From NCBI GenBank assembly GCA_004335835.1, contig RWJK01001118.1, forward strand, positions 19,259 to 83,258: a stretch of 64,000 nucleotides of DNA, written 5' to 3'. A program made the position numbers and the translations under genes. Below the pieces are notes generated by a model that saw only the letters and a program-made list of their open reading frames with translations, was not told the DNA's origin and searched no databases. This DNA is from Scenedesmus sp. ARA3. Its lineage: Eukaryota > Chlorophyta > Chlorophyceae > Sphaeropleales > Scenedesmaceae. Positions 1-64,000 of this stretch are shown here, piece after piece. The first letter of the stretch is position 1. Every line of letters starts with the position of its first letter.

Positions 1-2631
1 GCCGCAACAAGGCTGCCATAGCTGTGGCCCAGCACTGCAGCGCTGCTGAGGCCGTGGCGGGCCAGCGCCGCCAGCACCACATCCACACTGTCGTCCACAG
101 TGGGGATGGTCTGCAGGGCAGTGCAATAAAAGGAGGGGTGGCATGAGGGTGAACAGTAGGGAAGAGGAAGAATGAGGGGGAAGGAGATGATGCTGCCCAG
201 GCCGTGGCTCGCCAGCGCCAGCACCACTTGCACGGAGTCACTCACAGTGGGAACGGGCTGCAGGAGGAAGGAAATGAGGCAGAGCATGAGAATGCACGAG
301 GACATCCGGAGGCAGGGGAGCAGAGTCGAGGTCAGACATAGCTGCATCGAGGGTATCTTCATCACATCAGAGGCAATACCATGCTGGCGTAGAAGCCGGG
401 AACCTCACTACTCCCTTGCACTCAACAAAGTCGTCACAAGTCAAACCACGGGTTGATCAACTGTGTGCCCATCAGCCTGCCGCTCACCCGCATCAGCCGC
501 ATCAAGACCACGGATCAAATCAAACGCTTTGAAGCCATTTCTCAACAATCTGCAGACCCAGAGCTCAGCCGAATTGAAACATGACTTCTGTTTTTCTTTG
601 AATCTTTGAAACAATATAACCTATTATACCAACAGGTCAAACTACTGCACAACATTGACCTGCCGCTCACCCGCATCAGCCGCATCGACACCTGCTTCCA
701 CACCGGCAGCAGCATCGGCTGCCCGGCAGCAGCAAGGTTCAGCGCCACCCCCAGGTACGGCAGCAGCCCAGCACCCACACCATGCAGCACCACCATAGGC
801 ACACGCGCTGCTGCAGCACCAGGCCCTGAACCATCACCAGCCGCCGCCGCTGCTGCTGCTGCTGCTGCTGGTGACTTGCCGGCAGCAGCGGTAGCGGCAG
901 CAGCAGGCCGCTGCTGCTTCTGCTGGTCCGACTTGCTGCGCCTCTGCTGCCGCTGCTTCCTGCCGCCAGGTTGCTGCTGATTGGGCCGGGCGTCTGACGG
1001 CAGCTGCTGCTGCTGCTGCTGCTGGCTGCTCTCCACCTTGCACTGCTGGTGCTCCTTGTCGGCTTGCTGCTGCTGCTGCTGAGGGTCAGGCAGGCCGTAC
1101 GTGTAGTATGCGCAGCCCTGCAAAGGCAGCAGCAGGGCTGCAGGCTCAGTGGCATGCAACGGGGTGTCACACATGCACACCAGAGCGGGCAGCACAGCCT
1201 GCATGCAGCACTTCAACGCCCCAAATGCATGCTGAAACAATCGAACACCAAACATGACATGCAGCTGCATCGCCTGCAGAGCCACCAGTCTGAGGCTGTG
1301 CATCTGCTGCTCAGCCGCGCTGCGCGAACCAGCATGCTGTGGCCCTGATAATGACATGCAGCTGCCGCAGGGTGCAAACAACCCAGGCAAAAAGCTTGGG
1401 TGCAGCTGACAGCGCCACGCACCAGCACGCTGTGGCGCTTGAAGCCGCAGCACGCGAGGATGGCCCAGCACAGCAGCTCGATGACCTCCATGACCACGTA
1501 GAAGAACAGCGGGCGGTACATGTGCGGTGTGGCACCTGCAACAGCAGCAGCAGCAGCAGCAGCAGGTGACATCAGGACTGGCTCAGCAGCAGGACCGCCG
1601 CATCGGGCTGTCACCAGGTGAAGCAAATAACAGCTGCCACATGCCACTGCCAGGTCAGAGGCAACAGGTTTCAGCCTGGACAAGTTTCTTCAACGGCCTA
1701 ATCATGCGTGCTGTACGGGCCGGCACCTCACCCCACAGGTGGCTCATGAACTTGAGGTTTGGGTTGTAGCCTGGCGGCAGCTGCAGGTTGTGCATCGCTG
1801 ACAGCTGCTCCAGCAGCGCATCCAGCTGCGGCATCAGGCCCTGCTGCGCCACCTGCTCACTGCATGGACATGAGATGTTCGTAGAACAGGGTGAAACGGC
1901 ATTCACCAATAGGTTTGGAAAGGAAAGCAGGAAGCAGCAGAAGAGTGAGACAGATGCAGGCACTGGGTTGAGAATGGCGCAGGTGAGGAAGCAGAAGCTG
2001 TGAAGAGTTACTGGGCTTGCTGCTCTGCTGCCGCTGCCGCTGCTCTCAGCACTGCCGCTGCAAGCACTACTTGACATGCATCACAAGACCTCGTCCCTGC
2101 CACACCCCAACGCCTTTTTCAACTGCTAGAAACATCCCGATATACTCACGGCGTCTTGAAGAAGATGGCAAAGGCCACAAGCTCCTTCACATTGTCATGC
2201 CTGATGAGATCATACGGCGCATCCAGGAACCACTGCGAGAGGTATCCCTGGATGTCATCCACACGCGCCATGTGCCGAAGGAATGACGCCACCAGCTGCT
2301 GCGGGTTGTAGTCTGCGGGAGGATCGTGCTGCTCTGGCATGGCATCCAGCTGCTTGGCAATGATAAAGAAGTAGTACAGAGCAAAGCATGCCTCTGCTGC
2401 GAGCTCTACTGCCAGCAGCAGCTTTGGGCAGTAGAGCCACCCCGCATACGCAGCTGCAGCGACCGGTATCAGGCCGATGATGCCTAGAAAAGTGCCAAGT
2501 AGGGCAGCCTTGGTGACTGACCAAACAACTGTGGACATCTGCAGTGGAGCCTTGGTTCTGGAAGCTGCCTGCTGCTGCGCTGCTCCATGCTGCTGCTGCT
2601 CAAGCTGAGCTGCTGGACTTGCTTTGCTCAT
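1..2631 (-). CDS. Alpha/beta hydrolase with N-terminal membrane segments, 3' end outside window
   Basis: Exons on the minus strand are 2631-2150, 1859-1732, 1535-1423, 1117-671 and 110 to the window edge. All junctions are GT-AG and the phases agree, giving at least 426 residues with the C-terminus missing. The start is the first true ATG of the open frame. Two hydrophobic stretches follow it (around GTFLGIIGLIPVAAAAYAGW and ACFALYYFFIIAK), so the protein is probably membrane anchored. Exon 4 has a long Q- and A-rich insert, then PMVVLHGVGAGLLPYLG, which resembles the HG oxyanion-hole strand of alpha/beta hydrolases. Exon 5 carries LGHSYGS, the nucleophile elbow G-x-S-x-G with the catalytic Ser. 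The Asp and His of the triad should lie beyond the window. The substrate cannot be told; an esterase or lipase role is family inference. Confidence 0.85.
194..262 (-). repeat. Decayed second copy of hydrolase exon 5 start with its acceptor
   Basis: On the minus strand this reads ...CTGCAG followed by codons for PVPTVSDSVQVVLA, closely matching the real exon 5 (TIPTVDDSVDVVLA, from 110 downward). It lies in the intron upstream of the real exon. The frame continues into unrelated sequence and lacks the GHSYG elbow, so it is probably not used. Confidence 0.75.
478..506 (-). repeat. Copy of hydrolase exon 4 end with its splice donor
   Basis: Plus-strand text at 478-506 nearly repeats 660-688, the last codons of exon 4 (MRLMR) followed by GTGAGC. 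It lies downstream of the real exon end inside intron 4. Together with the exon 5 copy at 194-262, both edges of the same intron are duplicated within it. Confidence 0.7.
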
Positions 2632-3253
2632 TGGTCCCCGATTGCTGATCTGCGATACAGGATGCACGCACTGCTGTTCCTGCAAGGGATTGCTGGTGCT
2701 GTAGCCAGGTCAATGCCTGACCAGGCTGGACTAGTACTGTTCAGTTGAGCGGGTTGTACTGCTGCGGGGGCTTGTGCGCTGCTACCCGAACGAAAGCTGC
2801 GTCAGTGACATTCCTGTAACTAAATCAAGGCCGAACTGCTAGCCCGGGGGATTTGCGCCGACGAAAACGCTTAAACAAGGAAGCTTGTGGGCAAGGCGAC
2901 AGAAGGTCGATGCATAAAACAGACGAAAGAGTGAAACAAAGTAGTTCTGTCAACTTTTGGACAATCGCAGACAGTACGAGGGCGAGGCAGTGACAGCGCG
3001 TGTGAACACAGTGGGACCCGGCCCGCCACGCAACAACTACCCTGCTTGAGAACGCTACGCCGCAGGAAACACAGTTGAGCCTGCATCTCAAAGCAACGGG
3101 ACAACAAAAAAGCGTTCAACAAGCTCTGACACCCAAGAATGACTGTCAGGTGTCAGGGGCGCTGGCAAGAGTCCGTGCATTGCATGACCGATCTATCCGT
3201 GTCGACAGTTGCAAATTGTTTGACCCTTTGTCCAGAAGCCGGAAGAATGGTGC
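2632..3253. promoter_or_regulatory. Shared region between divergent hydrolase and CREST genes
   Basis: About 620 bases separate the two start codons on opposite strands, so both promoters and 5' untranslated regions must lie here. Triplet repeats are sparse and no conserved reading frame is seen. I can identify no TATA box with confidence. Confidence 0.5.
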
Positions 3254-5597
3254 ATGGACGTATGCGATAGGCCCGCACTTCCGTACACAACAATGCTGGC
3301 TTCCCTGCTCCTTGAGGGCAGCCAGCAGGCTCGAAAGGAGATAGACTCGCTTGTGGGTGCTCTGCGAGCTGGTTTACCTTGGTTTTGGTCAGAACCCAAC
3401 AAACGCAGTAAGGAGGACCACCACCACCACCGGCATGACAGCCCGCAGCGTCAGCAAAGCCTACGGGCAGCACTAGTGTCTTCAGGCGTAGTAGATGGAG
3501 TGGGTATATGGAAGACGCGGCTGCTCAGCAGCGTGTCTGTCATACAGTTTGGTGGCGTGGCTACTGCTGCCTTAAGCTGCATGAGCCCACAGGTGTGTAT
3601 GCAGCTGCTTGGCCACGTGCATTGCTGCTGCAGGCACAGCAGGGACCGTAGCTTTTACAGCCAGGAGCAGCTGCATGTAAAGATCGCCGGCCATGTTGCT
3701 TGCCAGCCTTGCACTCGGCTAGGGTTCTTCATTGCCAAGCTGTCCGCATGGTGCATGCCTCTCTTGCCTTGCGCATTCAGTTGCATGCAACCACCGCAGC
3801 TGCGCTTATCAGCCAGTCCTGCCGCAGCGCAAACGCCATGTCGAGTTCCTGGTCGTCAGCAGCAGCGCATGCGTGGTGTGCCAATTACAGTGCAGCTTCA
3901 TTTCTTCTCTTTCTGCCCCTGCGTCAACCTTCATCATGCTTGCAGGGCCCTGGCTGCTGCGACTTCAACAAGGGAGAGCGCGTGGCCAACGTGCTCACCT
4001 CGCTGCCTTACGCTGCCATAGGGCTGCACTCCATACGGTGAGGCGTGCTGCTTTCCCGGCGCAGCTCCTGCACAATGCTGCAATGCCAGCTAGCAGCACG
4101 CGCATTGTCCATAGCAGTGGCTGCAGCCGTTATAACACCAGCAACCTGCTCAATAACTCACACCTTCCAACAAAATGTCCAGCGCCCCGAGCGTCAACAG
4201 CACAGCCTGTGATCTCTGTGTTGCTTGGCTGCAGGCGGCGGCGCACCGCTGCGGGCAAGCTGTGGGGTTGCAGCATGCTGGGCGTGTGTGGTGCCTCCAT
4301 CACGTTCCACGTCAGCAGCGGCAAGTGGCGCGACCTGGGCCGCAAGCTGGACTACTGGTGAGGTTTGCTTATGTGGATTTCCATCTGCGGGTTTTCATCT
4401 GTACTGGTTGCATGTGTTTTGGAAGCGGCGCCACCTGAACTACTGGTGAGGCGGTATGCGTGTATGTTACTGTTCGCATTTGCAGTTTGGCACTTGTAAC
4501 GTTTGCGCTCATTGCATCTGCCTTGCAAGTGGAGGGAGTTGGGCCCCAAGCTGGACTGCTGGTGGCTTCTGCAGAACTCGGTGCAGTTTGCAGATGCAGT
4601 TGTGGCATCTGCACTGCAAGCATCTGCACTTCTGCATACTGCATCGCAGAAATCGCCAGTGCTTACAGCTTATGTGCATGAAGACATACATGTGCCCAGC
4701 CTGCTGGGTTGCTTTGGATATTCAACTGTTCCTCTTGTTTGTGCCTTGCAGGATGATTGCTGCCAGCAGTGGGCTGCTGACGCGCGCGCTGTACCCCAAC
4801 CTGCCCCCGGCAGCAACAGCAGCCACCATCGCGCTGACCCCCTTCAGGTGCGGTGTGAGGCGACGAAACAAATAATGTGTTGCCAGCACTTTGTGGTACT
4901 GAGCAGGCGACTGTCACAGCGCCAGAGGCTTTGGTGCAGGGGAATTCAAGATAACATAAGCAGCTGAGCAGCTTTAGCTGATGTACAGGAGATGCATCAA
5001 CAAGAAAACGCTACCTGGCCCGCCGCTTTCTGTTAGTTCCTGCTTCCTTTTTTCTACACGTACATGCACAGTTCCTGCTTCCTTTTTTCTACACGTACAT
5101 GCACAGCCAGACGTGCAATCACATATGTTAGTTTCAAGCTTTGTTGTTATGATTTCTGCAGGCCCTTCCTGGTGTCTGCGGGCAACGCCATGGCCATGGA
5201 GTCGAAGTTTCTGCAGCGCTCCTTCGCCAACCCCGACCTGCGCGGCGCGCAGAAGCTGCACTCCGCAGCCTGCCTAGCCGGCATGGCTGTGTTTGCTGTG
5301 GAGGACGCCTCCGTGCCGCATGTGCCGCTGGTGCATGCCACCTGGCATTGCCTCAGTGCGCTGGGCACAAGCCTGGTCAATGCTGTGCTTGCTGATGCTG
5401 AGGAGTTGCACCCTGAGCTCACACTGGATGCCCTGGGAGACGGCAGCAGCAGCAGCAGCAGCAGGGGCAGGCAGCTGCGGCGGCAGCAGCAGCAGGGAGG
5501 GGATGGCTGGGTGGCGCAAGATCAGCAGCAGCAGCAGCAGCAGGCGTGGCAGCCGCCGAAGGAGTTTGATGTGGCTCCGCTTGGCATCCAGGTTTGA
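3254..5597 (+). CDS. CREST-superfamily (ceramidase/PAQR/Per1-like) multipass membrane protein
   Basis: Firm exons are 3946-4037, 4235-4357, 4752-4847 and 5162-5597, with GT-AG junctions and matching phases. They hold the CREST signature of proposed metal-dependent membrane hydrolases: an acidic residue near the start (CCDFNKGE), S-x3-H (SITFH), an Asp eleven residues after SSGKWR (KLDYW), and H-x3-H near the end (HATWH). Hydrophobic stretches lie between these motifs. A first exon from ATG 3254 or 3293, ending at an A|GTAAGG donor near 3402, is likely because it ends PWFWSEPNKR, like the tryptophan-rich start of ceramidases. However, its phase does not fit the 3946 acceptor, so a small exon or another acceptor is unresolved. 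After HATWH comes a variable Q-rich tail. The family acts on ceramide, GPI-linked or related lipids; the substrate here is unknown. Confidence 0.75.
4421..4565 (+). repeat. Two decayed copies of the CREST exon 3' edge within the intron
   Basis: The real exon ends near 4320-4357 with KWRDLGRKLDYW and the GTGAGG donor. A short remnant at 4421-4450 ends in the same TACTGGTGAGG. A longer one at 4525-4565 reads KWRELGPKLDCW followed by GGTGG. Both lie downstream of the real exon, in the same orientation. Confidence 0.75.
5035..5104 (+). repeat. Perfect 35-base tandem duplication in an intron
   Basis: Bases 5035-5069 are repeated exactly at 5070-5104; the unit runs from AGTTCCTGC to TACATGCAC. It lies in the last intron of the CREST gene, about 60 bases before the acceptor. 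Exact identity suggests a very recent event or polymerase slippage. Confidence 0.9.
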
Positions 5598-7355
5598 GGG
5601 CAGCTGTTGGCTGTCTGTGGATGATGTCATTGCTGCTGCTTTGGTTTTTGTCAGGCAGCTGCTGTGGCATGTGGTGAGCTTCTGTTGCAAGTGTGTGGGG
5701 ATCCTTACGCTGAATGTTTACGTGGTGGGTTGAGGGGGAGGTGCTTTGGGAAAGCAAGCGGTGGCTTGAATGCAACGTGGATCTAGTGCTTGTTATGGCG
5801 CTCGATCGTCAAATCATGATCTTGATTCCCAGTGTCGGGTTGAATGCTGACACATTTGTATTGTGTGTGTGCCACGCAGCTGTGTGTTCGCTGTAGTCGC
5901 AGGCAGACATTTGTGCAGCAGGTTTGCAGCAGGGTGTGGTCAGCGGAAGAAGACGCAGCATGTAGCTTGCCCTGCAGCGGCTGCGAGAGTGTAGGTGTAT
6001 TTTGTTGCTTTCAGAAGCCTGCTCAAACCACAGAAGTAGGTGTGCAGCAGTGGGGCGTGGTTTGATGAGGGATCCGGGGTGCTTGTTTGCTTGCTTGCTG
6101 CAATAGCTGTGCTGGCAGGCAGAGCTGTTGCGCGTGGAAACCTGACTCGCATCAGGTGCACAGGACTGTGCATGCGCTGTAGCATGCGCTGCCCATTGGC
6201 CTGTCGAGCGGCAGGGGACGACCTGCGTCAGCAATTTTAGGCAGGTGTGCTCCCAACACCTCTTCATTTGCAGGGTGTGCTTGTTCCAGTGGGGAAACCG
6301 CGGTGGGTGGATGGTGACATCAAATGCTGTGAGCGTCAGTGATGTGAGCTGTTTGCCCTAGTGGTTGTTTGTGTGCCTGGATGTTTTTGTGTGTTGTTTG
6401 AGAGGCAGAAAGCTGCATGGCTGGTGGGCGACTGTGCGGGCGTGTAAATGAGTTTTATTTCACAGAGTTGACAAGTTGTGTGTGGAAGGCGCAATTGTGT
6501 GTGCTATGCTTTGACTGGTGCATGGTGACATTTACTCTACTTGGCGCACCATGTGAAGTAGTGCCAGCATGGGCGCGCTGAGATACACACCCTTGCTGTT
6601 GTCTTACAGCTGCAGCGTCAGCGGTGCCGCTCTGCAGTTCCAGTCAAGGCAAGTTGTGCGGGTGCTTAGCAGCCAAGCAAACAGCCTAGCACACGTCCTG
6701 TGGCTGCTGGTGTCACGTCGTGTTGATAGGCAACTGTGTTGCTGGGTGAGGGGTGACGTGTGCCACGCTCAGGTGATGTGCTGCGAGGCAGCATGTCAAG
6801 GAGGCCTCGTTCCCAGCAAAGTCAGCAGCAACGTTTGCGTTTGTATAGTGTCCTTTCTGGCTGCAGTCTTCTTCTCAGTGGAAGCTAGGCATCGGCTACC
6901 TAGCATTGATGCAGTAGAATGCTCGAATCTCGCAATGCCGCGGTTTGCGGTATTGCTGAGATGTTCAGGGTTGCGGCAGCTTGCGTTGGTTGAGGAGGTT
7001 TGTGGAGGTTTCGTCTGTGCCTGTTTTCAATGGTTGACCCTGGGATATGCACATACATGCCAGTTACGTCAAGCTGGCACATGTGCTACTGTACAGTATG
7101 GGTCTGCACGTAGCTGCAGCCTCCCACATTGTGTCACGAACAAAAGCGTGTAACATTGTATGCACGAGCCGTGTACTGTGCTACAGGACCTATGCCGGTG
7201 TCACCGGGATGTTCAAGGTTGCAACAGCTTGAAGATCTTGACAGCCTGACGCCGTCTGATTGCAAAACCACTGTGGGGAACAGCCACGAGGCTTGCAATC
7301 ACCACATGTTGCCGCAACGCACCACCAACTGCCGTCAGAGCTCGCAACTTCACGC
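5598..7355. other. Tail-to-tail intergenic region, no gene seen
   Basis: This holds the 3' flanks of the CREST gene (+) and the RSP2-like gene (-). TGTAA occurs on the plus strand at about 6444. Open frames here have no recognisable domains, consistent splice sites or triplet-rich coding style. Confidence 0.5.
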
Positions 7356-10300
7356 CTACTCCTCAGCGGCTTCCTCTCCGCCCTCCTCTGCTTCTGCTGC
7401 CTCAGCTGCAGCTGCCTCCGCCTCTGCTGCGGCTGCTGCAGCCGCCTCTGCCTCGTCAGCCTTCGTCTGCAATTGCACGGCACAGCAGCAGCAAGCAATA
7501 GCTGAGAAGTCGCGGCCTGTGCGGCATGCATGCACTTGGCAGGGGCCAGTAAAAGGCACCTGGTGCGCAATGCTTCTCGACTTAATCACGAGGGCCCCTG
7601 GCATTGAATGCGATTCTGGGCCACGCACAAGATAACCCCTGCGTTGTACCACTCGTACAACCCAGCTGGCCTCACCTTGGCCTCCTTTGCCTCCTCCAGC
7701 TGCTGCTCTTTCTTGCCCAGCGCCTCCCTTGCGCCAGCCAGTGCCGCGTTGGCCTCACGCAGCGCCGCAGCTTTGCGAGCCACGCAGCGCACCTGTTGCA
7801 GCAGCAGCACATGAGCAAGGAGCGGCTCAGTTTGCAACAGGGTTGTGGGCTTGATGCATGTGGGGAGGGAGTGGCGCACAGTGTGAGGACTGTCTGCAGA
7901 GTGTGGGAGCAGACTGAACGCCGTGTTGTGACGGACTTTTCTGGAAGACCGGTACCACAGCCATTGTGATGCCGTCACAACTTGAATGTTCAAGGCAGCG
8001 CAGAGGTGGCACCCTGCTGCACCATGCTCATTCTTTGCTGTCAAGCTTTGAAGCCGCACAACCAACAACGTGCCACACTGTTCATTAGTCAACCTGCGAC
8101 CATGCCTGAACATGCAGCACCTAGCTCTTAGATGTACATTCGCAATGTACTTTCTGGCTAAGCCCACCTGCTTCAGCCACTGCAGCAGCAGCGCCCCCAG
8201 CCCGCACTGTGGCAGCTCCTTCTCCAGGTCACGCGGGCGCTGCACAGCCTTGTACGCGGCACGCACCCTGCACACGTAGCAGCAACAACATCAGCATCGC
8301 TGTTGTGGCGACTGCCACAGGGCTCAAGCTGTGCTGCTGCCAGCATCATTCAAGTCACTGAGGCAAGGCCTGTTGATGGTCAGAGCTAACACCGAAGCTT
8401 CAGCGCCGCTTGCCCGGGACAAAGCATCTACTAAAAGCTACTGATCAGTCCTGCAGCATGAGACCCACCGCTTCCACAGTACTGCGTCCCGTGCCTGTGT
8501 TGCATCATAGGCCGCCAGGTCGTCAAAGGTGCCGACATGCAGCTGGCCCGACACCTCGCGCCAGCTGGACAGCGCCGCAGGGTCGCGCCCCAGCAGCAGC
8601 AGCACTGCGTGCAGCACGTGCTGTGTGGCTGGCGGGCTGCTGCTGAACAGCTTCAGCGCGTGGATGGCTGCGCCACGCACGCTGGTGATGGACTGCAAGC
8701 AAAAGCAACGTACACAACAGCATGCGCATCAGTCGTCAACAGCTGCCTCAGCAAGTGCTCATTGCCAGCGTGGCCTGTGCCGTAGCAAGTGCATCATTAT
8801 GCGACAGGTTGTGTCTCTGAGATAAGGAGATCACAGCATGCCTGTGCAGGGCAACAGCTGTCGCCAGCATGTACTACTTGAAGGTTGGCGGCCCAAGACA
8901 GCAGCTCACCTGCACCACCGCCTCCAGCACGTTCACCTCCAGGGTCAGCGCAGCAGCAGCGTTGTTTGCAGCCACCTGGCCTGCGGCAATGCGCTGCTCA
9001 ATATGCTGCACCTCGGCCTCCCGCTGCACGATCAGGTCTGCAGGCGACAGCTCAGTGCCCTCCTCCTGCTCTGCTACAGCTGGATCCTCTCCCACTGCTC
9101 ATGCAGGTGAATGCACGTGGCAGGAAAACATGACAGGGTCGATGCAATAACAGACAGCAACCATTGTCAGAGCAGTTCTTTCAACAAATGTATCATCCTG
9201 CATGCTGCCTGCCACGTTAGTGCAGGACAAAGCAGCTGTACTACCCACATTGCGTGCAGTGTTTACAGCTGTCGGGTGCTTCACACGCGGTGCGCAACCG
9301 CCTGTCACTGCCGCACAATACAGAGTGCACCGCAACACGCCTCTTCTTCAGGTGCGCAGTGTGCTGTAAATGCAGACATATGCACATCTATTGCAGAAGC
9401 ATGGCAGGCACTTTGTTGGGCAATCTTGGCAGTAACCAGCCTATGCTAAGATGTTTCCACTCACCCTCTGGCAGAGCTTCGGCTGGCGCTGCTGCCTTGC
9501 GCAGCTCTGCAATGGCAGCCGCCAGGCCGCTCACCACCTCAGCTGAGCCGCCGCGCGCTGCATCTGCCTTGCGTGCTGCTGCTGCCGCATCCAGGGCCTT
9601 GCCCAGAGCCTGGGCAACATCCCACAGGAAGCTCACCTGCCAGGGGCAGCAGCATTGCAACAGACATCGATGCCTTTAATGAGGCTGTCACAAGCTATGT
9701 CATGCATGCAACCAACAAAACACAAACGGCACCTGAACGCTGCAGCGGAATTAGGCCCTGCGTGAGCTATTACTACTGGCATCAAACTGCTGTGCATTGC
9801 CCAGTGCTGAGCAACCAAGCAAACAGGCAGGCAGGCACCAGGGGGCAAGGGTGCAACACTGCCAGCAACCCACCTCCTGCTGTGCCAGTGCCTGGCCATG
9901 CCCATCAGGCAGCAGCGTGTCTGCTGCCAGCACTGCATGGTAGGCGCCGCTGGCTGGGGCTGCTGGGCCTGCAGGCACGGCTGCTGCAACATAAGCACCA
10001 ATGCGGGGGAAGCCCCGCAGGAACTTCACTCGAGGCTCCGCAGTCACTGCAGGCACCTGTGGAGGCAGCAAATTGGGCCAGACAGCCAAGTGCTGTGAAT
10101 CATGATGGCCTCGGAGCCACTTGTGTCATACTTTTCAGGAGCTGGGTGCAAGTGGCATGCCCGAGTGTGCCTACCAGCAGACAGAAGACCAAAGCACAGC
10201 TGCCAGCACCACTGCACCATTGGCCACCAAACACCAGCCCTCACAACTAAACAGCTGCATGGAACCCCACCTCGAGCAGCGGCATGTGCTCGTCCAGGAT

Positions 10301-11545
10301 CCTGTAGGTGACAGGCACCTGCTGCGGCTGCTGCCCACCCTCTGCTGCGGCGTCCTCCTCTGCTGGCTTGGGGCGCCTCAGCTCCAGCTGTGTCATGAAC
10401 TCCTGGCCTGGGCTGGCTGCAACATAGCGCAGCAGCTTCGCAGAGTAGTCCTGCAAGCCTGGTGCACCTGCAGGACAAGCACGAAGCAACAGGCTTTTGG
10501 ACTGCAGTCGTGTTCCTGCAAGCCAATGTACGCCCTGCTGCACTGCTCAAACAACGCTGCACCGTGTGGCTGAGGAGTGGCAGAGAGTGCTGCATTTTGT
10601 TTTTGAAAGAGACCTGATGGTGTGAGGCTGGCGGATTCTGCACTTGCCTGCAGCGCCATCTGCGCCATCTGCTGCGCGTGTCTCGCCGTCAGCATCTTCT
10701 CCCTCTGCTGCGGCATCCTCCTGTGCTGCCTCACCGTCATCTGCCTCTCCTCCTGTATCACCATCCGCTGCTGCAGCTGCCGCATCTTCGTCATCTGTCT
10801 CTACATCAGCTTCTGGGTCTTCAGGTGGTGTCCACTCAGGCTGCTCCTCGTCTACAATGTTGGCAACATACACGCTGGCTGCTGATGTATAAGACTTGAC
10901 CAGTCGCACAGCTGCCTGCCACAGCAGCAGCGGCTCGCTGCTCATGCTGGCTAAGCCATCAACTGCTGCTTTTCGTGCTGCTTCAGCAGCTTCCTGCTGC
11001 TTCTGTTCCTCCAACTCCTGAGCCTGCAGTGACAACAGTTACAACATTTGCTTGCAGCTCAACTCCACACCTACTGCCGCTTGAACACTGTGTAGGCAAC
11101 GTTGTAAAAGGCTTCACATGCGGGGTAGCAGCTTATTGCACAGCTGTTCTTCATGAGCCATGGTAGTATGTGTGGGCAGCATGCTGACATCAAGCAGGCT
11201 TCACAGACTACACAACAAGTCAGTGCGCATGTGCACCCACCACTCTGCGCTTCTCCTCGTCAATGTGCTGCTTCTTCTCCTTCATGTAAACCACCTGCTG
11301 CTGCTCGCTCTTCACATACCTGCAGGATACACTTGACAATCTTTAATGTCAGCAAAGTATAAGCTTTATGCGATGCCCTTTCACCAGTTCAGTGCCTTCA
11401 TAGTCATGCTGGCTTGCCTGAGCAGCCATTCTGCCAGGTACTCTACTGGATCAGAAGGCTGGGCTGTCACCGTTGCAGCAACGCCCTTGCTGAGTGCTTG
11501 GCCTACAGTATCAACCAAGTAGGATTTCTCATGACCCCCAGACAT
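7356..11545 (-). CDS. RSP2: Radial spoke protein 2-like (DPY-30 + GAF + coiled coil)
   Basis: Eleven exons join in phase: 11545-11418, 11319-11244, 11023-10648, 10467-10271, 10056-9874, 9636-9465, 9094-8910, 8692-8469, 8267-8168, 7792-7676 and 7466-7356, giving about 622 residues. Exon 2 could instead end at 11241, adding one Val. Residues about 8-46 (YLVDTVGQALSKG ... PVEYLAEWLLRYV) form a DPY-30 dimerisation motif. A GAF-like region follows (LLLWQAAVRLVKSYTSAASV ... VTYRILDEHMPLLE), interrupted by a long D/E-rich acidic insert. The C-terminal half is helical and charged and ends in an A/E-rich tail. DPY-30 plus GAF in a spoke protein is the known layout of Chlamydomonas RSP2, which sits in the axonemal radial spoke stalk/neck; family length is somewhat greater. 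Two introns (after 11418 and 10648) have GC donors. The name rests on architecture, not on an alignment. Confidence 0.75.
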
Positions 11546-11901
11546 AGCTGCGGCTGCACAAGGCCAGCTGGGGTGATTCTTGACAACGTTTGACCTGCCC
11601 ACTTTGGTTTCGATTACATCGGCAGTCTCCAACTCAGCACCAAACAGAACCGCAAAAAATATAAAGTTACGTAAACTGCAGTCTTTCAGACGTCATGTGA
11701 CGGGCCTCCGGCACCTTCATCTGTCACGAGAGGGTTTGCTTGCTCGGGAGATAGCAGTGCTTCGCAAACAGATTCCACTGCCGTGCATAAGAGAATGCAA
11801 CGTAAACAGCCGGTGTGAGCCAGAATACATTGATACGATCGCAGTGTTGTACTTCGCTGCTGTCACCTGCAGCACCAGCACACCTGAACTAGTGTGCATG
11901 C
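11546..11901. promoter_or_regulatory. Compact divergent promoter region, RSP2-like / PUS3-like
   Basis: Only about 356 bases separate the two start codons, so the genes probably share a bidirectional promoter. The region is less triplet-rich than the flanking genes. No specific motif is claimed. Confidence 0.5.
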
Positions 11902-13706
11902 ATGCTATCAGGTGCAGCAGCCGTTTCAAGGGCGCTGAGGGCTGCGGTTCTCCGCATGTCGACCCGTAGCATAGCAACAGCTGCAACAGGGAGCACGGCT
12001 CCTGCTTCATTGCAGCAGCCACCTGCAGCGGCAGCAGCAGCAGGGGCCAGCAGCAGCATCAGCAGCCAGCTGAGGACACTTGCAGACCAGATAGATCAAG
12101 GGTTCGAGCAGGCATCTGCCGAGCAGATTGGGCAGTCTTTGCAGGCGTTGGCCCAGCAGTTGCTGTCCAACAGCAATATACGGCAGCAGGAATCCACAGG
12201 TACGGCTCCTGCTACCACAGCGATGCTGCTGCTGAACTAGAGGGCTGGAACATACTCATGAGAGCATCAGCAAACCACACAGCCACATAAATGCCAACAA
12301 ACGGACCAAAGCATTGGTTGAAGTGCAGCAAGCGTCAGTGTCCAGGCTGGACATACTCCTCAACCTGACGCCTGCACTGCACGCCAACTGCCGCGTCTAC
12401 TACAACCCCCCAAGGAAAAGCAGCACCAGCAGCAGCGGTAGAAGCGCTGGAGCGCAGCTATGCGCAACCCGCAGTTCAGCCAGCAGCAGTGCAGGAGCAA
12501 CAACGCTCACATGGCGATGCTGCAGAGCAGCCGCGTACCAAGAAGCAGCGGCGAGGTGCGCAGCAAGTGCATGCCACTGTTGTGCATGTAGGAGCATGTT
12601 GATTATCATGCTGCCAGCATATTCTTGCTGTTTTTCCGTTTCAAGTTCTGCATGAGTTGGAGCAGCAGCAACATCAACAGCACTAACAGCAGCAGTCCTC
12701 AAGAATTTACGCTGTATTCTTTGACTTGTCTTGCTTCTGCCACTGACACTGCGGACACCAGGTGACCGGGCGTTTGACTTCAGCAGGTACAGCCAGCGCT
12801 ATGTTGCGCTGCACCTGATGTACATAGGCTGGAGCTACCAAGGGCTAGCGCGCCAGGCGGACTCAGAAAACACAATCGAGGTGCGCCTTCGGAGCAACAG
12901 CGGCAGCAACAGCAGCAGCAACAGCATTGCAGGCAGCTGTAGGCAGCTGTAAGCCGCACTGGACAGCATATGCACTGGCACCGCGCTTCAACCCTGCTGT
13001 GCTGGTGTGGTGCTGCAGGGTGTGCTGTTCCCTGCGCTGCGCCGCGTGAAGCTCATCCCTGAGGAGGCCCAGGCTGAGGTGGCCAGCCTGGCTTACTCGC
13101 GCTGTGGCAGGACAGACAAGGGCGTCAGCGCGCTGGGTCAGGTGCGGCCTTCTAGAACACAGGCGGCGTTCAAATGGGCAGCGCGCTGTCATGTCGTGTC
13201 TCAATGAGGAGTGAGGCCGTCTGTGTGCAGGCGCTAACTTGTGTCGGCGTCACAGGTGTGCTCAGGAGGTGGCTGCCCTGCTGCCTTCCCCTGCCTTCCC
13301 ATCGTTGCCATGCCTGTAATGCCTGCCACACATGTGGTGCTGCTGCCGCTGTCGCTGCTGCTCAGGTGCTTGCGCTGCGGCTGCGCTCCAGTGCGCTGGC
13401 AGGGCAGCCGCTGCCGCCGGCAGCTGCTGAGCTGGACTACCCCAGCCTGCTCAACAAGGCACTGCCTGACACCATCCGCGTGCTGGGCTGGGCAGATGCG
13501 GCCCCGGAGTTCAGCGCCAGGTGGGACTGCAGCTGTGACGTATTGATGCTGCGGAGTTGTGGCTTGAGGCAGCTGCTTGTGGAGTGTGCGGGCATGGCTC
13601 AGCAGAAGCAGCCAAGAGAGACTCAGCAACTTCACCAGCAACGCAGCTGGCAAGCACATTTCTCTACGTTGTGTTCACCCTTGCATCGTTTGCATCACCT
13701 CATAAA

Positions 13707-13767
<61 letters not shown>

Positions 13768-13817
13768 NNNNNNNNNNNNNNNNNNNNNNNNNNNNNNNNN
13801 NNNNNNNNNNNNNNNNN

Positions 13818-13870
<53 letters not shown>

Positions 13871-15489
13871 AGGTTTGACTGCCGGGACCGCAAGTACAAG
13901 TACTTCATGGTGCAGGACGGCGGGCTGGACCTGGCGGCCATGAACGCGGCAGCACAGCACCTGGTGGGGGAGCACGACTTCAGGAACTTCTGCAAAGCTG
14001 ACGTGGCGCAGGTGTGAACTTCAACGGCATTTGTACGCCTGGCAGCCGCCTAGATTATGACGCAAGGTAGCTGCTTGTGTCTTGTAGCCGTCGACTGAGC
14101 TGATGCGCAAGAGGCAGGGGCATTGTGTACGAGGAGGTGCTGCATTGTCTATGCCATGTATGATGTTGTGTACTGATGGTGGCGGCAGCCAAGGATAGCG
14201 TGGACGTTTGATCGGAGATGTGCCCTGCTTGCGCGGACCACGCATGTGACAGCCACTTGCCTGCACACAGCACCTCACAAGCAGCATGTTGCTCTGACGT
14301 TGCCTGACTTCATGCATGAACTTCACATGCCCCCGATGCAGGTGAAGAACTTCAGGCGTGAGGTGCTGGCTGCCACCATAGAGCCTGCTGCTGTGCGCTG
14401 CCCGGGCATGAGTGTGGTGGCGCTGCGCATCAAGGGCACTGCGTTCCTGTGGCACCAGGTGCGTGAAGTCAATGAGATTGGTGCGTGTCATGCCATGCGT
14501 GCATAGAATGGGAGCCTCCTTGTCTAAAGCATGCCGTACGGCCAGCACCGGTGCTGAAGTGGTACCGCTGTTCAGTCCATGTTAGGCAAACATGACGTGG
14601 AGTGTGGCTGATTTGGTTCGATCCGCTCTTGCATGCAGCCGTCGCAGGCAGCTGAATCAGCTGGAATGTACGTTGTAGGCAGCAGCCTGCTGCGCTTTTG
14701 CAACTGCAAGGTGTGTCTGAGCTCAATTGCTGTAATCCATCAGCATCTGCCGCATGCAAGTGCAGTGCAGTTGTCATGGAGTGCAGCAGCAGCTCCATGG
14801 TGCATGCAATGACCGACCCTTCAAACCACTTCAGCACTGCGCTGTCACACTCACGGTTGCTGCATTGCTGCGAACCTTGTTCACAGGTGCGCTGCATCGC
14901 TGCTGTGCTGCTGATGGTGGGGCGGGGCCAGGAGCAGCCATGCATTGTTCAGCAGCTGCTGGACATCAGCAGCTACCCCTGCAAGCCGCAGTACTCCCTG
15001 GCAGCCGAGGAGCCGCTGCTGCTGTTTGCATGTGGCTTTGAGGGCCTACAGTGGCAGCGCAGCGAAGCAAACCTGGCAAAGTGCCTGGGGGTGGTTGGCA
15101 GCCAGCTGCAGCGGCACCTGGTGGCTGCTGCGCTCACCAACAGCGTGTTTGAGCAGCTGCAGCAGGAGCGCGCAGCGCTGCTTGCAGGACAGCAGCAGCA
15201 GCAGCAGCAGCAGCAGCAAGCTATAGAACAGCAGCAAGGTGAACACCAAGCACCCCTAGAAGCAGCAGCAGCAGCAGCAGCAGGAGCTGCTGGTGGCCAG
15301 GAGGAGGCAGGCAATGGCAGCAGCGGTCTCGGTGCAGCTGGTGCAGCGAGGTGGTTGGCGGCCAGGCCTCCGCACATCCTGCTGCGCAGGCGTGCCACGG
15401 AGCCGTCCATGGAGGAGCGCTTTGCCAAGGCAGGCATCCCGCTGGAGCTGCTGAACCAACGGGGGCTGCCCGCCAGCATGCAGGAATGA
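11902..15489 (+). CDS. PUS3: tRNA pseudouridine synthase, TruA/PUS3 family (positions 38/39)
   Basis: Exons 11902-12199, 12415-12555, 12762-12880, 13019-13141, 13366-13520, 13873-14011, 14342-14458 and 14887-15489 join in phase to about 564 residues. The second exon's acceptor (CAAG) is the weakest boundary. The catalytic Asp is in YSRCGRTDKGVSALGQ at about residue 219. Other TruA-family features are RFDCRDRKYKYF, HDFRNFCKAD and FLWHQVR, and the C-terminus RRRATEPSMEERFAKAG resembles the end of eukaryotic PUS3/DEG1. The enzyme isomerises uridine to pseudouridine in the tRNA anticodon arm. The N-terminus (MLSGAAAVSRALRAAVLRM) is basic and could be an organelle-targeting peptide; a second in-frame ATG at 11956 could give a cytosolic form. 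The last exon has a Q run and an A run between the catalytic domain and the C-terminus. Confidence 0.88.
13709..13872 (+). repeat. (CTG)n run abutting the PUS3 exon 6 acceptor, with 50-base N gap
   Basis: CTG repeats fill 13709-13767 and 13818-13868, separated by Ns at 13768-13817, and end directly in the CTGCAG acceptor before exon 13873. The gap is probably of nominal size, so the true repeat length is unknown. Confidence 0.95.
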
Positions 15490-16266
15490 CTGGCTTCAAT
15501 AGCGCTGTTGCATTGGTTATTTGGTGTCTGGCTGTGCATGGGTGTTGGCACGTGCTGTGGCAACCGTCACGGACCCTGCATGTCATGAGTTCAGTGCACT
15601 CTTTAGTGCTCCACTGGAGCCTTGGCAAGTTCAGAGTTGCCACCAGCCAGCCAGCCTCACGGTCGGGCACTTGACCTGGCAGGATGAGGGTCTGCAGTGA
15701 GTTTTGTTGTTGTGGTCATACGGCCGCCGCAGCCCGGTTGCAACACTTTGGTGGTCAGCTAGGCGCTTGTGAGCGTTTCGTCAGTCAGCCTGGTCAAACT
15801 TTGGCGGTGACATCAGTGGCCACAGAAGTTATACCGTCTCCGCCCTTCATACCTTTTTTTTGCCTCTAAATTGAACTTGAGTAGGCTGCCACCGGAGATC
15901 GGTGCCACAATCAAGACGTCCGCGTCATCTGTACTTGCTGACAAGTCACTGAGTCCGTCTGTGACGCCCAAGGGGCGTTCTTCACCGCGATCCACAGACT
16001 AATGTCCTGCCACAACAGCACACGTTGCAACAGAGACTGCTGCCCTCGTCTGCGCCAACAAGGGTTGATCACGCTGCGCTCTCGTCAGCCTTGTGCGCTT
16101 GATCTGCAGCTTCTCTGGCTGTAGAAACCTGCACATTATTGCAAGCGTCGTCATACGCGAACTCCACGTACCCACTTGCTGTCCCGGGCTCCGGAGGTGT
16201 TCGTTGTTGTCTGGGAGCAGACAGTAGGCCCTGAGCTGCGTGTGCAGGGACTGTCTGGGTATTACC
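15490..16266. other. Intergenic region between PUS3-like and mTERF genes
   Basis: Both neighbours are on the plus strand, so this holds the 3' flank of one and the promoter of the other. I see no conserved frame. Confidence 0.45.
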
Positions 16267-19200
16267 ATGCAGTTTCATAGCAGCAAGCCGTGTGCTGTGC
16301 GGTCATGCACGGCACAGAGGCTGCAGCTGCACCACTGCAGCAGCAGAGCTTTGCTGCCAGTGCGCCAACAGCAACATCAGCACCCAAGGCAGCACAGCAG
16401 CCAGCAGACTAGCAGCATAGCATGCCGTACTAGCCTAGCTGACGTGGGCCCCAGCTTCAGCAACGGTGGCAGCAGCAACAACCCACTGGAGTTGCTGCGA
16501 GTCACGCGTGATGTGCAAGTATGGGACGCGGCCCACAAGCGTCAGACCAACATTGCTACAGCCCAAAAGCACTAGCTCATGTTCAGTGCGCATCAGGAGA
16601 GTGTGCTGTTGTTGCCTTGCTGCAGCAGTGCTGTGTGTATCCTTGCTGCACGGACCAAACAACCCAGTGAGCTTGAGCATGCAAAGTCACACACCAGTAC
16701 ACACCTGCAAACATAACAGCACCCCTAGCGCAAGCTTTGGCCCGTCCTGCAAGGCATTCCATCCCACGCACACAAGCAACATGCTGTCCTGCAGGCACGT
16801 GCGCGGCTGATGGCAGAGGTCATGACGGATGGCCGCATGAGCCACTACAGTGAGCTGTACCAGCCCTGCCCAGTGGAGGAGTTCCTGTCAAAGGAGCTAG
16901 GGGTGTGGAGCTACAACGTGATGCTCTTCGCAGTGGCAAACCCTGCGCTGCAGGTGACTGGGCAGAAGTGTTGTTGTAGCTGTTGATGCACATGGCTGAG
17001 TCGGGTCCTGTTGAAGCAGCAGAGATGGCAGCGCTGATGCAGGTTCAAGTAGCAACACGTGTTGCAACTGTTGAAGGGCCTCAGCAGCGTTGGCGCACCT
17101 GAAGCTGCTTGAGGATCAGCAGCAAACAGCAGCAGCGCACGGCGCAGTGTCAGGCTCAGCTAGGCCATCCTGACTTTGGACAGCACTGCTGACATTTTGC
17201 TGCCTGGCTGCCCCCACCTCATCATCCACGCATGCCTTTGATCTGGACAGCCAGGCTCAACGTAGCGAGAAGTGCAACAGCAGGGACGATTGCAGAAGTC
17301 TAGCAAATTTGCTTAACTCCCAACATCTGCTGTCTGTTGGGCCCTCCCTGCCTGCGCAGGTCTTTGACCTGGAGAGCCAGGTGCGGCCTGCGGTGCGCAG
17401 CCTCAAGGCGGCTAACATCGACGTGACGGACATCTGGTTTGTCATCACCAAGCACCTGGAGATCCTCACGGAGCCCATCGCGCTGCAGCGCTGGCTGGAT
17501 TTTTTGTCACTGCAGGTGCGCAGTGCACAGCCGCAGCGCACAGGCCGCCGCACGTGCGTTTTGAGCATGCAGTGTAGGCAGCTGCTTGAAAGTCATCAAC
17601 CAACGGAGTATTGAGGAGCGCAGCAGATTTGCCCTTGGTTCTGCAAGTGCATGCAGGGCGTGCAGCGCTGCGCTATAGGCAGCTGGAACGCTGCCTGTCG
17701 TAATGCTTGCTGGCACCTAACAGCCATCCCTTCGACACCTTACCAAACGTGCTTCAGACAACGTGTAAATGGGCTTTTCTCACGAAGCTAATGTGGCACG
17801 TGCCTGCAGGCGCTGGACTCGCGGCACATGGCCAACTTCCTGCTCAAGGCGCCAGACGCGCTCTTCACCAGCTGCACGCAGGCGCAGGCGCTGCAGGTGC
17901 GCAGCAGCTGCCCCAGCTGTATGTGCGGCATGTGCAAGCACCTGCAGGAGCTTCACTGTGGTTTATGCCAATATGCCGCGTATGTGCGCTGTGAAGCAAG
18001 TGCAGGTGCGTGCCGCAGGTTGTGCCACGCCGCAACAGCTGTGAAGGAGTTGTCTGGCGTGCTTCTTTTTGTTTCAATCAACTACTCTTGGTGTACTGAT
18101 AGTTAACAGCATTTGTTTCTTTAACTTCTGCCTGGTCTGTTTCTTGCGCCTTAACAGGTGCTGGGCTGGCTCAAGGCGCTGGGCGTGAAGCAGGAGTACC
18201 TCTTCCCGCGCGTGCTGTGCCCCTGTCCCACCATCCTGCTGCAAGACGTCACCACCCACCTGCAGCCCATCGTCTCGCACCTCACCTCGCTCGGCCTGGA
18301 GCCGCAGCACATCAGCCGCATGGCATGCGTGCATCCGGAGCTGTTACTAATCTCCGTTGATGCGCAGCTGCAGCCGCTTGTGAGTTATCTAGAGGGCCTC
18401 GGCTGCAGCACCTGCCAGGTGGCAAGGCTGCTGCTGGAGGTGCCTCAGGCACTGGGCGGCAGGCCGCCACAGGCGCTGTTTGGCGCGCGGGTTGAGGCGC
18501 TGCGGCAGCTGGGCGTTGATGCGCCCACGCTGCGGCAGATGACAGGGCGCAGCACGGCGTGGCTGACAATGCAGGGCGCGCCAGCGGAGCAGATCAGCCA
18601 CCTGAGGCAGGAGATGGGCTTCAGCACAGAACAGGTGCGTGGGAGGGCTCATTGTACAGAGGTTATGGTTGGGTTATAAGGCAGTATGTTGCTGGTTTCT
18701 TAATATGTACCTGAAGCAGGAGCTGGGTTTTATGGCTGCGCATGTGTGGCAGGGCTCAGCATCGCTGCAAGGGTATGGCGGTGACGTTCATTGCTGCAAG
18801 GGTATGGCGCTATTTGCAGGGCCATGTCTGTGACGCAGGCATACATAAGGCAGATGCCTTCCTCCGGTTGTGTGCAGTATGGGCGGCTGCCGACAATTGC
18901 ACGCCTGCTGCTGCTGCTGCTGCCGCTGCTGCAGGTGCGGGCGCTGGTCACCGCCTGCCCTGCCATCCTATCAGAGAAGCCGCTTGAGCTGCAGCGCAAG
19001 GCCGACTTCCTCACAGCCACACTCAACATGGAGCGGGGCGACTGCCTGGCACACCCAGGCTACCTGGGAGCCAGCCTCATGCAGGTGGGCACACGTTTTT
19101 TGTTTGGAGATTGAACCGACTGGCTATCACTGCTTGCAACATGTGTTTGGTCATCTGGCAGTGTCTGGTGGTCTCTGCAGAGCCCTGTAGCACATGCCAG

Positions 19201-19544
19201 GTGCACACATGCAGGTGGGCACACGTTGCTGGCCAGCTGACCCATCTAGCAGTGTATAGTAATCACTGCAGTGTCCTGGAGTGATTGCAATGGATGTGCC
19301 GCATTCATTCGCCAGGGTACCTGGGCGTGAGCCTCATGCAGGTGGGCGCACGTTGCAACAACACTTGTCATTGTCAGCCAGCCGACGCATCTAGCAGTGT
19401 CTAGTGGTCATCACAGTGTCCTGGAGCAACAATTGCAGTGCACTTGCCTCATTAATCCGCCTCCTCTGTCAGGCAGCGTCAGTGCCACTGATCATGGCAT
19501 ACCGTTCAATGCTGGCATCCCCTGCTATGTGTCATATCGTTGCA

Positions 19545-19602
<58 letters not shown>

Positions 19603-20162
19603 CATTTCTCCAGGTCATTGGCCCGCGCCACGCCTTTGCAGTGTCCAAGGGCCTGGAGGCCAAGCTGCAGTCCCCTGGTGCCGCCTGCAGCAGCAGCAAC
19701 GTGCGCAGCAAGGGCGGCGCGTGGGGCTGGGACCTGTCGCTGCTGGTGGCTGGGGAGGACGTGGACTTTGCAGGTGGGTGGGGGTGGTTTTGGGCATGTG
19801 TATATCTATATGCGCTTACTTGTGCTTACACTGAGCGCAGCTGGATCCCTTGCAGGCCTGCATAGTCGGAGCTGAAGCGAGCCAGCAGCGGCTAGTGCTC
19901 TTTGGACATTTGACAGCAGTTGTGCGTGTGCAGCAGGCTGCTTGTTGCGGCTTGCTGTTGTGGCGCTGACTCGTATCTTGCTTGCATTTGACCACTTTAC
20001 ACTTTGTTGGCTGCCCCCGCAGACGCGCTTGGTGCCAGTGTGAACGAGTACGAGGGCTTCCGCACGGCCTTTGAGGAGGAGTACACCGCGCAGCTCAGCA
20101 AGGACGCGGCGCGCGAGTTCCAGGAGGAGCTCAAGAAGCTGGGCATCTACGAAGGCGCGTAA
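16267..20162 (+). CDS. mTERF family protein (organelle nucleic-acid binding)
   Basis: Exons 16267-16518, 16795-16953, 17360-17515, 17810-17896, 18158-18634, 18935-19084, 19614-19773 and 20023-20162 join in phase to about 526 residues. Repeats of about 30 residues show the mTERF pattern of paired helices with a leucine/proline signature, for example VLGWLKALGVKQEYLFPRVL, HISRMACVHPELLLISVD, VARLLLEVPQALGG and VRALVTACPAILSE. The first exon (MQFHSSKPCAVRSCTAQ...) is rich in basic, Ser and Cys residues and lacks acidic ones, like a chloroplast or mitochondrial transit peptide. Family members bind organelle DNA or RNA and act in transcription, splicing or translation; the exact role cannot be read from sequence. 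Exon 8 ends with REFQEELKKLGIYEGA and a TAA stop, and this end is repeated downstream. Confidence 0.88.
17235..17265 (+). repeat. Decayed copy of mTERF exon 3 start
   Basis: GCCTTTGATCTGGACAGCC resembles the true exon 3 start at 17360 (GTCTTTGACCTGGAGAGCC). It lies about 125 bases upstream in the same intron. The acceptor AG is no longer clear. Confidence 0.6.
19060..19430 (+). repeat. Triplicated exon 6 / donor junction, period about 130 bases
   Basis: The real junction (SLMQ then GTGGGCACACGTT) is at 19072-19097. Copies at 19204-19230 and 19316-19353 repeat CATGCAGGTGGGC-CACGTTGC, and the flanking text (GCAGTGTCT-GTGGTC, CCTGGAG) repeats too. This is a three-unit degenerate tandem array inside intron 6. 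Confidence 0.75.
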
Positions 20163-20462
20163 TCGTGCGGCGGGATGATGGCGCCAAGTCAGGGCGCCGG
20201 ATTACAGCGTGACGCGCAAGTTCCAGGAGGAGCTCAAGAAGCTGGGCATCTACGAGGGCGCGTAATTGCGGGGCGGGATTACGGCGCGTGGTCGGGGCGC
20301 AGGATCATGGCGTGGCGCGCGAGTTCCAGGAGGAGCTCGAGAAGCTGGGCATTTACGAGGGCGGCGGGATCATGGCCCGTAATTAGGGCGAGTGTATCAG
20401 CGAGGGATTACGGCACGACGCGCGAGTTCCAGGAGGATCTGACGAAGCTGGCCGTCGAAGGC
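20109..20462 (+). repeat. Four tandem copies of the mTERF C-terminal coding end
   Basis: The true end (20109-20162) is followed by copies starting near 20213, 20317 and 20422. Each begins with GCG-GAGTTCCAGGAGGA and, in the first three, goes on to KLGIYEG and a TAA or decayed stop. Unit length is about 104 bases. Divergence rises with distance from the real copy, and the last one is partial. Confidence 0.85.
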
Positions 20463-22264
20463 CGTGCGCGCTGCATCTTTGGGTGGGTTGCTGGCAGAAG
20501 CGTTGTCTGTTTGTTTGGCTGGCTGGCTGGCTGGGTGCAGCAGGGCAGGGCAGTTGCGGTTTATACCAGGATGAATATTACTCTGAATCATGGCTGGCAC
20601 ATGTGATGGCGGATGCAGTGCACTTTGTGTTATCAGCGTGCGGACTGGTTGCTGCTGCAGCACGGCGCGTGCAGTATGAGTGTGGCGGTAGCCAGCCGGA
20701 CAAAGAATGCCTGCTGCTCGTCAAGATGATGTATTTCATGTCTGGGTGCAGAGGTGTCGCGTGTGTTGCGCAATGTGACCTGAAGTGGCGCAATTATCGA
20801 TGAACAACAGCATGTGTGATGGGGTTTGCTGTGGCGTCATCTTGAGAACAGCTGCAGGATCACCTGTGTCCTGCTGCAGGGGAAGCAGCAGAACGGGAGG
20901 ATGTTTTGCCATTGCCTGGGCGCTGGTTATGGCACTGGCTGTTTGGTGGTCTGCTGCGCAGTGCAGTTGGTCGAGTGACAGTTTCATTGTGCAGCGGCGA
21001 GCTGCCTTGAAGGTCGGATTGCACATGCACTGGCAGGCTGGAAGAAGGCCTGCTGCATGTGTGTGCTTTTGTGCAGCAAGTGCGTCGTGGGGTGGCAATC
21101 ATTTGTACGCGTTGATAGCACCACCCCACTAGTGCCAGCCAGTGTGTTGTTGGTCCAGGTGCGAGGGGCTGGGCAATAGGGCGAGTTGAGGATGGAATGT
21201 TACGGTACGAGGGGCTGTGCGGTAGGGGCTAGTTGCAGGCAAACAGTGCAACCAGCAGTAAATGCTGGCTGCTGTCTACTGTTCTTGCCCATGATGTGGC
21301 AGTCTGTCTTTTTGCTGCTGTGTTATGAGAAGACTGGTGGCTTGGGCGCCAAGCTGTGTGTAGGGATGTGCCCGAATACGTGCGCAGCTGTTACTGTTTG
21401 TGGTTGCTGTGCTGCTGCTGCTGGTGCCGGTATGCATGCAATGGTTTGGCAGAGCTGAAAGAGTGCTGCTGCTTTGTTGTGCAGCATCCTGAGTGTTGCA
21501 TGTACCATGCGTTTGAGCACGCTGTGACAGACAAGTGCGCCTGCTGTTGTGTACCGCACGGAAAAAGTGAGGATATGATGCACAGAGAATGTGCAGAGCT
21601 GTCTCAGGCCAGGCTTTACCAGCGTGATGGAGTTGTGCTGTTGTACTTTTGTGTTTGGCAAGTCATTTGCGCCACAGACGTTGTTGGTTGCTGGGCGCCG
21701 CTGTACTACTACTGTATGAGCAGACTGTTGTATCACTACTGTTTTCATATGTATGGCCATGATGTGATCGCGGAAGTTGATAACTGCATGATGAGAGAGT
21801 GATAGCCAAGCTTGGCCTTGTGATTGCTGCTGCTGGCCAGCTTTTGTGCAAGGTGACCTGCAAGTTTAACGTTCCACTTTTTAGTTTGACTGTGTTTCCT
21901 GTGATCTTGGGGGTTTGCTTGAGCGCCAAGCACGGTGCCTCTGCACCTAGGCCTGTAAAACCCTAGCCTAGTACAGCTCGAACCAAGCGGGCAATGCGTC
22001 CACGACCAATGGCATGGGCGATGAAAAACACCGTATTAACACCAACCTACGTCCGATAAGCTGTGTGCTCGCTGAAGTACACTCTACTGAGCGAGGCATG
22101 ACCTCATCATAACAGGGGAGTCGTGTCTGGCTAGCCGAGATGCTGCGGGCTATACTACGGTGCAGGGACGACACATGAGACAAAGATGTCGCCTCTGACA
22201 TTGCTTGCGTGCAAGCTGCATGCGCGTGTTGAAGAGAATCGCCTGAACTGCCCTGCTGCTTTCA
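20463..22264. other. Intergenic region, no supported gene
   Basis: About 1.8 kb. A TGTAA at about 21953 might end the mTERF transcript. The last 300 bases, poorer in triplet repeats, probably hold the promoter of the GH1 gene. Open frames here lack domain signals. Confidence 0.45.
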
Positions 22265-22596
22265 ATGCAACTGTGCAGCACCAGATCAGCAGCAAGCAGA
22301 CTGCAGTACAGCAATTACCGACGCTTAACAATTTCTGCTGGCGGATGTAACATCAACCTCAACAGCAGCAGCAGCAGCAGCAGCAGAAGCAGCAGTAGCA
22401 AATACAGCATCAAGCCAACCTGTCAGGTGGATAGACCAGCATTGCGGCAGCACTTGCAACAAAGCAGCATGCAAGCGAGCTCAGTGCAACCGGTGACAGC
22501 ATCCCAACATCCTACAGCAGCAGGCGCCCCAGCAGGCACTGCAAGCTTTGCTACCACCAACGCCCAAACCCTACCTGCTGCAGCCTCAATACAACC

Positions 22597-22686
<90 letters not shown>

Positions 22687-25600
22687 CAGGCCGGACCCAG
22701 GCAGTCTGTTCCAGAAGGGTGTTGCCATCTCTGTGTGGCAGAACTCCTCGGATGAGGCCAGCAACTGGACCGCCTTCATGCGCCGCAAGCGCTTCTTTGG
22801 CCAGGGCCACCTGGTGCAGGCCTTCATGGAGTCCAATGACTTCTGGAACAGGTGCGGCCAACAACACAGCGTTTGATATTTGTGTCAAGCCACAGTGCTC
22901 TGCCACATGTTTGTGAGCCAGATGAGCTGCAGGTTGTGCTGAACTCCAGCAGCTGCCCCTACGCAAGTGCTTGCCGCAACTTGAAAAATGTGCAGCACTC
23001 CAGCCTGCAAGCCACTGTGCTGCTGCGGCTGCTGTGGCTGCCGCATGTATGAGCAGGGTATGCAGCTGAAGCAATGCATGTGGTTGTTAAACAGCTCACA
23101 GCAATCCAGGCCGTAGACGGCAGTGCTGTTGCTGCTGCCGCAGGTATGGAGAGGACATGCAGCTGGTCAAGCGCCTGGGCTGCAACTCCTTCCGCTTCTC
23201 ATTTGAGTGGGCGCGCATTGAGCCTGCACCAGGGCAGATCGACGCCTCAGCCATTCAAAGGTGAATTATCAGCTTGTTGCATTGGTGTGATTGTTGTAAC
23301 AGATAGATTTGGTAGCCATGCTGCAGCAGAGCACGTGCTGCTGTACCCCTATTAAATGAAGTGGGACGTGAGTAGGAGTGTGCCAGCAATGCTGGGTGAC
23401 GTGACATGTGCTGTGTGTGCAAGATTGCTGCAGCAGGTGTACCCCCCAGTCACGTCTGCAGTTGCAGGGTTTGCACTGCAGACTTTGACTAGGGGGTGGG
23501 CCTGAAGCTGTGATGAAGCACTATGGTGCAGCAGTGCATGTGCAGCACACATGTGAATAGTGTCAATGCTATAAGTGTGCGTGTGTTGTAAATCGCCATC
23601 AAATGGTTATGCAGTACCGTGTTTGGCAGGCTGTCACAACTGTCACCTTGCAGGCCTGCAGCCTGCGGCTGAGGGCATGCATCCTGCTGGCACTTGCCAC
23701 TGGCAGGCACAACAACAATTCTAAATCCAAGCAAACACCACCATAACTCTTCATACGTTCAGCTGCATCGAGCACACTTGCTGCTGCTGCTGGCACTGCC
23801 GCCACCTGCAGGTACCATGCCATCCTTGACAGCATGGAGGCTGCCGGGCTGCTGCCCAACGCCACACTGCACCACTTCACACACCCGCAGGTGCGCAGCG
23901 CCAGCAGCAGCAGCAGGGAAGGGGAGCTCGGCAACGTACCAGCAGTTGAACAGCAGATTGGCCTAGCATACACAGAAGCTCGCCGTGTCACTGTCGATGT
24001 TAGGCACTCAGCAGCTTCTACAAGCAGTCATGTTGCCTCTCCCTGCGCTGTGTCACCAGTCATCGCTGCTATTCATCCCTGCCAAGCTCCCAACATTGAA
24101 TCACACAGCCACTTGCACGCCCCGCTGCTGCAGTGGTTTGAGGAGCGCGGCGGCTGAATGAATATTTGTACCAAACGTACACAACGCAGCGAACTCATCC
24201 AACCACGTCCGCACATTGTCTGCTGCTGCAGTGGTTTGAGGAACGCGGCGGCTGGCGTAACCCGGACAACATCCCCGCATTCACCAGCTACTGCTCCCTC
24301 ATCTTCCGCGAGTTTGGCCCCCGCATAACCCACTGGGCCACCTTCAACGAGCCCAGCTGCTTCGCGCTGTGCGGCTACATCATGGGCCTGTGGGCACCCG
24401 GCAAGCGTGGCAGGCTGATAACAGCAGGCCATGTGCTGGGCAATATGCTCAAGGCGCATGTGGCGGCGTACAGGGCACTGAAGGCCATGCCGCACGGCCA
24501 CACTGCACAGGTATGATGATCGTACAGGTTGCGGCTGCTGTGTGGTTGCGAAAGTCATATGGTGGTGCACTTGCAGTGTTGTGTGCAGAACCGCAATGTG
24601 TGTGGGTGTTCTGTATGATGCGGCTGCGGCTATTGCTGGTGCATGTACCACAATGCTGCAACATGCCGTATGTATCTATTGCTACTCGTGCTGATGCTGA
24701 TGCTTTGAACAGCAGTACATTTCGCTCACAGCAGCAGCTGTGGTGGCTCGCGCTGTTAATCATGGCAAGCAATCACTGCTGCTGTAAATGTTTGTGCTAC
24801 TGCTTTTGCTTCTGCTGCTGCTGCTGCAGATAGGCATCGTGCACCAGCACATTCGCTTCATCCCGCACTGCAACCCCCTGGCAGGACTCATTGTCAGGTG
24901 GGAGCAGAGCTGCATGTGCAGAGTCATGCCAAGAGCGGAACAGTGTGCGTAACTGGTTGGTTCTTTCCATTGCTGCAGCTGGACCCAGGCACACACATGC
25001 ACACGGGAGGTAGAAACCACACATACAGTGCTGCAGGCGTTGCTGTGAACTGCCATGCACGGCAGCTGGTGGCCTTGGGCCAGAAGTGGCTACAGCTGCT
25101 TTCAGTATGCGCCACTGTGCACTGTTACTTGCTGATGACAGCTATTGTGGAGTTACGCTAGGATGTGTGTTTGTGCCGCGTGCACTGCTGCCCTGCTCTC
25201 CTGCAAGCCAGGCCTGTGTGCCGCTGGATGACCTACTGGTTTGCAACACGCCAGATGATCAGCTTCTTCCAGACAGGTACGGCTGCTGCAGTGCTGCAGC
25301 AGAACATAGAAGCGTGACACATACGGCAGAGCAGTGCTTTTATTCATGGTGTGCTGTGGCCAGTGCTGCAGCTGCACAGCTGCTGGAGCGCACGCTTGCG
25401 CATCTATTGCATGCATGGTGATGTACCAGTGTACCCGCAGCATCAGCTGTGCTGCACCGTGAATGCAACGTCCACTGCCAATCTGCTGTCATCATTCGCT
25501 GCTGCTGCTGCTGCTGCTGCCGCCAGGCGTGTTCAGCTGGTCAGCGCCGCTGTTGGGCCGTGTGGTACACTTTGAGGAGCCTGCTGCCGTGGGGGCGCTG

Positions 25601-27586
25601 GACTGGTGGGGCATCAACTACTACTCACGGTGGGCTGGGGGAGTGGCTGCTGCTGCTGCTGCTGGTGGTGCTGCTGCTGGTGCTGGTGCTTTGAAATTGA
25701 GGCAGTTACTGCACTGTCTTGTGGCGCACATCAAGAGTCATGCACACATAAGGACAGATGTACTGGCGCCTTTGCTGCTGGTGGCTTCTGGGATTTTTCA
25801 CTCCTCCTTGAGTGGAGCATGTAACGTAGTGTAATGTAATGCTTCTCTGCTGCTGCTGCTGCTGCTGCTGCTGGTTTTGCGCATGCTCCTCAGGCCTGCC
25901 ATCAGCAGCAGCTTCAAGCTGGTGGGCACTGGCCCCAGCGAGCCGCTGACAGGCATGGGCATGCCGCTGGTGGCGGGGGACCTGCACAGCCACCTCGTGC
26001 AGGCACACAGGGAGCTCAAGGTATTGCTTGAGTTGCAGCTAGTGCAGTTGGTTTTCCGATGTTCGTAGACTGTGTTGTGCAGAGGCAGCGGCTTCTCAAG
26101 TGTGCACACAGGGAGCTGCAGGTACTGGCTGCTGGTGCAGCGCGCTGTACTCTGGCCATTGCATTTTTATCCAGTTTTGCGCTGGTGAATGTTGGCATCG
26201 GCATGCCGCTGGTGGCGGGTGACCTGCACAGCCACCTCATGCAGGCACACAGGGAGCTCAAGGCGATGACTGCTGTTAGTGACACTACACCTGCTGTTAG
26301 TGACACTACACCTGCTTCAGCAGTTGCGGTGCAGTACCGTGCTGTGTATGCCAGTGTTGTTGTGGTGGCAGGCCACGCTGTGCAGTGGCAATGGCTTTGG
26401 GTGCGCAGCGTCAGCGAGACAAGGGTCTGTTAGCGTGCTGCTAGTCACATCATTTGCCTGCGTCATCGCCCCACTGCTACTGCTGCTGCTGCTGCTGCTG
26501 GCAGGTGCCCATCTTCCTGAGTGAGACTGGCGTGTCTGACTCAAGCCATGAGCTGAGGGCGCGCTGCATCAGCAGCTACTACGATGAGGTGGGCATACAG
26601 CGCGCACTCAAGCAGGGAATGCTGCATCATCATCAAGTGTGATAGTCAAAGTGTGAACACGCAAAGCACAATTGTTGAGAGGCGGAGTGCATCAAGACCT
26701 CCTGCAACAAGGTGGAGCTGTCATGACATCATGGCACATTGTCACAACGACACAAGTACAGAATGGCACTCGCCACCCATGGTCTGAGGCACTCGGCTTC
26801 CTGCGCTGTGCTGTGCCGTGCTGCTGCCAGGTGCTGCGTGCCATGGCTGATGGTGCTGACGTGCGGGGCACCTACTACTGGACGCTCATGGACAACATAG
26901 AGGCGGGTGACGCTGACCTGCTGGCAGCTGTCCTTCATTATCATGATGGCTGCAGCCATGATGGCTGCAGCCAGCCTCCTTGCTTGCAAGTGCTGCTGGC
27001 AGCCGCCCGTTGGAGCGCTTTCCTGCATGCACTGGTACCCTGCATTAATTACTCATGTGCTTGTGCTGCTAGCCCACGCTGTGTCGTTTGTGAGTTTACT
27101 TGCAACCCTTGCTATGCTGCATGGCTCGTTTGCTTCTTCTGCTGCCTGCAGTGGCACCACGGCTTCAACCAGCACTTTGGGCTGTACGAGTGGCGGCCCC
27201 CAGGCAGCGGCAGCGGCCCGGGGCGGCCCACCAACGGAGACAGCCTGCAGCTGCGCCAGGGCAGCAAAGCACTCGTGGCGCTGCATGCAGCATGGCCAGA
27301 GACGTGGCAGGACGTGGCGGCGTTTGCTCGGCAGCGCTTTGCAGGACCGGGTGCGGCTAGTGTGTATAGTCCTGCTGCGTATGATGTGGAGCAAGGGCTG
27401 GGTGCGGGGGACGGCAGTGGCCAGCTGCCGCCTGTGCAGGTGCCTGGTGTGCCGGAGCAGCAGCAGCAGCTGCTGCGGCAGGAGCTGCGGGCTGCAGATG
27501 CAGCAGGTGCATCGCAGGCTGGCCAGCAGGGTGGGAGGGAGGTGGAGGAGCCGCTGCTGGGTGGCAGGATCAGCGATGCAGTGTGA
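22265..27586 (+). CDS. Glycoside hydrolase family 1 (beta-glucosidase-like)
   Basis: Exons 22265-22851, 23144-23260, 23812-23890, 24232-24510, 24830-24897, 25212-25276, 25527-25629, 25894-26020, 26505-26588, 26831-26902 and 27152-27586 join in phase to about 671 residues. GH1 landmarks in order are FRFSFEWARIEP, LHHFTHPQWFEERGGW, HWATFNEP (acid/base Glu about 301), ALDWWGINYYS, FLSETGVSD (nucleophile Glu about 482; most relatives have E-N-G here) and YYWTLMDNIEWHHGF ... FGLYEW. The first exon encodes a low-complexity N-terminus of about 145 residues with a 29-Gln run before the barrel, perhaps including a targeting peptide. The C-terminal tail of about 100 residues after the barrel is Q-rich. 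The last intron seems to have a GC donor after 26902. GH1 enzymes cleave or transfer beta-linked sugars; the substrate is not predicted. Confidence 0.9.
22598..22684 (+). repeat. (CAG)29 encoding polyglutamine in the GH1 N-terminal region
   Basis: Uninterrupted CAG codons at 22598-22684, in frame, give 29 Gln directly before HRPDPGSLF and the catalytic barrel. Confidence 0.95.
24123..24157 (+). repeat. Copy of GH1 exon 4 start with acceptor and a stop
   Basis: CTGCTGCAG then TGGTTTGAGGAGCGCGGCGGC then TGA. The real acceptor is 100 bases downstream and reads WFEERGGWRN from 24232. Use of the upstream copy would end translation. Confidence 0.85.
26094..26263 (+). repeat. Two copies of GH1 exon 8 donor edge in intron 8
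   Basis: The real exon ends at 26020 (GMPLVAGDLHSHLVQAHREL then K and GTATTG). A partial copy at 26094-26125 covers only the last residues with GGTACT. A long, nearly identical copy at 26194-26263 covers IGMPLVAGDLHSHLMQAHR onward, but its donor GT has become GC (AAGGCGATG). A 21-base duplication follows at 26271-26312. Confidence 0.8.
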
Positions 27587-27698
27587 TGGTGTATACAAGA
27601 CAGTGCGCCAGGCCTTGTCGACATTGTACAACAGCACAATTGCTGGTCTCATCTCATGGAACTGTGACCTGTGCCAGTCTTGGTCGCCTCGACGCATA

Positions 27699-27703
27699 TG
27701 TAA
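27699..27703 (+). terminator. TGTAA polyadenylation signal of the GH1 gene
   Basis: TGTAA lies 113 bases after the GH1 stop, in a locally AT-rich stretch. TGTAA is the usual poly(A) signal in chlorophytes. Confidence 0.55.
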
Positions 27704-27853
27704 CATTGATTAAAGTATTAATCGGGCGTTTTGAGCTGCACATTGGACACCTGTGCCACAGCGCCAGTCAACTGGTGCCGACAGGCGGCAGCTGCAGTTC
27801 GTAACCACCACAGCAATTCATAGCTCTGTTCCTTGCCTATGAACCTAACCTTC

Positions 27854-27858
27854 TTACA
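27854..27858 (-). terminator. TGTAA polyadenylation signal of exonuclease A
   Basis: TTACA on the plus strand, so TGTAA on the minus strand, about 268 bases after the stop of the minus-strand exonuclease gene. It faces the GH1 signal in a tail-to-tail arrangement. Confidence 0.45.
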
Positions 27859-28125
27859 GCCAGCAGTAACCAAATCACTGCAACAGCAGACCGTCTGCAG
27901 GCTGCAGCTGGTGGCGCTGCTGCTGCTACTGCTAATGCAACTGCTGCTGCTGCTGTCCTTATCCATCCCCATGTCCATGCCTGACAGACAGCCACAGCTG
28001 AATCTGGGACCACCGGCAGCTGCTGCAGTCAGCCCTATTTCGGCTGTGCTTCTACCGCTCACATTGCAAAATAAGTCCGGACATTATCCTGGACACCTGG
28101 CCGCTGCTGCACACCATGTGTGCAG

Positions 28126-29393
28126 CTACGGGGCAGCCCTTTCTGCGGCTGCCATCGCTGCTGCCGCCGCCTGTGCTGCAGCTGCTGATGTACATGCTTG
28201 CTGGGTCATGAAGGCACATTTCCCACGTGCGCAGCGGGGGCGCGCAGCACCGCAGCGGGTCATGATTAGCTTCCTGAACACGTGACCAGCTACCAGAGCG
28301 TCGAGCGCTGCGTACTTTATCTGCATGATGGACAGCCACAGCATTAGCGTGCACCTGTCAGTACTTGAACTGGCGGCCTGCATATACTGTCAGTGGCAAA
28401 CACATGCAGGAGCATACCGCTGCCTTTTTGCACACAACTGCTCAACTGCACACAGCGAACAATGAGGAGCCAGACATCAGCGCTCTTCTATCAGCCGCTC
28501 ACCACACATGCAGCACTGTGCTTGGCAGTGACGCTGTAGCCCAGCACACAACTCTCTGTTGATACCCTGGAAACACAACAAACTGTTCTCCCTCGCCCCA
28601 CCTTGTGTGGTATCAGCCGTTTTGCCTCCCAGTCGCCTATGCTGCGGGTGACCTTGTCCTTGGGCAGAGACAGGCCCAGCACATCCTCCGTCAGCCTCGC
28701 CAAGCCAGTCCTGCGCTTGAAGCCCAAACTCTCCGCCACCTTCTGCAAGTCCAGGAAGCGCCCAAAGTGCTGCCGCCCGATGCCAAAGGTGTGGCGTATC
28801 TTGCGTTCGTCATTTGAAGCCCACCCGCAGCCCAGCAGCATGACAGAGGCGTCTGCTAGGAACTCCTTGAGCTCTGGCGGCAGTCGGTAGCGCATGCGGC
28901 AGGTGCGGATGAGCACTGCTACGCTGCTGCTGGCGAGCTGCATCATCGCAACAGGGTGGTTCTCGCCCCGCTCGAACTGCGGCCGCCATTCCAGGTCAAT
29001 GGCAATGAATGGGTCCCGCATGCTGGCACGCAGCAACTGCAGCGCCCTGCCGACCTCCGCAGCGTCCTCCAGCAGCAGCACCTGCAGAGTGTTGCAGCAA
29101 CAATATTGTCCCACACTTGCGTCAGGCAAAGTCCGCAGGCAGGCCGATTTGGACAGCCCAAACTTAGGTTGTGCTCAGGGCAGTGGGGGTTCCCTGTTAG
29201 CCATAGCTGCAAGTGACGTTGATGATCTGCTGCTGTCTTGTGTGCAGCATGCAGGCCCTAGGCTTCGGCCTATGCCCACCTGCAGCCCGCCTGGCATAAT
29301 GTAAATCTCAAAGCCAGGTGCCAGCTTCAGGCAGGGCACATTGCTCAGGTCAGCTGCCAGCACGCGGTCCCAGTCTACACACCGCAGCCGCAC
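28126..29393 (-). CDS. DEDDy 3'-5' exonuclease domain protein, copy A
   Basis: Exons 29393-29280, 29081-28602 and 28320-28126 join in phase. Exonuclease motif I is IAIDLEWRP (Asp-x-Glu). Motif II is LLGCGWASNDERKI, with an Asp in the usual place. Motif III is IKYAALDALVAG, the Tyr-x3-Asp of the DEDDy class. GDWEAKRLIPHK before motif III resembles the SNW-x-PL stretch of Werner-type exonucleases. The known family trims DNA or RNA 3' ends using two metal ions. The tail after motif III is Ala-rich. The first firm exon starts without ATG (VRLRCVDWDRVLAADLS), so at least one upstream exon is missing; a candidate ending at 29660 (GWCHTQ then GTAGGT) fits in phase and has a counterpart in copy B. 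Confidence 0.82.
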
Positions 29394-29660
29394 CTGCATG
29401 CCAGGTCAGGAAGCGCACCTCGCTATCTGAGTTGGCGGCACAAGTGCACGGCAATGTGCATTGTCAGCATGCATGCTGCACAGCAGATGTGTTGGAGGTG
29501 GGCTCAGCACGTGCAGTGCCGCATAATAGGTCACAATGCTCCTCCTGCAGCCAGCAGCACGCCCTCATGGATGACGCAGAAAGATGAGTGCTGCTCTGCC
29601 GATTGCTCGCTTGCTGCCTGGCACATGTTGCTGATGTGCAGCCAAACAGAAACACCTACC

Positions 29661-30914
29661 TGCGTATGGCACCAGCCACTCCCAACACTAGAGCTGCGGC
29701 CAATTAAAGGCAAGCTGCGTGATACTTGCTGTGATGTGTGCTGTGCATGGGTGCTGGCTCTTGCCCAGCTGCGGTGGGTCTCAACTGTGCCAGATGGCAC
29801 CACTCTTCTTGAGGCATGCCTGCTGATCAGGCTAGGGTTGCCAGCATTGGTATGTGCTGATTTGGCCAGTGTGTGCAGCTGCTGGCTCGGCTTTGCGCTA
29901 TACAGGCATCTGCAATGCATGTGCACCATCTTGCAGGTCATCAGCATTTGGGGTGCTGGTTGGCACGGATGGCACAGACAGCACGGATTACGCTGATGCT
30001 CCTGCTGCTGCTACTTCCTGGCCTGATGCCGCTGCAAAATATGTTTGCGTTCAGCGATTATGGGTTTCGATGATGCCAGTGTGTAGTTCATACATACAAA
30101 TCGTGTGTGCCCCGCACCAGTGCACTGGCTGTTGCAGTTGTCAAATGCGCGGAATCCTGGCCTAAACACACGGCGTTATCCATTAAACTCGAGCTCTCAT
30201 CGATCTCCATTCACTTATGTCAGGTCGTGATGAAACCCTGCGAGCTTTGTTTGGGCATGGCGGTTTCCCACACAGCTGCGACACGCTCCAACGTTACCAG
30301 AGTGCAGTGAAGCAGTATGCACAGTGAGTGCCTCCTGACCTCCAAGCTGCAGCCACCTGGAATGTTTCACTTATTTTGTACACATTCTCCTGGCACCACC
30401 CGTGCTCCTGGCTTGCCAACCACATTCAAGCTCTTGCTGAGAGCATGCAACCACACACCAGTTGGTTGCACACGGCTCCACCGCCTGACCTGACGAACGC
30501 CTATACACTACAACGAATCTCACGGCTCTGAACGGCTCCGAACGAACAAGTACAAAACAATCGGCCACAGTGCTGACACACTAATGAACCCACGCTACAC
30601 CGCCGGCTGGCTGGCTGGCTAGCGCAAGCCAACTTGCCCAGCCTGTAAACAGAGCGATTCCACGCATGGTAACAGCATAGCTGCGCACCTGCAGTCAATC
30701 AACCCCGCAGCCGAAGCAGAACGCTGATCTTCACATTGGAACTCCATCCCGCAGACCTCATACGGACTGAGCTCTTCTATGCTGCGCATGCTGCTGCTGC
30801 TGCTGTTGCTGCTTCTGCTGTTGCTGCCACCCCTCCCCTCGGCCATGCCTGATTGCCACAGCCGCCGCAGCGCACAGCCGCAGCCGCTGCACTGACCCCA
30901 CCCGGCCTTGTGGC
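29661..30914. other. Region between exonuclease copies, no firm gene
   Basis: Holds the 5' end and promoter of copy A and the 3' flank of copy B. Unassigned N-terminal exons of copy A may lie near 29660-29830. Nothing else is supported. Confidence 0.4.
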
Positions 30915-32442
30915 CTAACCAGTCGCAGCACCACCAATAGCCACAGCTTTCTTGCGGCCCTTTGATACAGCACCAGCCGCTGGCGCTGCTGCCACCCTCT
31001 GCGCTGCCGCTGCTCCTGTGCTCGCTAGTGACATCCTGATGGTGCACTTCCAGCAGCGGAGGTGTAACAAGCTGCAGCTGGTCATCAGTAGCTTGCGGAA
31101 CACTTGGCCAGCTACCAGCACGTCCAGCGCAGCATACTTGACCTGCAGGATGGGCAGTAGCACAGCAGGACACCTCGCCTTGCAGAGCATGAGCATGCAT
31201 ACGCAGGCAGCCTGCGTCTCATTGCATTATTGTACATGATAAGAAGCAAGGACAGGTGCTTGCATGCTGCTGTCTTGTGCACACAGCTGCTCAACTGCAC
31301 AAAGCACGCGCCAGACCAGACATCAGCACTCAGCTGCTATATTGTCGCAAGCATGCAGCGCTGTGCACTTGAGCCGCGCTCACGGCGGGCCGCCATTTGG
31401 CGCGGATGCTGCAGTGCATACGCAGCCCGGTCCTCCCTCGACCTACCTTGCTGGGTTTCAACCGCTGCGCCTCCCAGTTGCCCCTGCTGTTCTTGTTCAG
31501 CTCCAGGCCCAGCACGTGCCGTGTCAGCTGCTTCAACCCAACCTCCTGAAGCCCAAACAAGCCCCCGACTTCCTGCAAGTCCAGAAAGCGCCCAAAGTCC
31601 TTGCGGCTGATGCCAAAGGTGCGCTGCATGATGACCTCGTCAGTCGATGCCCACCCGCAACCCAGCAGGCACACAGAAGGGTCCTGCAGGAACTTACTGA
31701 GCACTTTTGGCAGCTTGTTGTCCATGCGGCAAGTGCGGATGAGCACTGCTACGCGGCTGCTGGCCAGCTGCATCATCGCAACACGAATGGGGCGGCTCTG
31801 CAGGTGCTCAAACTCCAGATCGATGGCGACCACTGGGTCCTGCATGCTGTCTCGCAGCGCCTGCAGCGCGCCGCCTAGGTGTGCTTCTTCCTCAACCAGC
31901 AGCACCTGCGGAGAGTTGCAACAGAGAGCGCAGGCCGCACGAAGCATGTTAGGGAGAATCTAGAGGCATCACCAGTTCAGTCAGATTTGAGCCCAGCAAA
32001 GAAACGAACGCATGGCACCGATGAGCCAGACCACCGCAAAAAGCCACGCCTCAGATGAGCGCACGCTATCGATCCGCGCCGCTTATGCCCTAGGGCGCAA
32101 GCGAGCACGTAGAGGGCGCCGCCCCTGGCGCCACACACCCTCTTCAGTTCAACTTACCCAGGATCTGCACAGCTGCCTGGGCCACTTACTCACTCACCCA
32201 CTCCAGAGGCATGGCTGAGCGCTGTTGCACTCAAGCATGCGGCAGTAGTCAGTGTATAACCGGTCAATGCTGCTGCATGAAGGTTGGAGACATGCGCCGC
32301 TGTGTCTCGTGTAGCGTGCAGGCCCCACCTGCACCTTGCCTGGCAGTTTGAGGCGTTGGTAGCCAGCAGGCACCTTGACGCTGGGCACTTCGCTCAGATC
32401 AGCTTTCAGCACGCTGGCCCAGTTGGTTTTCAGTAGCTGCAC
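30915..32442 (-). CDS. DEDDy 3'-5' exonuclease domain protein, copy B
   Basis: Exons 32442-32329, 31905-31447 and 31142-30915 join in phase. Exon structure, intron phases and even the first exon length (114 bases) equal copy A, so the two are tandem duplicates. Motif I is VAIDLEFEH, motif II LLGCGWASTDEVI and motif III VKYAALDVLVAG, so all catalytic acidic residues are kept. The C-terminal tail differs fully from copy A (basic, SKGRKKAVA near the end). The N-terminus is incomplete: an upstream exon ending at 32739 (MLPARCHTQ then GTGGGT) fits in phase and could carry the start ATG. Confidence 0.82.
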
Positions 32443-32739
32443 CTGCAGCCAAGCACATTCAGCATGTCAGGTCACGTATGACGGCAGCGTACCTGCATGG
32501 CAAAATGCATGCTACAGTGCATGTGTTCTTTGGGTGCAGCACATATGCTGCAACACAAGCGGCTCACCAGCACACGGTGCTATTCCTGCAGGCAGCAACG
32601 CATCAAGTCGGACGATGCACAAAGACAGGTGCGGTGCTGCGATTTGTTGCTGTATACAGGAGACCGCCAGCTGTCAGCCACAGGCTGCACACTGTGCAAA
32701 ACGCGATGCTTTGCACAGTGATATTCTGCCGCACCCACC

Positions 32740-33456
32740 TGTGTATGGCACCTGGCCGGGAGCATGGTGCAGCCATCTGCAATGCTGTGGCTGCCCCTAG
32801 TTGCCAGCAAGTTGAATGAGTACTGTTGTTGTGTGCTGTGCGTAAGCGTGTTTGTTGTTGCCCAGCTGCGGCAGTCTCTGACCATGCAAGGTTGCGCATT
32901 GTTCCAGGAGCTGCTGCTGCTGGACAGGCGGTAACTGCCTGCATCCGCAGCTGCGAGGATGTTCAGCCTGTGCAGCTGGTCAGTAGAATGCCTGCTGAAA
33001 AAGCAGCTGCAGTGCACTTGTGCCAGATTGCATGTGAGTTGAGGGCACAGCAACCTGCTGCTGCAGCGCAGCATGCTGCTGCCTCTAAGCCTGCTACTGT
33101 TGAACTCAGTCTATGCGCTCAGCATACTGGGTCACAGCCAGGTAAACTTGTTGAGATTGTAAGGCGTCTGTTCAAGCGATGGATCGAGGACTGTCTGCCT
33201 GTCGGATGCAGTGGCGTAACTGCTGTCGTGGAAAGACTGTCTAGCGCGGCGTTTAGGAGACAGCCATGCCTTAAATAGTTTAACCTTGTTTGGAAAATCA
33301 TCGCAGCTGGAAACATGATGGAACACATTGAAGGGTGTAACCTTGGGTATCAGCAAAGGCATTGCGTGTGGTGTGATGTTCAACCAAGCTTGTGATACTG
33401 GCTGATGAACTCTCTGCTAGATCACATGGCGGTGGTTCAAGTTGCAGCATTACGCG
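32740..33456. other. Upstream flank of exonuclease B, no firm gene
   Basis: May hold the promoter or a further 5' exon of copy B; a CGCAGCTGGGCAA stretch near 32860-32875 is shared with the copy A flank at about 29760-29775. No independent gene is seen. Confidence 0.4.
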
Positions 33457-33600
33457 CTGCCTGTGCAGGTGCCTGGTGTGCAAGAGCAGCAGCTGCAGGA
33501 GCACATCAAGAAGAGATGCCTCCTGTGGCAGGAGCTGTGGTCAGCAGATGCGGGTGCACCGCAGGCCGGGCAGTAATGGAGAAGACTGGAGGTGCATCTG
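33457..33600 (+). pseudogene. Fragment of the GH1 C-terminal coding end
   Basis: CTGCCTGTGCAGGTGCCTGG and the following QEQQ ... GQELWSADAGAPQAGQ-like text match the GH1 tail at about 27428-27550 (VQVPGVPEQQQQLLRQELRA ... ASQAGQQ), with small indels and a stop. No barrel sequence accompanies it. It is a broken copy moved about 6 kb, beyond both exonuclease genes. Confidence 0.75.
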
Positions 33601-34381
33601 TCAGGGTAGGAAGCGAAATTCAGATTGGTGCATCACGGCGTGATGGGCCATGCTGGGCCGCACACTTGTACCTGCCACCACGTGCACCATGGTCAGGGGT
33701 CAACGTTCGCAGGTAGGATTACCCTTTTGCGCAGGCCTTCACTGCTGACTATACTGCTAACTTTCGCTGGTAAGTTTGATTTAGATGTAGTAGGCGATCT
33801 CCGAATAGAGAATTAAGGTCAAGGTGTGGAACTGACGTAACCGGGGTGAGCGAGGACGACCAACCGCACTTTGCCCCAGCAGGTCTGCTCACGTGAAGAG
33901 GCTAGCAGAATATCTGAGCTAAACGATTGAGGTTTATATTAACGACCGTGCGTCTCAGCTTTAGACTAATCAGTCTACGTAGGACGTACCGGCGCGCAAT
34001 TCTGCCCACGCAAGCATCAGTAAAGTTGGACGTAATGCTGTTATGTAGGAATTATTCTTAACTATGAAAATCTGGACATGTTTAGCATGGAGGTACGGCG
34101 TTCTTTGGCCGTATGCAAGCTGCCATGGCTGCCATGCTGTCTCTGCGCTTTCAACGATGCCGACCCGTCGCCATGCTGCTGAGGCGTTCCCTCCAAATCT
34201 CCAAAGCGTATTCAACATATTATGAGTGCATGTGTGTAACCATGTCAGCTCGTGTTGATGAGCGCTCCCAACACAGCTGCTGTGCTGACTGCAGGTGCCC
34301 AGCTCACAGGCAATGCCAACAGCAGTACTGATCATAGAGCTTCCTTGAACCAAATATTTTATCAGCAGCACCACAAGAAGT

Positions 34382-34413
<32 letters not shown>

Positions 34414-34420
34414 CAGCAGC
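33601..34420. promoter_or_regulatory. Promoter region and 5' UTR of the SET-ARM gene
   Basis: Bases about 33700-34100 are AT-richer and free of CAG/CTG runs, unlike the surroundings. Just before the ATG at 34421 is a CAG run (34384-34420, broken by TAG), so the 5' untranslated leader probably contains CAG repeats. No reading frame is supported. Confidence 0.45.
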
Positions 34421-37400
34421 ATGGCCACACACTTCACTAGGAAGCTGCTAGAGGTCACACAGCCGCTGCCCAGCTATGCCTGCCACCGCATCGGCCAGGC
34501 AGATGCCGTCACAGTGCAGCTGCCACCCCAGGGGCCCCGCATGTACCTACCCAACCCCCGTTACACCGCACTGCTCAACTCCCTCAGCGACACAGCACTC
34601 TACAAACTCGAAACGCGGTTCGAAACGTTTGCCGCCAACATGGACAGCAGCGGCAGCAGCCAGCACTTCCCAACCCTGGAAGACTTCCTCACTGCAGTAC
34701 CTGGCCTGCTGCAGCAGCACGCTGAGGCAACAGCACAGCCGTGGCCACTAGACGTCACAGTAGAGCCTATCACAGAGCAGCACAGGGGCTACAGTAGCTT
34801 AGCAGCCGCGCTGCAGCTGCCGCAGCTGGTGTGTGTGCGTGCCTCCAAGGACTTTGCAGCGGGTGACGCCATCGGCCCCTACTGCTCACTGCTGATGCCT
34901 ACTGACATGCATGAGGTGCTGTATCAGACAGTGGAGGAGTCAAGGCTGGTGCGGCACCCTGTGTGCCTGGCTGTGGGCAGCCAGCGCATTACCTTTGACG
35001 CCAGCTGCTGCTGCGAGGGGGACCACAACAAGCTCGCCAACGTGCTGGACTACAGGTGAGGCGGCAGCAGCAGCAGCAGCAGCAACTAATGATGTAGCAG
35101 CAGCAGCAGCAGCAGCAGCAGCAGTGTTGTAGCACCACCAGCAGCAGCAGCAGAAACAGTTGCTGCTGCTGGCCATAGCAGCTGCAGCAACTGCAGCTAG
35201 CCATGGCAGGCGCGCCGCTGCTTCATTGCAAAGCATGGTCACAGCCGCCGCCTTGAGTGCCAAAGCATCGCGCTGGCTCTGGCACCGCCTAGCCCCCACC
35301 TGCACAGCTATCCTGCACTCATTGTGCAAATTGGCTGCACCCCCTGCCTGTTTCTGCTGCTGCCGCAGGTGCATCACGCCGGCTGGCGTGCACAACCCCA
35401 AGCGCGACATGCCAGGTGGCGCCAACGCGGCCTTCCTGGGCTACGTGGACAGGCGTGGGCGGCCCTGGCTGTTCGTGGTGGCTCTGAAAGACATCGCAGC
35501 AGCGGAGGTGAGGCAACTCAAGTACTGTGCCGCTTTGAGTGCTGTTGGGCCTGTAGAACAATGCATGGTGCTGGTGCTGGCAACAGGAGAATTTGGTGAC
35601 TGTATGTAAATGAGGTTGCTGCGACAGAAGGTAGCACAGCAAACACTTTCTGCTGCCTGATTGGCTGGCGTCTTGCAGGCATTGTGCATTGCATGTGGTT
35701 GGCAGTCATTTGGTTGCGGCACTTTTGTGCCCAAATGCCTGCCAAGAATGTCAGTGATTTACAAACTTTTTCTGTCACTAGTGCATTCAAACCCTTGCAG
35801 GACATCTACGTGGAGTACAGTATGGCATGCTATGGCAGTGCACAGCACACTGCAGTTTGTGTCGTGTTTGCTGTCAAGTGGCAGACTTGATCCAACTCAT
35901 TTGCATGTTGGAACCTGCAGGAGATCTGTGTGGAGTACAACAGGGAGGGCCTGCGCACCAACCTGCACTACCAGAACATCGGCCGCAAGCAGCTCATCAG
36001 CCAGCTCACCCCAAACATCCAGCGCCTGTATGCAGCCATGCAGGAGGTGCAGACAGCACTGGCACCCAAGCTCACAGAGGACAAGGCACCCAAAGCAGCA
36101 CAGCAGCAGCAGAACCAGCAGCAGAGCCAGCAGCAGCAGCAAAGGCGCAAAGTTAAGCCGGGGCAGCTAGTGCTGAACAGTAATGATGAGCTGGCACTTA
36201 CAGCTTCTAAGAAGCGCAGCAATGCATATGCACGGGTGCGCGCACAGCAGCAGCAGCAGCAGCCGCACCCCAGCAAGCAGCAGGTAGCAGAGTCCCAGCA
36301 GAGGAAGATCCAGGCTGCACAGCAGCAGCAACAGCAGCAGCTTTTGAATGAGTGGCTGGCCCGTGGGCTGGTAAACCTGAGCCTGCAGGTGTCTCAGCTG
36401 CAGGAGCTGCTGCCGCCTGCAGCCGATGACAGCGACGGCTTGCCAGCCGGCATTTGCGGCAGCGGCAGCGGCAGCACCGCTGCCGGCTCTACTCCTGCTG
36501 CAGCTGATGTAGCAGCTGGGCAGGCGGCAGCACCAGCAGCAGGTTCAGGTGACATATGCAGTGCATCTGACGCTGCTGGCTCTCACCTGGTGCTGCAGCT
36601 GCTGGAGAGCAGCAGCCCAGCAGTGCAGCTGCAAGCAGCAACGGCACTTGAGAAGGCTTGCGCTGACGCAGACAACGCACACTGCCTGGCAACGTTAGGC
36701 GCTGCGCCGCGCCTGGTGACGCTGCTCAGCTGCGGCTCAGCTGCGCTGCAGACAGTAGCTGCGAATGTGCTGAAGCAGCTTGCAGGGACCAATCCCATCC
36801 TTAAAGAGGCAGTTGTAGCAGCTGGCGGAGTGCGGGCGCTCGCACACCTGCTGTGTGCAGGGACAGATGCAGAGACAGGGACAGCAGCAGCAGCAGCGCT
36901 TGGCTGCATTGCTGCTGGTAGCTCTGTGCACAAGAAGACGATTGCTGCAATGCCGAGCGCAATCAACGGGCTGGTGGGGCTGTTGCACAGCGGTGAAACG
37001 GCGGCAGTGGAGGCTGCTACGGGCACCCTGAGGAGCCTATCATCTGCTGATGCAGGTACGCGGGTCGATGCATGTCTTGCTGTCTAGTAACATGTGTTCA
37101 CCTATAGGATCGCAAGCTACAAGCATGGTTGGATAGCACACCGGCTGCTACTCTGCCAACACATGCTTCCAGGATGGTGCTGACTCTCCTGCCACGTCTG
37201 TGCTGTGGTTTGACGTAGGGCGGCGCGCGATTGGTGCAGACAGCGATGCACTGTCTCTGCTAGCCTACGTGCTCAGCACAGGCAGCAAGGCAGCCAAGCA
37301 GTCCGCAGCAGCAGCACTGGCCAACCTCACGGTTGAGAGCAAGGCCAACCAGAGGGCGGTGGCAGCAGCCCCAGGCGCTGTCAGCTGCCTGGCGCAGATG

Positions 37401-38283
37401 CTGGCAAGTGACGATGAAGCTTCTCAGGTGGGCGACATTGGTTGCTGCTGCTGCTGCTGCAGTGTGTGACATCCAGATGCGCTGGCTGGCTGGCCATGCA
37501 TGCATCTGCAGGAGCAGTAATGCGGCGGCTCATGAAGCTGGAGACTGGTACAGTGAGGCGAGCAGTTCTGAACATGCCGCCAAGCCGACAGGCAAGTTGC
37601 AAAGTGCAATGCACTAGATCTGCGCCAATCCCCTCAATAGATCCCTCACACATTCATCCCACCTGCAACCTGCTGCGCCTGCTGCTGGACTGTTGTGCTG
37701 CTGCAGAAGCCTGCTGCAGCTGCGCTGACCAACCTGCTGCGGGGCACCTCTGAGCTCAAAGCTGCTGTTGCATCAGCACCAGAAGCCATCGCCAGCCTGG
37801 TCACTGCACTCAGCGCAAGCAGCCTAGAGCTGCAAACAGTGGCAGCAGCAGCCCTGGGGGAGCTGTGTGCTCGCAATGCAGCAAACAAACAGGCCGTTGC
37901 AGCATCACCTGGGGCCATTGCTCGGCTGGCAGCCATGCTAGATACAAATGAGGCCAGCAGCAGCTGCTGCAGCAGCCTGCTCGGTGTTGTCACTGCTGGA
38001 CCTGCCGGTGGCTCGAGTGCTTCAAGTGTTCAGGTACAGCTTCGTTCAACGCCTCCACAACCTCCATCAGGCCATGTAGCTGCGCAGTGATGACCACCAA
38101 CTGTCATGCTGCACGAGTCAGAAAAGGCTGCGTCATGCAGTCATGCACACTGTGCATTGGCACTGCGGCGCTTGCATGCTGTTTTCAGCTAGCGCTGCCG
38201 CTTCCCGTTACTGCCACGCTCTCAGCACTTGGATCCACAACATCCAATCACAGCCCTGCTTTGCTTATACAGCTTCGTCCGCA

Positions 38284-38328
<45 letters not shown>

Positions 38329-38838
38329 CTGCCGACCCTGCAGGCAGCCGCCGCCGCCGCGCTGTCCAACCTGTCCACTATGACTTCCATCAAGCACCAG
38401 ATCGGAGCAACCCCAGGAGCCACACCCGGCCTTGTAAAGCTGCTGATGTCTCAGAGCAGGGAGGTGCAACACAGCGCAGCCACAGCATTATCCAACCTCG
38501 CCGCAGGCAGCCCAGCTAACAAGACTTCAATCTTGAGCTGCAACGATGCGCTTGTGGGGCTGTCCCTGCTGCTGGACAGCAGCGACGAAGCCGTGCAGCG
38601 CGCTGCCGCAACTGCGCTGTGCAACTTGTCGAGTGCGATCATAGCCAGCAAGTGCTGGTACATGGACTTGGTGGCTGCAGGGGGCCTGGCTGCCCTGCAG
38701 AGCTTGGCGGGAAGTGAGGATGGTAAGGGCTGTAAGTGGGCCAAGGGCAATGCAGAGGTGCAGGCGGCAGCAGCAGCAGCGCTGCGGCGGCTGTGCAAGG
38801 TTGGGAAGATCAGCTTTGTCCCCACCATTGCAGTGTGA
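34421..38838 (+). CDS. SET-like domain protein with C-terminal armadillo repeats
   Basis: Exons 34421-35055, 35369-35507, 35921-37055, 37240-37427, 37707-38033 and 38344-38838 join in phase to about 972 residues. An acceptor at 37219 is also in frame for exon 4. Residues about 130-270 look like a divergent SET domain: LVCVRASKDFAAGDAIGPY near the start, and LFVVALKDIAAAEEICVEYN at the end, like the usual A-x-KDI-x-x-GEEI-x-x-Y. The central N-H-S-C signature is not clear, so methyltransferase activity is doubtful. A basic Q-rich linker follows (about 315-390). Residues about 430-960 are tandem ARM repeats, with recurring AAAALANL, AAALTNLL and AATALSNLA helices separated by NK-x-x-I-x-x-x-PGA-type turns. 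ARM repeats bind proteins. SET plus ARM is an unusual pairing; it could be a protein-lysine methyltransferase or a scaffold. Confidence 0.78.
35795..35820 (+). repeat. Copy of SET-ARM exon 3 start with acceptor
   Basis: CCCTTGCAG then GACATCTACGTGGAGTACAG closely matches the real acceptor and exon start at 35912-35940 (GAGATCTGTGTGGAGTACAA). It lies about 118 bases upstream in intron 2 and then diverges. Confidence 0.8.
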
Positions 38839-41724
38839 GGTGCTGCTGGTGCTGCTGCCTTGGGGGAACGGCAGCTGGTGGATGGTGAGTGCAGCGCAGA
38901 AAGGAGGGGCAGAGGCTGTTGCTTGGTTATGGGGTGGCAGTAACAGGAGAAATCGCAGCTGGCAGCGTTCATAGACAGCCGGTTTGGTTTAGAAGGCATA
39001 CAGGGTGGTTGCCAGGATAGCTAGCGGCAGTTTGACGAGATTCAGCAAGGTTGCGAGGTGCTCGCATCTACTGCCTTTGGATGCAGCAGCAGGACACTGC
39101 TTGCAGAGAGTTTGCATGCATGCATCTGGGCATGCAGGGTGTGACACATCTGCCCAAGGCTGAGCCTGCATGGCTAACCGAGGCATTGCCATGAAACGTA
39201 AGGATGTGTTGGGCGTATGCCTTTAATTTACTACTCAATTGTAGCTGTGCCTACGCTATGCAGGTGCAGCTGATTGTTCATTTTAGCTGCAGGAAGCCGG
39301 TATCTTTTTCAGAGCAGCTGCATGTGGCTTTGTAGCATTACTTACCTGGCGTACGTGTTGCTGCCTCGGCTGTCATCTATCTAGACAGCAGCTGGAGCAG
39401 GGTGTCCGAAACAGGCAAGATGAGGTTGATGATGTGTTGTTACTTAGTGCCTACTGCATCAGTGCTGGCAGTGCCGTCTGCCTTTGTTGCTGGGTGCGTC
39501 AAAGCCAAACAGCACAAAAACTATTGCATAGGTCATGGCTGTCGTCTTGTCGGCCGACTTGTCTGCTGCCATTGTTGCACACGTGCTCACAGCAACCCAT
39601 ACGCATCATTCTTTTGGCTGCTGTCAGGGGGTTGGTGGGGTGGTGGGTGGTGGGGTGGTGGGAAGAGGACGGCAAAGTACAGGCGGGGTATTGAAGCCCA
39701 GACGTTGTTTTCTGGAAGCTGTCGTTAATGCCACAATGCCTGCAGTGTTTGATGCAGTGCGTCACAGTTTGCCATCCTTTTCATTTCACCATATGCGTTG
39801 TCAGTATATGAGCAGGTATGGTGAACTGTGCGTGGGTGTGGAGGTTGGGATTGCTAGGGCTCTATCAAAGCTAAGCCCGGCTGATGCCTTCAGTGCATGT
39901 CACTGGCCACTGTGTTGTACCCTGCTTTGTTGGACGGGCAGCATGCACACATGCATTTTCCGTTTACGAATTGGCCCACAAATGAAGTTTGCGCCACAAC
40001 GCAGTGCAGCGTGCAACCTGCAGCAGTGGACCAGGCCGAACAGCTGCAGCCCAGCAGATTCTCTAGAGATGAGGTGACGGGCGTACACAACAATCGCCAA
40101 CGCATCAAGCTGGGTGCTGTAAAGGAACGCATGTGGCCGACAACAGCATAACTGCATGTCTTTCAACATCCAGATGCACGCAGCTGCAGCAGTGCATCTA
40201 TCTGCATATAGGTGTGCATATGCGACTACCTGGGTGCATCTTCTTGCCGCACCTGCTGGCAGCAGTGCCAGGCATTGAAGCAACAGCGGTTGTTACATGC
40301 GATTCCTGGCACCATTTGAGATATGTGATGTGTTGTGTCGGTGCCGGTACTGGTGTTGAGTTGAATGCAGGCTAGATGTAAGCGGCATGGCCAGGGTGAT
40401 CTGCGATGCCAAGCGTACCGTCAGACAGCATGCTTTGTTGCGATGGCTGCTCAAAGCAGCATATGTGCTGTGTAGCAGCTCACTGCTGACTGACCTGCAG
40501 TTGAGTTGACAGATATTGCCAAGAGTGTGGAGTGTGGAAGTTGTGCGCGCCATCTCTCTCTCTCAACTCAGTGATCTGCTGCTGTGCCAGTGTGCCTCAC
40601 AGAAGGCCATGTTGTTTGACCCATAGGATGCTGGCAGGTCACACATACAACCACTGCAGTTGTACCAGACAGGCAGCTCAACAAAAGCAGCTAGTGAGCT
40701 TTGTAGGCACAAGCATACCTCATGTGTCTGCTGTGCCGGTCTCAACTACACCTGTGCTTTCTCAGCTTCTCCACAGTTGATAGGCTGATTGCTGCTTCAT
40801 CATCATCATGTTATTGGCTGCTGAATTTGCCGACAAAGCTTGCAATGCACAGCTCAAAAGCGTCACAGCAGCGGCAGCTGCAGCAGGTGGCTGCAGCTGC
40901 CGACAGTTGCTCGGTGTGCAGCTTGGTGGGCATTGCCTTGTGCAACTTATTATTTGATATGTATTTGATGGGGCACAGTGGCTTTATGTGAAACATGCGC
41001 ATGCAGCGCGGGTGTGATTTGTTGCCTTTGCCAGCACGTGGCTTTAATGACACTTCGTAAAACATGAAACACATGCCGTCATATCAATACGCTTGAAGGC
41101 TGATTGTGCAAGGTTTGCGTTCTTAGGAATGCATCTGGAACAGACACAGCAGTACTGCATGCACGACTCACCAGCTGTGTGCTGACGAGTACATTCAGGT
41201 GCTAGCCTGGTCAGGGCGCATGCGTGGCAAGTCTTGTTGACGCATGAGCTATAGCAGCATTGCCATCAGCACCAGATGTGGGTGATCTGATCCGTCTAGT
41301 TGCACGGCATGATCAGTTGGAAGCACTGGGCAGCTGACTCCAGCCCAGCTTCCTGGCATTGAGTTTGCGAGCATAATGTTGCATATGTTGAATGTTGACT
41401 TTTGTGGGCACAACGTCACATATTCAGCTGTTGAATTGTGCGAGCAGTGTTGCTCACCATGTTCTGAGCAAGGCCTGCCAGGCCTGTAGATGTTGAGTGT
41501 CACACCAACGCTGGCTTTGGAATTCGCTGCTCACAGCCCATTTCAAATCTGATATCTTGGATAAACGTGGGTAACCTTGCTGTTTGCACAGCCAACAACA
41601 GTCATGTTGCATGACTGCAAGTCTGTAAGAGTACATGGTACTGCTGTTCCGCAGCTGCCATCATCATCATCATCATGTTACTCATCAAGCCATAGCATCA
41701 ACGCCATCGGCCCCGCGCCCCAAT
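38839..41724. other. Gene-poor region after the SET-ARM gene
   Basis: Nearly 3 kb with no conserved frame on either strand. It is T- and G-rich on the plus strand with scattered CTG, consistent with 3' flank and intergenic DNA. TGTAA occurs at about 40118. Open frames here lack domain motifs and splice logic. Confidence 0.45.
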
Positions 41725-42162
41725 NNNNNNNNNNNNNNNNNNNNNNNNNNNNNNNNNNNNNNNNNNNNNNNNNNNNNNNNNNNNNNNNNNNNNNNNNNNN
41801 NNNNNNNNNNNNNNNNNNNNNNNNNNNNNNNNNNNNNNNNNNNNNNNNNNNNNNNNNNNNNNNNNNNNNNNNNNNNNNNNNNNNNNNNNNNNNNNNNNNN
41901 NNNNNNNNNNNNNNNNNNNNNNNNNNNNNNNNNNNNNNNNNNNNNNNNNNNNNNNNNNNNNNNNNNNNNNNNNNNNNNNNNNNNNNNNNNNNNNNNNNNN
42001 NNNNNNNNNNNNNNNNNNNNNNNNNNNNNNNNNNNNNNNNNNNNNNNNNNNNNNNNNNNNNNNNNNNNNNNNNNNNNNNNNNNNNNNNNNNNNNNNNNNN
42101 NNNNNNNNNNNNNNNNNNNNNNNNNNNNNNNNNNNNNNNNNNNNNNNNNNNNNNNNNNNNNN
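41725..42162. other. Assembly gap (438 N)
   Basis: A run of Ns. The left flank contains (ATC)n; the right flank starts with GGGGTCCATGGGCGGG and differs in composition from the left. Confidence 1.
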
Positions 42163-42205
42163 GGGGTCCATGGGCGGGACCACCTGTGACCCCTGCCCCC
42201 GGCCT

Positions 42206-42565
42206 TCAAGTAGTCCTGGGTAGACGGTGGTGTAGGTTCCAGTCATGACACTCGCGGGGAGATCGCAATAGCAGCAGAAAACAAAGCATTAGGCATGGTG
42301 TATCAAAGAACAAAGCATTAGGCATTGTGTTATAGGCGAGCCCTTCTTCTGGTTCTAACTTGGGAGCATTTGGCGTACTACTTGGGTTTACTACTGGAGT
42401 GAGAAAAGCATGCACGGGGCTGTGAAATGGCGGCCAGCCAAGGTTTCTATCCGGCAGTGCGGTTGAGATCCTGTGGACTGTGGGTTCCAGTGGTTTTGGT
42501 TGAGCGTGGTATGGACTAACGGATGTAACACTCAATGAGATTACCGCCACCTCATGGGTGCTCAT
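42206..42565 (-). other. 119-codon open frame of atypical composition
   Basis: The frame reads MSTHEVAVISLSVTSVSPYH..., rich in Pro, Ser and Thr and without the Ala/Gln/Cys bias of chance frames in this window. It contains a near-exact tandem repeat of about 25 bases (ACAAAGCATTAGGCAT, from about 42278 and 42308). No domain is recognised. Because it borders the gap it may be part of a mobile element or a misjoined contig. Confidence 0.3.
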
Positions 42566-42570
42566 CGAGG

Positions 42571-42588
42571 GATCATGATATCATGATC
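42571..42588. repeat. Perfect 18-base palindrome
   Basis: GATCATGATATCATGATC is its own reverse complement. It lies just beyond the start of the atypical open frame. Confidence 0.9.
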
Positions 42589-42677
42589 AGCCAGTCAGCG
42601 ATCTCCACAGACAGTGTTGCATTGTCAGTCGAGTGTTGCATTGTGATGTTCACAGACAGTGGAACAACACCTTCCAC

Positions 42678-42802
42678 AAGTCAACAACCAATAGAGAGGC
42701 AATAATAGTCGTAGTTCCGCTCCATACGGGGCGCGGTTGCCGATGCCGATGACAAGGTATGGCTTACAAGAAGACTATTATTATTATTAAGTCAACAACC
42801 AA
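42678..42802. mobile_element. Candidate short retroposon flanked by 14-base direct repeats
   Basis: AAGTCAACAACCAA occurs at 42678-42691 and again at 42789-42802. The 97 bases between end in (ATT)n at the right side, the layout expected of a short non-LTR insertion with target-site duplication and a simple-repeat tail. No clear tRNA promoter boxes were found. Confidence 0.45.
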
Positions 42803-45560
42803 GCCAAGCCACAGCAATGACGAGAACAGCAGCTCACAGGATTCGTCTGAGCGGTGTCGGCGTATCTCTGTTACAGGCATAGCAGCTGCAGTAGCAGCCC
42901 GAACGTACCAGCTCGCCAAAACGCCTGGCGCAAAGTGTGCAAGCAGCCCAGGGATGCCCCAAAACAGGGCCAACAGATCAGCAATGCAGCCCCTGTACAG
43001 CAGACTGAGCATGGCAGCAGTGCTGGTGTATGTTGTGGCATTGGCATGATCGCATGGCACTGCCTGGCTGCCTACGGCCACTCCTTGCGTGCAATCAGTG
43101 CTACGTCCTCTCACAAAGCAGTATACAAAAAAGCTCGATGCGTCATCAATGCAGCAGTAGAAACAGCAAGCATGCAGCAGTGTCAAGCAGGCGTAGCTCT
43201 GGATGCTGCTTGCTTGCTGCAGCGGATGCTGCAGCCGCAATTGGTATAGATAGAGGAGAGGCATGAGGAGCGGCACACTAAAGGCATCTCTGGACCCACA
43301 AAGGCATCTGCCAGCCATGGAGGCCATGCAGCAGGCAAGAGGCAGCTGCTGCGCATGTACAATGCAGCGCCTTCTGCAGGCCTATCCACCGCGAGCTAGC
43401 GTGTACAGCAAAGATGCGCATTCACTGTGCAGGTAACAATGTAAGCGTAAGTTGTATCGCTATCCTGCTTGCAAGCATCCAAATGTGATCTCACAACTGT
43501 CGACAAGCTGCCGCATGCAGTGCATAGCCGGCAGCAGGGCCATGACTGCAGGGGCTGCCATGCCCACTAGCCAGCAAGCTGAGCTGGGCCACACAGGTAA
43601 GTGTGGCCACAGCAGCGCCGTATGCACTGATATGTCTCGAGCACCACAGCCTAAGCTGAAGCCGACAAACCCTGATCAAGCCAGAAGCCAGTCTCTACAA
43701 TCTGTCAGTGCTTTCAAATACCCCGGAGCTGCAATCCCGCGGCAAGTGCTAGGGTAAGACATCACAAGGTGCATAACTGGGCATACACACGCCAGCAGGT
43801 GCGGCGCACGTGGCACACTGCCGCCAACAGTCAATGCTGTGCAACAGTGCAACACCGGCTGCTTTGCGACGCTGGAGGCATCAGGTGCTCCGTATGCAGC
43901 AGTTGCACAACAGACCAAGATGCGCTGCCGCTAGCCAGCGCTCGATCGGATGCCATGCCAGAAACCTTTTATGGTGCTACGCACCCGGACAGCACGATAA
44001 GCATTCCTGCAACCGCAACCTGTGTCCTGAGATAGAGAGGTAAACCCCATGACCAGCAAGCGCAGCAACAGCGGCATATCCACAGAGCAGCGCAAACAAC
44101 AAACAGTATGCAAGGCTTGCAGGGCCTGTGGCAGCGCCCTGCAAGCGAGTTGCCACGTGTGACATGCTGCCATTCCCACAGGCAGAGCTGTCAGGCGCAG
44201 CAAGCTCAAAGACCAGCAAGCAGGCAGCACATGCGGCAGTCACTAAGCATCAGTGAAATTCTGACATAATGTGGATATGTGGGCAACAACGGCTCGCACG
44301 GACCACCACACATGCGGGCCCATATCTGAAGGCAGCTTATCCCATCCCATCATAGTAAAAGCGTGCTGCACGCATGCCCCCATCACGTCAGAATGACCAG
44401 GCACTGCATGTGAGGTGCATTTTGTGCCATGTAGTACCCGCAACACGATCATTATGTGGAGCATTGGCGCCGACATCGAGTCTGGCAGCCACATGTTACA
44501 AGCAACGTGGCATGTCACTGACGTTATGCATAAGCAGCAGGCCAACAGGCGCCGCAGCATCACGGAAATGGCGTATTAGGAAGTGCGTGAAATGCACATC
44601 ATGTGAAGCCCACGATACACTACTCAGACACTTTTGTAGTCCAGAGCACCCTTGCTTCATCCTACTACTGCTACAACATCAAAAAAGCTGCATAGAGCAG
44701 CCACAACCTCCACACGCACCACAACCAGCACCAGCAAGCTCAGGCGGAGCTGCGCGGCCTTTCACTCGCCCTGCCGCAGCACCGCTGGCACCTGTATCTG
44801 TACACACACAAATCCCTGCCAAATGCATTGCGGTACTGGTGCCAAGTGCAGTGCCTGCATTGCCGGGCAGCCCACACACACACACGCAACACGGCGAGAC
44901 AACATGCACCAGTTCCAACACTGGGATGCTGCCACGCCGTGTGTTGCTGCAGGAGCACAAGAGACTCCTGAGACACCCAACGCCGCCTCCCAACAAATGC
45001 TTAGCACAACAACCAAGGGAATCAGAACAATGGCTGATACTACACAGCAATATGCTGCAGGGCGAAGCCCTGGCACCGCCACCAAACACTGACGCTGCAG
45101 TATCAGCTAGGGCTGCTGCTGGCGCTACTGCTGCCGACACCCACGACCTGGCAATCGGTCAAGGCATCAGCAGGCGGACGCGCGCCGTGTGCGTGCAACC
45201 CGCCATCTAGCAATAAAACCACGGCGCAGCAACAACTCTGCACAAACGGCGCGCACAAACACACGCACACATACATGCCGCGAACAGCAACGAAATGAGA
45301 CAGCAATGCATGTCCCCAAAGCCCTGCACAGCTGGCCCATGCATCAACACCACACCTCTGCTTGCAGCACTTCACCATTAATGCCCAACCTGCAAACCGC
45401 AAACACAGCACAGCAGCAGTATGCTTCGTCCATTCACACACGCGCACGCTGTCTGCAGCTGCCATCCAGCTGCACACACGCCAGCTCACAGCACGAACAC
45501 GGCCGCCGTCACACTGCGTAAGGACTCACACACATGCAGCAGCCCGCAGCGCAGCAGCAG
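42803..45560. other. Region downstream of the kinase gene, no supported gene
   Basis: Probably includes the 3' flank of the minus-strand kinase. The longest plus-strand frame (44374-45210) is low complexity without a domain and is likely antisense chance. No RNA gene is seen. Confidence 0.4.
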
Positions 45561-45581
45561 ACGCGCCACCCGCCGTCGCAG

Positions 45582-46076
45582 CTAGTGCTGCTGGTGCTCC
45601 TGTCGCTGCCGCAGCTGAGCTGGCGCATCTCATACAGCAGACAAACCAGATGAGCTGGCCGCTTGTGCTGGTGGCGCACTGCTGCTGGCGCACTGCTGCT
45701 GGCGCACTGCTGCTGCCAGCGCTCACCATCTCACGCATAAGCAGCAGCCCGCACCGCAGCAGCAGACGCGCCACCCGCCAGTGCAGCTAGTTGTTGCTGC
45801 TAGTGCAACACTAGTGCTGCTGGAGCTCCCTGTAGCTGCCGCAGCTCAGCTGGCTCATCTCATACAGCAGATACACCAGATGAGCTAGCTGCTTGTGCTG
45901 GTGGCGCTCTCGCTCGCTGGCGCACTGCTGCTGGTGCACTGCTTCTGCCAGTGCTCACCATCTCACGCACAAGCAGCAGCCGGCACCGCAGCAGCAAAGA
46001 ACTACCTGCCGTTGCATCTAGTGCTGCTGGTGCTCCCTGTCGCTGCCGCAGCTGAGCTGGCTCATCTCATACAGCG
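45582..46076 (-). repeat. Three copies of the kinase C-terminal coding end
   Basis: The true last codons (LYEMSQLSCGSDREHQQ to TAG) cover 46076-46018. Similar blocks of about 57 bases lie at about 45811-45867 and 45582-45638, beyond the stop codon, embedded in repeats rich in GCACCGCAGCAGCAGACGCG. The copies are therefore in the 3' flank. Confidence 0.8.
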
Positions 46077-49000
46077 CTGTGCCGCTGCCTCCCTCCTGCT
46101 GCATCTGCTCGTGCTGCCCGCTGCCTCCACTGAACCCAGAAGGCATGAGGTCTGCCATCATCGAGGGAGTCAGCTCATGGCCTAACTCCCCGAGCTCAGG
46201 GTGGCTGGCTGTGCCGGCCGCGCAGAGCGGCGCTGCTGCTGCTGCCATCTGCTGCGCCTGCTGCTGCTTGAGGGCATCCAGCTGGCCCGCCATGTCCTCC
46301 AGCTGCGCCACGATGGCATCGAACGACGGCCTGCGCAAGGAAATCGGCAAGATTATAACAAGGTAAGTTCGAGATGCTTTCAGGACTGGCTGCCGCTACT
46401 GTTGAACAAATCCAAAAGACAGCATCACGGCACGGGCAGCAAGGGCAGCTGGGCATTATGTTCAACAACGAGGGGCCACTCCCCGCTACCACTCCATCAC
46501 GTTCTCTCAGCTGTCAGCCAGGTCCTGCACCCAGCACATCTCCCTCAGCAAGGGCAGCTAAGATTTCTGCTCCACAGCAAGCAGCGCAACGAATTCCTTT
46601 CACGTTTGACAACTTCTGCTACAAGACCCCTTCTACTCTCACCTATCGGCCGGGTCCTGCGCCCAGCACATCTCCGTCAGCAACCGCAGCTAAAGCTCTG
46701 CTCCAGAGCAAGCAGAAAAAGGAATTCTTTTACACAACACCCATTCTCTGCCTCACCTGTCGGCCGGGTCCTGCGCCCAGCACATCTCCGTCAGCGCCTG
46801 CACCGGCTCGCAGCAGCCGCCAGGCCACGCGGGCCGCCAGCCCTGCTGCGCCACCTTGTGCGCCAGCATGCCCACCGGCGTGCCGCTGTAGGGGCGGCGG
46901 CCCGTGGCCAGCTCCCACAGCAGGATGCCGTAGGCGTACACGTCGCTGGCGCGGCTGGCGTGGCCGTGCAGCAGCAGCTCGGGCGCCATGTGCGTCAACG
47001 TGCCCTGTTGGCAGCAGCAGCAGATAGAGACGGCAGCACAGAGTCGTTCAGTGGGTGTGAACATGTTATGCGCGGCTGGCGTGGCCGTGCAGCAGCAGCT
47101 CGGGCGCCATGTGCGTCAATGTGCCCTGTTGACAGTACAGAAGCAAAAGGATGATTCAGTGGATGCGTACACGTCGCTGGCGCGGCTGGCGTGGCCGTGC
47201 AGTAGCAGCTCAGGCGCCATGTGCGTCAGCGTGCCCTGTTGACAGCAGCAAAAGGAGGCGGCAGCAGGAGGATGATGTTTTTGTGGGTGTGTACATCAGG
47301 TACAGCTGCTTCTGCCATTGCTGCAACACACACAGTGTTCCTGCACGCTGCAGTCTGCAACCAGCAGCGACGCACAATCAGAATCAATCCGCGCACACGC
47401 AAGCACCACAAACAACGAATGCCCATGCACAGAGACACAGTGCAGCGCCGTGAGTCATGCTGGCAAATCATCTGTCGATTCATGCCACAGCCAGCACAAA
47501 CACCTCGCTCACCATGTGCATCTGCGACACATGCGTGTCAGCAGGCCCCAGCGTCAAGCTCAGCCCAAAGTCCGCCACCTTGGCCATCAGCCCCAGCCCC
47601 AGCCCCACCAGCTGCCCCGTGCGCTGCACCTGCTACAGCCCACATGCCCATGCAGATCTAAGCAGTCTGGCTCCATCACGCACGGTAGCGAGTCATGCTG
47701 ACAACCCGTGTTTGGCGCCAAGTAACGACAAACGATCCATTGTAAACCACTCACCATGTGCATCTGCGACACATGCGTGTCAGCAGGCCCCAGGGTTAGG
47801 CTCAGCCCAAAGTCCGCCACCTTGGCCATCAGCCCCAGGCCCAGCCCCACCAGCTGCCCCGTGCGCTGCACTTGCCACAGCCCACATGCCCATGCAGATC
47901 TAAGCAGTCTGGCTCCATCACCCACGATAGCAAGTCAAGCTGACCTCTCGTGTTCGGCGCCAAATGCTGACGACTCGTGACAGCAACCCATTCCAAACAA
48001 CTCACCATGTGCATCTGCGACACATGCGTGTCTGCAGGCCCCAGCGTCAAGCTCAGCCCAAAGTCCGCCACCTTGGCCATCAGCCCCAGGCCTAGCCCCA
48101 CCAGCTGCCCCGTGCGCCTGCCATGCCCGCCGGCAGCAACAGCAGCGGCAGCAGCCTGCTCCGGCCACACCGGCAGCCGCGGCGCAGTGCGCTTCAGCAG
48201 CACCTGTGCGGCAGCAGGCAAGCATGAGGCATGCCAGAGGCAGGCAGAGTACACACGTCAATTAGAGCACCATCGAAACGTGCCAACCTGCTGTCACAAG
48301 CTCGCGCCTCAGCAGACAACGCATGGACTCTTGCCTTCAAGTTCCAATGCAGCTGGCTGCGGCTTGCTGCAACACCTGGCGCATGCGCTGCCACAAGCTG
48401 GCCCCTCAGAGCAAGCCATTCACACTGCTGGCATTGAGGTCGCCGTGCAGCAGGTGCTGCAACAAACGCGAACCGCTGATCTGACGCACTTTTAGATCCA
48501 CGAGAACATATTAGACTCACGTTGCTGGCCTTGAGGTCGCCGTGCAGCAGGTGCTCGCTGTGCAGGTGGATCATGGCGCAGGCCACATCGTGTGCCAGGA
48601 ACAGCACACACTCCAGCGCAGGCAGGCCCGTGGTGCGGTCGATGAGCAGCTTATGGTCCAGCGCCGTGCGCAGCGAGCCCTGCAGCAGCAGCAGCAGCAG
48701 CAGCAGCATGTGGCAGCGCACAATCAATACAGTGGATGCTGCCACTTGACTCTACAAGCGCGAATCTTGTGCTACGACACCTGGCCTTGCACATCTCCGT
48801 GGCCCCGCCCAGCGCACTCTGTACAATATACAGGCATTTCAGTAATATCAGCAAATCAGCATGCTGATCCGCGCCACCCACCGCATCGCAGAACTCCATC
48901 ACCAGCCGCAGCTCCCAGCCCACAAGCACAGGCTTGTGCTCAGCATCGCCAGCATCGCTGCTGCTGCTGCTGCCGCCGCCGTCAGCCCGCGCATGCTGCC

Positions 49001-50292
49001 TGCTGCTCGCCGTGCTATCCGCATGCACCGACCGCACTGCCGACGCGCTGGCAGCAGCAGCAGCAGCAGGCAGCGCGGCAGCAGCAGCAGCTGCCACCTC
49101 GGGCGGCAGCTTTGACAGGTCACCCCTGCCCTCCTGCATGAGAGCTGTAAGCGACTGGCTGCTGTCATTGCAGCTGGTGGCAGAATGCCTGCTGCTTGCG
49201 TGCCGCTGCGAGCCGCTGCGAGGGCTGTTCAGTGACACGTTACTAACATTGGACAACCGCGGCGGCCGCTGCCGCTGCTGCTGGTCGCTCTTTGGGCTGG
49301 CACCATCTGCAGCAGCTGCACCTGCAGCTGCTGCTGGCGCTTGCCCGCCTTGCACAATCTGAAGCGCGAGCCGCTGCTGCTGCTGCAGCCACTCAATCTG
49401 CGCTTGCTGCTGCTCAGGCTGCTGCTGCTGCTGTTGCTGCGGCGGCTGCTGGTTGGCTGGGTTGCTGAGACCTTGGCTGTTGCTGTTGCCGCTGGTGATG
49501 CCGTCCTGACCACTCATCAGCGGCTGCAGCACATACGTGTACACCTGCACACCAGCAGCAGGAGCAGCAGCAGCACTAGTCAGAAAAGAGCATCCTGCAC
49601 AACCACAGACTCCAGCAGATGTCGCTAGTAGTGGCTGCCTAGCAAGTGCAGAACCATACCGGCAGCGCACAACACCAGCACACATGACACACGTAGCCAC
49701 CGGTCACGCTAGCGCGCGCTGCACAACTGCAGCACAAGCGACACAAGCACCAGCAGGAACACAACATGCGTCCACATGCAATCCTTGTGACACAACAGCA
49801 AGGCAAAACTCAAACATCCCGCAAACCGCACCTGCACGATGTTTGGGTGGCTCATGGTGGTGCTGACCACAGTCTCCATGACTGCCATCTTCTCTCGGTG
49901 GCTGCTCACGCGCGCCACGCCAGCCCACGGCGACACATCACTGTTGCCAGCCGTCGCTGGCAGCTGCAGCACCTTCACTGCAACACAGCGCCGCCGCCAC
50001 AGGGCCTTATATACTTGCCCAAACGTGCCCTGGCCCACTAGCTGCAGCAGCTTCAGCTCGCCTAGCGTATTGCTGCCCGGGTGTGACACACGAGCCATGC
50101 TGCCAGAGTTGGAGACCGGCCGTCCTTGCTGCTGCTGCTGCTGCTGGGCGGCCGCCGCTGCTGCTGCATCGTCTGCCTCCGCAGCATCACCTGCTGCTGC
50201 TGCTGCATCCTGAGCAGGCAGGCTCTTTTGGCTGCTGACATCAGACGCAGCACCTGCTGCGCCAAACGAGCCTGATGCTCGCCCGTCCTGCG

Positions 50293-50323
<31 letters not shown>

Positions 50324-53300
50324 CAGGAAGTGCGCATGCGGGCTCTCCCTAGCTAGTCCCAGCGGCGACGGCCGGCTCAGCGGGCCCGCACCACCCGCTG
50401 TGCTGGCGCCGCTGCTTTGCCCCGACAGTGCGTTGCCGCTGCTGACCTGTAGCCGCCGCGACAGCACGTCCTGCGACATAGTCGTGATCGCGCTGTGCAG
50501 CCGCTGCAGCGCCGCATCACTTGCAGCATTTGCAACAGCAGCCGGCGGCGGCTGCCGCAGGCCCTGCTGCTGCTGTTGCCACAAGCCTACACCGGAATCT
50601 CCATCCTCACTACCACCCTCATGCCTGCTGCGGCGGTTCCCTAGCAGCTGGCTGCGCGCCAGCTCAGCTGTCAGCAGCGCGCGGTCCTGCAAGGGATAGC
50701 TGTCGCTGCTGTCATGCACGGGCTCCTGCAGAGACAACTCCAGCCGCGCCGCGCTGCCGCTGCCGCCCTGCTCGCGCTCAGCACTTCCGCTGGATCGCTG
50801 GCTCGGCGCCTGGTCCCCATGCATGCTAGGGCCAAGTCCAGCCTTGCCGTGCTCTGCTGCTGCCATCGCTGCTGCTGCCAGCCGCGCTTCTGCCGCGCGC
50901 TTGCGCCACAGCACCACAGCTAGGCATGCCAAGACGCTGGCCACAACTGCAGTGACGAGGCAGACTGCCAGCACCACCACCACGGCGTCTGACATGCGGC
51001 CAGAATGCTGCGCTGTGGCTGTGTTCCAAAAGCCACGAGGCCCGCTGCTGTCTTGGCCCCAGCCCGCCTCAAGGCGCAGCCACAAGCTGCTGCCTTGCAG
51101 GCCTGGTCCCCTGCAGGACAATAATAACGCCAGCGTAGGGTGTGTCAGCAACACAGCAAGTGGTGTGCAGTGCAGGGCGATGGGAGATGGCCACATGGCA
51201 TGGCAGTACATACACGCCGCTGCAGCCAGGCGAACAAACAACAACACAAGATGCGCATATGACAATTGCGCGGCTCTGGCAATGCACATCCTGCGCCTGC
51301 TGCTGGTCCCCAGACTGCGCCTCTGCTCCGACCTGCCACATCCAACACTTCTACGGCCCTCTCTGTGCTTTACTTGCTGCTGCCAACATCAGCTGCTGCA
51401 TGCACCCTCACTGCTGCTGTGCTTGCTGTCGCCAAGCCACCTCTGCTGAGCCACCTCTGTCTTTGGACTTTAACTGTATATATGGTTGTGTAATTAATTG
51501 TTTTTCGGACTTTTCTTCAAAGGGTTACATTTCTATAAAAACATCTTATTCTGTCGACTGTTAATGAAATCATGGCTGAGCCACCTCTGCGCCAAGCCAC
51601 CTCTGCACCATGCACTTGATCTCTGCTGCTCTGCCTGCTGTTGCTCTCCCCTTCCTAGCCGACTCTACCTCTGCGCCAGACAAGCACTCACTTGTAGTTC
51701 CCCACATACACGCCCTGCGCGCGCCTGTCCACCACGTTGCTGAACTGCATCTGCTGGCCACCTGTCAGGTCGATCGTGAAGTTGGTGTCGCTGTCCCCGG
51801 TGTGTGAGCGGATGTAAGAATACTCGGCTGCAGGCACCCATAGCGTCACGTTGCTCACCCACACGGTGGCAGAGCCGCGAGGCCTGCGCATACAGCAGCA
51901 GCAGCAGCAGCAGCAGTAGCAGCAGGGCGATGTTAATCATGGCCGCACGTGCCGCACTAATACCGAGGCTTGCCTCCAAGTGGTTACTGGTTACTTTCAC
52001 CAGCGGCACTCCAAGAATATCCCACACAGGCCCAAGCAAACATTTCTGCAAGTCACAGCAAACACACACCAGCAGTCTCTGCATACACCAGCAGCAGTGC
52101 TTCAGTTGTGGCCATCAGGACGTTTGGCAACTTAAAATCACCTGCCCCGTACAGGAGCTCATTCCTATCATTTGTTTCACCATCACCTGGCCTGAACCCA
52201 GCAACAACCCGCCTTATTTAGCCCCCTATCAAGCCAATATCCACCTCCGCCGCAGCACACCATCTCGCTGTAAAGCAACTGACACGATGCCAGCGACACA
52301 ACACAACTCAGGGTGCGAGCCGACGCGGAACAAACCCACCTCCCTGAGCACGTCAACACAGCAGCAGCAGCACTCCTCACACCGCCGCAGCAGCATCAAT
52401 GACTCATCAATGACTCACCTAGGAATGCTCCACAGCAGATGCGTCCACACCTCCGGCGTCTGCAGGTTGGCGCTTGGCAGGAACGCGGCAGGACCCTGGC
52501 TCAGTCGCAGCATTGCCAAGTTAATAATAGACAGCTGCCCAGGCGCCGCATCAGGCCCCAGAACCACAAAGTCTGTCGAGTAGCCCATGTCCAGTGTTAC
52601 TGGCGGGTCCGCGATACCCATTAGGGTGTGGCGCAGCAGCGGGTTGCTGTCGCCTGCTGCCGAGAGGTGCTGCCGCAGCTGCTGCTCGACCACAGGGCTG
52701 CTGGAAGAGCTGATGCCGAAGCTCATGTTGGTTGTCAGCAGCACCATCTCCGTCGCGCTGCTGCTGTTGCTGCTGGGCCCCACTACAGAGCCGCGCGGCA
52801 GCGGTCCCTTCACGCCACTTGCATCAACATGCGTGAGGCTGTGGTGGTCGCTGCCGCTGGCGCTTTGCGGCTGCTGCGGGCTGCTCCCGTTGTCGAAGCG
52901 CATCGGCAGCGGCAGCCGCGGCGCGATCAGCGGCGTGCTCGTGTAGTTGCAGGACAGCACACTCATCGCGCTCGACTGCTGCTGCAGCGTTTCTACGGTG
53001 GAGTGCTCGGGCAGCCAGGCCACCCACCAGCTGCTGATCACTGCATCTAGTGAGGCCAGGGCTGCAGGAAAGCCTGCTGGCTGCACCTTGAACAGTGTGG
53101 CTTTGTAGAGGTACTCCTCTAGCTCAAGCGTGGACAGCACCACGGTGCAGTTGTGCAGCGACAGGCGGTTGCTGGACCTGCGCAGGTGGCAGCATGCATA
53201 GAAGGAGTACCAGGTTCAGGCAGTGAGTGACCCAGCGGCAAGGGGCAGGGACACAACAATCACGGCTGCCCAAATGCAGCATAACTACGCGACTGCCGTG

Positions 53301-54312
53301 AAAGCTGTCAACACACATGCATGCACCCTCGCTGCTGTTCTGCATGCCATTGCTGCAATTGCAGCTCCCCAGTGCTGCTGCTGCTGCCACGCAAGCAGCT
53401 GCTGTGATGCACCTGCTGCAACTCCGGCAGCTGTGCTGCTGCGCACCTCGGGTACAGCATGGGCCACATGTTGTAGCCCATGGTCACGTCAACGTCCGAG
53501 CCCGCAAAGTCAACGCTGCGCTCATCCCCTGGAGCCAGGTTCTCCAGCACCAGCTGCGCCAGCGTCATGCGGCTGAAGCTGCCTAATAGCACCAGCTGAT
53601 TCACTGCCATGCCAAAGTCAATGCTGGTAGGCATTGTCACGCGGCCGACGAGATACACCGGTCGGTTGATCGCCAGCCCGACTGCGGTGTCCTCAGGCCG
53701 GCCGAATGACACGTTTGTGGCGATGTACACGAGTAGAGGGATGCTGGTGCTAGTAGAGCCGGCTGCTTGCAGGAGCGGCACCAGTGTGGCGTGGTCTGCT
53801 GCTAGTACATAGTTGCGACCTGCCGCAGGCTTGGTGAGAGCCAGGACAGCAGGGTCGCCCACTGCTGGCGCAAGCAGCAAGCCTACATTGTTGATGAAGG
53901 TGAGGTCGTCTGACCAGAACGGGATGTGCAGGAACGTGGCGTTGTCCTGCAAGCATGACACGGCGTTGCGTGCGGTGTGGCGCAGCACGGCATGCGGTGA
54001 GCTCTTGTAGGCCAGTTCTTGCTTGATGTGATGACACACGTGAACAGCATGCAAGGGAACAGCTGGCACAGCCGCTAATCAGCCGAGGCGTTTTGGGCGC
54101 GATGTGCAATCCTGCCCCTGCTCCTGCCCCTGCTGCTGCATAACCTGCTCCTGCTGCTGCGCCTGCTGCTGTTGCGCTGCTGTCAGTACTCATGCAGCCA
54201 CTGCTTTCACCTCGATGGCCGCCTCAAGCTGCTGAATACTGCACGTCCCGCGCCTTGCCAGTCATTGCAAACAGCTGCTTATACTTCTGCTACAGCACTG
54301 TCATACTCAAGC

Positions 54313-54345
<33 letters not shown>

Positions 54346-55161
54346 GCAGCTGCGCTAGATGCAGCCGGAAAGCTCACGCATGCTGCTGCATCTGCTGTCT
54401 GCCCGGCCAAGCTGCTGCTGACAATGGTGTCACAGCTTGAACTTGCATACTTTGCTGCTGTCGCTGCCACTGCTGCTGCCTCCTTTGCTTGCTCACCGTG
54501 TAGACCAGCGTGTTATTGGGGCCTGGTGCTGTGAAGAACCTCAGGTACTGCTGCAGCGTGCCTCCATCCACTAGCAGCTGCACGTCCTGCATGTACAGCC
54601 GCCTAGGCAGTGTGGTGCCAGGCTGCAGCCCAGGGCTGATGAGGCCTCGCGGCCACATCACCTGAGCATCCCTGGTGGGGTGTGTCAGGCTGAAGTTTGT
54701 CAGCACCACGTCGTTGAGCACCACACGGTTCGGTCCTGCAAGCACAAGAGAGGGGACAAAAGTAATTCCAAGCCCTCTGCCATACAGTGCTGGGCATGCC
54801 TAGCCCCTACCTGCAGGCACAACATCTACTGCCCACTAGGCTGCTGCAAGCCAGCAGAGCCTCAGGCCAGGCAGCTCGCAACACAGCACCCACCTGAGGA
54901 GGTTTCCACAATGTCTCCAGGCGCCAACGCGATAGTGGGCACTGACAGCGGCCCTTCATCGGCTCCGTCCAGCCTGCCAGTGATGGTGGAGACGAAGTGC
55001 ACCTGGGGCTTCCACAGGCAATTGCGCGTGATCGTCACAGCACCACCGAAGCCTTGACCTGCTTGCAGCACCTCCTCGCAGAAAGGCCATGACAAGCCCA
55101 GCGAGGCCCGTATCAGCCCTGCCAGCAGCAGCAGCAGCAGGTCCAGCCCAAGCTGCCTCAT
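46018..55161 (-). CDS. Receptor-like protein kinase with signal peptide, large ectodomain and one transmembrane helix
   Basis: Eleven exons join in phase: 55161-54894, 54735-54497, 53946-53447, 53177-52419, 51883-51692, 51110-49832, 49544-48882, 48679-48521, 48203-48006, 47004-46757 and 46330-46018, about 1605 residues. Exon 3 could start earlier. MRQLGLDLLLLLLAGLIRA is a signal peptide. The ectodomain (about 25-690) shows no named domain; repeated short beta-like segments (VVLNDVVLTNFSL, SLHNCTVVLSTLELE, ATVWVSNVTLWV) and many N-x-S/T sites suggest a beta-helix-type fold. The transmembrane helix is about 695-721, followed by WRKR. The kinase has GQGTFGQV (about 1012), VAVK (Lys about 1032), HGDLKASN (Asp about 1348; Gly replaces the Arg of HRD), ADFGLS (Asp about 1400), MAPE and ASDVYAYGILLWEL. 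It looks tyrosine-kinase-like (TKL/Raf). About 190 low-complexity residues are inserted between the alpha-C helix and the hinge (LRLVMEFCD). The ligand is unknown. Confidence 0.85.
46507..46802 (-). repeat. Three copies of the kinase exon 10 donor edge
   Basis: The real edge (LTEMCWAQDPADR then GTGAGG) is at 46802-46750. A copy at about 46690-46636 keeps all residues and a good donor (GTGAGA). A further copy at about 46559-46507 has changes (CWVQDLADS) and its donor GT has become CT. Confidence 0.85.
46931..47244 (-). repeat. Three copies of the kinase exon 10 acceptor edge (APE segment)
   Basis: The real acceptor and exon start (CAACAG then GTLTHMAPELLLHGHAS) run from 47008 down. Copies at 47134-47069 and 47244-47163 repeat the acceptor and 60-75 bases of coding text. 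They lie upstream of the real exon in intron 9 and run into unrelated sequence. Confidence 0.85.
47513..47623 (-). repeat. Extra kinase DFG-exon copy 3 (111 bases)
   Basis: From a TGCAG acceptor before 47623 to an ATG|GTGAGC donor after 47513, the copy encodes RTGQLVGLGLG ... KVADFGLSLTLGP ... SQMHM without a stop. It is 37 codons, phase 0 at both ends. Confidence 0.85.
47755..47865 (-). repeat. Extra kinase DFG-exon copy 2 (111 bases)
   Basis: From a TGCAG acceptor before 47865 to an ATG|GTGAGT donor after 47755, nearly identical to copy 3 and to the second half of the real exon (48203-48006). It lacks the real exon's first 29 codons (VLLKRTAPRL...). It is also 37 codons, phase 0-0, with no stop. 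Confidence 0.85.
48418..48460 (-). repeat. Decayed copy of the kinase catalytic-loop exon end
   Basis: On the minus strand this reads HLLHGDLNASS then GTGAATG, matching the real HLLHGDLKASN|GTGAGT at 48521. It lies about 70 bases downstream in the same intron. Confidence 0.7.
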
Positions 55162-57452
55162 AGCCAAAAGCTTGATACAGGGATCATTCTCTCATTCCAG
55201 CAATGCAGGGTCCAGACCCGCCCAGTAGGAAAGGCAATCCCTCGAAAGCTACTTCAATTTGCTGGACCGCGGCATGCTTTTCTTGCCAAAGAATCACCAT
55301 TATCATGAGTCTCGAGTGCCGTGGGCTGATAGCGAGCAACCCAGGGATCCGGTAAACGGCCTTGCGAACCCTCCGCTTGGTTTTTGAAGGCGCGGTCAAT
55401 GAAGCCAGCAAATTAGCCTGCCTCGTGGTGTTTCGAAAACTTATTTTCATCCACTTGCACACAATACAGCCCTTGCTCGCTTCTTGTGGCACACCTTCTG
55501 CACCCGCTCCACCTGCTAGCAGCGCTGCAGGACCATATCCTACATGTCTGTGTGACGCTGCCACACATGCACACTGTTGTAATAATTAACAGAAACACAT
55601 CTGGCGAGCTGCAGTCAACACCGACATCAGTGCGAAAAGTTCCTGGGTGCAGCAGCAGTTCATCAACACAGCCTGTGTCTGGCTGGCTGAGCCCATGCAA
55701 AGGCAATGGCTGGTGCGTGCTGCCTGATTGGCTCGATGCTGACTAAGAGGAAACGATCTTACAGCTGTTGACCATACCTGCTCAATACGCAAGACGATAG
55801 CAGTACATCACAGTGCTTGCAACCTTGGAAAAGAAGCCTGCTTCCACCATCATGTTCCCCATCATGCCATAGCAGCCTGCTTCCAATGGCAACACTAAAA
55901 CACTATTACGGCAGCATAATCACTCGATGTAACAGGATGTGGCATGTACGCGAGTTTCCATGCACACCAGTCACCACCGGTTCATATCTCAGATATCCAA
56001 CAGGCTGTTGGAGCAGTGCTTCAAGCAAACTGCTGAGCATCAGCCATGATGCCAAAGCAATTCTGTGTACCGTAAAGATCATATGCGACCATATACTGTG
56101 CAAATCATACGCAAGAGTCTGCATAAGCCGATATATACACGTGACAGCATGCTGCGCTTTCTGCAAGCAATGCGGGCACCTGCACATCCCTCTCTGTCAT
56201 CATCCGTCCCTGTCACTTGTTTCTGTTTCAATAGGCTGCACAAGGCAGCAGCTGCCTGCTCACAGGCTGTGCGGCAAATGCTCAACAGGGCATGCACACT
56301 GCAGCGTAGTACCAGCATGAGGCAGTGCAACAACCGACATGGCAGCCCGCACTAACGACATTGTATGTGGCGCTAAGCAGCAGGCATGATGCACCTGCAC
56401 CTCTTCCGGCTCTCGCTTACACACCAATGAACAGTTGGGATGTGAAGGGACGTTCCTGAATAAGGACGCCGCACTGCACGCAGGTGAAGCATGCATGTGC
56501 ACAAAATTCACACCACGCAAAAAAAGGGAAGCAGATGGCGCCTGCTCTGTTTGAAGGCCTGCCTGTAACAGTTTAAGCCTGCAACAGTTATGGTGCCAAC
56601 AGAGCCACTGTTCCATGTCATTTCAAGGAACGTGTTTGATATACAGCAGCATCATAATGATGCTGTTGGTGCAACGTACACCAATCATGCCTTGGCCAAG
56701 GCAGGCAGCTACTGCACGATGACATCCGATATGCAGCATCCCACATGACCTTAGGGTAAGCACAGACACAACACAGACACGTCACAGACATTCAGGCAAG
56801 CACAGACACACAGCAAACAACTGCTGTGTCTGTGACCTACTAGCCTGCTTGCATGCATATGACTGCAATATATCTGCCAACAACACATACATTCTGCATG
56901 GCGGCTGCTTGCTCACCTCATGCAGACCACAACGGCTATGCTGCGCATAGCCTATGCAACGACTATGGTACACCACACAACAGTTGGAATGTACAGGTCA
57001 CAGCACAGCAGGCGCTTGGCGGCGGAATGCATGCGCGCAGCACGCAGTGCTGCAGGCAGTGCAGCACACAGCTTTTCGATAAAGAGCGACTGAAATCAAC
57101 AAGCCAAGCTGTGCAGAACTGCGCCGCCTCAAGTATACATTGTCATGCACCGCGCTGCCAGGCCCTCAAAACAGGCATGGCAGCAAGCTCGTTGCGCCAT
57201 CGCCATAGCACTCCAGCCCTGCAAGCAACAGACATGTGGCAGCATCGTGTGACACCATCACGGCATAAAGTCACAAGCTTTAAGCAGCGGACGCCTTGGC
57301 AGTCGTAAATTGGCAGCAGCAGCTGCACGCATGCCAGCAGACATGCGGTGTGCAGCTCAACGCCCCGGCGTACTGCACCAGCTGCTTGGCGCTGCACTCC
57401 AGCGCCAAGCATAGCGATCTATGAAGCTATTAGAGACCGCAAGCGGGGTCAT
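55162..57452. other. Upstream region of the kinase gene; no other gene seen
   Basis: About 2.3 kb between the kinase start and the end of the RING gene, both on the minus strand. It should contain the kinase promoter. Several open frames exist but none has domain or splice support. Confidence 0.45.
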
Positions 57453-57462
57453 TTACATTACA
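57453..57462 (-). terminator. Two TGTAA motifs overlapping the RING gene stop codon
   Basis: On the minus strand the text is TGTAATGTAA. The proposed stop TAA is the end of the second TGTAA. Either the poly(A) signal overlaps the stop codon or the true coding end is elsewhere. Confidence 0.45.
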
Positions 57463-60293
57463 TAAATATAATTTAAAATGATAGAATTTGCCGCCTCACC
57501 TGGCGGCTGGATCTGTGCGCGGCACATGGGGCAGGTGGCGGCCTTGTCGCGCGTGAGCCACTCGCTGATGCACTCCTCGCAGAATATGTGGCTGCAGGCG
57601 GCCAGGCAGGCAGGCAGCACATTGATTGCAGCTACAGTCGGTGAAGGACGTAGATGATGACACTCGACAACCAACGGCAGCTAACAAACAATGCAGCCAC
57701 ACAGCATGCACAGGTGCAGACAGCCAGTTTGGCTGAGTACACACACTGGGAACTCCAGCAGCGCCAGGAGCATGTCATTTGCATCATCTGACTCTGCCTG
57801 TCCGGTCATTGCAAAACACAGCAAGATGCTGTGTCCTGACTGGCGCAACTTCTGCTCTTCTTGTTTCTTTTCTGTAGGCGTTGGATGCCATTTGTCATCG
57901 TGAGTCATCTTGCGTGTCACCACAGGGCCTGCTGCTGACTCACCTGCAGTCGAGCCGCACAGCAGCATCTGCAGGCTCCTGCACACAGCAACCACAGCAG
58001 CAGCAGATGTATTAGCCACACCTTCTTCCCAGATATAACTCTTGGCTAAAACCCCCGTGTCAGGCAGGCAGGCAAAACACACCGACTGGAAGTGCAAAGC
58101 TGTTCCTTGCACCCCTGTCCATCCAACAGAGCACTGCTGCTGTTGTTGATCCGCCCAGCACCTCAAACTGCGCCAAACGCTACACCAGTAGCTCAACCCT
58201 CCCCGGCCCCTGCGCCAACCTCACACAAGATGCACCCTCTCCCACACACTCACCTGGCAGATGGGGCAGCACGTGCCATGCTCCTCATTGCAGCCCCCGT
58301 CAGCCTTGCCGCCGCAGTAATCCTTCAGGTATGTGCCCACCAGGGCCCCGCTGCCGCTGCGCAGCAGCAGCTTCGTGGCACTCAGCAGCAGCCGGCCCTG
58401 GCGCAGCAGCCCCCAGCCCTTGAAGGTGAGGTAGAAGCCCGCCAGCAGGCTGCTGAGCACGCCGTTCAACGTGCAGGTGACCAGGTAGGTGTACCTGCGG
58501 GCAGTTTCAAGTGAAGGTTTGATACTCAGCAGGCCCCCCGCCGTTGAAGGTGAGGTAGAAGCCCGCCAGCAGGCTGCTCAGCACACCATTCAGCGTGCCC
58601 GTGACCAGGTAGGTGTACCTGCAGCATAGTAACCATGCTTTGTTGTTACTTAGTTGTGATCATTTAATAGATGCCACCTGTGCGATCAAGTCACAAAAAC
58701 AGGCATGACAGAGCACCACGGAGGTGTGTTGCAAGTTATCATGCGGCTAGTCTGCGTCACAGAGATTCAGCTGACAGCACAGGCAGAGGCTGATGGCACT
58801 AGCATAAGAGAACCAGCAGTAGGAGGAAGATCAGTGCAGAAAAAACGCATCAAGCATGCTTTATAGCAGCTGCCTGGTGGCGCAAGTCTGCGCAGCCAAC
58901 GCATGCAGCAAGCACCAACAGCACTGCATATCCGTTGGCGCTGACTGGTAACAACCATGCTGCTGCTACTCTTGCGCTCACCACACGGGTATCGGCACCA
59001 GCGCCCGGTACACTGCCAGCACATACTCCACCAGCGTCAGCAGCCGCGCCTGGCGCCTGCTGCTCCTGCTGCTGCCGCCGCTGCTGCTGCCGCCGCGCCA
59101 CCACGACTGCACTGCTGCCACCAGCAGCAGCTTTGGGGCTAGCCCACAGAAGCGCACCAGAGAGTCCGCCACCAGCACCAGGAACGCCGCCTGCCACACC
59201 TGCGATAAAAAAACAGAAAGCCACCACCAGACAGTGTTGCGAAAACACCAGCAGCAGCCCCAGGCAGCAGCATGCATTAGCATCCCTTGTCAACAGCTGC
59301 GTCACATCCAGGAAAGCAAGCCATTGTCCTATCCGCAACCCAGCTGCCACAGCTTCACCTGGCTCCAGCAAACCACAGCACGCACAAACACAGCAACGCT
59401 CATATGTTGCAAACCACGATCACCTGCCACACACGCACACGGCAGCCATGCTGTGCAACTCAACTTCAAACGCAATGGCCTGACCAACATAGGCACCACA
59501 GGCGGCACGGATTACACATACCTTCACCTGCCACACACACAGCCAGCCGCACTGCGCAGCACTACTTCAACTGCGGCTGCAATGACCAACCAGTGAACAC
59601 CAACAACAGCTGGCCTCACCGAAATGGGCGCCTCTGGCGGCTGCAGCAGAAAGCGGCGGTACAGCCGCTGCCCTGATGTCAGCCAGCCCACCAGCGCCGC
59701 ATTCGTGGCAATGTACAGCACGCCTGCAACCATCTCGCCCGCACTGCTGCTGCCGCCGCCGCTGCTGCTGCTGCCACTGCTGCTGCCCCCTGGGCGCGGC
59801 TGCGTTGCCAGCTTGCGCACAAACTGGTTGGCTTTCACCAGGGAGCACAGCAGCCACAGGAACAGAAAAATTCCTGCAAGCAGGCACAGCGCAGCAAACC
59901 AAGATGTGCTAGAGATCACAATGCATGCTTAGTAGAGGACATGTCTGGCCTGATGATAGCTTGCCGCAGCCCATCTGGGCTGTTGCATACATCTCCTCCT
60001 TACAGGGTTACGATTGCAGGTGCAGCATGCTTCTGCTGCAAGCGCTAGTGCTGCCATAGATATGCAGCTGCTGCCTGAGGCATATCTATGGCAGCACTAG
60101 CTAGGCTAGCTGGTGCGTACAACAGCAGTTGGCTGGCTGGTTGGTGCGTGTAACAGCAGTTGCAGCTGCCTCGCACCTGTACAGAAGTGGTAAACAAACA
60201 CTGCAGCCAGTATGAGGAAGTATGGCAGCATACTCTCCACCCATTTGGCTATTGCCTGCAGCAAGTGGCAGCAAAGGAACAAGTACAACGCAA

Positions 60294-60348
<55 letters not shown>

Positions 60349-61041
60349 GTAGTCAGCTTGCTGTTGACACGTGTGAGGATACATTCGGGGAGCTCATAGT
60401 GCTGCCTGGTCCTTGCTGGGCACCTTAAGCGTTTCTATCTGTTGCATAACAGCTGCCTGCTGCTGTTGAGTGCTTGAACTTGAAAAAGGGCAGCATGGAG
60501 CAACTTGAGGACGTGACAACTGCAGGGGTGATCATCATGCCAGTGTGATGCACACTCCATGCATTATACATGCCACCGCTGCAGATGCAGGTGCTGCAAC
60601 CACCAGGCATGCTGTTGTTGCCTTGGTGTCGCTTGGTTTGGCTGAGTGAGCTTGGCAACACTGCACTGCCCAGGCTCGTATGCGGAGACAGGGCGAACCT
60701 GCACTAGCATGCCGGGCAGCACTTGCCTGCAAGTCCAATCCATTCGAGTTCGACAGCCTGTGCCGCTCTGCTTCTGCTGCTGCTGTTTCAGCTGCTCCTG
60801 CTGGTGCTGTCGCTGCCCCTGTCCCTACTTCAGCATCTGCTGCTTGTGAGGGTAGCGCTGCTGCGCTCTGCAGGACCTGCGATCCCAGCCGTCCGATTGC
60901 TGCTGACTCCTGCGAGATGTTGATGCCTAGCTGGCTTTGAATCGCATGCTGTAGCACAGAGTTCAGCACCCCAGGCGCTTGCTGTTGCTGCCCAAGCGTT
61001 GAGCTGCTCCGGCTGCCCTGAACAAAGCTATGAGTATCCAT
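57453..61041 (-). CDS. RNFT-type transmembrane RING E3 ubiquitin ligase
   Basis: Exons 61041-60727, 60255-60177, 59873-59620, 59199-58982, 58494-58254, 57978-57944 and 57591-57453 join in phase to about 426 residues, close to human RNFT1 (about 435). Exon 1 is a Q/A-rich soluble N-terminus. Then come several hydrophobic segments (MLPYFLILAAVFVYHFC, IFLFLWLLCSLV, VAGVLYIATNAALVGWL, AAFLVLVADSLV, VTCTLNGVLSSLLAGFYL). The C-terminal RING is split over three exons: CCPICQ, EPADAAVRLDC, then SHIFCEECISEW ... CPMC, giving C-x2-C, C-x-H-x2-C-x2-C and C-x2-C. RNFT proteins are membrane E3 ligases linked to ER quality control; that role is family inference. The first intron has a GC donor (CAG|GCAAGT). 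The last residues (about 14) are AT-rich, and a GTGAGG just before them could be a further donor, so the C-terminal end is uncertain. Confidence 0.85.
58538..58624 (-). repeat. Copy of RNFT exon 5 start with acceptor
   Basis: On the minus strand GCTGCAG then YTYLVTGTLNGVLSSLLAGF and a few more codons, almost identical to the real exon from 58494 down. It lies upstream of the real exon in the intron and ends in unrelated sequence. Confidence 0.85.
60045..60100. repeat. Perfect 21-base inverted repeat with 14-base loop
   Basis: Arms 60045-60065 (CTAGTGCTGCCATAGATATGC) and 60080-60100 are exact reverse complements. It lies in an intron of the RNFT-type gene. The RNA would form a strong short hairpin on either strand. 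Confidence 0.9.
60297..60346 (-). repeat. CTG run (sense to the gene) before RNFT exon 2
   Basis: An uninterrupted CAG array on the plus strand is CTG on the gene's sense strand. It ends about 40 bases before the acceptor of exon 60255-60177. Confidence 0.9.
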
Positions 61042-61564
61042 GAAAAGATCGTTCTTTGTGTTTGCCCCTGAAGGGCCAATAGTGCTTAAAACAGCAGGAG
61101 CAGAAGCGCGGGCCTGCGCGTGCCAAGCCCAACGTGGTACAGCATACGCAGAAAAGCAAATGTTTTGCAAATGAAGTATAACCAGAGGCGTCACCAATGT
61201 GCGTGCTCGTATGCCTGGTGGTTTGCGGGACCAAATGGCCTGTCACTCTGGCTCCTGAACTGAATACCATGTGACCTTATTTTACGCATGCACAAGCTGT
61301 TGACACGGCTGAACAAGCCAAAACTGAGCAACTGTAGTAACTCGGCCGCTATCCTACCCAGTGCAATAAGACAAGCAGGACTGGCTGCAGCACCTGCAGC
61401 ACCAGCAGCAGCACCAGCAGCACCAGCAGCAGCACCAGCAGCACCAGCAGCACCGGCAGCAGCAGCAGCAGCAGCAGATGCAACCTTGACCTGTGAGCAG
61501 CATTCCTGCAGCTCAAGCTGTTCTCCAACTCACACTGTCGCACCTGAAGTCTCTGGATGTTGCA
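61042..61564. promoter_or_regulatory. Divergent promoter region, RNFT-type / methyltransferase genes
   Basis: About 520 bases between opposite start codons. It includes a GCAGCACCA minisatellite-like stretch at about 61386-61478, probably in the 5' untranslated region of the methyltransferase transcript. Confidence 0.5.
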
Positions 61565-62408
61565 ATGAGCCATGAGGAGCAGCAGCAGCAGCCATGTGGC
61601 AGCCCCAAGGCCTGGCAGCGCTTCTACATGGGCTACAGGGAGCGCTTTGTTGATGACTGCTGGTGCGTTACAGGCAGGAGTGCGCTGCCAGTATTCTGGC
61701 GTTGTGCAGCAGCAACCGTTGGGCATGTACAGCTGTGCTGCCAGCACTCCAGTGTTGCCAGGTGGTCATGCCAGCACCAAAATCTGCCCATCAGCTGCTG
61801 TATAAGAAAGAGTTTAGACACCCGACGAGTCCTGAGGACCACGTTGGATGCGTAACTGCGCATGTCAAGCAAAGCTGGGCCCGCAGACTCCTCGCTGTTC
61901 TGACAACAAGTTATGGATGATGCGCCTCACACAGCAAGCTCACCAGCACACTGCTGCATCTGTTACTTGCCGGTGCACTCTCACTCGCAGCAGCTCATTC
62001 ATTCACTCACTCATTCACTCACTCATTCATTCATTCATTCATTCATTCGTTCATTCGTTCATTCATTCATTCATTCATTCATTCATTCATTCATTCATTC
62101 ATTCATTCATTCATTCATTCACTCGCAGCATCGAGCTGGCAAATGGCAAGGTAGTCAGGCTGGCGCAGGCTCCCAGCGCCAACAGCAGCAAGTCTAAGAA
62201 GCAGCAGCAGCAGCTAGACAAGAACGCAGACCCAGCCCTAACAGGATGCACCGTATGGGACGGTGCTGTGGTGCTGTCACAGTACCTGACAGCTCCTGGG
62301 AGTCCTGTGCTTGCTGCTGCAGCAGCAGCAGTCGCAGCCGCCTCCGCAGCAGCAGCAGCAGCAGCAGGGGATTTTGCATGCTCAGAGGGTGCCTGTGTCC
62401 CCACCAAA

Positions 62409-62452
<44 letters not shown>

Positions 62453-63680
62453 AGTAAGCCTGGAGCTAGGGGCTGGTACAGGTGCAGTGTCTCTCAGCCT
62501 GCTGGCAGCTGGTGCCGTGCACCGAGCCGTCATAACAGACATTCCAGACATGACGGCTCACCTGCAGTCTAATGTTCAGCACAATGCAGCACTCTTCAAC
62601 CCTGCGAGGGCAGTAGTGAAGCCTCTGCGGTGGGGAGAAGCAGCAGATGTGAAGGCCCTGGCACCGCCAGGCCCTCCATTCAAGCTGATCGTTGGGAGTG
62701 ACCTTGTGTACTACTCTTACAGCGAGGCAACGCCGCACTCGCGGCTGCTGCTGCTGGCCCTGCAGCAGCTGGCGGGGCCTGAGAGCCAAATATATTTGGC
62801 GCTCAGCTTGCATCACAACCCGCAAGGTGAGTGGGGCAGCAAGAATCTCATGTTTTTACTTCAGTTGTAAAGGTGTTTTTTGGCACTGTAGCGGCTGGCG
62901 GGGCCTGAGAGTCAGATATATTTGGCGCTCAGCTTGCATCACAACCCGCAAGGTGAGGGGGGCAGCAAAAACTTCTTCTTTTTGCTTCGTCTATAAAGGT
63001 GTCTGTTGGCGCTGCAGCGGCTGGCAAGGCTTGACAGTCAGATGTATCTGGGGCTTGGCCTGCATCACAACTCACAAGGTGAGGGGGCTGCAGAAAGATG
63101 TTAGTTGGCGCTGCAGCAACTGGCAGGGCCTGAGAGTCAAATCTACTTGGCGCTCAGCTTGCATCACAACCCGCAAGGTGAGTGGGGCAGCAACAATTTC
63201 ATCTTCCTACTTCATTTGTAAAGGTGTTTATTGGCGCTGTAGCGGCTGGCAGGGCGCGACAGTCAGATGTACCCGCTTGGCTTGCATCACAACTCACAAG
63301 GTGAGGGGGCTGCAGAAAGATGTTAGTTGGCGCTGCAGCAGCTGCCGGGGCCTGACAGCCAGATCTGCCTGGCGCTCAGCTTGCATCACAACCCGCAAGG
63401 TGAGCAGCAGCAGAGATTGTGAGGCGCGAGGTATGGTGACGGTTTACATCAGTGAACACACATGCTTGCGCAAGCGTGCTCCGGCTCATGCAGCGCGTGA
63501 CTCATGCATGCGTTTGCTGCTGCTGTGGCCATTCACACTGGGCAACACATCATGATGCAGAGGTTGAGAGCTTTCTGCGCTGGGCCCAGGAGGTGTAGAG
63601 GTGTAGCTTTACCCTTCACATGTAAAAGGACGAGTGACATGTCTGTTGCCCCAGCTGCCGCAGCACAGTAATCACGCACG

Positions 63681-63715
<35 letters not shown>

Positions 63716-63928
63716 CCCACTGCATGCCAATCCACTGCAGAGGTTGAGAACTTCCTGCGCTGGGCCGAGGAGGTGTGGGGCTTCAGCGTGCAGCGCATAC
63801 AGCAGCAGATCCCTGCAGAGTACAGGGTGGCTGATGTGCTGGTGGTGCGGCTGCAGCTGCTGGATGCTGGCGCAGCAGCAGCGGCTGCTGCACAGGCACG
63901 CGCCGGCACACTGGTCCGTGGCTACTGA
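61565..63928 (+). CDS. Family-16 (METTL21-like) S-adenosylmethionine-dependent methyltransferase
   Basis: Exons 61565-61662, 62129-62826 and 63741-63928 join in phase to about 327 residues. The SAM-binding glycine loop is LELGAGTGAVSL at about residues 144-154. ITDIPDM is the acidic strand-2 motif, and VGSDLVYY is the post-motif typical of lysine methyltransferase family 16 (METTL21, EEF1A and chaperone methyltransferases). The exon 2 frame has K/Q-rich and Ala runs around residues 50-130, before the loop. The last exon (VENFLRWAEEVWGF ... VVRLQLLDAG) supplies the end of the fold. The likely role is protein lysine methylation; the target is not known. Intron 2 is filled with copies of exon 2's end and one of exon 3's start. 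Confidence 0.83.
61995..62124 (+). repeat. (ATTC)n microsatellite before the exon 2 acceptor
   Basis: ATTC units with some CACT variants, about 130 bases. The array is bounded on both sides by TCACTCGCAGCA (61981-61992 and 62120-62131), the second being the real acceptor, so it seems to have expanded within a duplicated 3' splice site. Confidence 0.9.
62764..63404 (+). repeat. Six-copy array of the methyltransferase exon 2 donor edge
   Basis: The real end (LAGPESQIYLALSLHHNPQ then GTGAGT) is at 62764-62832. Copies start near 62888, 63010, 63108, 63240 and 63328. All five keep H-H-N, CAAG and a GTGAG donor, and most keep a CTGCAGC or CTGTAGC before them. Spacers are of two types: a long A-type with TAAAGGTGTTTNTTGG, and a short B-type with GGGGCTGCAGAAAGATG. 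This points to repeated duplication of multi-copy units. Confidence 0.9.
63546..63597 (+). repeat. Decayed copy of methyltransferase exon 3 start
   Basis: GATGCAG then AGGTTGAGAGCTTTCTGCGC ... GAGGTG then TAG. The real acceptor and exon begin at 63741 (VENFLRWAEEV). The copy has a stop and lies about 190 bases upstream in the intron. Confidence 0.85.
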
Positions 63929-64000
63929 GCAGCAGGCGGTGGAGGGCATGAGGAGAGGCGTGTGCAGCAGCAGGCGGTGGAGGGCATGAGGAGAGGCGTG
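63929..64000 (+). repeat. 34-base tandem repeat right after the stop codon
   Basis: 63929-63962 is repeated at 63967-64000 with a 4-base spacer; the unit runs from GCAGCAGGCGG to GAGAGGCGTG. It continues to the window edge, so there may be more copies. Confidence 0.9.

Follow-up and report, generated by a model that had tools for sequence, protein, structure and literature searches.

In the green alga Scenedesmus sp. ARA3, the edges of exons have been copied together with their splice sites, both within the window, i.e. the whole 64-kb stretch of DNA analysed here, and beyond it. The shared segment comprises 22 to 97 nt of exon edge plus the splice-site consensus and recurs with unchanged orientation within the adjacent intron or beyond the stop codon. 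As judged from sequence, the best explanation, to which we assign a probability of roughly 45%, would be recurrent local copying of splice-site edges, followed by tandem amplification and decay.

In order to find such copies, the window and 21 sample stretches (194 kb; 258 kb together) were compared with themselves, with microsatellites masked and direct repeats within 1 kb considered. We found 84 short direct-repeat clusters in these 258 kb, 16 in the window and 68 in the sample stretches; coiled-coil coding repeats (L017:1-4300) were kept out of most counts. A separate diagonal scan gave 383 hits in the real sequence compared to 0 after a 12-mer block shuffle. An exon edge with its splice site was assigned to 53 of 83 clusters using home-made gene models from a joint two-strand HMM, which fused genes at 46-64 kb and missed the methyltransferase gene. 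Junctions were over-represented, as the first-pass annotation had supposed: the 101 tested pairs were more coding-like than random segments from the same loci (P = 1.6e-6), and 58% of them had a splice site scoring at least 4 at the expected end compared to 35% of the random segments (P = 1.4e-6). Moreover, 25 TRF arrays with periods of 91-300 were head-to-tail and qualified as minisatellites, two-copy cases with unrelated intervening sequence being the exception.

Two genes are settled by homology, the kinase gene (46018-48679, minus strand) and KRR1. In the kinase, five of the eight exon edges are copied, one of them past the stop, and in KRR1 copies occur at all five edges that could be placed. 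The exon borders are backed by orthologues, in which every segment is present once, as well as by KRR1. The kinase features are as follows.

48521-48679, minus strand: exon k1, matched by orthologues P0001/P0002, with a second version of the donor edge at 48420-48458
47508-48203, minus strand: exon k2 (48006-48203) and two copies of its last 112 nt with the donor (47755-47866, 47513-47624), from orthologues and typing
46934-47249, minus strand: acceptor edge of exon k3 (46757-47004) and two upstream intron copies (47165-47249, 47070-47135), at shifts of 231 and 121
46504-46795, minus strand: donor edge of exon k3 and two downstream copies (46638-46681, 46506-46549), from repeat search and typing
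45525-46075, minus strand: end of the last exon with the stop codon and two copies beyond the stop (45730-45868, 45525-45638), in units of about 205 nt

The k1 donor-edge copy (shift 97) is 92% identical and its adjacent intron is unrelated. The exon parts of the three k2 segments show 3-5 differences per 112 nt, and the intron after the third copy is unlike the rest. The farther donor-edge copy of k3 (46506-46549) has CT in place of the donor GT. At the last exon, the match spans the whole unit, which identifies this case as plain tandem duplication.

In the remainder of the window, the following features were recorded.

62755-63404, plus strand: lysine methyltransferase gene (Methyltransf_16), donor edge at 62826, repeated at 62952, 63078, 63177, 63300 and 63399, from Pfam and repeats
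63556-63776, plus strand: real acceptor edge (63736-63776) preceded by a putative copy (63556-63596), placed from the coding flank
24124-24254, plus strand: GH1 gene, real acceptor edge (24222-24254) preceded by a copy (24124-24156), from Pfam and repeats
25952-26263, plus strand: GH1 gene, donor edge (25952-26021), duplicated at 26194-26263, by eye, outside the automatic typing
19055-19461, plus strand: donor edge (19055-19097) and copy (19312-19354), with an extra repeat (19232-19313/19377-19461), downstream of the mTERF ORF
20105-20462, plus strand: C-terminal exon end with stop codon and about 3.3 repeats (period 103) past the stop, frame from translation only
58404-58622, minus strand: predicted acceptor edge (58404-58498), duplicated upstream at 58527-58622, ab initio only
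4321-4564, plus strand: predicted donor edge (4321-4360) and copy (4525-4564), ab initio only
476-692, minus strand: predicted donor edge (659-692) and copy (476-509), ab initio only

The claim that at least eight of twelve genes carry such copies thus holds approximately: about eight genes do so, namely the kinase, the methyltransferase (62.8 kb), GH1 (24.1 and 26.0 kb) and mTERF-ORF (19.0 kb) genes and those at 20.1, 0.5, 4.3 and 58.4 kb, the last four solely by ab initio typing or translation. A proposed SET-ARM case was not confirmed, as no cluster was listed between 26.3 and 45.5 kb at the threshold used, and the repeat 10338/10731 sits inside predicted coding sequence. Pfam searches of 20 ORFs supported kinase, GH1 (24142-24513, E = 3.1e-20; weakly at 26657-27583, E = 0.0036), mTERF (18155-18676, E = 1.7e-13), Arm and Methyltransf_16, and found no hydrolase or RING family. 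The suggested range of one to five extra copies is reached at the methyltransferase donor (five) but exceeded at one L007 edge, which exists in nine copies, i.e. up to eight extra. Copies past the stop in last exons were borne out in the kinase gene and the gene ending at 20.1 kb, and the copies do vary in age.

Simple tandem duplication had been put forward as the mechanism, i.e. units of edge plus intron would be duplicated and the intron half would lose its similarity sooner, so that the exon edge alone could still be recognised. We regard this as a serious but doubtful account of the whole. It suits the 31 of 83 clusters in which copies are adjacent, among them long and past-stop arrays (kinase, 242 nt; methyltransferase, 126 nt; L007, 126-131 nt), as well as a young L021 unit of 217 nt (99%). 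Intron-derived parts also decay somewhat faster (array means 0.183 vs. 0.142 in 10 arrays, a lower bound since only alignable introns enter). However, in 39 clusters the sequence between copies is unlike either flank, the other 13 being intermediate. Of 44 typed pairs, 9 had alignable intron parts and 32 did not, although their exons had diverged equally (0.094 and 0.095), and exon parts 95-97% identical stand beside unrelated introns at L017:4957, L016:3633 and L017:7501. Centred on the donor, identity in 27 typed pairs is 91-82% on the exon side out to -30, 78% at intron positions +2 to +5 and about 49% at +6 to +11, and reaches background by +42. In the L014 array, copies 191, 677, 940 and 1077 have one intron type and copies 537, 789, 1206 and 1332 another, unrelated one, while exon-derived divergence is 0.106 within and 0.122 between types, as expected if a founder pair consisting of the edge alone was amplified. 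Because of these unlike flanks, the unalignable introns at equal exon divergence and the mixed types in L014, some copies appear to have begun as the edge alone. Gene conversion might also have kept exon parts similar, but the equal rates in most arrays argue against it. Copy-copy comparisons numbered 44 with L007 counted on one strand (65 with both strands).

The founding event of the preferred copying process would involve the edge alone plus filler of unrelated sequence; a templated insertion during break repair near the exon edge is one candidate. Tandem amplification of founder units might then follow, with almost neutral decay. We propose that an event goes unseen by selection when the exon-proximal splice site stays in use, and that introns consequently lengthen from their ends towards the middle. 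In rice, patch-mediated break repair yields short, local direct duplications; to our knowledge, neither a 90-nt floor nor splice-site anchoring has been described for break-associated small duplications. Local edge copying is at odds with the 31 clusters resembling plain tandem duplication, it does not predict the spacing floor of 91 nt, and the source of the filler was not found. In addition, edge-only pairs are favoured by the pair selection, i.e. by the typing filter (matches no longer than 170 nt, with the junction 30 nt or less from a match end; 72 of 218 pairs were excluded for a match length above 170 or an identity below 78) and by one earlier pair set restricted to pairs with a gap.

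The commonest repeat spacing is 90-140 nt, with a mode of about 120 and a floor of about 91 nt: on diagonals, 98 spacings fall at 90-139 nt compared to three at 40-89 nt. Distances were recounted in this way because a BLAST self-search gave a 124-nt spacing for one KRR1 repeat and missed that of 62 nt. The scarcity of spacings at 40-90 nt was absent from the earlier description of the layout. A splice-site-anchored process that re-copies edges up to the consensus as inserts of at least 90 nt (mode about 120) with unique filler, with introns growing from both ends and gaining near-consensus decoy splice sites, appears unlikely. Recursive or self-correcting splicing would account for the minimum length if the segment between two sites were itself spliceable. 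The floor is indeed near the minimum credible intron length (among 36 introns the smallest are 91 and 98 nt, apart from four of 27-64 nt that are thought false), and exons beginning with GT are somewhat commoner than among other predicted exons (11/33 vs. 43/228, P = 0.07); exons finishing with AG, however, are not (13/27 vs. 98/230, P = 0.68), and most acceptor-edge exons lack the GT start, which leaves this reading hardly credible.

Copies may alternatively be functional or poison exon edges under selection, which we consider improbable. Differences are synonymous only in L011:4228 (10/0), L016:17 (8/0) and L011:9474 (5/0) and, for the changes inspected, between the kinase k2 exon end and its two copies, and copy donors score near the real ones (5.49 vs. 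5.81, a site having been demanded in both by the typing). By contrast, L015:4794 (1 synonymous of 10) and L012:1051 (0 of 5) decay freely, spacing is not skewed to multiples of three (14/18/14), and the pairs listed mostly have one splice site per copy, although CAG is frequent enough that donor-edge copies may in some cases be preceded by an acceptor. The synonymous share is 0.50, compared to 0.38-0.43 for a neutral copy and at least 0.65 if both were constrained (11 of 60 pairs, out of register, left out), and the copies thus appear nearly neutral on average. The third-position excess (0.60 vs. 0.43-0.46) and the overdispersion between pairs in codon statistics (P = 9e-5) suggest constraint on some copies, which counts against near-neutral decay throughout. 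When frame was set by coding score in 82 pairs, the third-position share was 0.57 (0.62 with an alignable flank vs. 0.54 with none). The synonymous bias in the kinase, suggestive of selection at first, is weakly borne out by the pooled data.

The synonymous excess and the sharp floor, which seems technical, would also fit an assembly artefact in which divergent haplotypes or strains were joined end to end. This is very unlikely in view of degraded copies (by eye, some have stops in frame, a gap that shifts the frame or no intact splice site), the nine L007 copies, the distance of at least 3 kb between N runs and every window cluster, and a genome-wide search of three loci that returned no second version. 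ORFs of relatives from other assemblies also carry such copies (P0023, perhaps P0059, and P0257 by eye), at different spacings. Insertion of a mobile element such as an introner at splice sites, accompanied by a long target duplication, is a reading to which we give almost no credence; it would explain unrelated sequence between copies and a minimum spacing. However, no intervening sequence recurs elsewhere in the 258 kb beyond short low-complexity matches, with three short inter-locus matches, and the three loci are unique genome-wide except that one query had four short partial matches on C861, none of them within its intervening sequences. This is in line with the first-pass annotation, which set the copies apart from known introner elements.

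The closest precedents are partial ones. In potato RdRp, a tandem genomic duplication across an intron-exon boundary, with splice signals included and copies side by side, also copied intron sequence and in one event gave a new spliced intron (PMC4974935); in ARA3, in contrast, the duplicates are widespread, about half are little beyond exon edge and consensus, and there is no evident gain of an intron. Proto-splice-site duplication is similarly a local direct duplication of exon sequence next to introns, but this intron-gain (Rogers) model requires that the duplicated exon contain AG/GT and results in intron gain (PMC3443670; Drosophila, PMC2891723), whereas AG/GT is not the rule here, neither half being significantly commoner than in other predicted exons. 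Introner elements likewise enlarge intron sequence, green algae included, yet are dispersed in many genes (PMC9860276), unlike the inserts described here, which are unique in the sequence searched, with no near-identical copies across genes. Small tandem duplications at DNA breaks, involving Pol alpha-primase, resemble our copies in being short, local and direct (PMC8355091).

In the literature searched, we found no report of genome-wide exon-edge copying, which does not prove its absence. Annotation of such genomes will be wrong where copies are read as exons, as our HMM gene finder did at the kinase. The spacing floor is a clear-cut feature that lends itself to testing. Overall, our results point to a recurrent, little-described route of intron growth in Scenedesmus sp. 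ARA3, which offers many natural experiments within one genome on how introns lengthen or arise and on how the spliceosome chooses between near-identical splice sites about 100 nt apart.

The window (bases 19259-83258 of contig C796) and 21 further stretches of the same genome (87.3 Mb, 1567 contigs), denoted L0xx and adding 194 kb for a total of 258 kb, were compared with themselves near the diagonal after microsatellites had been masked. We found 84 clusters of repeats, 16 of them inside the window, and a separate diagonal scan gave 383 matches in the real sequence compared to 0 after block shuffling. The first-pass annotation had described exon ends that recur, splice site included and in the same orientation, in the adjoining intron or past the stop; these repeated edges are thus real. 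Cluster density is uneven, with 9-11 per 10 kb in each of L011, L013, L016, and L017, while the same self-comparison found none in L005, L020, and L022. No N run lies within 3 kb of any window cluster.

Other repeats were also seen. CAG/CTG triplet repeats are very numerous in the window (TRF; for example 13708-13870, which encloses the N run 13768-13817, 22598-22686, and 38285-38326), and several lie inside predicted exons as Gln runs. The halves of a predicted gene at 28126-32776 (-), 28156-29099 and 30984-31923, are 67% alike in DNA, one of them matching DNA_pol_A_exo1, and probably represent a tandem domain or gene duplication. At L017:194-4331, a 42-nt coding unit (QLDKAAADAAEYKAGFDK-like coiled coil) is repeated as an array that also shows higher-order copies; this array was excluded from the counts.

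Omitting one coding coiled-coil cluster left 83, of which 53 contain a repeat pair typed automatically as an exon edge. Inspection by eye or homology identifies nine of the remaining 30 as exon edges:

window 45525, 46504, 25952, and 20105
three clusters in L015
L016:3032
L016:4027

According to our home-made and imperfect gene models, the 101 repeat pairs, selected without reference to splice sites, look more like coding sequence than segments drawn at random from the same loci do (P 1.6e-6); 58% of them, compared to 35% of such segments, have a splice site scoring at least 4 at the expected end (P 1.4e-6).

In two genes, homology places the exon borders. The window kinase (46018-48679, -), whose named relatives include Monoraphidium and Chlamydomonas, has copies at five of eight edges (the donors of k1, k2, and k3, the k3 acceptor, and past the k4 stop), and the k1, k2, and k4 acceptors yielded none. 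Some kinase segments are present three times in the window, whereas P0001 and P0002 (83-85% identical proteins, taken from their names to be transcript-derived) contain every segment once. KRR1 in L015 gives an unbroken alignment with the solved KRR1 4qmf (E 9.9e-81), presumably the yeast protein, and is covered to 89-100% by the best 120 of 3159 homologues, Dunaliella being the best relative among the matches listed. The relatives of both genes point to a green alga as the source of the DNA. All five of its placeable edges (a donor, b acceptor, b donor, c acceptor, and c donor, the last placed by the end of homology and a GT) have intronic copies.

In the 60 pairs typed automatically, 27 at donors and 33 at acceptors, the shared stretch is mostly exon: the median exon part is 57 nt for donors and 46 nt for acceptors, and the median intron part 5 and 9 nt, respectively, within typing limits (up to 30 nt of intron, matches no longer than 170 nt) that exclude pairs sharing longer introns. 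On the intron side of donor copies, identity is 78% at +2..+5 and 47% at +6..+8 and reaches background by +42, the 100% at the GT following from the typing, which demanded it; on the exon side it falls slowly across ~90 nt.

If exon edge and intron had been duplicated together, the sequences following the first and second copies should be alike. Simple tandem duplication, the mechanism initially proposed, fits the 31 of 83 clusters whose best pair is adjacent (gap <20), and L021 holds a young plain example (217 nt, 99%). Of the 52 gapped clusters, however, 13 have a gap similar to a flank and 39 a gap unlike both flanks (13 and 40 of 53 with the coiled-coil cluster kept). Among 44 typed pairs spaced by at most 300 nt, alignment of the intron parts succeeded in 9, was doubtful in 3, and failed in 32. 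Plain tandem duplication therefore seems not to account for all copies. Faster decay of intron than of exon parts, which might hide a shared intron origin, is a weak explanation. Mean divergence is 0.142 for exon-derived and 0.183 for intron-derived parts in 10 arrays, a lower bound that omits introns no longer aligning; the intron/exon ratio is 1.6 in L007 and <1 in L011. Exon divergence is equal in typed pairs with and without aligning introns (0.094 vs 0.095). The best case against plain tandem duplication is L014, where the intron next to the copies at 191, 677, 940, and 1077 is of one type and that next to the copies at 537, 789, 1206, and 1332 of a second, unrelated type, with exon-derived divergence of 0.106 within and 0.122 between types. 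At L011:4317 and L017:8432, the intron of the last copy is unlike that of the others.

Among 323 diagonal matches (duplicates removed, arrays giving several entries each), 3 have spacings of 40-89 nt and 98 of 90-139 nt. Of 81 clusters, 5 have a minimum spacing below 91 nt and 52 one of 91-142 nt, a floor similar to a rough estimate of the shortest credible introns. That the floor arises since the segment between copies must itself be spliceable was tested and found no support. Spacings of 12-39 nt form a separate class (15 matches, some perfect); perfect tandem duplications of 21-38 nt (window 5035-5106, 26270-26316, and 63928-64000; L008:335-393) are apparently a young class distinct from the exon-edge copies.

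For 49 of the 60 typed pairs comparable in register, the third-position share is 0.60 (0.43-0.46 if the exon is constrained and its copy neutral, 0.64-0.93 if both are constrained) and the synonymous share 0.50 (0.38-0.43 and 0.65-1.0, respectively). These intermediate values, together with variation between pairs above chance (P 9e-5), suggest that most copies evolve freely and that a minority look constrained.

In the metagenome ORF P0023, which matches 28% of the query at 92% identity, a copy of the same kinase donor edge lies 204 nt downstream, P0059 may carry a short edge copy at 54 nt, and P0257 shows a decayed acceptor-edge copy ~111 nt upstream (by eye, among 40 proteins), so that the phenomenon extends beyond this assembly. 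Internal repeats occur in 4 of 120 proteins, the two besides P0023 and P0059 being unrelated. The metagenome protein P0241, encoded on a 924-nt contig, matches kinase exon k3 at 100% identity and differs slightly at the end of the intron; it probably derives from this very species or from an environmental organism closely related to it.

Within the 258-kb sample, the intervening sequences have no matches beyond short low-complexity ones, and genome-wide searches with three loci found no second occurrence, the L017 query alone giving four short partial matches on C861; as judged from the sequence searched, the inserts are not mobile. We propose that repair synthesis might copy an exon edge and join the copy through filler, that such copying would escape selection while the exon-proximal splice site remains in use, and that ordinary array expansion could then multiply the copies. 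Any better explanation must meet two facts, namely that copying stops near the splice site and that spacings begin at ~91 nt.
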